NCBI RefSeq assembly: GCF_018598225.1
Contig: NZ_JAHESF010000054.1
Location: forward strand, 1 to 37,410
From: Chryseosolibacter histidinae
GTDB taxonomy: Bacteria > Bacteroidota > Bacteroidia > Cytophagales > Cyclobacteriaceae
Direction: 5' to 3'
DNA length: 37,410 nucleotides
Shown here: in pieces, positions 1 through 37,410 of the stretch
How positions within the stretch are numbered: position 1 is the first letter of the stretch
Layout: each line of letters starts with the position of its first letter
Notes under the pieces: model-generated
Told to the model about the DNA's origin: nothing
The model's input: only the letters and a program-made list of their open reading frames with translations
The model's database searches: none
Translations under genes and position numbers: made by a program

Positions 1-41
1 TTCTGGCGCACTCCGGCGTTGCCGTCGGTTGGGGTGGGACG

Positions 42-59
42 ACTTCCATCGCCGGAAGT
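42..59. terminator. Small hairpin downstream of the Tat aminotransferase gene
   Basis: ACTTCC and GGAAGT form a perfect 6-bp stem around a 6-base loop, just beyond the heptad array that follows the aminotransferase stop codon. There is no clear T run. It may be part of the gene-end structure; function is inferred. Confidence 0.35.
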
Positions 60-85
60 GGACCGTCGACTGTGGACCGTGGACC
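58..85. repeat. Heptad array, GTGGACC family (4 units)
   Basis: Four consecutive 7-bp units of the form GTSGACY; the second unit is the self-complementary variant GTCGACT. The array lies 5 bases past the stop codon of the minus-strand aminotransferase gene, which reads it as GGTCCAC. An inverted partner array is not visible, but the window edge is close. The same family recurs at 7372-7399 and 20531-20558, and a C-to-T variant at 1340-1420. Confidence 0.8.
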
Positions 86-90
86 ACTCA

Positions 91-1269
91 TCAACTCAAG
101 ATCGAATTCATTGATTTGACAAAAAGTTTCAGCTCGTCCATGGTGCCCATGCTTACGCGGCCGTAAGGTTTGCCGGCGATCTCGTACCCGCGGATGCCGA
201 CACCTTTCTCGAGCATTTTGCCCAGCAGGTCCTTCACCGGCATCTGTATGGGGAAGAGAATAAAATTGGTCTGCGACGGAATGGGGTTCATGCCCGCCTT
301 TTTCAGTTCCGCAAAAACATAGTCGCGGCCCTCTTTGTTATGCTGCCGCGTATACTCCTGGAACTCGGTATCTTTCAGGCTGGCCATGGCGCCTTCCAGC
401 GAAGTAACGGAGATGCCCATTTCAGTGCGCACCAGTTTCTGGATCGCTTTGACACGGTCTGGCTTCGCCACCATATAGCCGATGCGCAGCCCTGCCATGC
501 CGTGGATCTTGGAGAACGTACGACAGACGATCACGTCGTATCCTTCGCTGATCAGGCTTGTGGCCGACTGGTTACCGGGGTTCTCCATCAGCTCGAGGTA
601 CGCCTCATCAATGAATACGGGTACCTTCGAGCTCACCTTTTTACAGAAGGTTTTGATCGACTCGATCGGAGTAGGAGTGCCAGTGGGGTTATTGGGGTTA
701 CAGATATAGATGAGTTTGGTATCGGCGTCGATGGCTTTCTCCATGGCGTCGAGGTCATGCGCATAGTCTGACCGTAACGGGATGTTCTTCCAGGTTGCGC
801 CGATAGCCTGCGCCGTCTTCACCAGCGACAGGTATGACGGATCCGCTGAGATCACGTTACCACCTTTCATGCATAACGCAAAGGCAGTCTTCTCCAGGAT
901 GTCTGTCGATCCGGCTGAGAGCAGTATGTGCTCTGCCGTAACACCTTCTTTCTCCACCAGCGCGTCGACCATTTTTTTGGAGCTGCTGTACACGTAGCGG
1001 TTGCCCTTGGCCGCACTTTCCGCTATGGCCGCGACTGCTTTTTTAGAGGGACCCCACGGATTTTCGTTGGCCAGCAGCCTGGCTTTCATATTCTCGCGAT
1101 CCTGCATCATCACATGGTAGTTCTCAAAAAGCAGGTTATTGTATACGGGTGTCATGCCAAAGGCGGGTTTGGCAAAAAGGTCCGGAACCATGGCGATGCC
1201 TGTCATTACACCGCCTGCGGCCAACGCGCTTTGCTTGAGCCATGATCTTCTGTTGGTAATTGTGTTCAT
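91..1269 (-). CDS. Tat-exported histidinol-phosphate aminotransferase-like PLP enzyme
   Basis: This 392-residue fold-type I, class I/II aminotransferase resembles HisC. Seen: a twin-arginine signal (Arg7-Arg8 in NRRSWLKQ, then a hydrophobic stretch to about residue 32), the HisC-like motif ANENPWGPS near 68-76, NPNNPTGT at 191-198, DEAY at 221-224, and the probable PLP lysine Lys254 in TFSKIHGMAGLRIGY. The residues needed for catalysis appear intact. A Tat signal implies export of the folded, cofactor-loaded enzyme to the periplasm, so histidine biosynthesis is unlikely and a role on an imported amino compound is more plausible. It is the last gene of a minus-strand block after susC, susD and a lipoprotein, but a 164-bp gap with a hairpin and heptad array separates it, so co-transcription is uncertain. 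Substrate unknown. Confidence 0.85.
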   Translation of the reverse strand: MNTITNRRSWLKQSALAAGGVMTGIAMVPDLFAKPAFGMTPVYNNLLFENYHVMMQDRENMKARLLANENPWGPSKKAVAAIAESAAKGNRYVYSSSKKMVDALVEKEGVTAEHILLSAGSTDILEKTAFALCMKGGNVISADPSYLSLVKTAQAIGATWKNIPLRSDYAHDLDAMEKAIDADTKLIYICNPNNPTGTPTPIESIKTFCKKVSSKVPVFIDEAYLELMENPGNQSATSLISEGYDVIVCRTFSKIHGMAGLRIGYMVAKPDRVKAIQKLVRTEMGISVTSLEGAMASLKDTEFQEYTRQHNKEGRDYVFAELKKAGMNPIPSQTNFILFPIQMPVKDLLGKMLEKGVGIRGYEIAGKPYGRVSMGTMDELKLFVKSMNSILS

Positions 1270-1280
1270 AGGTGGATGGT

Positions 1281-1329
1281 AGATTTTAAATTTTAGATAT
1301 CAGATTTGAGTATTGAGATTTGAGATATG
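1281..1329. repeat. Heptad array, AGATTTG family (7 units), in the aminotransferase leader
   Basis: Seven in-phase 7-bp units of the form AGATTTG (variants include AAATTTT, AGATATC, AGTATTG). It ends 11 bases upstream of the ATG of the minus-strand aminotransferase gene, so it occupies the 5' leader. No inverted partner is seen. This is one of few arrays in the window at a gene start and not a gene end. Confidence 0.7.
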
Positions 1330-1339
1330 AGACGGAAGA

Positions 1340-1425
1340 GTCGATGGTCCATAGTCCATGGACGGCGGGACGTAATTATCACACTGCCCGGCCATGGACC
1401 ATCGACTATGGACTATGGACTTTTT
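1340..1425. terminator. Heptad inverted repeat (GTCCATA family) with T run
   Basis: Left arm 1340-1363 has three GTCCATR-type units and right arm 1393-1420 has four TATGGAC-type units. The segment 1340-1352 is perfectly complementary to 1394-1406 (13 bp); other registers are possible. The plus strand has TTTTT at 1421-1425. It lies downstream of the minus-strand lipoprotein gene (stop at 1434). It is the GTGGACC family with C-to-T changes, including the same GTCGA variant in the third gene-proximal unit. Confidence 0.6.
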
Positions 1426-1433
1426 GTAAGTTT

Positions 1434-1988
1434 TCATGACGCTGCTTTGGAGAAGACCACCTGCGAGTACCGGGCAAAGGACTGGCCCTTATACTCACCT
1501 GTCCACGTCACGCCTATGGTAATGCTTCTTGCCGGCGGCGATGTGGCGATCGCTTGAACATCGGTAACGCCGAGGGCTTCCCACGTTGTGGAGAGGGTCA
1601 CTTTTCCATCGCTGCCGGAAGTCAGCTCAACGGTACCGGTACCGTCACGTTTCGAAAAAATGATCTTCAATCCCGCCACTGGAATTGAGTCGATGCCTAC
1701 GGTATGATCGAGGATGCCACTTTTATCCAGCTCATATACTGTGAGCGACAACACCACGGGATTGGTATAGTTAGCTGCCGTGACAGTCTTGGTAACGGAA
1801 GGCACAGCGGTTAAACCTCCGCTCGCCAGGTAGCCCGTCACCTCGTCAAAGTCAAGAAGCACCGGTGCCTCCACACGGTCTACGAAGGGATCTTCTTCGT
1901 TGCAGGCAGAAAGCGTTACCACAGCTGCGAAGAAGAAACCGAGGAACACTGTTCCAGGTATATTCATTTTTATTTTTAATGATCTCAT
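1434..1988 (-). CDS. Small lipoprotein of the SusCD locus
   Basis: A 184-residue protein with a lipoprotein signal (hydrophobic segment then LSAC, Cys29), followed by an acidic EEDPF stretch typical of surface-exposed Bacteroidota lipoproteins. The rest is rich in beta-forming and small polar residues and may be an Ig-like domain, but no family is recognised with confidence. It starts 13 bp after the SusD stop codon on the same strand, so it is very probably co-transcribed with susC and susD and may be an accessory surface glycan- or peptide-binding lipoprotein. An in-frame ATG at codon 8 (MNIPGTVF) is an alternative start. Function is inferred from position only. Confidence 0.75.
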   Translation of the reverse strand: MRSLKIKMNIPGTVFLGFFFAAVVTLSACNEEDPFVDRVEAPVLLDFDEVTGYLASGGLTAVPSVTKTVTAANYTNPVVLSLTVYELDKSGILDHTVGIDSIPVAGLKIIFSKRDGTGTVELTSGSDGKVTLSTTWEALGVTDVQAIATSPPARSITIGVTWTGEYKGQSFARYSQVVFSKAAS

Positions 1989-2000
1989 TGGTTCGATGTT

Positions 2001-3488
2001 TTAGTTTTCAACCCACCATAGTTTGGCCTGCGCATTGTTGGTTCCGCCGATCAGCTCGACACCTTTGGCATACTCCGTGGCGTTCAGCGATTGCTCGGAA
2101 GTAGGGTAAGGAAGCCGGGTGGGCAGCACAGCATTGTTCACGAAAACAGCACGGGTATCTTTCGCCGGCAATACCGGAAGGCCTGTGCGCCGGTATTCGG
2201 TCCACGCTTCGATGCCCTGGCCATACAGCGCGATGTACTTTTGATCGAAGACCAGCGCGCGGGTAACAGGCCCCAGGTTGGTGATGTATGACGCCGGCAG
2301 GGTGGCACCATGCTGGGCGAACGAGGCGGTGATGCCATTCTGGAAAAAGGTCTGGGCCGAGCCCGTGGCAGCGTCACCATCCAGCACCGCTTCGGCCAGA
2401 ATGAACTGAAGCTCCGAATAGGTCATGATCACGCTGGGCGCACTGGCCGCGAGAAAAGCCGTACCGATCTTGCTGGTCGAGTTCAGGTAAGTGGTCGCTA
2501 CGGCATCAGGCAGTCCGTTGGGAATACCCACATAGGCGCCTGACGACAAAGGCTGCGCGAAGACAGCTACACGTGTATCGCTCAGGGCGTTGAGCTTATC
2601 GATCAACGTCTTGCCTACATTCCAGTCGGTGCGGCCACCCTGCACCATGGTCTCATGCCATTCGTTGTTGCTGGGACGGTTGGCGGTGTGCACCACCCGT
2701 GCGTTGTCAGCGTTGCTGGTGAAGACCGGGTACGTTGCGGGATCGTTCAGGATCTCGTTGATGATCTGCCGTGACTCAGCGGGCTTCTTCGCTGCCTGAC
2801 GGTTGGCCAGGCGCAGCCGCAGGGAATTGGCGAACTTTTTCCATTTCAGGATATCGCCACCATAAAGGATATCTGCGCCGGCAACAATGGGCGCGCCCCC
2901 GCTGGCCACCACCTGCAATTTTTCATTGGCCGTTTTTAGATCGGCCAGCAAACCTGCGTACACGGCCTCCTGCGTATCATACGAAGGTGTATAGATGGGT
3001 TCCTGCGCGGTTCCCTTCAGCGCCTGCGAATACGGTATGGGACCATACAGGTCTGTGAGCACGGAAAATACCAGGCTGCGCAACACGAGGCCAATACCCT
3101 CATAGTTGCTGTGTGGTGTTTTGCCGCCCGGCGCGGAAAGTTCTACCATGCGCTGTGCATTCAGCAGCGCGTCGTTGTAAAGCGCCTTCCAGTTGTTGTT
3201 GTACATGGAAGGCTGAATGGTGTAGTCATCACCTTCGTTGCTGTAGATGTTACGGCCCAGGTAGCCCATCCAGCACATCGGCCCGTCGATGTTCAGGCGC
3301 TCGTAGCGGATGTTGCTTCCCCAGATGCGGTCAGCAGCGCGCTCGATGGTGGTGGTGAGCAACGTAGACGCCTGTGCCGCGTTCGGGTAATTGGGGCTGG
3401 TGTTCTTCTCTTCAAAGTTGTCTGTGCACGCGGCAGACACCATCAAACATGCCAGCAGGAGGTATATCTTCAGTTTCAGCTTTTTCAT
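2001..3488 (-). CDS. SusD/RagB-family outer-membrane nutrient-binding lipoprotein
   Basis: A 495-residue SusD-like lipoprotein, probably of the SusD-like_2 type. Seen: lipoprotein signal ending in SAAC (Cys21), the early segment EEKNTSPNYPNAAQASTLL, helical TPR-like regions, and the C-terminal region with YPTSEQSLNATEY and AQAKLWW usual for this family. SusD proteins cap the SusC barrel and bind the ligand outside the cell. It lies 22 bp downstream of the SusC stop on the same strand, the standard order. SusD-like_2 members are often not linked to glycoside hydrolases, and none is present here, so the substrate (glycan, peptide or other) cannot be named. Confidence 0.92.
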   Translation of the reverse strand: MKKLKLKIYLLLACLMVSAACTDNFEEKNTSPNYPNAAQASTLLTTTIERAADRIWGSNIRYERLNIDGPMCWMGYLGRNIYSNEGDDYTIQPSMYNNNWKALYNDALLNAQRMVELSAPGGKTPHSNYEGIGLVLRSLVFSVLTDLYGPIPYSQALKGTAQEPIYTPSYDTQEAVYAGLLADLKTANEKLQVVASGGAPIVAGADILYGGDILKWKKFANSLRLRLANRQAAKKPAESRQIINEILNDPATYPVFTSNADNARVVHTANRPSNNEWHETMVQGGRTDWNVGKTLIDKLNALSDTRVAVFAQPLSSGAYVGIPNGLPDAVATTYLNSTSKIGTAFLAASAPSVIMTYSELQFILAEAVLDGDAATGSAQTFFQNGITASFAQHGATLPASYITNLGPVTRALVFDQKYIALYGQGIEAWTEYRRTGLPVLPAKDTRAVFVNNAVLPTRLPYPTSEQSLNATEYAKGVELIGGTNNAQAKLWWVEN

Positions 3489-3510
3489 GGTCTGTTACTG
3501 TTTATCTGTC

Positions 3511-6500
3511 TTAAAAAGTGAGGTTCACATTAAAGCCCATGCTTCGGGTGGTGGGCAGTTCACCGTAGCCGAACCCGTACGAGTTTCCACCCAGTCGGTC
3601 GAACTCGGGGTCAACGTGCGGAACGTTGGTCAGCAGCAACGCCAGGTTCCTGCCCACGGCAGAGATCTTGGCCGACTTGATAAAGAAGCCTTTCAGCAGC
3701 GACTCGGGGAGCTGGTAACCCAGGGAGACTTCGCGCAGGCGCACATAGCTCATATCGAAAATGGAAGCTTCGTGATACGTGCGCGCATTGTTGTAGGCGT
3801 ACAACTGGCGGGCCGGCACGATCACATTGTTGGGCACATACTGCGGGCTTTCTGCCGAACCGATGTTCATGGTACCGGTGCCGATGATGCCTTCTTCACG
3901 GCCTACCGCTGTTTCTTCGTACTGGCCCGTCCACCGCGCAATGCCGATGCCTTCGTTGTAGGCCTTCCCTCCCGCACGTACATCGATGAGTGCTGAGAGG
4001 CTGATCCCTTTAAAGCTGATGGTGTTCTGCACGCCACCGGTCCAGTCGGGTTGGATGTTACCCAGTACCCTGGCCGTTGTAGACACAACGGGGAGCCCGT
4101 CTTTGTACAGGACGCTGCCATCGGGCGCATGCTCGAACCCGATGCCGAACAACGCGCCATAGGGCTGCCCCACCATCGCCAGTGATGCCAGGCTGTTCCG
4201 GGAGTTCAGCGTATACGTTGTCAGGCCTTCCGCGAGCGCCACAACTTTGTTCCTGTTGCGGGCAAAGTTGACGCTCACATCCCAGGAGATTCCGCCGGGC
4301 CGCTTCACAGGTGTTGTGTTCAGCACCACCTCCATACCTTTGTTGGTCACTTCGCCGGCGTTGAGCAAACGGGTATTGTATCCGCTGGCCTTGGAGATCT
4401 CCACCGCCAGGATCTGGTCTTTGGTAGACTGATCATAATAAGTAAAATCGATGCCCAGGCGGTCGTTGAGAAAACGCGCCTCGAAGCCCAGCTCGATGCC
4501 GGTGGTCATTTCAGGTTTCAGCGTGGGATTGGCGATCTCCAGTCCTTCGTACAACTCGGGCGTGGCGCCGTTCCATGCAGACGCGTAGTAGAACAATTGC
4601 TCGAGCCGGTAGGGGTCGGTGTCGTTGCCCACCTGCGCCCAGCTTGCCCGCACCTTGCCGAATGAAAGCACCGGTGTGCCTATTGGCAGAAGCTCCGTTA
4701 AAATGACGCTCGTGGTCACGGAAGGATAAAAGTACGACCAGTTGGAAGCGGGCAATGTGCTCGACCAGTCATTGCGCGCGGTAACATCAACGAACACCGC
4801 ATCGCGATAGCCGAGCGAGGCCGATCCGAACACGCTTTGCGACTCCTTCTCTTCAATGGCGCTCGCCAGCGTATTCAGGCTGGGGATGGAGTTAGCCAGG
4901 TTGTAAATACCATCGTTCACCAGCTGATTCACCTGGGCGAAGTCGCGCTTGTAATAGTTTGTGCGCAGCAACCCTCCTGCCATCATGTTCAGCTTCAGCG
5001 CGCGCGTCAGCTCCTTGTTGAAGGTGACGATCACATCGGTGTTGGTCTCCTGGTTGCGCAGTACTTCTTCCGAGTACTGGCCATACAACTGGGTGCCTGC
5101 GCGGATCCGCTCGTAGTTGATCACATTGATGCGGGTGTCCGTCCACACGTCGGTACCGGACCGCAGCATCACGCTCAAGGAAGGAAGCACCTGGTAGTTC
5201 AGCGCAACGTTCCCGACGATCCTGTCTTTCTCGTTGGAATAGGGAAGCTTGTCTTGGGTGAAGAATGGATTCGTGAAAAACGTATGCTGCCAGTTCGGGG
5301 CATCGCCATCGCCGGCACGCAGAATGTGCACGCTCCTGTAATCGTCATAGTGCTTCAGCTTTTCCCAATCGGTCTGGCGATGAGACCAGATGAACTGCTG
5401 GCCATCCTGGTAGCTGCGATTGTCCGATCCCGATTTGATATACTCGGCCGAGATGGTGGCGTTGAACTTATCCGTAAAATCATGAACGGCATTGAGCTTG
5501 AAATTATTCCGCCAGTAGTCGTTGTTGTACATGATGCCGTCCTGCTTCAGTCGCCCTACGGAAAGGCGGAAGCTTCCTTTGTCGTGCGCCCCTGCAACGG
5601 CCACGTTATTGGTAACGGTTTTGCCGGTTTCCCAATAATCGTCCCAGTTATCGGGCGCAGGTGTGAGAGGGGCCACTTCAGTGCCCGTCCACCAATGGCG
5701 CACGAGGCGTCCATCCATGGGGGCGCCCCAGCTTTCATCCGTTCCATCCGTACCGGTCAAAGGTGCAGCATTGCCATAGGCATCGCGATACTGCTGGATC
5801 TCCAGCACATCGGTGATGTTGGCGCTGCGCCCGTTGGTATACCAGGTGCGGTAGCCGTTACCGCCGCCGTAAATATCCTGAAAGTCGGGCTTCACGGCGG
5901 GCCGCTCGAACATCACGTTGGAATTCACTTCAACACTGATACCCTTGACACCTGAACCGTTCTTGGTGGTGATGAGGATCACACCGTTCTGTCCGCGTGA
6001 GCCGTAGAGGGCTGTGGCACTGGGACCCTTCAGCACTGAAATGCTGGCCACGTTATCGGGGTTGATCTCAGACATACCTCCGCCAAACTGTTTCCCCGCA
6101 TTCTGAGATTGTTCCATCGGCACACCATCGATCACAAATAAAGGTTGATTAACACCGCTTACAGAAGATTGTCCACGGATCTGGATATTCGACCCGCTGC
6201 CAGGCCCTGCGTTGGGACTGATCCTGACACCCGCAATTTTTCCTGACAGTCCGTTGACGAGGTTGGCAGACCTTGCTTCGGCCAGCTGTTCACCCTTCAC
6301 ATCTTGTAAAGCATATCCGAGCGACTGCCGGCTCTTTTCGATGCCCAACGCGGTGATCACCACCTCCGAAAGCTGCCTGAAGTCTTCCGCCAGGCTGATG
6401 TTAAGCTCGGATTGATTGCCGATCTCAACCTCCTGTGTACCAAAACCGATGAATGAAAAAACCAGCAATCCTCCGGAAGCGGGAGTGGCCAGCGCAAACT

Positions 6501-6672
6501 TACCATCCGAGTCGGTGGTAGTACCGTTGTTCGTGCCCTTGAGCATCACGCTTACACCCGGAAGTACGGTGCCGTCTGCGGAACTCACTACAGTGCCTTT
6601 GACCTGCCGGTCTTGCGCAAAGGCAAAAACAGGTGTGGCCAACGTTAAAAACGTTAGTAGAAATCTTCTCAT
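3511..6672 (-). CDS. SusC/RagA-family TonB-linked outer-membrane transporter
   Basis: About 1053 residues, normal for SusC. Seen: signal peptide (MRRFLLTFLTLATPVFAFAQ), a carboxypeptidase-regulatory-like beta-sandwich (about 22-105, with GTTTDSDGKFAL), a TonB plug domain (about 110-225, with LQDVKGEQL and RGQSSVSGVNQPLFVIDGVPM), then a long beta-barrel ending in the aromatic C-terminus SMGFNVNLTF. It imports a ligand delivered by the adjacent SusD using TonB energy. The ATG at 6672 is preferred; extension to 6678 would need a TTG start. It is the first gene of the operon, after a long AT-rich leader. No ECF sigma or anti-sigma pair lies nearby, so control is probably by another route. Confidence 0.95.
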   Translation of the reverse strand: MRRFLLTFLTLATPVFAFAQDRQVKGTVVSSADGTVLPGVSVMLKGTNNGTTTDSDGKFALATPASGGLLVFSFIGFGTQEVEIGNQSELNISLAEDFRQLSEVVITALGIEKSRQSLGYALQDVKGEQLAEARSANLVNGLSGKIAGVRISPNAGPGSGSNIQIRGQSSVSGVNQPLFVIDGVPMEQSQNAGKQFGGGMSEINPDNVASISVLKGPSATALYGSRGQNGVILITTKNGSGVKGISVEVNSNVMFERPAVKPDFQDIYGGGNGYRTWYTNGRSANITDVLEIQQYRDAYGNAAPLTGTDGTDESWGAPMDGRLVRHWWTGTEVAPLTPAPDNWDDYWETGKTVTNNVAVAGAHDKGSFRLSVGRLKQDGIMYNNDYWRNNFKLNAVHDFTDKFNATISAEYIKSGSDNRSYQDGQQFIWSHRQTDWEKLKHYDDYRSVHILRAGDGDAPNWQHTFFTNPFFTQDKLPYSNEKDRIVGNVALNYQVLPSLSVMLRSGTDVWTDTRINVINYERIRAGTQLYGQYSEEVLRNQETNTDVIVTFNKELTRALKLNMMAGGLLRTNYYKRDFAQVNQLVNDGIYNLANSIPSLNTLASAIEEKESQSVFGSASLGYRDAVFVDVTARNDWSSTLPASNWSYFYPSVTTSVILTELLPIGTPVLSFGKVRASWAQVGNDTDPYRLEQLFYYASAWNGATPELYEGLEIANPTLKPEMTTGIELGFEARFLNDRLGIDFTYYDQSTKDQILAVEISKASGYNTRLLNAGEVTNKGMEVVLNTTPVKRPGGISWDVSVNFARNRNKVVALAEGLTTYTLNSRNSLASLAMVGQPYGALFGIGFEHAPDGSVLYKDGLPVVSTTARVLGNIQPDWTGGVQNTISFKGISLSALIDVRAGGKAYNEGIGIARWTGQYEETAVGREEGIIGTGTMNIGSAESPQYVPNNVIVPARQLYAYNNARTYHEASIFDMSYVRLREVSLGYQLPESLLKGFFIKSAKISAVGRNLALLLTNVPHVDPEFDRLGGNSYGFGYGELPTTRSMGFNVNLTF

Positions 6673-6685
6673 AAGCAAATGTTAG

Positions 6686-6754
6686 GGTTAACTGTAACCG
6701 AATTTAAAGAATTAAATTCTGTAATACCGAATCGAACAGAATGTTATACCGAAT
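6686..6754. promoter_or_regulatory. Repeated ACCGAAT boxes and a dyad upstream of susC
   Basis: The heptamer ACCGAAT occurs three times (6697-6703, 6726-6732, 6748-6754), 29 and 22 bp apart; the last two are part of a 9-bp direct repeat ATACCGAAT. A dyad GGTTA-ACTG-TAACC sits at 6686-6699, 14 bp upstream of the susC ATG. These could be operator or leader elements. Function is inferred. Confidence 0.35.
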
Positions 6755-7041
6755 GCAAACGTTTTTACAAACTTTTATTCTACAACCTAACAATCGTTTG
6801 AATTCTAATGGAAATCGGTTGAAGGCATGAATTGAAAAAATTCACACTAATTTTCCAGATAGTGGTATGTTTTTTAACCAAAAAATCACGAAATGATAAA
6901 TTTCATGAGATGAAAGGGTAAGATTTAATGGTGATCCAGCCTTTTTTAGCTCCGTCATTCATAGAACTCGTCCACCAGAACGCAGTAGTGATAAAAGAAC
7001 GACGTGTGCGTTTGTTTTCATTGCTGGCATTTGATCTATTC
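6755..7041. other. AT-rich non-coding stretch upstream of susC
   Basis: No convincing coding frame. The stretch is AT-rich with A and T runs and a small dyad (GAATT-GAAAA-AATTC near 6831-6845). It is the likely site of the susC promoter on the minus strand, but I cannot fix a -33/-7 pair with confidence. Confidence 0.4.
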
Positions 7042-7144
7042 CTATAGACAGAACACTCCTACCGGAGTGGAATGCATTTCAGCTCCGGATGGAGCTCCCT
7101 GTTTATAGAATGGAATATTGGTTCATAATGGCTCCATAGGAGCC
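7042..7144. repeat. Cruciform-like palindromic element
   Basis: Outer arms CTATAGACAG (7042-7051) and CTGTTTATAG (7099-7108) are complementary except for one G-T pair. They enclose two perfect small hairpins: CACTCC/GGAGTG (7054-7069) and AGCTCC/GGAGCT (7081-7096). A third, GGCTCC/GGAGCC, follows at 7130-7144. The CTCC/GGAG core is constant and the outer two base pairs differ in each but stay paired. It looks like a dispersed intergenic palindromic element; no coding content. Confidence 0.65.
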
Positions 7145-7370
7145 TCCTGTGGGCACCTCATTGGGAGTTGGGGCATGCGGGTTGGCTGTGCGGAGCGAGG
7201 AATTTCTTTGTAGCTACCCGTCTTCGAAGGGAAGTATACAACCCTTCGAGGGTTATGCAAGTGCAGCAAACTTATGGAGTGGTGCCTCTTGAAAAGCCCT
7301 GGAAGGGTTGTTCGAGCGGAAGGTGTTATTCGATCGGGAAGCCTTGTTCGAAAGTTCGAAGGGGAAATGC
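7145..7370. other. Non-coding stretch with TTCGA-rich palindromes
   Basis: No supported gene. AACCC-TTCGA-GGGTT (7240-7254) is a perfect dyad and several further TTCGAA/TTCGAG words follow. It may belong to the same composite repeat as the preceding cruciform element. Confidence 0.35.
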
Positions 7371-7371
7371 T

Positions 7372-7399
7372 GTGGACTGTCGACAGTGGACCGTGGACT
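7372..7399. repeat. Heptad array, GTGGACC family (4 units)
   Basis: Four 7-bp units GTGGACT/GTGGACC, with second unit GTCGACA that creates the 10-bp palindrome CTGTCGACAG (7377-7386). It begins 2 bases beyond the stop codon of the minus-strand DUF4407 gene. Read from that gene, the GTCGA variant is the third unit, as at 58-85 and 1393-1420. Confidence 0.75.
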
Positions 7400-7401
7400 C
7401 C

Positions 7402-8451
7402 TCAAGACTTCAACGACGCATCGAGGCGCTCGGAGATAAAGCTCCGCTCATGCTGCGGAAGCGGTGAAGATCTTTCTTTGACCGCGGCGTTGGTGGCTGC
7501 CATGGACTCGATCTCCTGGGCTGCGAAATTGTGCTCTTCGATCTTCAGCACATTGTCGTACGGGCCTTTGGGCGAGATGAGCTTTACAAACACGGGCGCG
7601 GTCTCTATGGAGATGAACAACAGGATCACGAACCAGTTTGCCCACCAGATGGCGCTGCTCTGCTCCGTCAACCGGCTGAGCGCTTCCATGCGTGCCGCGG
7701 GGCCGTTGAGCCTGGTCTTCTCCTGCGACGAGAGCTCGCGGTTCATCGTGGCTTCGCTATCGGCAATGCCTTTTTCGATGGCCTGGATGCGCGCCTCGTT
7801 CTGCAGCACAAACTCGCGCAGCTCTGCTTCAGCTTTGTCGGCATCGGCTTTCTTCGCCCTGTAGATGGGTCCGAGGTTCCTGCGCCGGCTGCCGCCCGTT
7901 CCATCGGCTTCTTCCTGTGCAATGCGTACAAGCTCGTCACGTTTGGCGATCCGGGTAGCGATGGCATCACGCAACAGGGTCCGTTCTTGCTTCAGGCTGT
8001 CCTGCTGCGGAACATAGCGGGCCCTGAGCTGTGCTTCCTGCCGCGCATACGCCTCCTGCTCCATGATGATCAGCTCGGGACCGATCTCCTTTTCAAAGAT
8101 CTTCAGCTCCAGCGGCTTGGCGATCACGACAGAGATGATCACGGCCAGCAGGATCCGCGGAGAAGCGGTACCGAGCTCACGGCTGAGCTTTCCTTCCTTG
8201 CGCATGCTGCAGACAATGTAACGATCAAGGTTAAAGATCATCAGTCCCCACAACAGTCCGAACAGGGAGGCGATCCATACATTGTCGAATACTGTATAGA
8301 GGGCATATCCGCCGGCGAGCGCTGCAAACACACCTGTAAAAAATATGGTGGCCCCCATGCCTGCATACTTGCTGGTTTCGGTGGGGCATTTGCTGATCAG
8401 CACAGAGTCTACCCCCGAGCAGAGCAGGAAGAAGGATGTGATTTTTTTCAT
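7402..8451 (-). CDS. DUF4407-family inner-membrane protein
   Basis: A 349-residue protein matching the DUF4407 layout: three transmembrane segments in the N-terminal third (about 33-55, 60-80, 98-112), with GLMIFNLDRYIV between them, then a long charged helical coiled-coil region (about 120-265) and a fourth transmembrane segment near 270-292 (ANWFVILLFISIETAPVFVKLI). The cytoplasmic or periplasmic placement of the coiled coil is not certain. The family is widespread in Bacteroidota with no established function. It stands alone, between a repeat-rich gap and the divergent subtilase gene. Confidence 0.85.
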   Translation of the reverse strand: MKKITSFFLLCSGVDSVLISKCPTETSKYAGMGATIFFTGVFAALAGGYALYTVFDNVWIASLFGLLWGLMIFNLDRYIVCSMRKEGKLSRELGTASPRILLAVIISVVIAKPLELKIFEKEIGPELIIMEQEAYARQEAQLRARYVPQQDSLKQERTLLRDAIATRIAKRDELVRIAQEEADGTGGSRRRNLGPIYRAKKADADKAEAELREFVLQNEARIQAIEKGIADSEATMNRELSSQEKTRLNGPAARMEALSRLTEQSSAIWWANWFVILLFISIETAPVFVKLISPKGPYDNVLKIEEHNFAAQEIESMAATNAAVKERSSPLPQHERSFISERLDASLKS

Positions 8452-8699
8452 TTGAAGTTAAACGGCAAGGGATGGCGGTTATTGCTGGACGTGACATGCA
8501 ATATCATGCCAGAACAAATGGCGCTGTTCCCACGGCATGGTATTATTCTGTCAGGCAAAAGCTGTGCAGTATTGAACACCGGCATGTTCACTTTTTGGTA
8601 AACCGGCTATGAACTTTATAAAGGCTGAAAGATGTTTGAATGCGTCTGACGAACAGTAACATGTCCACTGTCCTTAATACACCTGCGCGCGCTATTCCG

Positions 8700-9860
8700 A
8701 TGCTGAACAAAACACTGAGACTTTCAGTCTTTATCACCTTACTGGCCTTCTTTGCCTGCGGTGACGATGACAATGGTTCCAATCCCAAAACGAAGGCCGA
8801 TCTCTGCGTCATGGCAAAGTCTGCGAATTCCGGTAAACCCATCGATGGAACCTACATCGTTGCTTTTGCCAATGACCAGGCTCCCGGTGGAAGAAGCGCA
8901 CGGGCGGCGGCACGCGTACTGGCCAGCCATCGCCTTGCGGAAGACAAGATCGTTGGAGAAGCTAACGGCGAGCTGCTGCATTACATCATGAAGCTTTCTG
9001 CCGATGAAGCGCTTGAACTCAAACGCGATCCGTCGGTTATGCTGGTAGAACAAGACAGGGTGATCTCCATCTGCGCCTGCTTCACTGTGATAGCGCCCCG
9101 CCTCGTTACCTGGAATGTAGACAAGGTTGGCTATGGCGATGGCACCGGAAAAACAGCATGGATCATGGATACCGGCATTGACTTCGACCATCCCGATCTC
9201 ACGGTAGACCAGTCCAGAAGCCGCGCTTTCGTTGACGGTGAAACATCGGCAGACGATGACAACGGACACGGCACCCACGTAGCAGGCATCATTGGCGCCA
9301 AAAACAATACGATCGGAACACTCGGTGTCGCTTCCGGCGCCACGCTTGTAGCGCTGAAGATCCTGGACGACCACGGAGACGGCCGCCTCTCCACCGCCCT
9401 GAAAGCTTTAACCTATGTGCGCTCCAACGCCAAGGCTGGTGACGTGGTGAACATCAGCATGGGACTGGAAGAAGTTTCGGAGATCCTGGAAACAGAGATC
9501 CGCGGTGTGGCAAACAAGGGGATCTTCGTGGCCATCGCTGCCGGCAACCGGTCTACCACCGCCAGCTCTTTTTCACCCGGACGTACCAATGGAAAGAATA
9601 TCTATACTGTCACTGCTGTAGACAGCCTCAACCATTTCGCAAGCTTCTCCAACTATGGTAACGACGCTGTGGATTTTGCCGCGCCCGGCGTTCGTATTGT
9701 ATCGACCTACAGGAACGGCCAGTATGCGATCCTGAGCGGAACCTCCATGGCAACACCTCACGTAGCCGGACTACTGTTGATCAACAACGGCGTGGTAAAC
9801 TCAGATGGTGTTGCTGAAGATGATCCGGATGGGGTAGCCGATCCACTAGCCCACAAGTAA
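8700..9860 (+). CDS. S8 family subtilisin-like serine protease lipoprotein
   Basis: From the ATG at 8700 the product has 386 residues: lipoprotein signal ending in AFFAC (Cys20), an inhibitor I9-like propeptide (about 45-125, with TYIVAF), then the peptidase S8 domain. The catalytic triad is complete: Asp157 in AWIMDTGIDFDHPDL, His190 in NGHGTHVAG, Ser349 in LSGTSMATPHVAG, with oxyanion Asn283 in AAGNRS. It is a proteinase K-like, membrane-anchored extracellular or periplasmic protease. An upstream ATG at 8640 adds 20 residues before the signal and is less likely. It ends soon after the Ser motif, with an acidic DxDxDG-like tail and no further domain. The heptad hairpin begins directly after the stop. 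Confidence 0.93.
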   Translation: MLNKTLRLSVFITLLAFFACGDDDNGSNPKTKADLCVMAKSANSGKPIDGTYIVAFANDQAPGGRSARAAARVLASHRLAEDKIVGEANGELLHYIMKLSADEALELKRDPSVMLVEQDRVISICACFTVIAPRLVTWNVDKVGYGDGTGKTAWIMDTGIDFDHPDLTVDQSRSRAFVDGETSADDDNGHGTHVAGIIGAKNNTIGTLGVASGATLVALKILDDHGDGRLSTALKALTYVRSNAKAGDVVNISMGLEEVSEILETEIRGVANKGIFVAIAAGNRSTTASSFSPGRTNGKNIYTVTAVDSLNHFASFSNYGNDAVDFAAPGVRIVSTYRNGQYAILSGTSMATPHVAGLLLINNGVVNSDGVAEDDPDGVADPLAHK

Positions 9861-9862
9861 AA

Positions 9863-9942
9863 GGAGTAAGTAGTAAGAATTAAGGAGTAAGGAGGGCTGC
9901 CGCGCGTAAGCCCACTTACTACTTACTCCTTACTACTTACTT
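9863..9942. terminator. Heptad inverted repeat (GGAGTAA family) between convergent genes
   Basis: Left arm 9863-9890 has four units (GGAGTAA with variants GTAGTAA second and GAATTAA third); right arm 9916-9942 has inverted units (TTACTAC, TTACTCC). Segments 9863-9877 and 9915-9929 are perfectly complementary (15 bp). The arms begin 2 bases after the subtilase stop and end at the base before the stop codon of the convergent gene at 9943. Probably a bidirectional transcript-end hairpin. Confidence 0.7.
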
Positions 9943-11619
9943 CTATTTTTTAAGCGCTTTGATCGATTTTCGGAGCGCGCTCACCATGCTCCGGCCGATC
10001 TCTACGTCGTTGATGGCAAACTGGATCGTGCTGGCGTAAGGCTGGATCTTTCCGTCTTTGTAGTATTTGATGATCTTGCCTTTGAATTCAGTTTCGGCGG
10101 TTACATATAACCATTTGCCTTTGATCTCTACCTCAACGCTCAGGGGATTGAGGTCCGAAAGGTTGAACTCATACACTTCTTCGGCGCCCGAACCTTTGCT
10201 GTTGATCTCTTTGCGGGTATACTTCAGCTTGTTGTTGTTTCCGGCTTCCACCGGCTCCAGGGCCTGGTTTACGGTGATCTCGTCAAGGCTCACGTTCTTT
10301 ACATTGGCCCTGATCCAGGGGTTGGCATCGGCGCCGAAAGGTTCCTTGAACGACGCAGTGCATTTCTCCACGGCTTTATCGATGGCAAACTTGAGCCTCC
10401 GGGCACGTTCCACGTCGGGCACATACAATTTCACTTCGTTGTCGTAGCCGTTGAATTTTTCGTCGCGGGTATGCATGACGAGCTTTTTATTATCGTTCAC
10501 GGCAAGGTCAACGTACATCCTGTCGCCGGCCACATCGATCTTCGAGGCAACGGCATTGATATCCACCCAGCTGAATTTGAACACATTCTTCTCGGTGGTC
10601 TTCGGGTCTTTCTCTACCTGCGTGAAGGTGCAGACGCACTGCGGATCGAGCTCCTGGGCGATTTGTTTGTTGCCAACGCTCACCTCTGCGGTCAGTGTTT
10701 TGATCCGCTGCAGCGCATCCTTGTCAGAAGAAACGGTGCCCATATCCGCTTTTACTTTTTCAACGGCCAGGGGCGCTGCCAGGGCAAGCACCGTTTTCAG
10801 GTCACGTGCCTCGTCTACGCTGTTGGTATTGATGGTGATCTCGTTCACGTACGGCTTTACTTCACCATTTTTGCGAAGGCTGATGTACCGCGCTTTCTGC
10901 AACGTCTCGAAGCTGATGGCGAACTTGTTGCCGGTGATCTTGTAGGCAATGGAATTTACATTCACATCGGCCAGGTTGAAAGTATAGACCTCCTCGGTCG
11001 ACGATTTCTGATCAGCCTCTACCTGTGTAAAACGCATGCTGCCCACCTTATCAGCCTTGGCCAGCGATTGCTTGAACGACCGCGTGCCAAGATCAACGTT
11101 CTTCACGTTGGTGCTGAGCCAGCCGACCATCGCATCGTAACCGGATATTTTTAAACGGCCGGCCATTACTTTTTCTGCGGGCGCGATCGCTTTTTTTACA
11201 ATGTCGCTGATGGCCCGGGCATTTTCGATGTCTTTGGCGACGATGGCAGCCTGCTCATCGTATGCCTGTACTACTTCATTCTTGTAGAACTTCACAAGTT
11301 TCTGCTTGTTGCGCACGGCCATCACCACCTGGATAATGTCTTTCTGCGTCTGCTCACGCACGGCATAGGGGTCGATGTCTGACAGGTTGAACTCATAGGC
11401 ATAGTTGGTACGATTGCCCTTCTGGTCTACCTCATCATAGCTGTAGCGGACCACCGCAGGTTGTATAAAGGTGATCTTCGGTGTGTAGCTCTTAGACGAG
11501 GCTTCTACCGGCACTACGGTTTCCTGAAGTTTGGCTACCATCGCCGCCAGGTCCTGTGCTGACGATCCGGCGGACGCCAGGAGTAAAATGCTGAACGTTA
11601 AGCAGTAAATTTTCTTCAT
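9943..11619 (-). CDS. Secreted protein with four tandem ~130-residue repeats
   Basis: A 558-residue protein with a Sec signal peptide (MKKIYCLTFSILLLASAGSSAQ). The mature part is four copies of one domain, roughly 24-155, 165-290, 303-420 and 435-556. Each has a YxR/FTQVE-type strand, a VYxFNLxDxNP-type motif (YEFNLSDIDP, YTFNLADVNV, FKFSWVDINA, YEFNLSDLNP), a strand with aromatic-KNG/KDG-xxxPY (RKNGEVKPY, YKDGKIQPY) and a terminal helix with DxExAR. Repeats two and four also begin with a similar NVKNVxL segment. I do not recognise the family. The repeats resemble a small alpha/beta binding domain; location is periplasm or outside. Probably transcribed alone. Confidence 0.75.
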   Translation of the reverse strand: MKKIYCLTFSILLLASAGSSAQDLAAMVAKLQETVVPVEASSKSYTPKITFIQPAVVRYSYDEVDQKGNRTNYAYEFNLSDIDPYAVREQTQKDIIQVVMAVRNKQKLVKFYKNEVVQAYDEQAAIVAKDIENARAISDIVKKAIAPAEKVMAGRLKISGYDAMVGWLSTNVKNVDLGTRSFKQSLAKADKVGSMRFTQVEADQKSSTEEVYTFNLADVNVNSIAYKITGNKFAISFETLQKARYISLRKNGEVKPYVNEITINTNSVDEARDLKTVLALAAPLAVEKVKADMGTVSSDKDALQRIKTLTAEVSVGNKQIAQELDPQCVCTFTQVEKDPKTTEKNVFKFSWVDINAVASKIDVAGDRMYVDLAVNDNKKLVMHTRDEKFNGYDNEVKLYVPDVERARRLKFAIDKAVEKCTASFKEPFGADANPWIRANVKNVSLDEITVNQALEPVEAGNNNKLKYTRKEINSKGSGAEEVYEFNLSDLNPLSVEVEIKGKWLYVTAETEFKGKIIKYYKDGKIQPYASTIQFAINDVEIGRSMVSALRKSIKALKK

Positions 11620-11684
11620 GGTGATTGTGAAAGGTATGGTTAGTTGCGTTGTTGCGAAGATAACAAGGAGTCGGGTATGAGGGA

Positions 11685-11866
11685 GGAGTAAGGAGTAAGA
11701 ATTAAGATGGGCGGTCAGTTCGATGACACGCCGTGCTGCGTCAAAGAAGACCTGTTATTCGTAGAATGGGTGATTAAAACTTAGCCAGGGAATGAAATGG
11801 ATACTTCGATCAAGGCTGTGCAGTATGAATACGACTCCTTACTACTTACTCCTTAATTCTTACTCC
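11685..11866. terminator. Heptad inverted repeat (GGAGTAA family), widely spaced
   Basis: Left arm 11685-11705 has three units ending in GAATTAA; right arm 11839-11866 has four inverted units (TTACTAC, TTACTCC, TTAATTC, TTACTCC). Segments 11692-11706 and 11852-11866 match perfectly over 15 bp, with about 130 bp between the arms. The right arm starts 3 bases beyond the stop codon of the small gene at 11870. TTTT follows on the plus strand. Confidence 0.65.
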
Positions 11867-11869
11867 TTT

Positions 11870-12055
11870 TCAATTCAAATTAATGTGCTTAAAGTTGCGG
11901 GCAAGATTTGCCATCAACTGCGGATCGATGCGTACCATTCTGGCCTGGAGGATCACCAGCTTGGATTCCAGCAGCTGGATCCTTTTGCTGAGGTCAACTA
12001 TGAATTTACGCTGCTCGGGCGTTAAGCCATCCAGATTCATCCTATTCGCTTGCAT
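11870..12055 (-). CDS. Small hypothetical protein (61 aa)
   Basis: From the ATG at 12055 the product has 61 residues, MQANRMNLDGL onwards, a single helical and charged protein with a heptad-like pattern (FIVDLSKRIQLLESKLVILQARM) that could form a short coiled coil. No family recognised. A longer reading to 12103 would need a GTG start. Its stop codon abuts a GGAGTAA heptad array, as real genes in this window do, which modestly supports it. Confidence 0.5.
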   Translation of the reverse strand: MQANRMNLDGLTPEQRKFIVDLSKRIQLLESKLVILQARMVRIDPQLMANLARNFKHINLN

Positions 12056-12191
12056 GGTCCAAAGATAATCCGGACACCAGGGGCGTACTTGTTGTAAGCG
12101 CACGATTCCTTACATACATGATATAATCCGGCAAGGCATCGGGGTCTCCTGCCGGTGCTCAATCCTGAGCCAGAAATTGGCAATTCTCACC

Positions 12192-12446
12192 CTAGGATGA
12201 TGTTTCCGGGAGCTCATCGGTGAGCAGAAGATCGCCTTTATTCAACGCTTCATACCTCATAATCTTACTACCCCGGTAGCTGGTCACATGAACATCCTTC
12301 GGATAGCCGTTTGCCTGCTTCACTTCTTCGAGCAACCCGTCTACTTCACCTGGCGACACGAGAATATAAAGTGGTCTTTCGCCGTGATGTTCCGCCTGAT
12401 ATTGATCGAGGCTGTTCTCTACTTTCTGCAATATGTGAGCATCCAT
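12192..12446 (-). CDS. Small hypothetical protein (84 aa)
   Basis: From the ATG at 12446 (MDAHILQKVENS) this encodes 84 residues; a GTG at 12497 would add 17. The sequence has an alpha/beta look with RPLYILVSPGEVDGLLEEV and DVHVTSYRGSKIM and an acidic C-terminus. No family recognised. No partner gene is close. A weak stem with CCGGC/GCCGG ends lies downstream near 12128-12155. Confidence 0.5.
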   Translation of the reverse strand: MDAHILQKVENSLDQYQAEHHGERPLYILVSPGEVDGLLEEVKQANGYPKDVHVTSYRGSKIMRYEALNKGDLLLTDELPETSS

Positions 12447-12773
12447 AAGTGATAGCTTTCCAGCAGACAGGGCAAAAAATCGTTCCTGTATCAGCACGGC
12501 GGCACTGGTACCCTCTTCGGCATCATAACTATGCGGAAATAGCTACCCACTGTTACTAAATTCTTACAATCTGGAAACTATTTGTGAACAATTGCACCCG
12601 CCCTGGCTACCTATGAGGCCCTCGTAACAGCCTGACGTTACCGGCACAAGATCCGCTGCCTGCTGAATGTTGACGGTCGTTTAGGATTGCGTGGAGTGTG
12701 AAGTAGATAAATTCCGGAAGCGCTGCCTTTTTTATAGGATTGCATTCATCCTGAAAATCCTAAAAAATCTTGG

Positions 12774-13070
12774 TCACTTTTTAGATTCCTTGTGAAGGGC
12801 GCAAAAAAATTCTTCAACGGTAAGTTTATGGATGGTCAGTAATCTGCAAAGGCTTTTAATGGTAAGATTTGTTTTTCCTTTTTCTATACGCCAGTATTGA
12901 ACCCGGGGAATCTCATAGTCATATGCGAAGTCTTCGTGGCTGCTGTATCCCTTCTGCTTTCGTAGATCAGTCAACTTGATGCCAATACGCTCTAACGTAC
13001 TTTTTAGCGCTTCTTCTTTCACGATCTCAATTTTAAATCTCTCTTTTTCATCTAGCCAAATTGTTGACAA
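12774..13070 (-). CDS. XRE-type helix-turn-helix regulator
   Basis: About 98 residues with one Cro/C1-type HTH (about 30-90): IKLTDLRKQKGYSSHEDFAYDYEIPRVQYWRIEKGKTNLTIKSL shows the five-helix pattern, and YWRIEKGKTN is the usual end of the recognition region. The frame has no ATG: the first possible start is TTG at 13070, directly after an in-frame TAA, or a GTG at codon 17 that would still leave the HTH complete. The short N-terminal extension is helical and charged. A 12-bp perfect palindrome lies 33 bp upstream and may be its own operator. Target unknown; no toxin partner is evident. Confidence 0.8.
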   Translation of the reverse strand: MSTIWLDEKERFKIEIVKEEALKSTLERIGIKLTDLRKQKGYSSHEDFAYDYEIPRVQYWRIEKGKTNLTIKSLCRLLTIHKLTVEEFFCALHKESKK

Positions 13071-13102
13071 TTAAAGCGAAATGTTACTCCGTATAATAGC
13101 AC

Positions 13103-13140
13103 ATCTTATAAGATAAAGGATTTCATACGTCCAATCTTAT
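13103..13140. promoter_or_regulatory. Candidate operator of the XRE regulator
   Basis: ATCTTATAAGAT (13103-13114) is a perfect 12-bp palindrome, and its half ATCTTAT recurs at 13134-13140, 31 bp away (about three helical turns). The position just upstream of the minus-strand XRE gene suggests autoregulation. Inferred. Confidence 0.4.
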
Positions 13141-13533
13141 GTCTTGAACACGAGCATAGGCTCCGGGTGAAATTTCATAATTTTACCCCTGTTCAGAATT
13201 TTGTCGGCCAAAGATTTACCGACTCGCCCGGCGAACTTTGCTTCAACGGCTCCTTAACTTTCGCCCTTCGCCAGGTGTTTTATTTCTTACCTTAAAAGTC
13301 TACTACATCATTTAAAATTTTGGGCCAACGGTACGTGCCCGGAGCGCGTGCAGAAATTTTTTCTACAAAGGATTAAAAACATCCACAACCCTGTTATAAA
13401 CACTTGCCATAAAGCAAAGGCCGGTGGCCGGAACCGAACAAATATTCCGTGCGGTTATAGCGTAAACGATAGCGCTATGCCCTGTACCGCCGGCGCAAAC
13501 GAACCTGCTCCCCTGCTGAAATTTTTTCATTCC
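13141..13533. other. Non-coding stretch upstream of glnS
   Basis: About 390 bases without a convincing gene. A frame runs through it into glnS but has no plausible start or homology. A 9-bp stem with one G-T pair (GGGTGAAAT, 13165-13173, with ATTTTACCC, 13180-13188) is present. The glnS promoter should lie here, but I see no clear Bacteroidota -33/-7 pair. Confidence 0.4.
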
Positions 13534-13539
13534 ATGTCC

Positions 13540-13563
13540 AAAACCGTTTACCTTTACGGTTTT
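13540..13563 (+). promoter_or_regulatory. Hairpin in the glnS leader
   Basis: AAAACCGT (13540-13547) and ACGGTTTT (13556-13563) form a perfect 8-bp stem with an 8-base loop, ending 12 bases before the preferred glnS ATG, with a run of four to five T. It could be an attenuator-like terminator or a structure controlling ribosome access. If translation starts at 13534 it would be coding. Inferred. Confidence 0.4.
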
Positions 13564-13575
13564 TACACTGAAGTC

Positions 13576-15237
<1,662 letters not shown>

Positions 15238-15273
15238 TCCGCGCTAAGATCGATTTGCTTTCAGACACTACGC

Positions 15274-15591
15274 TCAGGCTACCATCTGCGGTTGCCTGGT
15301 GAACGATGCCGGATAATAAGACACGTTGGATGTGACGATCACCGGGATGCGGTGCAAGTACAACAGCTTCTTGATCTTGCTTTCCCATTCCTTCACCTTG
15401 AACCTGAACGTGATCCTTCCGGGTTTTTGAGGATTTTTCTCCACAGGGCCATGATCCAGTGATGCTTCGAGGATCTCGTTGTAGATGCTGGCGCGGGTGC
15501 TCAATAAGTACAGCCCCCAGAGCTTGATCTCAATAATTTCATCCTGCATATCTGCTTTCAGACTAACAGGTGCTTCTGTAAAATACTGCAT
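15274..15591 (-). CDS. Hypothetical protein (105 aa)
   Basis: A 105-residue soluble protein beginning MQYFTEAPVSLKADMQDEIIEIKLWGLYLLSTRASIYNE; an internal ATG at codon 15 is a possible start. The mix of helix and a C-terminal strand region (RIPVIVTSNVSYYPASF) gives no family I recognise. It lies downstream of the sensor-kinase gene on the same strand but is separated by a 156-bp gap holding a heptad hairpin, so it probably has its own transcript. Confidence 0.6.
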   Translation of the reverse strand: MQYFTEAPVSLKADMQDEIIEIKLWGLYLLSTRASIYNEILEASLDHGPVEKNPQKPGRITFRFKVKEWESKIKKLLYLHRIPVIVTSNVSYYPASFTRQPQMVA

Positions 15592-15652
15592 AACTTAAAA
15601 GGGATTTGGTTTGATGATTTTGGTCATCCAAAAACCATACCCGCTTCAGAAG

Positions 15653-15741
15653 GTACGAGGTACGAAGTACGACGTACGTAGTGCCCTGATCGTAGACAGT
15701 GCGAAGCACAAACCGTACCTCGTATTTCGTATTTCGTACCT
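15653..15741. terminator. Heptad inverted repeat (GTACGAG family)
   Basis: Left arm 15653-15680 has four GTACGAN-type units; right arm 15714-15741 has four inverted CGTACCT/CGTATTT units. Segments 15654-15664 and 15714-15724 are perfectly complementary (11 bp). The right arm ends 6 bases before the stop codon of the minus-strand sensor-kinase gene. Probably a transcript-end hairpin. The family recurs at 20667-20694. Confidence 0.65.
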
Positions 15742-15747
15742 AACTTT

Positions 15748-17556
15748 CTACGCCTTCTTCAGTCCCACAATAAAACAGGCCCCCTTCTGTGGCTCCGACT
15801 CACACCACACATTCCCGCCCATCAGCTCCACATATTTTTTGACGATGGAGAGGCCCAGTCCGATCGATGTTTCACCATCGGTAGGTTTGGCGCTCAGTCG
15901 CTGGAATTTTCTGAAGAGCAGCTTCTGATCTTCTGGTGTAAGGCCGGGGCCTGAGTCCCTGAAGCTGATCCATACGTTGTTGCCTTCCTCGCGGGTGCTG
16001 ACCTCCACTTTTTTTCCTTTGGCCGAGAACTTGATGGCGTTGGACATCAGGTTTTCAAACACCTGCGTAAGGAAAAGCGAGTCGCCCCTTACCCTGGCGG
16101 TTTCGGCCAGCGATGTGATGGAAAGGTCGATGTTCTTTTTGGCGGCTACCTTGTCGAAACTTTTCACCACCTCGCTTACCAGCGGCGAAATGGGCACCTC
16201 GTCCATGAGGATCTTCACCCGGCGCTGTTCGATGGAATCGATGTCGAGGATGTTGTTGATCATTTTGGTGAGGCGCTCCGATGAATCGATGATCTTCTGG
16301 ATCAGGTCTTTCTGATCGTCAGGCAAGCCGTTGTTGCCCAGCAGGAACACCTGTGCAAGCCCCTGCACGTGATTGATGGGGGTGCGCAGGTCGTGCGCCA
16401 GGATCTTGATCAGGTTGTTCTTCTCCTCATCCAGCGCCACCAGGTGACGGTTGCGCTGTGCAAGCTGCTCGCGCTGGCGTTCGATCTGTTTCTTCTGCTG
16501 GCTGCGCTTGCGGTACAGGAGGATAATGATCACCATGGAAATGAGACTCACGGTCACCAACGCCAGCAGGAAATTGAGGGCACGGGTCTCGCGGGCAAGC
16601 TGCTCGGCTTTACCCAGCAGGTCGCGCGATTGGATCTCTTTCTCTTTGGTAAGCAGCGCCACCAGGTTATTCGATTGAATGGCCAGGCCTTCAATGAAGT
16701 GGTACAATTCAAGATCGAGGTATTTGGCAATGATCCTCTCCAACTCGCCATGAAAATCCTTGTGTGAGAAATATGACTCCACGGGCTGTGCCCAGTCGCT
16801 GGTCTGAGGGTAAATGAGGGCGTAACCTTTGCGCATCACGGGAAACATGTTCTGCCGTTTGACATTGATGGAAGGATCGTTCTCGAACATCATCATATAT
16901 ACAGGCAGGTCGATAAACGCAAAGGCGCTGTCGCGTTCATCCACGGCTTCGAGTATGTTTTTGCTGCTGGGGATGTATTCAATGTCGAAAGAGAGATTTC
17001 CCTGGGTCTTCAGTTTGTAGATATCCTGCTCATAGGTGGTTTCACGAATGGTGACTGCCTTGAGCCGGGAGAACACCCGGTTGAATTCTTCGCTGGTGTG
17101 AACGATGGGAATATTTCTGCTGGTGATGAGCACGGAGATGTCGGCCATATACGGCGGACTAAAAGCTACCTCTTTTTCCCTGTCGGCCGTGATGGAAAAT
17201 GCAGAGACGCCGAAAGTACCGTTCTGTTGCCCGTCGCGGATGGAGGCATAGGTGTCGCCGAAGTTATCAGCCTCTTTCCACACCACCTCCAGCTCAACCT
17301 GAAAGTTCTTTTTCAGGTATCGCCTGAACCCTTCCATGAGCTCGTATTCGAGACCCGCCATTCCCTGGGGTGTTCTGTAAATAAAAGGTCGCGACTCGTA
17401 CCAATAGGCGATCACGGTGCCTTTTCCCGCCTGCTTCACCTGCGCCCACGATTGCGGCACAACCTCAGACGGCTGCGCCCGCGATATAGAAATACCGCAG
17501 AAGACCACCCAGCACGACAAGGTGATACGCAACATCAGCGGAAAGCGGGGTTTCAT
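15748..17556 (-). CDS. Sensor histidine kinase with periplasmic solute-binding domain
   Basis: From the ATG at 17556 the product has 602 residues. Order: signal peptide (to about 27), a bacterial extracellular solute-binding protein family 3 domain (about 45-280, with GTVIAYWYESRPFIYRTPQGMAGLEYELMEGF and VAFSPPYMADISVLIT), a transmembrane segment (about 328-348), a coiled coil, a HisKA domain with His388 in KILAHDLRTPINHVQG, and a HATPase domain with N box ENLMSNAIKFS, G1 DSGPGLT, and G2 GLGLSIVKKYVELMGG. All kinase motifs are intact. The ligand domain suggests sensing of an amino acid-like solute. There is no response regulator next to it and no receiver domain, so its partner is elsewhere. 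An upstream TTG extension is unlikely. Confidence 0.93.
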   Translation of the reverse strand: MKPRFPLMLRITLSCWVVFCGISISRAQPSEVVPQSWAQVKQAGKGTVIAYWYESRPFIYRTPQGMAGLEYELMEGFRRYLKKNFQVELEVVWKEADNFGDTYASIRDGQQNGTFGVSAFSITADREKEVAFSPPYMADISVLITSRNIPIVHTSEEFNRVFSRLKAVTIRETTYEQDIYKLKTQGNLSFDIEYIPSSKNILEAVDERDSAFAFIDLPVYMMMFENDPSINVKRQNMFPVMRKGYALIYPQTSDWAQPVESYFSHKDFHGELERIIAKYLDLELYHFIEGLAIQSNNLVALLTKEKEIQSRDLLGKAEQLARETRALNFLLALVTVSLISMVIIILLYRKRSQQKKQIERQREQLAQRNRHLVALDEEKNNLIKILAHDLRTPINHVQGLAQVFLLGNNGLPDDQKDLIQKIIDSSERLTKMINNILDIDSIEQRRVKILMDEVPISPLVSEVVKSFDKVAAKKNIDLSITSLAETARVRGDSLFLTQVFENLMSNAIKFSAKGKKVEVSTREEGNNVWISFRDSGPGLTPEDQKLLFRKFQRLSAKPTDGETSIGLGLSIVKKYVELMGGNVWCESEPQKGACFIVGLKKA

Positions 17557-17779
17557 CAGATTAAGTGATTTGATAAAAATAAAGGGAATTGGCTGAAAAT
17601 GGAAGCAGGCGGCCAATAAGGCCTAAATGCAATGGGATCTCATGGATGGTTACGTGCGAACATACGCGCAAGATGTTTAAAACCTGCTGGTTAACAAACG
17701 GGAGAGCCTGTAAATGGTTGCAGCGCCGGGTATGGTTTATGTATGCAAACATGGCATTAACCTGACGTAAAACGTATTT

Positions 17780-18073
17780 ATGGAACAGCAGCTGATCAAC
17801 GCGTTTATGAAACTGGTGGCCAAAGCAGGCGGAGGGTCGCTGATCAAGGATCTGATCCGCGAGGTAGACGAGAACCGGAATCCCAAAATATGGACGCCCA
17901 CGGAAATAGAAAAAGCCATTGCGTATGTGACGGAGCAAACGGAGAGTTTCGGTGCGGCAGACGCCATCGTGATCATCGAAACCCTGATGCAGAAATATAA
18001 CCTGCGTACCGAGAGCTTTTTACCAGCACATGAATCCCTGCCGGGAACAGCAGGGATCCAGGGCTTACAATGA
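17780..18073 (+). CDS. Small hypothetical protein (97 aa)
   Basis: A 97-residue mostly helical protein starting MEQQLINAFMKLVAKAGGGSLIKDLIREVDENRNPKIWTPTEIEKAIAYVTEQTESFG, with a Pro/Gly tail. No family recognised. It converges with the next gene: only 11 bases separate the two stop codons, with no room for a hairpin array. Confidence 0.6.
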   Translation: MEQQLINAFMKLVAKAGGGSLIKDLIREVDENRNPKIWTPTEIEKAIAYVTEQTESFGAADAIVIIETLMQKYNLRTESFLPAHESLPGTAGIQGLQ

Positions 18074-18084
18074 GTCACAACGGC

Positions 18085-18564
18085 TTATTGCTTCACAAGG
18101 TTGAACGTAGCCGTGAGCACGTACTGTCCTGTCAAAGATTGTTTTGTGACCGTTCCGCTCAGCGTCATGGTGGTGGCGCTGGGTTTGTCGCCGGAGAGCG
18201 CAATCACGTTCTGGCTCAGGGCCGATCCGCCCACGCTCTGGCTGATGCTGGTGATGGTCACGTCGCCGGAATTTTCCTGGTAAGTGAACACATCTTCCTT
18301 GCGGCTGCCTTCAATTTTAATATCGAAACTACCCTTGGCGCCATCAAAATAAAATGTGCCGGCGTCCGAGGCCGTACCTGATTTTATAATCTGCGAAGTA
18401 AGGCTCTGATCGATCAGGTTATACTCCACGCTGCTGATCTTCCAGGGTGTGCCTACGTGGTTAACGGTGCTCTCCTGTTCCTTAGGATCATCCTCGGAAC
18501 ATGCCTGAAGTAAAAACAGTGATACCGCAAAAAACAAAAAAACGGGATTCAGATATTTTTTCAT
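18085..18564 (-). CDS. Lipocalin-like lipoprotein
   Basis: A 159-residue lipoprotein: signal MKKYLNPVFLFFAVSLFLLQACSEDD (LQAC lipobox, Cys22) followed by an acidic linker. The mature part starts with a WKISSVEYN strand and has alternating beta strands (GTFYFDGAKGSFDIKIEG, TMTLSGTV, GQYVLTATFNLVK), consistent with the lipocalin-like or META/DUF5004-like lipoproteins common in Bacteroidota. Ligand unknown. Monocistronic by position. Confidence 0.75.
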   Translation of the reverse strand: MKKYLNPVFLFFAVSLFLLQACSEDDPKEQESTVNHVGTPWKISSVEYNLIDQSLTSQIIKSGTASDAGTFYFDGAKGSFDIKIEGSRKEDVFTYQENSGDVTITSISQSVGGSALSQNVIALSGDKPSATTMTLSGTVTKQSLTGQYVLTATFNLVKQ

Positions 18565-18704
18565 GGCGATCGGGGTTAAAATGTTTTACAAAATTTGATC
18601 TCCTGGCCCGCGTTTAAAAGGCTCAAAGAGATAAAACATTACATAGGTTCATCTTTCCCCGAATTATACAGCCGCCCGCCGCTAATGCCCCAATACAGTC
18701 CATA

Positions 18705-18735
18705 TTGTGGATTCTTTGAAACCTTTCTATTTTTA
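18705..18735 (+). promoter_or_regulatory. Candidate Bacteroidota promoter of the cyclophilin gene
   Basis: TTG (18705-18707) and TATTTTTA (18728-18735) are 20 bp apart, close to the TTTG/TAnnTTTG -33/-7 pattern of this phylum, 19 bp before the ATG at 18754. The last base of the -7 box differs from consensus. Confidence 0.35.
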
Positions 18736-18753
18736 ACGCACGACCAATACCTC

Positions 18754-19443
18754 ATGAAAAGAAGATTTTTGTCCCTGTCACTACCCGTTTTTATCCTAAT
18801 CCTGTCCTGCAGCAAACCTCAGAACGAGGTGATCACCCGCCAGAATGTACGGGAGGTGCTGACCCGGTATGGGCAGGCAAACCCTGAGAACGAAGTACTT
18901 ATTGAAACAGACTTCGGCAACATGCGCATCAGGCTTTATGACGAAACGCCCCTGCACCGCGCCAACTTTATCAAGCTCATCAAGGAGGGCCACTATGAGG
19001 AAGCCGAATTTTACCGTGTCTTCTACCAGTTCATGATCCAGGGCGGGGACTTTGACGACCAGCTCGATTACATGATCCCGGCGGAATTCAATAAAAAATA
19101 CATCCATAAAAAAGGAGCGCTTTCCATGGCGCGGCAGGATGAGGATAACCCTGATCTTCAGTCATCTTCTACCGAATTCTTCATTGTGCATGGGGGCAAG
19201 TATGCCGATTACCAGGTGGATGAAGAAGTGAAAAACCTCGGGTTGACGCTGACACCGGAACAGCGTGAGACCTATATGACCTCCGGCGGATACATGTCGC
19301 TCGACCAGAAGTACACGGTGTTCGGAGAAGTGGTGGAAGGCCTGGACGTGATCGACAAGATCGCCAGCGTGAAGGTGTATCAGGAGGATAAACCGCTTAA
19401 GAAGATCCCGCTCCGCATTTCAGTAGTAGGCAGTAGGCAATAG
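18754..19443 (+). CDS. Cyclophilin-type peptidyl-prolyl isomerase lipoprotein
   Basis: From the ATG at 18754 the product has 229 residues: lipoprotein signal (MKRRFLSLSLPVFILILSC, Cys19), a linker, then a cyclophilin domain from about residue 46. Motifs: VLIETDFGNMRIRLYDETPLHRANF, FYRVFYQFMIQGGDF, ALSMARQDEDNPDLQSSSTEFFIVHGG and KYTVFGEVVEGLDVIDKIASV. It catalyses cis-trans isomerisation of prolyl bonds, presumably on envelope proteins in the periplasm. The linker helix HYEEAEF and the long insertion after the HGG are usual in Bacteroidota members. The last residues, GSRQ-stop, are encoded by a GTAGGCA heptad array, so the original C-terminus may have been altered. Confidence 0.9.
   Translation: MKRRFLSLSLPVFILILSCSKPQNEVITRQNVREVLTRYGQANPENEVLIETDFGNMRIRLYDETPLHRANFIKLIKEGHYEEAEFYRVFYQFMIQGGDFDDQLDYMIPAEFNKKYIHKKGALSMARQDEDNPDLQSSSTEFFIVHGGKYADYQVDEEVKNLGLTLTPEQRETYMTSGGYMSLDQKYTVFGEVVEGLDVIDKIASVKVYQEDKPLKKIPLRISVVGSRQ
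19426..19443. repeat. GTAGGCA heptads overlapping the cyclophilin 3' end
   Basis: Two exact GTAGGCA units (19426-19439) followed by the degenerate ATAGACT. The array supplies the final codons and the TAG stop of the cyclophilin gene. No inverted partner is visible; a different palindromic element begins at 19461. Confidence 0.6.
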
Positions 19444-19460
19444 ACTCTCCCCTCGAAGAC

Positions 19461-19620
19461 CGTCATCCAGAGCGGTGACGGCGCATTGGACGGTGAGAGC
19501 GAAGGATCCCCCGTTCGATACTGCGTACTTAATTCGAAAGTATGTCTTTTAAACCGCACTTCGTTTAAAGGGGATTCCTCGCTCCGCGCAAGCAGTCCTC
19601 ATTCCCCGCTCTGAATGACG
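19461..19620. repeat. Nested inverted-repeat element, MITE-like
   Basis: About 160 bp of nested complementary segments: CGTCATCCAGAGCGG (19461-19475) with CCGCTCTGAATGACG (19606-19620), one mismatch; an inner pair GAGCGAAGGATCCCC (19497-19511) with GGGGATTCCTCGCTC (19570-19584), a few mismatches; and a core TTTAAAC (19548-19554) with GTTTAAA (19563-19569). The words resemble the GTCATTCnGAGCG/GCGAnGAATC intergenic repeat I have seen in many Bacteroidota. No transposase. It separates the cyclophilin and DUF4114 genes. Confidence 0.65.
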
Positions 19621-19698
19621 GATCAAAATGAGATGGCACAATCTTTTTTTACTGCTGATCCGCATGCGGTGCATGACAAAAATTTCCAAGCAGTAAAT

Positions 19699-20415
19699 AT
19701 GAACCATTCAATTCTCAAACCATCCTTTGCGGTTGTTCTTCTGTGCCTGTTGGTAAGTGGGTGTTCCAAGGATTCAGGAAAAATGAAAGAAGTACCCGAC
19801 GATATCATATCGACCAAGGCCTGCCCTACTTTATATGGCAGCATCATGGAGCAGTTCCCGGAGCACAAGAACAATGAGAACAAGCAGGACGTGTTGTTCG
19901 ACATGAGGGCCAAGAAGCAGATCGTGCTGTTGCAGGAATCTGAAGTATATGTGAGCTTCATCTCAGAAGGCGCGGGCTTCTCCAACACCTTCGGATGGTA
20001 TGCTTACGATTCGGCCGCGGCACCATCCAGCACCGCAGACATCAAGTTGAACGTTCTTTTTCCCGTAGTGTCTAAAAATCTTCTTAAGCAAGGTGACATG
20101 CTCAGGCTGGGCGACGGAAAATTCAAAGCGGGAACAGTGATCGGATTTTTTCTGATCGTTGGCGGATGGGAGAACAAAGCCGTCAACTACGACAAGCTTA
20201 CATTGTATACCGACACACAACTCAATCCCAACGGTCAGCAACAGCACATCCTGTTCAAACAAAAAGATTGTGGTGATGTGGTGCTCGCCTTCGAAGACAG
20301 GATCCTGAACGAAGGAAGCGATGCCGATTTCAACGACATCATCTTTACAGTAACAGATAACCGTGAAAATTTAGATGTAGCCACTTTCGATCTCCGGACA
20401 GTAGTGAAGATGTGA
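19699..20415 (+). CDS. DUF4114-domain lipoprotein
   Basis: From the ATG at 19699 the product has 238 residues: lipoprotein signal (LLCLLVSGC, Cys22) and a C-terminal DUF4114-type domain. Seen near the end: FKQKDCGDVVLAFEDRILNEGSDADFNDIIFTVTDN, where the acidic DxDFNDIIF motif is the family hallmark and probably binds calcium. The upstream half, with GAGFSNTFGWYAYDS, also fits DUF4114 proteins. Surface or periplasmic; biological role unknown. The open frame continues upstream into the repeat element at 19461-19620, but those residues precede the signal peptide and are unlikely to be translated. Confidence 0.82.
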   Translation: MNHSILKPSFAVVLLCLLVSGCSKDSGKMKEVPDDIISTKACPTLYGSIMEQFPEHKNNENKQDVLFDMRAKKQIVLLQESEVYVSFISEGAGFSNTFGWYAYDSAAAPSSTADIKLNVLFPVVSKNLLKQGDMLRLGDGKFKAGTVIGFFLIVGGWENKAVNYDKLTLYTDTQLNPNGQQQHILFKQKDCGDVVLAFEDRILNEGSDADFNDIIFTVTDNRENLDVATFDLRTVVKM

Positions 20416-20423
20416 AGAAAAGA

Positions 20424-20451
20424 AGTCAGGAGTCAGAAGCCAGGAGTCAGA
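20424..20451. repeat. Heptad array, AGTCAGG family (4 units)
   Basis: Four 7-bp units (AGTCAGG, AGTCAGA, with AGCCAGG third) starting 8 bases after the DUF4114 stop codon. No inverted partner is found in the gap; a different heptad family follows directly. Confidence 0.65.
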
Positions 20452-20455
20452 AGAA

Positions 20456-20487
20456 GGAGTAAGAATTAAGGAGTAAGGAGTAAGGAG
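20456..20487. repeat. Heptad array, GGAGTAA family (4 units)
   Basis: GGAGTAA units with GAATTAA in second place, plus a partial GGAG. The order GGAGTAA then GAATTAA then GGAGTAA is the same as in the arrays near 9863 and 11839. No inverted partner nearby. Confidence 0.7.
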
Positions 20488-20530
20488 CCGCGTCGATCTT
20501 GACTGGATGGTGATGCAACACTGCACGGCT

Positions 20531-20558
20531 GTGGACCGTGGACTGTCGACTGTGGACT
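20531..20558. repeat. Heptad array, GTGGACC family (4 units)
   Basis: GTGGACC/GTGGACT units with GTCGACT third. Relative to the upstream plus-strand gene this array is in the orientation that is distal at other loci. No partner array of the same family lies in this gap. Confidence 0.7.
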
Positions 20559-20584
20559 CTTAAGAATACTATATAGTGAAGCGC

Positions 20585-20648
20585 GGAGGACCGTAATCCT
20601 CCCTTTAAAGACCGGCAGTAAGTTTGTAAATTCTTGCTTCCGGTCTTT
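20585..20648. terminator. Two hairpins in the DUF4114-DUF2911 gap
   Basis: GGAGGA/TCCTCC (20585-20602, 6-base loop) and AAAGACCGG (20607-20615) with CCGGTCTTT (20640-20648), a perfect 9-bp stem around 24 bases. The second ends in TTT and could act as a terminator for the DUF4114 transcript. Confidence 0.45.
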
Positions 20649-20666
20649 CGTATTTTGTCTCCCCAT

Positions 20667-20694
20667 CGTACCTCGTACTTCGTACCTCGTACCT
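20667..20694. repeat. Heptad array, CGTACCT (GTACGAG) family (4 units)
   Basis: Four CGTACCT/CGTACTT units, the inverted form of the array at 15653-15680. The partner arm is absent from this gap. It ends about 118 bases before the next start codon. Confidence 0.7.
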
Positions 20695-20811
20695 CAAATC
20701 ACCCAATATGCGTGAGCAATTCCAGCCCCGGCAAACACATTAGCGCCTTTCGAAGCCCAGTTGTTGTATTTTGCACGAAGGCGCCTTATATTATTTGAAA
20801 ACCAAAGCAAC

Positions 20812-21900
20812 ATGAAAAATCGCATATTACAAGGTGTTGTACCGGCGCTCATTTTTGTGCTGGTATCGATGCAGGTGCTGGCGCAGGGTATCACTACGCC
20901 ACGCACCGCCAGCCCGGCTGCCACTGTTTCTCAAACCATCGGAATCTCGACGGTGACCGTCAAATACTCGCGCCCCTCTGTAAAAGGCCGTGAAGTATGG
21001 GGTGCGCTTGTACCTTACGGATGGAATGTGCAGGGATTCGGAGCAGGCAGGGAAGCGCCGTGGCGGGCAGGGGCCAACGAGAATACTGTGATCGAGTTCT
21101 CCCATCCCGCCAAGGTAGAAGGTCAGACCGTACCGGCAGGATCATACGGACTGTTCTTCGTGATCAATAAGGACAACAGCGGAGAAGTGATCCTGTCCAA
21201 AGACTACAGGTCGTGGGGAAGCTTCTGGTACGATCCGAAGAACGATCAGCTGCGCTCAAAGATCCAGGTGCGTGCCACGCCGCATACCGAGCTGCTCACG
21301 TTCGATTTTATCAATCCAACCAAAACAACGGCTGAGCTGGTGCTCAACTGGGAGAAGAAACAATTCCCTGTTAAAATAGAATTCGCCGTGGATGACATCG
21401 TGATGGCCAACGCCACGGAAGAGCTGAAAGGAACCACCGGCTTCACACCGCAGGGTTATACCAGCGCCGCCAACTATGCGCTTCAGAATAAAGTGAACCT
21501 TGAAAAAGGACTGGCATGGATAGACCAGGCCATTGCACAGAATAAAACTTTTGCCACCCTCAACACCAAGGCAGGCCTGCTGAAGCTGACGGGGAAAACC
21601 GAGGAAGGAGACAAGATCATGAAAGACGCCATGGCCATCGCCACCGAGACCGACCTCAACAACTACGGATACCAGCTGCTGAACAATGGAGAGAACGACA
21701 AAGCCATCGAAATATTGACAATCGTTACAGAACGATTTCCAAAAAGCGCCAACGCATGGGATAGCCTCGGCGAAGCTTATGCCATCAAAGGTGATAAGAC
21801 GAACGCCGTCAAAAATTTCAAAAAATCGCTGAGCCTCAACCCACCGGCTAACGTGAGGGCAAATTCGGAGAAATATCTGAAGCAGTTCGGAGCGATGTAG
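20812..21900 (+). CDS. DUF2911-domain secreted protein with C-terminal TPR
   Basis: From the ATG at 20812 the product has 362 residues: signal peptide (MKNRILQGVVPALIFVLVSMQVLAQ), a DUF2911 domain (about 25-180: TPRTASPAATVSQTIGIS, YSRPSVKGREVWG, PWRAGANENTVIEFS, VPAGSYGLFFVI), then a helical half with tetratricopeptide-like pairs (INPNAWDSLGEAYAIKG-type: SANAWDSLGEAYAIKGDKTNAVKNFKKSLSLNP). DUF2911 is common in Bacteroidota with no proven activity. Periplasmic or surface location is inferred. Monocistronic, with a heptad inverted repeat and an inner hairpin behind it. Confidence 0.88.
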   Translation: MKNRILQGVVPALIFVLVSMQVLAQGITTPRTASPAATVSQTIGISTVTVKYSRPSVKGREVWGALVPYGWNVQGFGAGREAPWRAGANENTVIEFSHPAKVEGQTVPAGSYGLFFVINKDNSGEVILSKDYRSWGSFWYDPKNDQLRSKIQVRATPHTELLTFDFINPTKTTAELVLNWEKKQFPVKIEFAVDDIVMANATEELKGTTGFTPQGYTSAANYALQNKVNLEKGLAWIDQAIAQNKTFATLNTKAGLLKLTGKTEEGDKIMKDAMAIATETDLNNYGYQLLNNGENDKAIEILTIVTERFPKSANAWDSLGEAYAIKGDKTNAVKNFKKSLSLNPPANVRANSEKYLKQFGAM

Positions 21901-21906
21901 GTAATG

Positions 21907-22056
21907 GTAGGCAGTAGGCAAGAGCAGTAGGCAACGCACCATGCAAACTAAAGCAGAACCTCCTGGCGATAGTCCAGGGGGTTCTGTGATCAGAAACATA
22001 TCTTTGAAACGACCACCGCCCTTTGTCTACTGCCTGTTTGTCTACTGCCTACTGCC
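21907..22056. terminator. GTAGGCA heptad inverted repeat enclosing a strong hairpin
   Basis: Three GTAGGCA units at 21907-21933 face three inverted TACTGCC units at 22028-22056; 21910-21920 pairs perfectly with 22046-22056. Between them CAGAACCTCCTGG (21954-21966) pairs with CCAGGGGGTTCTG (21974-21986), 13 bp with one G-T pair and a 7-base loop. It lies between convergent genes; probably a bidirectional terminator. The right arm overlaps the last codons of the minus-strand gene. Confidence 0.75.
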
Positions 22057-22365
22057 CGCAGGAGTCCTTTCAGTGGCGTCGTGTCCTTCGAGTTTTACGA
22101 GCTTATTGTAGATACCAAAGAGCAGCATCGGCGCTGCCCACTGGCCAACGAACAACGCCAGGTGATCCTGTTTAAAAAGTTTGAGCGTGAGGGAAGCAGC
22201 CATGGTGCTTACCGATGCCCACAAGAACGCGTCAGAAGGTAGTCGCGAGGTTTCAGATTCGATAGCTTTCGCTACCGGTCCCTCTTTGCGTTCAGGGTTG
22301 TAGCTGGCGGCTTTTCTCTTCAGGTCAGCAGCCATTGTTTTTACGTCCTTGACATCCGTTGCCAT
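22042..22365 (-). CDS. Small membrane protein (107 aa)
   Basis: From the ATG at 22365 (MATDVKDVKTMAADLKRKAAS) the product has 107 residues: a charged N-terminal helix, then two predicted membrane-spanning segments (about 46-62 FLWASVSTMAASLTLKLF and 68-87 LALFVGQWAAPMLLFGIYNKL). No named family, though similar small membrane proteins are frequent in Bacteroidota. The last residues (AGSRQ-stop) are encoded by the GTAGGCA repeat, as in the cyclophilin gene at 18754. An upstream extension to 22512 looks non-coding. Confidence 0.65.
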   Translation of the reverse strand: MATDVKDVKTMAADLKRKAASYNPERKEGPVAKAIESETSRLPSDAFLWASVSTMAASLTLKLFKQDHLALFVGQWAAPMLLFGIYNKLVKLEGHDATERTPAGSRQ

Positions 22366-22490
22366 AGTTAAAAAGGTTTTAGTTGGACATTTATTTTTTG
22401 AACGTTCCCCGGTAACCGCAAATGCAACCAGCAGTTCCTCTCTGGGTCCGTCATGGCAGGATGGTAAATAATTGTACCGATGGAGAAATA

Positions 22491-22639
22491 GTTGACAGTT
22501 GACAAAGGGCAATTGACAATGGATGAGTAATAGATCACATCCCTGCTATCGAACCAACGTCAAGGGGCTTCTCAAACCGACAGCAGAATCTCGAAACTAA
22601 AATCGAACGTTGTCAACTGTTTATTTGTCAATTGTCAAC
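22491..22639. terminator. Heptad inverted repeat (GTTGACA family)
   Basis: Left arm 22491-22518 has two GTTGACA units, a degenerate AAGGGCA, then ATTGACA; right arm 22611-22639 has inverted TGTCAAC/TGTCAAT units. Arms match over 14 bp with one mismatch (22491-22504 with 22626-22639). The right arm overlaps the stop codon of the minus-strand gene ending at 22639. Left-arm order, including the AGGG interruption, is almost identical to 36196-36224. Confidence 0.7.
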
Positions 22640-23019
22640 TACCTTCTCGATCCCGCAGCACGATTTGTAGAGGTATGGAGGGTATCAGGAACGTTCCTGT
22701 TCTTGTAGTAGGTCTCGAATTTTTTTCTGTTCTTCCGGATGTTCTCTTTCACCGCCCTGGGCATCTGGGCTTTGGTTCCGGGTTTGGGGCAATCCCACTC
22801 TTCAATGGAGGCTGCGTCTTTCACGGGGCGTGTTTGTCGCGGAAAGGTAAACTTCTCCTTCTCCTCTTCTTCTGCCGAAGCATAGGCATTCATTTTCATC
22901 CGGTAGTTTTCAGGGCGTCTGTTAAGCTTGACACCTTTCACACGGGGACAGGCAATCTCGCCCGACCTGCAGGCCGCAAGAAGAAAAATAAACGCCAGAA
23001 GAAGTGATCTGATAAGCAT
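22639..23019 (-). CDS. Small basic/acidic lipoprotein (126 aa)
   Basis: A 126-residue lipoprotein: signal MLIRSLLLAFIFLLAAC (Cys17) and a low-complexity, highly charged mature part with an acidic run (ASAEEEEKEKF) and many Lys/Arg (KENIRKNRKKFETYYKNRN), including CPKPGTKAQMPR. Two further cysteines are present. No family recognised. It is upstream of, and same strand as, the 107-aa membrane protein gene, but a 273-bp gap with a heptad hairpin separates them. Confidence 0.65.
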   Translation of the reverse strand: MLIRSLLLAFIFLLAACRSGEIACPRVKGVKLNRRPENYRMKMNAYASAEEEEKEKFTFPRQTRPVKDAASIEEWDCPKPGTKAQMPRAVKENIRKNRKKFETYYKNRNVPDTLHTSTNRAAGSRR

Positions 23020-23433
23020 AAACAGGACGATTTATAAAGCCGGACCTATAAAACTTATACCATGTTAATGTAGTGATTTAATTAATAACGTACAGCATTT
23101 TTATAAAGTATAAAGTATTCGGCCCCAAATAATGATGAATGGTTGCTGTTCTTCCCCCATAACGCTGAGCGGCTGAAACGAGCCAACCGTGGGTGAATAC
23201 AGGTTTACGCAAAGCGCAAAGGAGTATTGCAAAGAGCGTCAAGTTTTTTAGGCTGCAATCTGAGCAACGACCAGCGGCAGTACATTGTCGCAAATAAAAT
23301 AACCTTTGCGACCTTCGCGTCTTCTTGGCGGTCTTTGCGAGAACCTCATGAACCTGCCAATGGTTACCGTTACCGACCGGAGTTTCGTGCGTGGGCATAA
23401 TTTTTACCCTTACAATGCCAAAGCATTTTACCA
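23020..23433. other. Divergent intergenic region with CGCAAAG-type repeat
   Basis: No gene seen. It must hold the promoters of the two divergent flanking genes. The part near 23034-23110 is AT-rich. 23203-23341 carries an inverted word repeat (separate entry). Confidence 0.4.
23203..23341. repeat. Inverted GCAAAG/CTTTGCG word repeat
   Basis: The left part (23203-23242) has several GCAAAG words (ACGCAAAGCGCAAAGG, TTGCAAAGAGCG); the right part (23303-23341) has complementary CTTTGCG, CTTCGCG and TTGGCG words. Spacing is irregular (about 8-11 bp), unlike the strict 7-bp arrays. It lies between two gene starts. Similar CTTTGCG word repeats are frequent in bacterial intergenic DNA. Confidence 0.6.
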
Positions 23434-24690
23434 ATGGCTAAAAAACGCGGCGATAGAAAACGGCGTGGATGGGTGATCCTGGTGGTGGTCATTGCTGTTT
23501 TGATCGGGGCAAGACTGGCGCTTCCTTATGTGATACTGCATTATGCCAACAAGACCCTGGCAACAATGGAGGGTTATCGCGGGCATATCCGCGACATCGA
23601 TATTGCGCTCATTCGCGGTGCCTATCAGATAGACAGCGCCTACCTCAACAAGGTAGACAGCATCACCCAACAGGAAACACCTTTTGTGGCCGTCTCGAAA
23701 GTGGATCTTTCCGTGGAGTGGGCCGCATTGCTACAGGGCTCTATCGTGGGCGAAGTGACCTTCAGGAAACCGGTGATCCGTTTTACACGCAACAAGGTGG
23801 AACCGAAAGATGTGCAGAAAGACTCGTCACAGCTGAAGCACATGCTGGACGGTTTCATGCCCCTGAAAGTTAACCGCTTCAACGTGCACGAAGGCCAGAT
23901 CCAGTACATCGATCACACCAGTAACCCGCCCGTGGATGTATCGCTGACCGACGCGGAGATCACGGGCATTAACCTCATCAACAGCTACGACTCCGCCAAC
24001 ACCATACTGCCCGCTTCCATCAGGGCCACCGCCAACATCTACGACGGAACATTGTCCTTTAATATGAAGCTCGATCCGCTGGCGGAAGACCCCACGTTCG
24101 ACATGAACGCGGAGCTCAAGAACACCAACCTGGTGAAGCTGAACGATTTCTTCAAAGCTTATGCGAAAGCGGATGTGAGCAAAGGTTCCTTCGGGTTGTT
24201 CACCGAGATCGCCGCAAAGGATGGAAGGTTCAACGGTTATGTAAAACCACTGATCAAAGACCTCAAGATGCTGGGCGCTGAAGACCGGAAAGACAACATA
24301 CTGAAAAAACTATGGGAAGGGCTGATAGGTACTGCCGGAGAGGTGTTCGAAAATCAACGCAACGACCAGCTCGCCACCAAGATCCCTTTCGAAGGCCGCA
24401 TCAACAATCCGCAAGCCAACATCTGGTATGCGATCGTGCAGGTGATGCAGAATGCCTTTGTGCACGCGCTTCAACCCTCCTTCGACCAGGACATCAACAT
24501 CGCCGCAGTAGAAACGGATAAGGAAAAAGCCGGGAAGGAAGACAACAAGAAAACGATGCTCGGCAGGCTGTTCAGCAAAGACGACGATGCCACCAAAGAG
24601 GCAAAGAAACAAAAACGCAAGGAGCGTAAAGCGAAGAAGAAAGAAGAGCGGAGGAAAAAACGCGAGCGGAGGGATGATGAGAAGAGTTAG
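23434..24690 (+). CDS. DUF748-like envelope protein
   Basis: A 418-residue protein with a short basic N-terminus, one transmembrane segment (about 13-32, WVILVVVIAVLIGARLALPYVI), then a long beta-rich AsmA/DUF748-like body: the pattern YRGHIRDIDIALIRGAYQIDSAYL, SVEWAALLQGSIVGEVTFRKPVIRF, INRFNVHEGQIQYID-like VNRFNVHEGQIQYID, and LTDAEITGINLIN is typical. The C-terminal 60 residues are extremely lysine/arginine- and glutamate-rich (KKQKRKERKAKKKEERR). Proteins of this type are linked with lipid transport between membranes; here the role is inferred. The stop codon lies inside the first unit of an AAGTTTC heptad array. Confidence 0.85.
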   Translation: MAKKRGDRKRRGWVILVVVIAVLIGARLALPYVILHYANKTLATMEGYRGHIRDIDIALIRGAYQIDSAYLNKVDSITQQETPFVAVSKVDLSVEWAALLQGSIVGEVTFRKPVIRFTRNKVEPKDVQKDSSQLKHMLDGFMPLKVNRFNVHEGQIQYIDHTSNPPVDVSLTDAEITGINLINSYDSANTILPASIRATANIYDGTLSFNMKLDPLAEDPTFDMNAELKNTNLVKLNDFFKAYAKADVSKGSFGLFTEIAAKDGRFNGYVKPLIKDLKMLGAEDRKDNILKKLWEGLIGTAGEVFENQRNDQLATKIPFEGRINNPQANIWYAIVQVMQNAFVHALQPSFDQDINIAAVETDKEKAGKEDNKKTMLGRLFSKDDDATKEAKKQKRKERKAKKKEERRKKRERRDDEKS

Positions 24691-24804
24691 AAGTTTCAAG
24701 TTACAAGTTTCAAGTTTCAAGTTAGGTGGGGTTCTAACTTTAAACTTTAAACCTGAAACTTTAAACCTGAAACTTTAAACCTGAGACCCTGAGACCTGAA
24801 ACTT
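24684..24804. repeat. Heptad inverted repeat (AAGTTTC family), largest array
   Basis: Left arm 24684-24725: GAGTTAG (holding the stop codon of the preceding gene) then five AAGTTTC/AAGTTAC/AAGTTAG units. Right arm 24734-24804: about ten inverted units alternating TAAACCT and GAAACTT, giving a 14-bp higher-order period, with one 8-base unit at 24783-24790. The right arm is twice as long as the left. It lies between two plus-strand genes. Confidence 0.75.
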
Positions 24805-24844
24805 TAACTTACTGGAAACATTACTTTCATTTTTTCGGGGTATT

Positions 24845-24866
24845 TTAGGCTAAACAAAAAGCCTAA
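24845..24866 (+). promoter_or_regulatory. Small hairpin just before the nuclease-like gene start
   Basis: TTAGGC (24845-24850) and GCCTAA (24861-24866) form a perfect 6-bp stem with a 10-base A-rich loop, ending 3 bases before the ATG. It could hide the ribosome landing site or be the 5' end of the mRNA. Inferred. Confidence 0.35.
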
Positions 24867-24869
24867 CCC

Positions 24870-27800
24870 ATGAAAAAACTCTCCTTATTATGTTTTCTGC
24901 TCTGCTGCGCGGGTAGCACCGTCATGAAGGCGCAGGTGGCACTCACTACGCTGAATGTACCGCATGAACAGAATTTCAACTCGCTGGGAACAGCGGCCTC
25001 CAACGATATCGGTACGCTGCCGGCGGGATGGCTGTTCCTTGAAACCGGAACGAACGCCAATACCACTTACGGTGCCGGCACAGGCTCTTCCAATACCGGA
25101 AATACCTATAGTTTTGGACTTGATGCATCCGACAGGGCTTTCGGAGGACTGCTGTCGGGATCGTTAACCCCTACCCTGGGCGCATTCTTCATCAACCAGA
25201 CCGGCACAACGGTAACTTCGCTCACCATTGCTTACCGGGGTGAGCAGTGGCGCTTGGGCGCAGGCGGACGGGGCAGCGACAGGCTGGATTTCGAGATCAG
25301 CACAGATGCAACGTCACTGGCCTCCGGTACATGGACCGCGATCGACAACCTTGATTTCAGCAGTCCCGTAACCACCGGCACTGCGCGTGCACTGGATGGC
25401 AACCAGGACGCTAACAGCGCAGCCATCACCTTCACCCTCGAAGGCCTTACCATCGGCAACGGTGCGGTATTCTTTATCCGCTGGACTGACTTCAATGCAG
25501 CCAACGCCGACGACGGCCTGGCGATAGACAATTTCAGCATCACACCTTCGGGCATTCCTGCCGACGAACCTTCCATCACCGTTTCTCCCGCGGGCCTCGC
25601 TTTTGGTGAGGTGGTGGTACCGGCAACAACAACGTTAAGCTATGAAGTAAAAGGTGCAAACCTGGATGAACCCATTACCATAACTTCGGTACACACAGCC
25701 TACAGCCTTTCAACAGATGCAACCTCGTTCTCTTCATCTGTTGCGCTGCCCGATACCGGTGGCGTGGTCTTCGTAAGGTTTGCTCCGCTCACGGATGGTA
25801 TCGCCAATACGGTGATCACCCATACCAGCGGCACCACCACGAAAGGGCTTGCTGTTACGGGGAGCGGATTTGTACAGGCCGATCATATCATTCCTATTGC
25901 CACAGCCCGGGCTGCATCAACAGGCACCAGGGTTACCGTGGCGGGCCGCATTACGGTGGCCAACGAGCATGGCAACCCGGCCTTCGTTCAGGATGCCACG
26001 GGAGGCATACCGGTATTTGATGCCGCGCTGGCCCATGGCGTGTCCATAGGCGATTCGGTGATCGTAACCGGGCCTGTCGGACTGTTCAACGACCAGAAAC
26101 AGATCAGCGGCGCGGGCACCTTTTACACCAGGATCGCCGCAGCGCCAAAGGTGATCGCACCAAAGCCCATCAGCCTGTCTGACCTGGCCGCCAACGAAGG
26201 ACTGCTGGTCACCGTGCAGCATGTATCGATGGTGAACCCGGATCTGTTCTTTTATCCGCAAAGCACTGAACGCATCGGCGACGGCGTCACGCAGGCAGAC
26301 CTTCGCATTGATGGCGACACAAACATTCCCGGCCTTGCCAAACCGCAGGGTGTTACCTCTATCACGGGCGTTGTAGGGAGGTTCCGTGCCAACGCCCAGC
26401 TGCTGCCGCGCTTCGAAGCGGATGTACCTGGCGTAGCACCGTACGCTATTCCTTCAGACACCATCGCGAGAAGCAAAACCCTGGACGTGGTGAACTGGAA
26501 CCTGGAGTTCTTTGGCGCGCGAAGCGAAGATTACAGGAACGAAGAGTACGGTCCTGAAGACGAGGCGCTGCAGCTGGAGAACGTCAGGCGTGTGCTTGAC
26601 ACCCTTCGTGCTGACATCATTGCCGTTCAGGAAGTATCCGATGAAAACCTGCTGGCAGCGCTGGTGTATCAGCTCGGTCATTACGCTTTCACTTGCTCAC
26701 AACGTTATTCCTACTCGTTTCAGGGTCCCAGCGATGAGTTCCCGCCCCAGAAAGTTTGTTTCATCTACGATACCACCACCATCACCGTACGGGGCGCGCG
26801 GGCTATGTTCGAAAGCCTGTACGACTCCGCCCGTAACGGATATCCCTCCCTGCTTCCTGGTTACCCCGAAGGTGCCTCGAGTTTCTATTCCAGCGGAAGG
26901 CTGCCTTACCAGCTCACCGTTGACGTTACGATTAATGGGGTTACAGAAACGGTCACGCTCATCGACATCCACGCCAAGTCCGGCGCAACGGCAGCCGATC
27001 GCAGCAGAAGGCTTTATGATGCTGCGGTGCTGAAAGACTCGCTCGATGCCGGTGCAACGTTGGGCAACCTGATCATACTCGGCGATCTGAATGATGACCT
27101 CGACCAGTCTATCGTCACAGGACTGGGCTCACCTTATGCTTCGTTTGTCAGTGACACAGCTTATGTCGCCGTTACAAAAGCGCTGAGCGATGCAGGCGCA
27201 CGGTCAACCGTGAGCTTCGGCGACGTGATCGATCACCAGATCCTCTCCAACGACCTGAGGGACGAGTATGTAAACGGATCAGCGCAGATCGTGCCTCCGT
27301 TCAGGCTCGTGACCAGCTATGCCACCACAACCTCAGACCACCTGCCCGTGATCACCCGCTACACCCTGCAGGCACCTGAAGCAACGTTTGTACAGCAAAA
27401 TGCCGCGCTGACCGAAGACAGCACCGGTTATACCGTAAACATCCTGTTAAGCAAACCCGTGACGAGAGACCTGCAACTGCGCATCGCCCTTTCAGGGAAT
27501 GCAACGTATGGCAGTGACTTTACGACGCAACCCGCGGTCAGCGGCAACGTGATGGTGGTGAACCTCGCAGCAGGAAGCACATCTGCGTTCTTTACTATCA
27601 CCGTGCTCAACGACGCAGCGGATGAGCTCCTGGAAACGGCTGTATTCACCCTGCAGCCAGGCACGGGCATCGGGACGGGAGCGCAACCGGTCTTTACGCT
27701 TTCGATCGAAGACAACGACATCCCTGTCGTTTCATTCAAAGACCGTTACGCGGCTTCAGAAGAAGGCTCTGATGCGCACACCGTGAAGCTGAAACTTTCT

Positions 27801-28337
27801 TCTGCAGTGGCCAGCGACCAGACCGTGACCTTGTCGCTTTACAGTCTGCACAACACCGTGTATGGCACAGATTACATCACATCACCCGCCGCCGAGAACG
27901 GCACAGTTACCGTAACGGTGCCCGCCGGCAGCAACGAAGCACAATTCACCATCACCGCATTGGCTGACCGGAAACGTGAGATGCCCTGGGAGCTGATCTC
28001 CTTTTACCTTAACGATACTTCCGATGGGCTGATCGCAGCGCAGCCCCGCCTCTTTATCTTCACCATCATCGACGTGCGCTGGAAACCGAGCTTCACGGTA
28101 TTCCCGAACCCTACACACGGTCCGGTGAGCATTACCTGTGAAGGGCTGGATGACGATGAAAAGATCAACGCTGAGTTAAGAAGCCCGCATGGTGAATTGC
28201 TTCTCCGCAAGCGCGGAACCCTTGATGAGATGGACAATCTGATCAGCACAAAATTGGAAAATGGAAGAAGAGGCGTTTACACTTTGAAGCTCACGATTGA
28301 GGAAGAGAGCTACCTGATCAGGATTGTCAGGAATTAG
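24870..28337 (+). CDS. T9SS-secreted endonuclease/exonuclease/phosphatase-family protein
   Basis: An 1155-residue multidomain exoprotein. Order: signal peptide (1-22), a jelly-roll-like N-terminal domain (about 25-235), a short Ig-like domain (about 240-335), an OB-fold-like domain (about 337-520: GTRVTVAGRITVANEHGNPAFVQDATGG), an EEP domain (about 540-830: VVNWNLEFFG, RADIIAVQEV, IDIHAKSG, NLIILGDLND at about 735-744, TTSDHLPVITRY), two Calx-beta-like domains (about 852-950 and 951-1063; YGSDFTTQP and YGTDYITSP) and a T9SS type A sorting domain (about 1068-1155; FTVFPNPTHGPVSI). Catalytic Asn/Glu/Asp/His residues look present. The layout resembles extracellular nucleases of the ExeM/NucH kind; DNA is the likely substrate, though a phosphatase is possible. 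Confidence 0.88.
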   Translation: MKKLSLLCFLLCCAGSTVMKAQVALTTLNVPHEQNFNSLGTAASNDIGTLPAGWLFLETGTNANTTYGAGTGSSNTGNTYSFGLDASDRAFGGLLSGSLTPTLGAFFINQTGTTVTSLTIAYRGEQWRLGAGGRGSDRLDFEISTDATSLASGTWTAIDNLDFSSPVTTGTARALDGNQDANSAAITFTLEGLTIGNGAVFFIRWTDFNAANADDGLAIDNFSITPSGIPADEPSITVSPAGLAFGEVVVPATTTLSYEVKGANLDEPITITSVHTAYSLSTDATSFSSSVALPDTGGVVFVRFAPLTDGIANTVITHTSGTTTKGLAVTGSGFVQADHIIPIATARAASTGTRVTVAGRITVANEHGNPAFVQDATGGIPVFDAALAHGVSIGDSVIVTGPVGLFNDQKQISGAGTFYTRIAAAPKVIAPKPISLSDLAANEGLLVTVQHVSMVNPDLFFYPQSTERIGDGVTQADLRIDGDTNIPGLAKPQGVTSITGVVGRFRANAQLLPRFEADVPGVAPYAIPSDTIARSKTLDVVNWNLEFFGARSEDYRNEEYGPEDEALQLENVRRVLDTLRADIIAVQEVSDENLLAALVYQLGHYAFTCSQRYSYSFQGPSDEFPPQKVCFIYDTTTITVRGARAMFESLYDSARNGYPSLLPGYPEGASSFYSSGRLPYQLTVDVTINGVTETVTLIDIHAKSGATAADRSRRLYDAAVLKDSLDAGATLGNLIILGDLNDDLDQSIVTGLGSPYASFVSDTAYVAVTKALSDAGARSTVSFGDVIDHQILSNDLRDEYVNGSAQIVPPFRLVTSYATTTSDHLPVITRYTLQAPEATFVQQNAALTEDSTGYTVNILLSKPVTRDLQLRIALSGNATYGSDFTTQPAVSGNVMVVNLAAGSTSAFFTITVLNDAADELLETAVFTLQPGTGIGTGAQPVFTLSIEDNDIPVVSFKDRYAASEEGSDAHTVKLKLSSAVASDQTVTLSLYSLHNTVYGTDYITSPAAENGTVTVTVPAGSNEAQFTITALADRKREMPWELISFYLNDTSDGLIAAQPRLFIFTIIDVRWKPSFTVFPNPTHGPVSITCEGLDDDEKINAELRSPHGELLLRKRGTLDEMDNLISTKLENGRRGVYTLKLTIEEESYLIRIVRN

Positions 28338-28372
28338 GAACCGATCGTGTGCCCTGATCTGGCGTGTGCTTG

Positions 28373-28430
28373 ATGTCAATTGCCCCCGGGTTGAAAGCCG
28401 GGGCAATTGACATTGGACCCTTTCAGGGTC
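28373..28430. terminator. Strong hairpins between convergent genes
   Basis: ATGTCAATTGCCCC pairs perfectly with GGGGCAATTGACAT (28373-28413), extended by CGG/CCG with one bulged base, around GTTGAAAG. A second small stem GACCC/GGGTC follows at 28416-28430. Both sit 35-90 bases after the nuclease-like gene and before the end of the convergent response regulator gene. A bidirectional terminator is likely, although a T run is missing. Confidence 0.65.
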
Positions 28431-28436
28431 GCACTA

Positions 28437-28588
28437 GCGCGGAAGTTATTTCCGTGCGCTACACCTTGATCATAGCTGTGTGCTTGCCGTGGAACTTAGT
28501 TCCACAACTCAGATCGGTTAGGAAGTAACTTCCGCATCAAAGACCAGGCTTCGATTCTATTCCCAAAAAGCGCCGGAAGAAACTTCCG
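28437..28588. repeat. Iterated GGAAgTnAcTTCC-type palindromes
   Basis: Four short dyads of one design: GCGCGGAA/TTTCCGTGCGC (28437-28459), GTGGAAC-TTA-GTTCCAC (28489-28505), GGAAG-TAA-CTTCC (28521-28533) and CGGAAG-AAA-CTTCCG (28574-28588). The GGAA/TTCC core and central TA-rich triplet are constant and the outer pairs vary while staying complementary. It is intergenic, between the convergent nuclease-like and response regulator genes. Confidence 0.65.
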
Positions 28589-28617
28589 CCTTAGAGGAAG
28601 CTGTGTTAAACCCATGG

Positions 28618-29316
28618 CTATTGAAGATTACCTTCCGACCTCAACATGAACCCTTTTCCGTGAATGTTGACGATCCTGATCTGTGGGTCTTTTGCCAGGT
28701 GTTTGCGCAGGCGGGTGATGAACACATCCATGTTGCGGCGGCTGAAATAGTCGGCGGAGCCCCAGAGCTTCAGCAGGGTTTCCTTGCGGTCGAGCACCTG
28801 ATTGATATTGTGACACAACATCCTGAGCAGGTCAGCTTCTTTGGTGGTGATGGTAATCGTTTCTTCTCCCAAAAGCAATTGACGATTGTGGAAATCGAAG
28901 CGATAGTGGCCGATCTCAAAAATGTTGTCGGCTTCGCTTCCGGCTGCGGGGTAGTAACGTTTCAGGATCACCTGGATGCGGGCGATGAGCTCTTCCTCCT
29001 CCACAGGCTTCACGATATAATCGTCAGCGCCGATCCTGAAACCTTTCAGCTTGTCAACGAGCAGTGCTTTGGCGGTGAGAAAGATCACCGGCAGGTTTTT
29101 CTTTTCACGGATGAGGCGGGCCAGCTCGAAGCCATCCATGCGCGGCATCATCACATCGAGAATGACCAGGTGAAAATGATGTTTTTCTGCGCAGGCGAGT
29201 CCCTCCTGCCCGTCTTTGGCCCACGTAACAGAAAATCCATGCAGCTGAATATACTCCTTGAGAATGTACCCCAGGTTGATATCGTCTTCCACAAAAAGAA
29301 TATTGTAGCTGTTCAT
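28618..29316 (-). CDS. OmpR-family response regulator
   Basis: A 232-residue two-domain regulator. Receiver domain (about 4-120): acidic pair Glu10-Asp11-Asp12, phospho-acceptor Asp54 in LVILDVMMPRMDG, Thr81 in FLTAKA and Lys103 in DDYIVKP, all intact. Winged-helix DNA-binding domain (about 135-230): ILLGEETITITTKEADLLRMLCHNINQVLDRKETLLKLWG, FSRRNMDVFITRLRKHL and VNIHGKGFML. Its ATG overlaps the TGA of the upstream histidine kinase gene by ATGA, so the two are translationally coupled and surely a cognate pair. Target genes are unknown. Confidence 0.96.
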   Translation of the reverse strand: MNSYNILFVEDDINLGYILKEYIQLHGFSVTWAKDGQEGLACAEKHHFHLVILDVMMPRMDGFELARLIREKKNLPVIFLTAKALLVDKLKGFRIGADDYIVKPVEEEELIARIQVILKRYYPAAGSEADNIFEIGHYRFDFHNRQLLLGEETITITTKEADLLRMLCHNINQVLDRKETLLKLWGSADYFSRRNMDVFITRLRKHLAKDPQIRIVNIHGKGFMLRSEGNLQ

Positions 29317-30593
29317 TGGTATGGTAAGCAGATCAGAAATTCGCTGCCTTTGCCGGGTTCGCTTTTTACTTCGATCTTTCCGCGGTGCGCTTCCACTACA
29401 CTGCGCACGTAGTGGAGCCCCAGGCCAAAACCGTTGACCCCGAGCCGCGAATGATCGTGATAGAATTTATCAAAAATAAGCTGCTCGGTTTCCCTGCTGA
29501 TGCCGATACCGTTGTCGGCAATGCTGATCGCGATGCTTCGGGGTGCATGGTCAGCGGTAGCGATGCGAATGTGGGGCGCGCCTTCGGTGAACTTCAGGGC
29601 ATTGTCGAGCAGGTTATAGAACACGTTGCCCAGGTGCGTCTCATCAGTATCGATCACTGCATGGGAAGCCCGCAGGTCAAACGTGATCGTTCCCTGTCTT
29701 TCTTCGATGGCAAATCTGAAGTTGGCGGCAACGCGGTGCAGGCAATCGTGCACATTCACGGGTTTCTTCGCCAGTAAAAAATTTCCCGACTGCACCAGCG
29801 CCAGTTGTAATATTTTGTCTACCTGGTTCTTTAACCGCTCCGTTTCGTTCTCGATCACACCGATATATTTATCTACTTTGCCGCGCTGCTCCAGGGCTAC
29901 CGTTTTTCGGATGGCCTTCAACGCCACGCCTATGGAAAATACAGGGGTTTTGAACTCGTGGGTGAGGTTGTTAATAAAGTCGTTCTTCAGGTCCGAAAGT
30001 TTTTTTTGCTTCCGGATGGTCACGACCGCATAGACAAAGCTCAGAACGATCACTACAATAAAGATCACCGAATAGCGGATCGACTTGCTGGACTCCGTGA
30101 TGAGGTAGAGCTTTTCGTGTGGGAAGAACAAAGCTAAGTGATAGCCGGAAGAAAATCCGTTGCCGCAGGTAAGGTTGGCCTGCGCATAATTCTTACAAAC
30201 GTTGAATGCAAAATTGGGGTCTTCAATATTGCTCCAGGCTTTTTCAAAACCTTCTTCATCCGGTTTATGAGCATAGATGCCATACTGGTATTGAATGGAT
30301 ACGGCGTACTCGTTAAAAACCGAGTCGGTCAGTTTCCGGAAACGCCTGTCAAAATGCGCCATGCCTTCTTCATCCACGGCACCAACGCCAATGCTGTGCT
30401 CAAGCGTGCTCACCAGCGCATGATCGGCGCGGAAAGCCTGTGTAAGACTCTGCTTGATCAATCCCAGCTTCTGCTCGAAAAGCTGGCGGTTGGCGCCCAT
30501 GGCATCCTGCAACACGCCCACCTGCGCTATGGCCAGGCCCAGCAAGCTGCCAAAGGCAACGATGATCAGGAGGAAAAGTAGCTGTGTTCGCAT
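29313..30593 (-). CDS. Membrane sensor histidine kinase
   Basis: A 426-residue kinase: N-terminal transmembrane segment (about 4-25), a periplasmic sensor region (about 26-170) of unrecognised type, second transmembrane segment (about 173-193), then HisKA with His212 in DFINNLTHEFKTPVFSI and a HATPase domain with N box NVFYNLLDNALKF, G1 IADNGIGIS, F box FDKFYH and G2 GFGLGLHYVRSVVEAH. All phosphotransfer motifs look intact. It is the first gene of a two-gene operon with the OmpR-type regulator. The stimulus is unknown; the extracytoplasmic domain has two Cys (in NVCKNYAQANLTCGNG) that could form a disulfide. Confidence 0.95.
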   Translation of the reverse strand: MRTQLLFLLIIVAFGSLLGLAIAQVGVLQDAMGANRQLFEQKLGLIKQSLTQAFRADHALVSTLEHSIGVGAVDEEGMAHFDRRFRKLTDSVFNEYAVSIQYQYGIYAHKPDEEGFEKAWSNIEDPNFAFNVCKNYAQANLTCGNGFSSGYHLALFFPHEKLYLITESSKSIRYSVIFIVVIVLSFVYAVVTIRKQKKLSDLKNDFINNLTHEFKTPVFSIGVALKAIRKTVALEQRGKVDKYIGVIENETERLKNQVDKILQLALVQSGNFLLAKKPVNVHDCLHRVAANFRFAIEERQGTITFDLRASHAVIDTDETHLGNVFYNLLDNALKFTEGAPHIRIATADHAPRSIAISIADNGIGISRETEQLIFDKFYHDHSRLGVNGFGLGLHYVRSVVEAHRGKIEVKSEPGKGSEFLICLPYQ

Positions 30594-30757
30594 CAGGTGT
30601 AGGACAATTTACCAAAATCCGTATCAAATACCCCGCATTAACATTTCATTAACCTATTTAACCAACGCGTTAACAACTTTAACCCAGCCTTATCCCATCT
30701 GATAGGAAAAGAAGTTTTTCTTTGATCGAAAAAATGTTCAACCCAAAATTCACAGTT

Positions 30758-31186
30758 ATGAAAAATGTCATAATATCAACGATGCTGCTGGTGGTAATGG
30801 TTGTTTCCGCTGCGGCTCAGAGCTGCTCCGTTCCACCGCCTGTCGACAAGAAGGCCACGCTTGGCAGATGGCAGGGCAACTACACCCAGAACGGAGAGAT
30901 CAAAACCTTGCAGGTAGATTTCCAGGAGGCCGACGAGCAGGTAGTGCCCTACGTGGATATGAAGGGCCACGGTATGAAGAACACACGTTTCGAGCTGAAG
31001 ATCTGCGGCCAGAAAGAGCTGCACCTGAAAAAGGTGAATGTCGATAACACAACGTTCGAGTTCGTGGGCAAACCCCAGGGCGACAAGATCACCGGAAGGT
31101 TAACGATCAGGCAGGGTGACAAGCAGCTCAGTGATGAGATCTTTACATTGACAAGAGCGGGCCAGGCACTCACCGCGGTGAATTGA
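30758..31186 (+). CDS. Secreted hypothetical protein (142 aa)
   Basis: From the ATG at 30758 the product has 142 residues: signal peptide (MKNVIISTMLLVVMVVSAAAQ) and a beta-rich mature domain starting SCSVPPPVDKKATLGRWQGNYTQNGEIKTLQVDF. GxWxGxY starts are common in lipocalin-like periplasmic proteins of this phylum, and the rest (YVDMKGHGMKNTRFELKICGQKELHLKKV, KITGRLTIRQGDKQLSDEIFTLTR) fits a beta-barrel. Ligand unknown. It is divergent from the two-component operon, so it might be one of its targets; that is a guess. Confidence 0.75.
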   Translation: MKNVIISTMLLVVMVVSAAAQSCSVPPPVDKKATLGRWQGNYTQNGEIKTLQVDFQEADEQVVPYVDMKGHGMKNTRFELKICGQKELHLKKVNVDNTTFEFVGKPQGDKITGRLTIRQGDKQLSDEIFTLTRAGQALTAVN

Positions 31187-31189
31187 AAC

Positions 31190-31275
31190 AGAATTTAGAA
31201 TATAGAATTTAGCATTTAGAATGAGGAGCGATGGTATTTTATTCTAACTCCTAAATTCTATATTCTATATTCTAT
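31190..31275. terminator. Heptad inverted repeat (AGAATTT family)
   Basis: Left arm 31190-31224 has five AGAATTT-type units (variants AGAATAT, AGCATTT); right arm 31241-31275 has five inverted ATTCTAT/CTCCTAA units. The segments 31196-31212 and 31251-31267 are perfectly complementary over 17 bp. The right arm holds the stop codon of the convergent minus-strand gene (31272-31274). It is the longest perfect heptad stem in the window. Confidence 0.75.
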
Positions 31276-32375
31276 TCTATCTCGAATTTTCTCACATAGT
31301 CACGCTGGGGCGCAGCACTGTTCTGTCGTAAATCAACATCAAAGCCCCGTTCGAGATTGTTCCCGGCGAGGTCTTCCAACCTGGCTTCGCTGCTAAGCGT
31401 GTAGCTTCCCGTTGTCCAGGGGTTATCGGGGATAAAACGGTAAATGGATTCACCTGCGATGGTTTCTACCTTTCCCCGAATGGGTTGATCATTCCTGTAA
31501 ATGCCGATCGCTTCGCGCACGAGCACATGATCGAGCGGTTCGTGGAAATTCACCAGCAGCGGGTTTCTGGTACCGGCGCCCGGAGCAGTGATGGTCCAGC
31601 GAGACGGAGCAGGTGAAACCGTATCGCGCAACGACACTACAAAATTTTTTAGGAAGGACTGTCGCAGTGTTGCACCACGTGTGTCTTTCCAGTCGCCACC
31701 AACCACCAGTTGATAATGCGCACCTTGCTCCAGGGGCTCTCCCAGTTTTTCGTTGGGCTGAAGTCCACGTTTGATCCTGCCCGGATCCAGCCATAGCGTA
31801 AGCAACGTGCCGTCATGGTTCCAGAGCTCGGGCTGCAGATCAAGAAAGACATCCGCCAGTGTATCGCGGGCATTCTTCACGAGTGTTATGTATCGAAGCG
31901 CGTGGCCTGCCTGCATGGGTTTTGAAAAATGTACATAGAGCTTCAGCAGGTTTTGTGGCAGGGTATCCCGTGAAGGAAAAACACCTATGACCTGAGGGCC
32001 GTCAGTCGACGCCGCGGCGGGGATCACAACCTCACCCAGGCGTTTGTTCTTCAGACGCACTTCGTATGACAGTCCACGGGTGAAAGGGATCAGTGGCTTG
32101 AAGACAACTTCACCATTGCTGATGTTGTACTCACCCAGCATGGGCGGCCCGGCTTCAGGGGTCAACACATGAACGGTGAGATCCTGCTGCAACGAATCCG
32201 GCAGAACATTGCCGACAAGCGCTTTTGAAATAGAGATCCCGGTGGCTATGCTGTCGGTCCAGATCACGGCAATGGGTGTCTCCGTGTTGTGACGAGGGAT
32301 ACAGGCAGTAATAAAAAAAGGGATCAGATATATTGCGTATCTGATCCCTGATAAAGTGATATTTTTCAGTACCAT
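31272..32375 (-). CDS. Ig-like (Big_5-type) lipoprotein
   Basis: From the ATG at 32375 the product has 367 residues: lipoprotein signal ending in FITAC (Cys25), then bacterial Ig-like domains of the Big_5 kind. Motifs repeat: PQVIGVFPSRDTLPQNLLKLYVHFSKPMQ with the usual SKPM, and later RNPLLVNFHEPLDHVLVREAI and SYTLSSEARLEDLAGNNLER, the hallmark DLAGN. It overlaps the upstream gene by 10 bp on the same strand, so they are co-transcribed. Adhesion or structural role at the surface is inferred. An ATG at 32393 would add six residues. The last codons and stop lie in a heptad array. Confidence 0.82.
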   Translation of the reverse strand: MVLKNITLSGIRYAIYLIPFFITACIPRHNTETPIAVIWTDSIATGISISKALVGNVLPDSLQQDLTVHVLTPEAGPPMLGEYNISNGEVVFKPLIPFTRGLSYEVRLKNKRLGEVVIPAAASTDGPQVIGVFPSRDTLPQNLLKLYVHFSKPMQAGHALRYITLVKNARDTLADVFLDLQPELWNHDGTLLTLWLDPGRIKRGLQPNEKLGEPLEQGAHYQLVVGGDWKDTRGATLRQSFLKNFVVSLRDTVSPAPSRWTITAPGAGTRNPLLVNFHEPLDHVLVREAIGIYRNDQPIRGKVETIAGESIYRFIPDNPWTTGSYTLSSEARLEDLAGNNLERGFDVDLRQNSAAPQRDYVRKFEIE

Positions 32376-33475
32376 CGTTCGCCGGCCGTCCACAGATCGA
32401 GGTCGCCATTCACGCGGCGTTGCAGCACTACTACCTGGTTGTCGTCAAGCTTGTCGAGCTGCATCACGTTCACCACGGGCAACGTGACAAAGTCAACACC
32501 TGCTGTGGCATAACTTTCTTTCACCGGCTCGGTAAGCGATCCTTCATAGGTCTCAAGGCTCTTGTATTGCACGCGCATCACAGGGCGGCTCGAGTTGGCC
32601 ATGATCAGATACGAATCGCCACCTTTTTTGATGGTGACGATATCGAGCGGTGTGTTGCCGGCACCGAACTCCCCTACTGTTCTTCCTTTCACATGCTTGC
32701 CGGGCTTCAGCTCATCCATGGGAAAGAGCACGAGCGGTGTGCACGTGAAGCTTGCCACAAGATATTTTTTTCCGTTCAGCTCTGCCGTTGTAAATGTTTT
32801 GATGGGCGCATAGGTTTCGTAGCGGCCGTGGGCTGCGTGATAGATCTCCAGCGAAGCCTGCTCCTGCCGGTTGGCAAAAGGAAAAGGTATACTTCTGAAC
32901 GTGGAGCTGAACTCCTGGTTGGAGAGACCGCTCACCATCAGATTGCCGTCTGCAAAATGCATGTCTGAAACAGACCATACACGGGTGGGACGTCCCCGCT
33001 GATCTTTGGCATCTTCTGCCGGCACATTGCTGATGGCGATGGTGCTGTAAGGAATATTCTTTAACGATACGGGCTGGATCTTGTCTCCTTCTATGGTGAG
33101 CAGCACCGGCGTGCCATCGCCGTTCTGCACGGCACAATAGATCTTTTTGGAGATCGGGTTCACCACCAGATCCTGGATGTTGATATTTTTAGCTTCGGTG
33201 CCCAGCAGCGCGGCGATCTTCTGATCTATATTCTTGAGCTCAACAGCCTGCGCCTGGGCAACAGCGGTTTTGTCTTTTGTATCGATGGCAAAAACAGCAG
33301 CGCTCTTTGAATCGCCGATGAACAGGATACCTTCAGGGCCAAAGGCAAGCGCGCTGATGGATTGAATCGCAGGTGTTCCATTCACAAGACCATATGGACC
33401 AGAGGAGCGTTTTGCGCTGGCCAGCAGCAGGGAAGCAAACAGGCCCACAGCCAGGAAGTAGTATGCTTGTTTCAT
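32366..33475 (-). CDS. Exported beta-propeller-like protein
   Basis: A 369-residue protein with a Sec signal (MKQAYYFLAVGLFASLLLASA). The body has repeated four-stranded-like blades: ISALAFGPEGILFIGDSKSAAVFAID, LVVNPISKKIYCAVQNGDGTPVLLTIEGDKIQPV, DMHFADGNLMVSGLSN, KYLVASFTCTPLVLFPMDELKPG and DIVTIKKGGDSYLIMANSSRPVMRVQY. This fits a six- or seven-bladed propeller, possibly NHL/YVTN-like. No catalytic motif seen. It is the first gene of a two-gene operon with the Ig-like lipoprotein. Periplasmic or surface location is inferred. Confidence 0.75.
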   Translation of the reverse strand: MKQAYYFLAVGLFASLLLASAKRSSGPYGLVNGTPAIQSISALAFGPEGILFIGDSKSAAVFAIDTKDKTAVAQAQAVELKNIDQKIAALLGTEAKNINIQDLVVNPISKKIYCAVQNGDGTPVLLTIEGDKIQPVSLKNIPYSTIAISNVPAEDAKDQRGRPTRVWSVSDMHFADGNLMVSGLSNQEFSSTFRSIPFPFANRQEQASLEIYHAAHGRYETYAPIKTFTTAELNGKKYLVASFTCTPLVLFPMDELKPGKHVKGRTVGEFGAGNTPLDIVTIKKGGDSYLIMANSSRPVMRVQYKSLETYEGSLTEPVKESYATAGVDFVTLPVVNVMQLDKLDDNQVVVLQRRVNGDLDLWTAGERWY

Positions 33476-33797
33476 GTGCCAAAGGGTTAGGGTAAGGGTA
33501 TATATTAGTCCGGAGAATCAAATTAAGAAATCCAGGCCTCGTTTCATAGCCCGGAGTCAGGGTTTGACAGGGAATTGGAGATCAATGCCGGATTCCGGTT
33601 GACGAAAGGATGCCAGAGACAGGTGAATGGAAGGGTTGCCAGTTACCGGTTGCCAGTTGCCGGATAGCCAGTTGCCAGCGTAAACGCCTTAGGTGTTGGG
33701 ATTGGCATTAGGCATTGCAACAACACCGCATTGGCGGATAGAACGTTATGGATTTCAGGAAAAACTTTGTAAATTTTACGTATTCAATCCGGGGACT
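33476..33797. other. Divergent intergenic region with heptad arrays
   Basis: No gene seen. It carries the GTTGCCA array (separate entry) and should contain promoters for both flanking genes; TTTG followed by TAAATTTTA near 33773-33782 is a loose promoter-like match for the plus-strand gene. Confidence 0.35.
33635..33717. repeat. Heptad array, GTTGCCA family, in a divergent region
   Basis: GTTGCCA/GTTACCG/GTTGCCG units in phase at 33635-33662, one 8-base unit, another GTTGCCA (33671-33677), then GGCATTA and GGCATTG (33704-33717). It lies between two gene starts, so it is not a gene-end structure. No clear inverted partner. Confidence 0.65.
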
Positions 33798-34181
33798 ATG
33801 AAGAAACTGATCGTCATCATTCTCCTGGCAGGTTGTATGCCTGCCTCGGCACAGTTCAAAGAGAGGTCTGAGAGACCGGGCCTGTTCAGTTTTTTCAGGA
33901 TGAAGCAACTTCCCCCTAACCTGCGGTGGCTCCGGAACGCACCTGTCTTCACCACCCTGCCCATGGGCAACCTGTCTTCATCAAGTTATTGGGAAGGTGT
34001 TTCCTACACCAGCTATTCCGAGAACGGGCGATTCAGGAGCACTCATTCGTTTGACGTGCAGGGGCAGCTTCGCGAATCAAGGGCTTCGTTCAGCCTTCGA
34101 AAAAGTGGTATGCTCTCCAAATGGGCGGTACAGCTTTCGGCACAACGCAGCAGGCCGTTATTTATTTATACCATTCGGTAG
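33798..34181 (+). CDS. Secreted hypothetical protein (127 aa)
   Basis: From the ATG at 33798 the product has 127 residues: signal peptide MKKLIVIILLAGCMPASAQ, then a basic, Ser/Arg-rich sequence (FKERSERPGLFSFFRMKQLPPNLRWLRNAP, SYWEGVSYTSYSENGRFRSTHSFDVQGQLRESRASFSLRKSG). No family recognised. Location is envelope or outside. Monocistronic; a GTAGGCA repeat starts 36 bases after the stop. Confidence 0.6.
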   Translation: MKKLIVIILLAGCMPASAQFKERSERPGLFSFFRMKQLPPNLRWLRNAPVFTTLPMGNLSSSSYWEGVSYTSYSENGRFRSTHSFDVQGQLRESRASFSLRKSGMLSKWAVQLSAQRSRPLFIYTIR

Positions 34182-34217
34182 TTGCGTCAGAGGGACTCTG
34201 ATAAATCAAGACCGGAA

Positions 34218-34385
34218 GTAGGCAGTAGGCAAATGCCGATCTTCAATCGGCAGCAGTAGGCAATAGGAGAGTTCCAGGCATCACGTGAGTATTACTCTAC
34301 TCGAGTGGCAAACAGTAGTGATGGTTTGAAACCGTTCTTTTGCCTACTGCCCGATCGCCTGCGATCGGATTTGCCTACTGCCTAC
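34218..34385. terminator. GTAGGCA inverted repeat with inserted hairpins
   Basis: Left arm: two GTAGGCA units (34218-34231), a perfect hairpin TGCCGAT-CTTCA-ATCGGCA (34234-34252), another GTAGGCA (34256-34262). Right arm, inverted: TGCCTAC (34341-34347), a perfect hairpin CCGATCG-CCTG-CGATCGG (34351-34368), then two TGCCTAC units (34372-34385). The arms are diverged inverted copies with different but self-complementary inserts. The right arm abuts the stop codon of the convergent PhyH gene. Confidence 0.75.
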
Positions 34386-35254
34386 TAAACAAGTGGGTTC
34401 ATTTCACTCTCCGCCATTTCCCCCGGTTTTCTTCCACCGAGCCAGGCTTTCAGGTCGGCTTCGCGAAATGCGTTATCCGGTTGAAGGATGGTGGTCTTGT
34501 CGGCGTAGTAAATGATGGTCATCACCTCGCGCATAGTATTAGTGTTATTCGCGGGGGCGTTGTGAAGGGTCCAGCCGGCATGAAAGGTGGCGTCGCCGGC
34601 ATTCATCGTATCGCGGCCCGACACCGGCATGGCGTGGTCTTTCACATACTGATCGAAGAATGTTTCCGATGCATCGGAGATCTCTTTCGAGAGAATATAA
34701 CCTTGCTGGTGAGAGCCTGATGCAAACTGCATGATGCCCATGTTCTTTGACAGGTCTACCAACGGCATCCACAGGGTGATGGTGTGCGTGGTATCCAGTG
34801 GCCAGTAGAACTGATCCTGGTGCCAGGGTGTATGTCCTCCGCCGGCTTCCTTGAACAGGGCCTGGTCGTGGTAAACCCTTACCCGCTCAACGCCCATGAG
34901 CTGTGCTGCCACGGCGCCGAAACGTTTCGACAGCACAAATCGCTTCAGGGTCTCGCTGGTACACCAGAGGTTGAAGATCTGAAGAAAGGCCTTGCCATAG
35001 GTATCGCGGTCTTTCATCGCCCGTTTTTCCGTATTCATTTTTTCCACGGCTTCGCGGATCGCTTTCCTGTAAAAGGAGACCTCCTGCGGCGAGGCCAGCT
35101 GTGGCAGGCAAATGTGCCCGTCTCTTCTGTAAGCTTCTATCTGGTGGCGGCTCAGCGGGTACCTCCCTTGTAATTCCTCCTGCTGCTTGGTCGTTGGTTC
35201 CTGCATATCACAAGTCATGTGGGTTGAATCAAAAATACCGGCGCGCGCTGACAT
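34385..35254 (-). CDS. Phytanoyl-CoA dioxygenase (PhyH) family protein
   Basis: A 289-residue Fe(II)/2-oxoglutarate dioxygenase of the PhyH family. Seen: the HxD iron ligands His145 and Asp147 in HTPWHQDQFYWPL, the distal His231 in GDATFHAGWTLHNAP, and Arg242 for 2-oxoglutarate binding in NTMREVMTI. Hydroxylation of an organic substrate is likely; the true substrate is not phytanoyl-CoA necessarily. In-frame ATGs at 35218 and 35206 are possible shorter starts. It is divergent from an AraC regulator 74 bp away, the common arrangement for a regulator and its target in Bacteroidota catabolic loci. Confidence 0.9.
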   Translation of the reverse strand: MSARAGIFDSTHMTCDMQEPTTKQQEELQGRYPLSRHQIEAYRRDGHICLPQLASPQEVSFYRKAIREAVEKMNTEKRAMKDRDTYGKAFLQIFNLWCTSETLKRFVLSKRFGAVAAQLMGVERVRVYHDQALFKEAGGGHTPWHQDQFYWPLDTTHTITLWMPLVDLSKNMGIMQFASGSHQQGYILSKEISDASETFFDQYVKDHAMPVSGRDTMNAGDATFHAGWTLHNAPANNTNTMREVMTIIYYADKTTILQPDNAFREADLKAWLGGRKPGEMAESEMNPLV

Positions 35255-35291
35255 CAGTCTTCCTCGCGATCATGAAAGCATTGCACTCTAT

Positions 35292-35324
35292 TGAATAAAT
35301 TATTATATTCAGGAATCATTTCCT
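35292..35324. promoter_or_regulatory. Palindromes between PhyH and AraC genes
   Basis: TGAATA (35292-35297) with TATTCA (35306-35311) around 8 AT-rich bases, and overlapping AGGAA-TCAT-TTCCT (35311-35324), fill the 74-bp divergent gap. They are candidate AraC operator and promoter elements. Inferred. Confidence 0.4.
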
Positions 35325-35328
35325 CAAT

Positions 35329-36201
35329 ATGAAGCCAGTTTTTGAAAAAATTTACAACAGAGATGATGCTTCGTTCAAGGTGATGCGTCTGGAGACCAGG
35401 ACCTTCGATCATCCGTACCATTATCATCCGGAGTACGAGCTGACCCTGATCACAGCAGGGTCGGGACATCGGTTTGTAGGCGACCATACGGATACATTCT
35501 TCTCCAACGACCTTATCCTGTTGGGGAAAAATCTGCCGCACTGCTGGCTGGATTTCGGCCAGAGCAAACACATGGTATCTGCGGTGGTGATCCAGTTCAG
35601 GGAAGATTGTTTCGGCAAAAGCTTTTTTGATCTGCCGGAAATGCACCGGATCAGCCTGCTGCTGCGGCGCGCATCCAGGGGCATTCAATTCCTGAAAACC
35701 GGCGGCAACCTGCTGGATTCGTTGAACCAGATCCATCAGCAAACAGGCTCCGACCAGCTGATCACGTTCCTCAGCATCATGAACGACCTGTCGCGTTCGG
35801 ATGACTTTGCGCTGCTGTCCACTTCGGATTACAACACCACCCATCACGACACAAAATTCAGCAGGATCGACAAGGTGTTTGAATATGTAGCCGGTCATTT
35901 CCGCACGGGCATCGACCTTTCAGTAACCGCAGACCTGGTGCACATGACCCCTTCCGCTTTCTGCCATTATTTCAAGAAGTACACCAAGAAGACCTTTACA
36001 CAATACGTGAACGAAGTGAAGATCGGGTATTCATGCAAGCTCCTGATGGAAACGGAGCTGAACGTTTCGGAGGTCTGCTATCAGAGCGGATACAATAGTC
36101 TTTCCCGGTTTAACAAGTGCTTCAAAAAGATCACAAAAAAGACACCGTTGAGCTACCGCAAACATTTCAATCTTCCGGAAACGCGAGTCTTAACTAGTTG
36201 A
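35329..36201 (+). CDS. AraC-family transcriptional regulator
   Basis: A 290-residue regulator. N-terminal cupin ligand domain (about 15-110): FDHPYHYHPEYELTLITAGSGHRFVGDHTDTFFSNDLILLGKNLPHCW, typical of sugar-responsive members. C-terminal AraC DNA-binding domain (about 190-285) with two HTH motifs: VTADLVHMTPSAFCHYFKKYTKKTFTQYVNEVKIGYSCKLL and NVSEVCYQSGYNSLSRFNKCFKKITKKTPLSYRKHF. It probably controls the divergent PhyH gene and itself. The gene's last codons and TGA stop run into a GTTGACA heptad array. Confidence 0.94.
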   Translation: MKPVFEKIYNRDDASFKVMRLETRTFDHPYHYHPEYELTLITAGSGHRFVGDHTDTFFSNDLILLGKNLPHCWLDFGQSKHMVSAVVIQFREDCFGKSFFDLPEMHRISLLLRRASRGIQFLKTGGNLLDSLNQIHQQTGSDQLITFLSIMNDLSRSDDFALLSTSDYNTTHHDTKFSRIDKVFEYVAGHFRTGIDLSVTADLVHMTPSAFCHYFKKYTKKTFTQYVNEVKIGYSCKLLMETELNVSEVCYQSGYNSLSRFNKCFKKITKKTPLSYRKHFNLPETRVLTS

Positions 36202-36322
36202 CAGTTGACAAGGGAACAATTGACAACGTTGTGTAAGCTAAAACAACCAGGCTATGTTCTCAAATGTCTAAAGGCGCCCAATAGCCGGTACCATTGTCAA
36301 CTGCCCTATTGCCAACTGTCAA
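36196..36322. repeat. Heptad inverted repeat (AGTTGAC family)
   Basis: Left arm 36196-36224: two AGTTGAC units, an 8-base AAGGGAAC interruption, then AATTGAC. Right arm 36294-36322: inverted TTGTCAA, an 8-base CTGCCCTA, TTGCCAA, CTGTCAA. Read on the opposite strand the right arm also has an AGGG interruption in the same place. The stop codon of the AraC gene (36199-36201) lies in the first unit. It sits between two plus-strand genes. Confidence 0.7.
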
Positions 36323-36361
36323 CTGATTCCCGCTGGCACATTCTTTTATCACCTCAGGGTG

Positions 36362-37105
36362 ATGATAGTAACAGAAGAGCAAAAAAAGGAAGCGTATGCC
36401 TTTTACAAGGAGGCGCTTGAGCAATTATATGAAAGCGGGGCTGACTTTATGCTGGGCGGCGGTTTCGCTACCTTTCACTATACAGATACTTTCCGCGACA
36501 CCAAAGATCTGGACGTATTCTGCAAACCCAGCGAGTATCCCAGGATACTGAAACACTTTGCACAAAAAGGTTATCGCACGGAGCTGACGGATGCGCGATG
36601 GCTCGCCAAGGTTTTCAAGGGTGAGTATTTTATCGACATCATTTTCAATTCGGCCAACAACATCTGCACGGTGGATGACGTCTGGTACGAGCATGCTGAG
36701 GCCGGAGAATTCGCGGGTATGCCTGTGAAGTTCATTCCGGCGGAAGAGCTGATCTGGTGCAAGGCGTTTGTGCAGAACCGCGAGCGTTATGACGGTGCTG
36801 ACATCAATCATGTTATTCTGAAGTATGGCAAAAAGCTCGACTGGAAGCGACTGCTGGCACGGATCGATCCGCACTGGCATCTTTTGCTGGCGCACCTGGT
36901 ATTGTTCCAATATGTTTATCCCGCCGACTTCCACGAGATCATACCCAAATGGCTTTTCGACGAGCTCATGGACAGAGCCCGCGGACAATACGATCTTCCG
37001 CCGGCCATGGAGCGTGTGTGCCGCGGACCGGTGATCGACAATACACAGTATTCCGTTGACGTGAAGGAATGGAATTACAAAACGTGTACAATCAAAACCA
37101 TATAA
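36362..37105 (+). CDS. Nucleotidyltransferase-fold protein
   Basis: From the ATG at 36362 (a GTG one codon earlier is possible) the product has 247 residues. Near the N-terminus FMLGGGFATFHYTDTFRDTKDLDVFC has the GG...DxD pattern of the nucleotidyltransferase superfamily (Gly32-Gly34, Asp49/Asp51), with a later hDh-like IDIIFN. This fits predicted nucleotidyltransferases used in RNA, antibiotic or toxin modification; no specific substrate can be named. It is followed after 3 bases by a metallophosphoesterase gene on the same strand, so the two are co-transcribed and may act together. Confidence 0.82.
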   Translation: MIVTEEQKKEAYAFYKEALEQLYESGADFMLGGGFATFHYTDTFRDTKDLDVFCKPSEYPRILKHFAQKGYRTELTDARWLAKVFKGEYFIDIIFNSANNICTVDDVWYEHAEAGEFAGMPVKFIPAEELIWCKAFVQNRERYDGADINHVILKYGKKLDWKRLLARIDPHWHLLLAHLVLFQYVYPADFHEIIPKWLFDELMDRARGQYDLPPAMERVCRGPVIDNTQYSVDVKEWNYKTCTIKTI

Positions 37106-37108
37106 CGT

Positions 37109-37410
37109 ATGGCGGACGGAGAAAAAAAGACGCGTATCGCAGCCGTTGGAGACATCCATGTAAAAGAAACGGATAAAGGAAAATGGCAGGAATATTTCAA
37201 GGAAGTATCGCGGCAGGCGGATATTCTTCTCATTTGCGGAGATCTTACCGACACGGGCGACGAAGGGGAAGCGCAGGTGCTGTCAGAAGAGCTTAGGGCC
37301 TGCAGCATTCCGGTGATCGCCGTGCTGGGCAACCACGATTTTGAAAAAGGGCGCCATAAGCTGATCCGCCAGATCGTGCAGAAAGACAACGTGCATGTGC
37401 TGGATGGTGA
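37109..37410 (+). CDS. Metallophosphoesterase, 3' truncated by window end
   Basis: About 100 residues of a calcineurin-like metallophosphoesterase: the metal-binding motifs GDIHVKE (Asp15, His17), ICGDLTDTGD (Asp45) and LGNHD (Asn75, His76) are all intact and in standard order and spacing. The remainder with the last histidines is beyond the window. It starts 3 bases after the nucleotidyltransferase stop. Substrate unknown. Confidence 0.92.
   Translation, partial: MADGEKKTRIAAVGDIHVKETDKGKWQEYFKEVSRQADILLICGDLTDTGDEGEAQVLSEELRACSIPVIAVLGNHDFEKGRHKLIRQIVQKDNVHVLDG

What the first reader, a model, noticed from the sequence alone, without database searches (positions are those of the whole stretch)
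58..36322. Window-wide set of 7-bp-unit inverted arrays at gene 3' ends
Intergenic DNA next to about 18 gene ends carries degenerate tandem arrays with a strict 7-bp unit, most often four units, in at least nine unrelated word families. At most loci the array recurs inverted, giving long potential hairpins with perfect segments of 11-17 bp (for example 9863-9942, 11685-11866, 31190-31275). Loci: 58-85, 1340-1425, 7372-7399, 9863-9942, 11685-11866, 15653-15741, 19426-19443, 20424-20694, 21907-22056, 22491-22639, 24684-24804, 31190-31275, 34218-34385, 36196-36322. Each locus uses one family, mostly. That one period is shared by unrelated words points to a generating process that counts seven. 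Transcript termination or 3' mRNA protection is the simplest role; heptamer tandem repeats are otherwise best known from filamentous cyanobacteria.
Basis: partly seen in the sequence, partly recalled or inferred. Interest (0 to 1): 0.88.

Follow-up and report, generated by a model that had tools for sequence, protein, structure and literature searches.

The report
Gene-end hairpins built from seven-base words
This bacterium ends many of its genes with imperfect hairpins made of short tandem words of seven bases, in a dozen vocabularies that a close relative hardly shares, which looks like a fast-changing way to mark the ends of messages and deserves an RNA test.

Summary
Confirmed and extended. 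Period-7 arrays are genome-wide: in 1.23 Mb of this 8.04-Mb genome, 284 noncoding arrays at lag 7 against 4-13 at seven control lags. They sit at gene 3' ends, densest between convergent genes, and are absent from 55 of 55 tight tandem gene pairs. Twelve words fit 249 of 329 arrays at 90% or better; scrambled words 3%. Arms pair by family: 85 of 96 same-family neighbours are inverted with one polarity; RGT outnumbers ACY in the 5' arm in 83 of 85 pairs. New: arms of one locus pair less perfectly than re-paired arms; three families hold about one odd unit per array; AT-rich arms are longer with shorter loops; same-genus G002 has arrays in other words (4 of 83 fit, all AGTAGGC) and also period 8, so the process does not strictly count seven. 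Best reading: imperfect 3'-end hairpins, without U-tract, marking transcription-unit ends. Closest known kind: Xanthomonas GGGAATC arrays, but none of 329 arrays here has four G- or C-tracts. Function is inferred, not shown.

The parts
58..85 (-). GTCCAC-family array, 4 units, 5'-arm form read on the minus strand, 5 bp behind the stop of gene 91-1269 (-); partner side cut by the window edge
1271..1332 (+). GAGATTT-family array (not in the finding), upstream of gene 91-1269; no partner within 250 bp
1336..1424 (.). GTCCAT-family inverted pair, arms 1336-1361 / 1399-1424 (85% complementary), behind gene 1434-1988 (-)
7370..7398 (-). GTCCAC-family array, minus-strand 5'-arm form, behind gene 7402-8451 (-, DUF4407); no partner within 250 bp
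9861..9944 (.). GAGTAA-family hairpin filling the space between convergent genes 8640-9860 (+, subtilase) and 9943-11619 (-); dG -37.3, z -6.1
11684..11868 (.). GAGTAA-family inverted pair, directly behind short ORF 11870-12103 (-); perfect 17-bp segment
15651..15741 (.). GTACGA-family hairpin behind histidine-kinase gene 15748-17616 (-); no array in the syntenic G002 spacer; z -5.6
19425..19443 (+). AGTAGGC-family array overlapping the stop codon of the cyclophilin gene; the G002 ortholog is followed by a period-8 inverted array
20421..20487 (+). GAGTAA-family array (5'-arm form, loose fit 0.69) behind gene 19615-20415
20531..20558 (+). GTCCAC-family array (3'-arm form)
20666..20695 (+). GTACGA-family array (3'-arm form), upstream of gene 20812-21900
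21907..22056 (.). AGTAGGC-family inverted pair between genes 20812-21900 (+) and 22042-22362 (-), overlapping the end of the latter
22489..22641 (.). AGTTGAC-family inverted pair behind gene 22639-23019 (-); no array in the syntenic G002 spacer; z -5.5 for 22490-22639
24685..24807 (.). GTTTAA-family inverted pair behind gene 23434-24690 (+); weaker fold, z -2.2 for 24684-24804
31190..31275 (.). AGAATTT-family hairpin between convergent genes 30722-31186 and 31272-32393; z -7.6
33635..33678 (+). GTTGCC-family array (not in the finding); no partner within 250 bp
34217..34386 (.). AGTAGGC-family inverted pair behind genes ending at 34181 (+) and 34385 (-); 18-bp perfect arms, an exception to the usual shorter runs
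36196..36324 (.). AGTTGAC-family inverted pair, 31-nt arms 81% complementary; the stop of 35329-36201 (+) lies inside the array

Best explanation
The arrays are the two arms of imperfect hairpins that mark the 3' ends of transcription units, in both directions between convergent genes. Shown: position, inverted pairing with fixed polarity, predicted folding, exclusion from tight gene pairs. Inferred: the hairpin acts in RNA, blocking 3' exonucleases and/or helping polymerase release together with Rho, since no U-tract follows. Tandem words serve because any unit of one arm can pair with any unit of the other, so the stem forms in several registers and survives drift and unit loss. Variant units keep perfect duplex mostly below about 18 bp, plausibly to escape RNase III in RNA or cruciform/SbcCD loss in DNA (both enzymes recalled, not tested). 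Words are gained and replaced quickly, so species have largely different vocabularies while the architecture stays.
For: Gene-end position: convergent 3.06, tandem 2.15, divergent 0.79 arrays per kb; 184 of 267 nearest a stop. Array in 10 of 40 conserved tandem pairs with a wide sister gap (39 bp or more) and 0 of 55 tight ones, Fisher P 8e-5 (the 39-bp cut was chosen). Same-family neighbours inverted with 5' arm first in 85 of 96; single arrays have a weak inverted partner on the expected side in 41 of 146, on the wrong side in 0, a direct copy on the expected side in 13. 84 of 85 pairs folded, median dG -47 against -29 shuffled, median z -5.7. Pairs with AT-rich arms have longer arms (rho -0.64, n 85) and shorter loops (GC against loop rho 0.53). 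Best 21-base pairing within loci 17.78 against 18.39 re-paired, P 0.0005, n 76; perfect runs of 18 bp or more in 3 of 81 pairs, 9.5 expected, P 0.005. Convergent spacers with arrays hold fewer stem-plus-T terminators, 6 of 50 (shuffled 3), than those without, 19 of 74 (shuffled 9) (difference not tested).
Against: No U-tract. In tandem spacers G.U and A.C mismatches are equal in the direction of transcription (43 and 47), so no trace of selection on RNA pairing rather than DNA. 105 of 146 single arrays lack even a weak partner. The length-GC relation is between families (9 families, P 0.05) and vanishes within families. The excess shortness of perfect runs depends on the cut: P 0.25, 0.05, 0.005, 0.09 at 14, 16, 18, 20 bp; the GAGTAA family goes the other way, and the window pair 34217-34386, too short for that set, has an 18-bp perfect run. 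23 divergent spacers also hold arrays. Position is not conserved between species: arrays at both orthologous 3' ends in 4 of 139, P 0.23.
Confidence: 0.45

Rival explanations
1. Selfish dispersed elements (REP/MITE-like): inverted array pairs are copied into new sites by a transposase or other enzyme and survive at gene ends because insertion does least harm there.
For: 356 GTSGAC pattern matches here and none in two same-genus genomes; spacers without arrays at syntenic sites in G002, some shorter than here (192 against 121, 147 against 39, 82 against 15 bp); REPs show the same convergent/tandem gene-end distribution (PMC3733652, passages); four Y1 transposase hits, three of them in longer, RAYT-like frames (my judgement by length).
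Against: Loops are mostly unrelated: 5 similar loop pairs involving 7 of 57 loops. Some array spacers are shorter than the sister's spacer (77 against 255, 61 against 173, 84 against 230 bp), so they are not simple additions. 1 of 4 Y1 transposase loci has an array pair in the 3.2-3.3 kb fetched. Unit order differs between most arms listed, though some arms share it (GTCCAC and GTCCAT only).
Confidence: 0.25
2. Mutational by-product: polymerase slippage makes 7-8 bp tandem runs in unselected gene-end DNA (a proposal that PMC4679880 and PMC4692102 cite to Mrazek 2007), and inverted pairs arise by template switching in existing hairpins.
For: In the GTTTAA family, and at one or two positions of GAGTAA and GTAATC, units within an array are alike beyond chance (7 of 21 position tests overdispersed; next-but-one identity in GTTTAA and GAGTAA), as slippage predicts. 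Period 8 in G002.
Against: GTCCAC, GTCCAT, GTTGCC arrays are underdispersed at position 5, with neighbours no more alike than shuffled. Words repeat genome-wide with the same positions conserved (G at position 2 in 0.99-1.0 of units in four families). Arms at one locus are less, not more, complementary than re-paired ones. Array sizes peak at 4-5 units.
Confidence: 0.18
3. Protein-binding arrays: a nucleoid or RNA-binding protein reads the RGT word once per 7 bp, and the arrays are its docking sites; pairing is secondary.
For: Invariant or nearly invariant G and T once per unit in several families; polarity kept even in single arrays: convergent spacers 21 of 23 in the 5'-arm form towards the nearer gene, tandem spacers 34 of 51 near stops and 5 of 30 near starts.
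Against: A reader of several further conserved bases would need a different specificity for each of a dozen families and for each species; no candidate protein was sought or found here. Divergent single arrays show no polarity (10 and 11).
Confidence: 0.1

Closest known systems
GGGAATC heptamer arrays of Xanthomonas (Rehm et al. 2015, PMC4692102; sections 10 and 16 read, other passages by search)
   Same: Period 7, four units commonest, dispersed, intergenic, nearer the 3' end of the upstream ORF (mean 28 nt), G-rich strand on the coding side behind a gene, often two arrays in convergent orientation, few between divergent genes, length and sequence varying between species.
   Different: One G-tract word, discussed as G-quadruplex; here twelve families and 0 of 329 arrays with four G- or C-tracts. 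There most repeats lie between the same genes in two species; here position is hardly shared.
TAACTGA repeats of Beggiatoaceae, cyanobacteria and five Bacteroidetes (PMC4679880; abstract and sections 3, 9, 12, 24 read)
   Same: Intergenic heptamer tandem arrays; the paper also notes other heptamer repeats beside TAACTGA in G. forsetii, A. sublithincola and E. anophelis. Reverse-complemented TAACTGA rotates to AGTTATC, the RGTNNNN form; the reversed form stands behind a stop in one F. litoralis case and the forward form mostly before starts, the same polarity as here (my inference).
   Different: One word studied, mostly just before start codons, described as direct repeats without predicted RNA structure of their own.
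STRR heptamers of filamentous cyanobacteria (recalled; Nostoc GGGGA(T/C)T passages in PMC4692102)
   Same: Degenerate 7-bp tandem arrays, several words (three in Calothrix as cited there), intergenic.
   Different: Few inverted pairs reported for the Nostoc word.
REP/BIME palindromes (PMC3733652, passages)
   Same: Extragenic, close to 3' ends, convergent and unidirectional spacers, paired units, many families.
   Different: REP stems are 5-13 bp and tagged GTAG or CGTC; here arms are mostly 3-5 tandem 7-mers and Y1 transposase loci mostly lack them.

Membership tests
Xanthomonas-type GGGAATC heptamer arrays | Tandem 7-bp units, four units most common | tested here: met
   137 of 329 arrays have about four units, the commonest class
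Xanthomonas-type GGGAATC heptamer arrays | Placed near the 3' end of the upstream ORF, often as convergent pair | tested here: met
Xanthomonas-type GGGAATC heptamer arrays | Four G-tracts able to form a G-quadruplex | tested here: not met
   0 of 329 arrays with four tracts of three or more G or C
TAACTGA repeats | TAACTGA word just upstream of start codons | tested here: not met
   None of the twelve words is TAACTGA in any rotation or strand (words compared, no separate search); arrays cluster at stops
Intrinsic (Rho-independent) terminators | Stable hairpin at the gene 3' end | tested here: met
   82 of 84 folded pairs have z below -2
Intrinsic (Rho-independent) terminators | U-tract directly after the hairpin | tested here: not met
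   T 0.320 against 0.278 background; 5.6% of 108 ends with six or more T
REP/BIME elements | Gene-end, convergent-rich placement | tested here: met
REP/BIME elements | RAYT gene flanked by the repeats | tested here: not met
   1 of 4 Y1_Tnp loci has an array pair in the fetched stretch
REP/BIME elements | GTAG or CGTC tag at one end | not tested
   No systematic scan made; the AGTAGGC family contains GTAG
Any Rfam family | Match above gathering score | tested here: not met
   0 matches in the window

The most novel reading that the evidence does not exclude
A widespread but undescribed kind of bacterial gene-end element: a fixed grammar (units of 7, sometimes 8, bases; RGT or AG in the 5' arm; four to five units per arm; imperfect inverted partner; in some families about one odd unit per arm) filled with a vocabulary that is almost entirely rewritten between species of one genus. 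The Xanthomonas, cyanobacterial and Beggiatoaceae heptamers would be single-word cases of the same grammar, so G-quadruplex formation would not be its cause, and some reader or writer of short words acts at transcript ends.
Probability: 0.2. Interest if true: 0.85.

Novelty: new variant of a known kind. Interest (0 to 1): 0.62.

Why it matters
In the papers seen, heptamer arrays are treated one word at a time, with a separate story for each (G-quadruplex, translation sites, slippage). Here a single genome carries a dozen words under one architecture, none with the tracts for a quadruplex, and a same-genus genome has almost wholly other words and a second period. This separates architecture from word, argues against the quadruplex as a general cause, and makes 'why seven, why four, why gene ends' testable in one organism. 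If the hairpins end transcripts, this is a terminator class that U-tract based predictors would miss.

Tried and rejected
G-quadruplex: rejected, no array has four G- or C-tracts. Canonical intrinsic terminators: rejected, no U-tract. RNA-level selection seen through G.U against A.C: no signal in tandem spacers (43 against 47; convergent 40 against 26, where no direction is expected). RAYT mobilisation: weak, 1 of 4 loci. Copying of whole elements including loops: 5 similar loop pairs involving 7 of 57 loops. A strict count of seven: rejected by period-8 arrays in G002. A shared ancestral position: orthologous 3' ends both with arrays in 4 of 139, P 0.23; read by eye, the four have different words, and one further orthologous region, below threshold in G000, shows the same AGTAGGC word. 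Survey: one or two 20-kb stretches in each of 16 relatives gave 0-3 lag-7 segments a stretch; dense arrays were seen only in G022 (stretches chosen because they had GTSGAC hits) and, thinner, in G002; too small a sample for a distribution claim. The GTACSA pattern in 149 class genomes (G000 included) hit three others, with 1, 1 and 4 matches, while the reversed control hit five others 26 times in all: no evidence for that word elsewhere.

Caveats: family templates were written by eye from the same data. The fit cut of 0.75 used is lax: 51% of arrays with scrambled words pass it; at 0.9, 249 of 329 pass against 3.2% of scrambled, so some family labels are loose. Gene calls are longest ORFs of 110 aa or more, so starts are over-extended and short genes missed. 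Arrays of one family may share descent, so permutation P values are not fully independent. Of 21 family-position dispersion tests, 4 were underdispersed (P below 0.02) and 7 overdispersed (P 0.03 or below). Four run-length cuts were tried. Rows dropped before counts: 13 of 329 arrays not fitting a family; 27 of 294 arrays outside called spacers; arrays under three units; loops under 30 bp, leaving 57 of 85; 1 of 85 pairs over 260 nt; 3 of 142 orthologs with short flanks; families with fewer than four pairs, leaving 81 of 85, and also arms under 21 nt, leaving 76; all-N stretches L077 and L078.

Statements about print: no account of this multi-word gene-end hairpin system was found in the searches (listings; four papers opened: PMC4679880, PMC4692102, PMC3733652, PMC7366714, the last for passages on terminators); other heptamer repeats in three Bacteroidetes are mentioned in PMC4679880. 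The library lacks most subscription papers, and Mrazek 2007 was seen only as cited.

Full report
What was checked. The window lies in an 8.04-Mb, 122-contig genome. At score 9 or more, lag 7 gives 284 noncoding and 45 coding segments; lags 5, 6, 8, 9, 10, 11 and 13 give 4 to 13 noncoding segments. Noncoding identity by lag is 0.296 at 7, 0.281 at 14, 0.283 at 21, and 0.25-0.27 at the other lags from 2 to 30. A pattern search of the whole genome with one word (GTNGAC three times) finds 380 matches and 0 for the reversed pattern. Scaled up, there are about 2,100 arrays in the genome.

Where they are. With a simple longest-ORF gene set, arrays occur at 3.06 per kb of convergent, 2.15 of tandem and 0.79 of divergent spacers (88, 148 and 31 arrays); 42 of 105 convergent, 87 of 259 tandem and 21 of 117 divergent spacers of at least 80 bp hold one (convergent against divergent P 3e-4). 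In tandem spacers 96 arrays are nearer the upstream stop and 52 nearer the downstream start, with equal numbers expected. About 176 of 868 called genes have an array within about 100 bp of the stop. Among tandem gene pairs whose neighbours are conserved in same-genus G002, arrays lie in 10 of 40 pairs with a G002 gap of 39 bp or more and 0 of 55 tighter pairs (P 8e-5; cut chosen): they avoid likely operon-internal joints. Of 41 arrays mostly inside a called ORF, 14 lie within 30 bp of its 3' end and 11 of its over-extended start.

Anatomy. Twelve words fit 316 of 329 arrays at 75% (a lax cut, 51% of scrambled words pass) and 249 of 329 at 90% (3.2% of scrambled words). Read in the form of the left (5') arm they are RGTCCAC, RGTCCAT, RGTAATC, RGTTTMA, RGTACGA, RGTTGCC, AGTMAGR, ARTTGAC, ARTAGGC, AGYTGNG, AGAATWT and AGATWTG. 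Adjacent arrays within 350 bp are of the same family in 93 of 115 cases (13% expected) and same-family neighbours are inverted with the same polarity in 85 of 96 (5 LL, 5 RR, 1 the other way). A template-free test on pairs found by complementarity gives more RGT than ACY in 83 of 85 pairs. Of 146 arrays called single, 41 have a weak inverted partner on the expected side and 0 on the wrong side. Single arrays in convergent spacers obey the polarity in 21 of 23. Size peaks at four units in GC-rich families and five in most AT-rich ones. Across pairs, arm length falls with GC (rho -0.64) and loop length rises with GC (rho 0.53), as if weak words were offset by longer stems and shorter loops; for arm length this holds between families only.

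Unit variation is patterned. Most positions of a word are nearly invariant and one or two are split (position 1 A/G in five families). In GTCCAC arrays 34 of 41 arrays of three or four units have exactly one GTCGAC-type unit (variance 0.41 of expectation, 0 of 3000 permutations as low); in GTCCAT 15 of 23 and in GTTGCC 22 of 38 have exactly one odd unit at position 5, with variance 0.45 and 0.53 of expectation; GTAATC shows no such rule. GTTTAA is the opposite: units in an array are alike beyond chance, as slippage predicts. Two regimes may coexist, or the GC-rich families may descend from founders with one odd unit.

Arms avoid perfect pairing. Within a locus the best 21-base match between one arm and its partner averages 17.78, against 18.39 when arms are re-paired among loci of the same family (n 76, P 0.0005); the small GAGTAA set (5) goes the other way. 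Perfect runs of 18 bp or more occur in 3 of 81 pairs, 9.5 expected (P 0.005); at 14, 16 and 20 bp P is 0.25, 0.05 and 0.09. The window pair 34217-34386 has an 18-bp perfect run and was too short to enter that set. So most arms were not made by recent inversion of one another; long perfect palindromes are either lost from DNA or selected against in RNA. Hairpins still fold well: 84 pairs, median z -5.7; five window loci z -2.2 to -7.6. No U-tract follows and G.U is not preferred over A.C, so neither intrinsic termination nor RNA-specific selection is shown.

Evolution. Two same-genus genomes have no GTSGAC match; of 78 relatives searched (79 genomes with G000) five have 1 to 6, against 356 here. 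In 758 kb of G002, 83 lag-7 arrays were found; 4 of them fit the twelve words at 90% (all AGTAGGC), scrambled words 2.4%, against 249 of 329 in G000. G002 words include AGCTGCA, AGATTTT, AAATTTN and TTAGGCA, often inverted, and there are period-8 inverted families (GTGTTAAT, CGTTGATA; lag-8 count 35 against 0-10 at lags 5, 6 and 9-13; some lag-8 segments are low-complexity or overlap lag-7 arrays). G001 gave one array pair in the 81 kb held, and it uses the GTTTAA word of G000. G022, a different genus, is dense in RGTACCA, AGAGCCA and AGTGANC words, 3 of 35 arrays fitting the twelve words at 90%. Syntenic spacers 15591/15748 and 22362/22639 of the window have no array in G002; behind the cyclophilin gene (19443) G002 has a period-8 inverted array instead. 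Among 139 orthologous 3' ends, 23 have arrays here, 13 in G002, 4 in both (P 0.23), the four read by eye as different words. Spacers with arrays are sometimes longer and sometimes shorter than in G002. Words therefore turn over within a genus while the build of the structure recurs.

Comparison with what is known. Rehm et al. 2015 (PMC4692102, sections 10 and 16) describe GGGAATC arrays in Xanthomonas: mostly four units, close to the 3' end of the upstream ORF, often convergent pairs, varying in length and sequence between species though mostly between the same genes; they connect four units with G-quadruplexes. The same architecture here without any array holding four G- or C-tracts says that the quadruplex cannot be the general reason. 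MacGregor 2015 (PMC4679880, abstract and sections 3, 9, 12, 24) reports TAACTGA arrays in Beggiatoaceae, cyanobacteria and five Bacteroidetes, and mentions other heptamer repeats in three of the latter; the reversed word is AGTTATC, again RGTNNNN, and stands behind a stop in one F. litoralis case. These polarity parallels are my inference from their text. REPs share the placement (PMC3733652, passages) but not the build. Seven literature searches showed no account of the present system.

Judgement. The reading as 3'-end hairpins is the best supported (0.45), with mobile elements (0.25), slippage by-product (0.18) and protein-docking arrays (0.10) as rivals. No function has been demonstrated.

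Noticed in passing
window 19445-19625: About 180-bp dispersed imperfect palindrome behind the cyclophilin gene; 11 blastn hits (itself included) on 10 of 61 stretches, one of them in L014 between a GTCCAT array and a weak inverted copy of it.
   Followed up: partly
G000 stretches (for example L030, L052): Perfect 18-bp palindrome TCCCGATAGCTATCGGGA, 9 copies in 1.23 Mb, all 9 in called spacers.
   Followed up: no
L091 13284-13408, L144 288-830, L148 14561-14697: Same-genus genome G002 has inverted tandem arrays of period 8.
   Followed up: partly
window 36196-36201 and 19425-19443: Stop codons of the AraC-like and cyclophilin genes lie inside arrays, so the arrays appear to have set the last residues of these proteins.
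   Followed up: no
L131, L132, L133, L134: Four Y1 transposase hits in the genome, three in longer RAYT-like frames; only L132 has an array pair in its stretch.
   Followed up: partly
L021 about 18100-18160: One unusually long, nearly perfect GTACGA array (about eight identical units), unlike the usual diversified four units.
   Followed up: no
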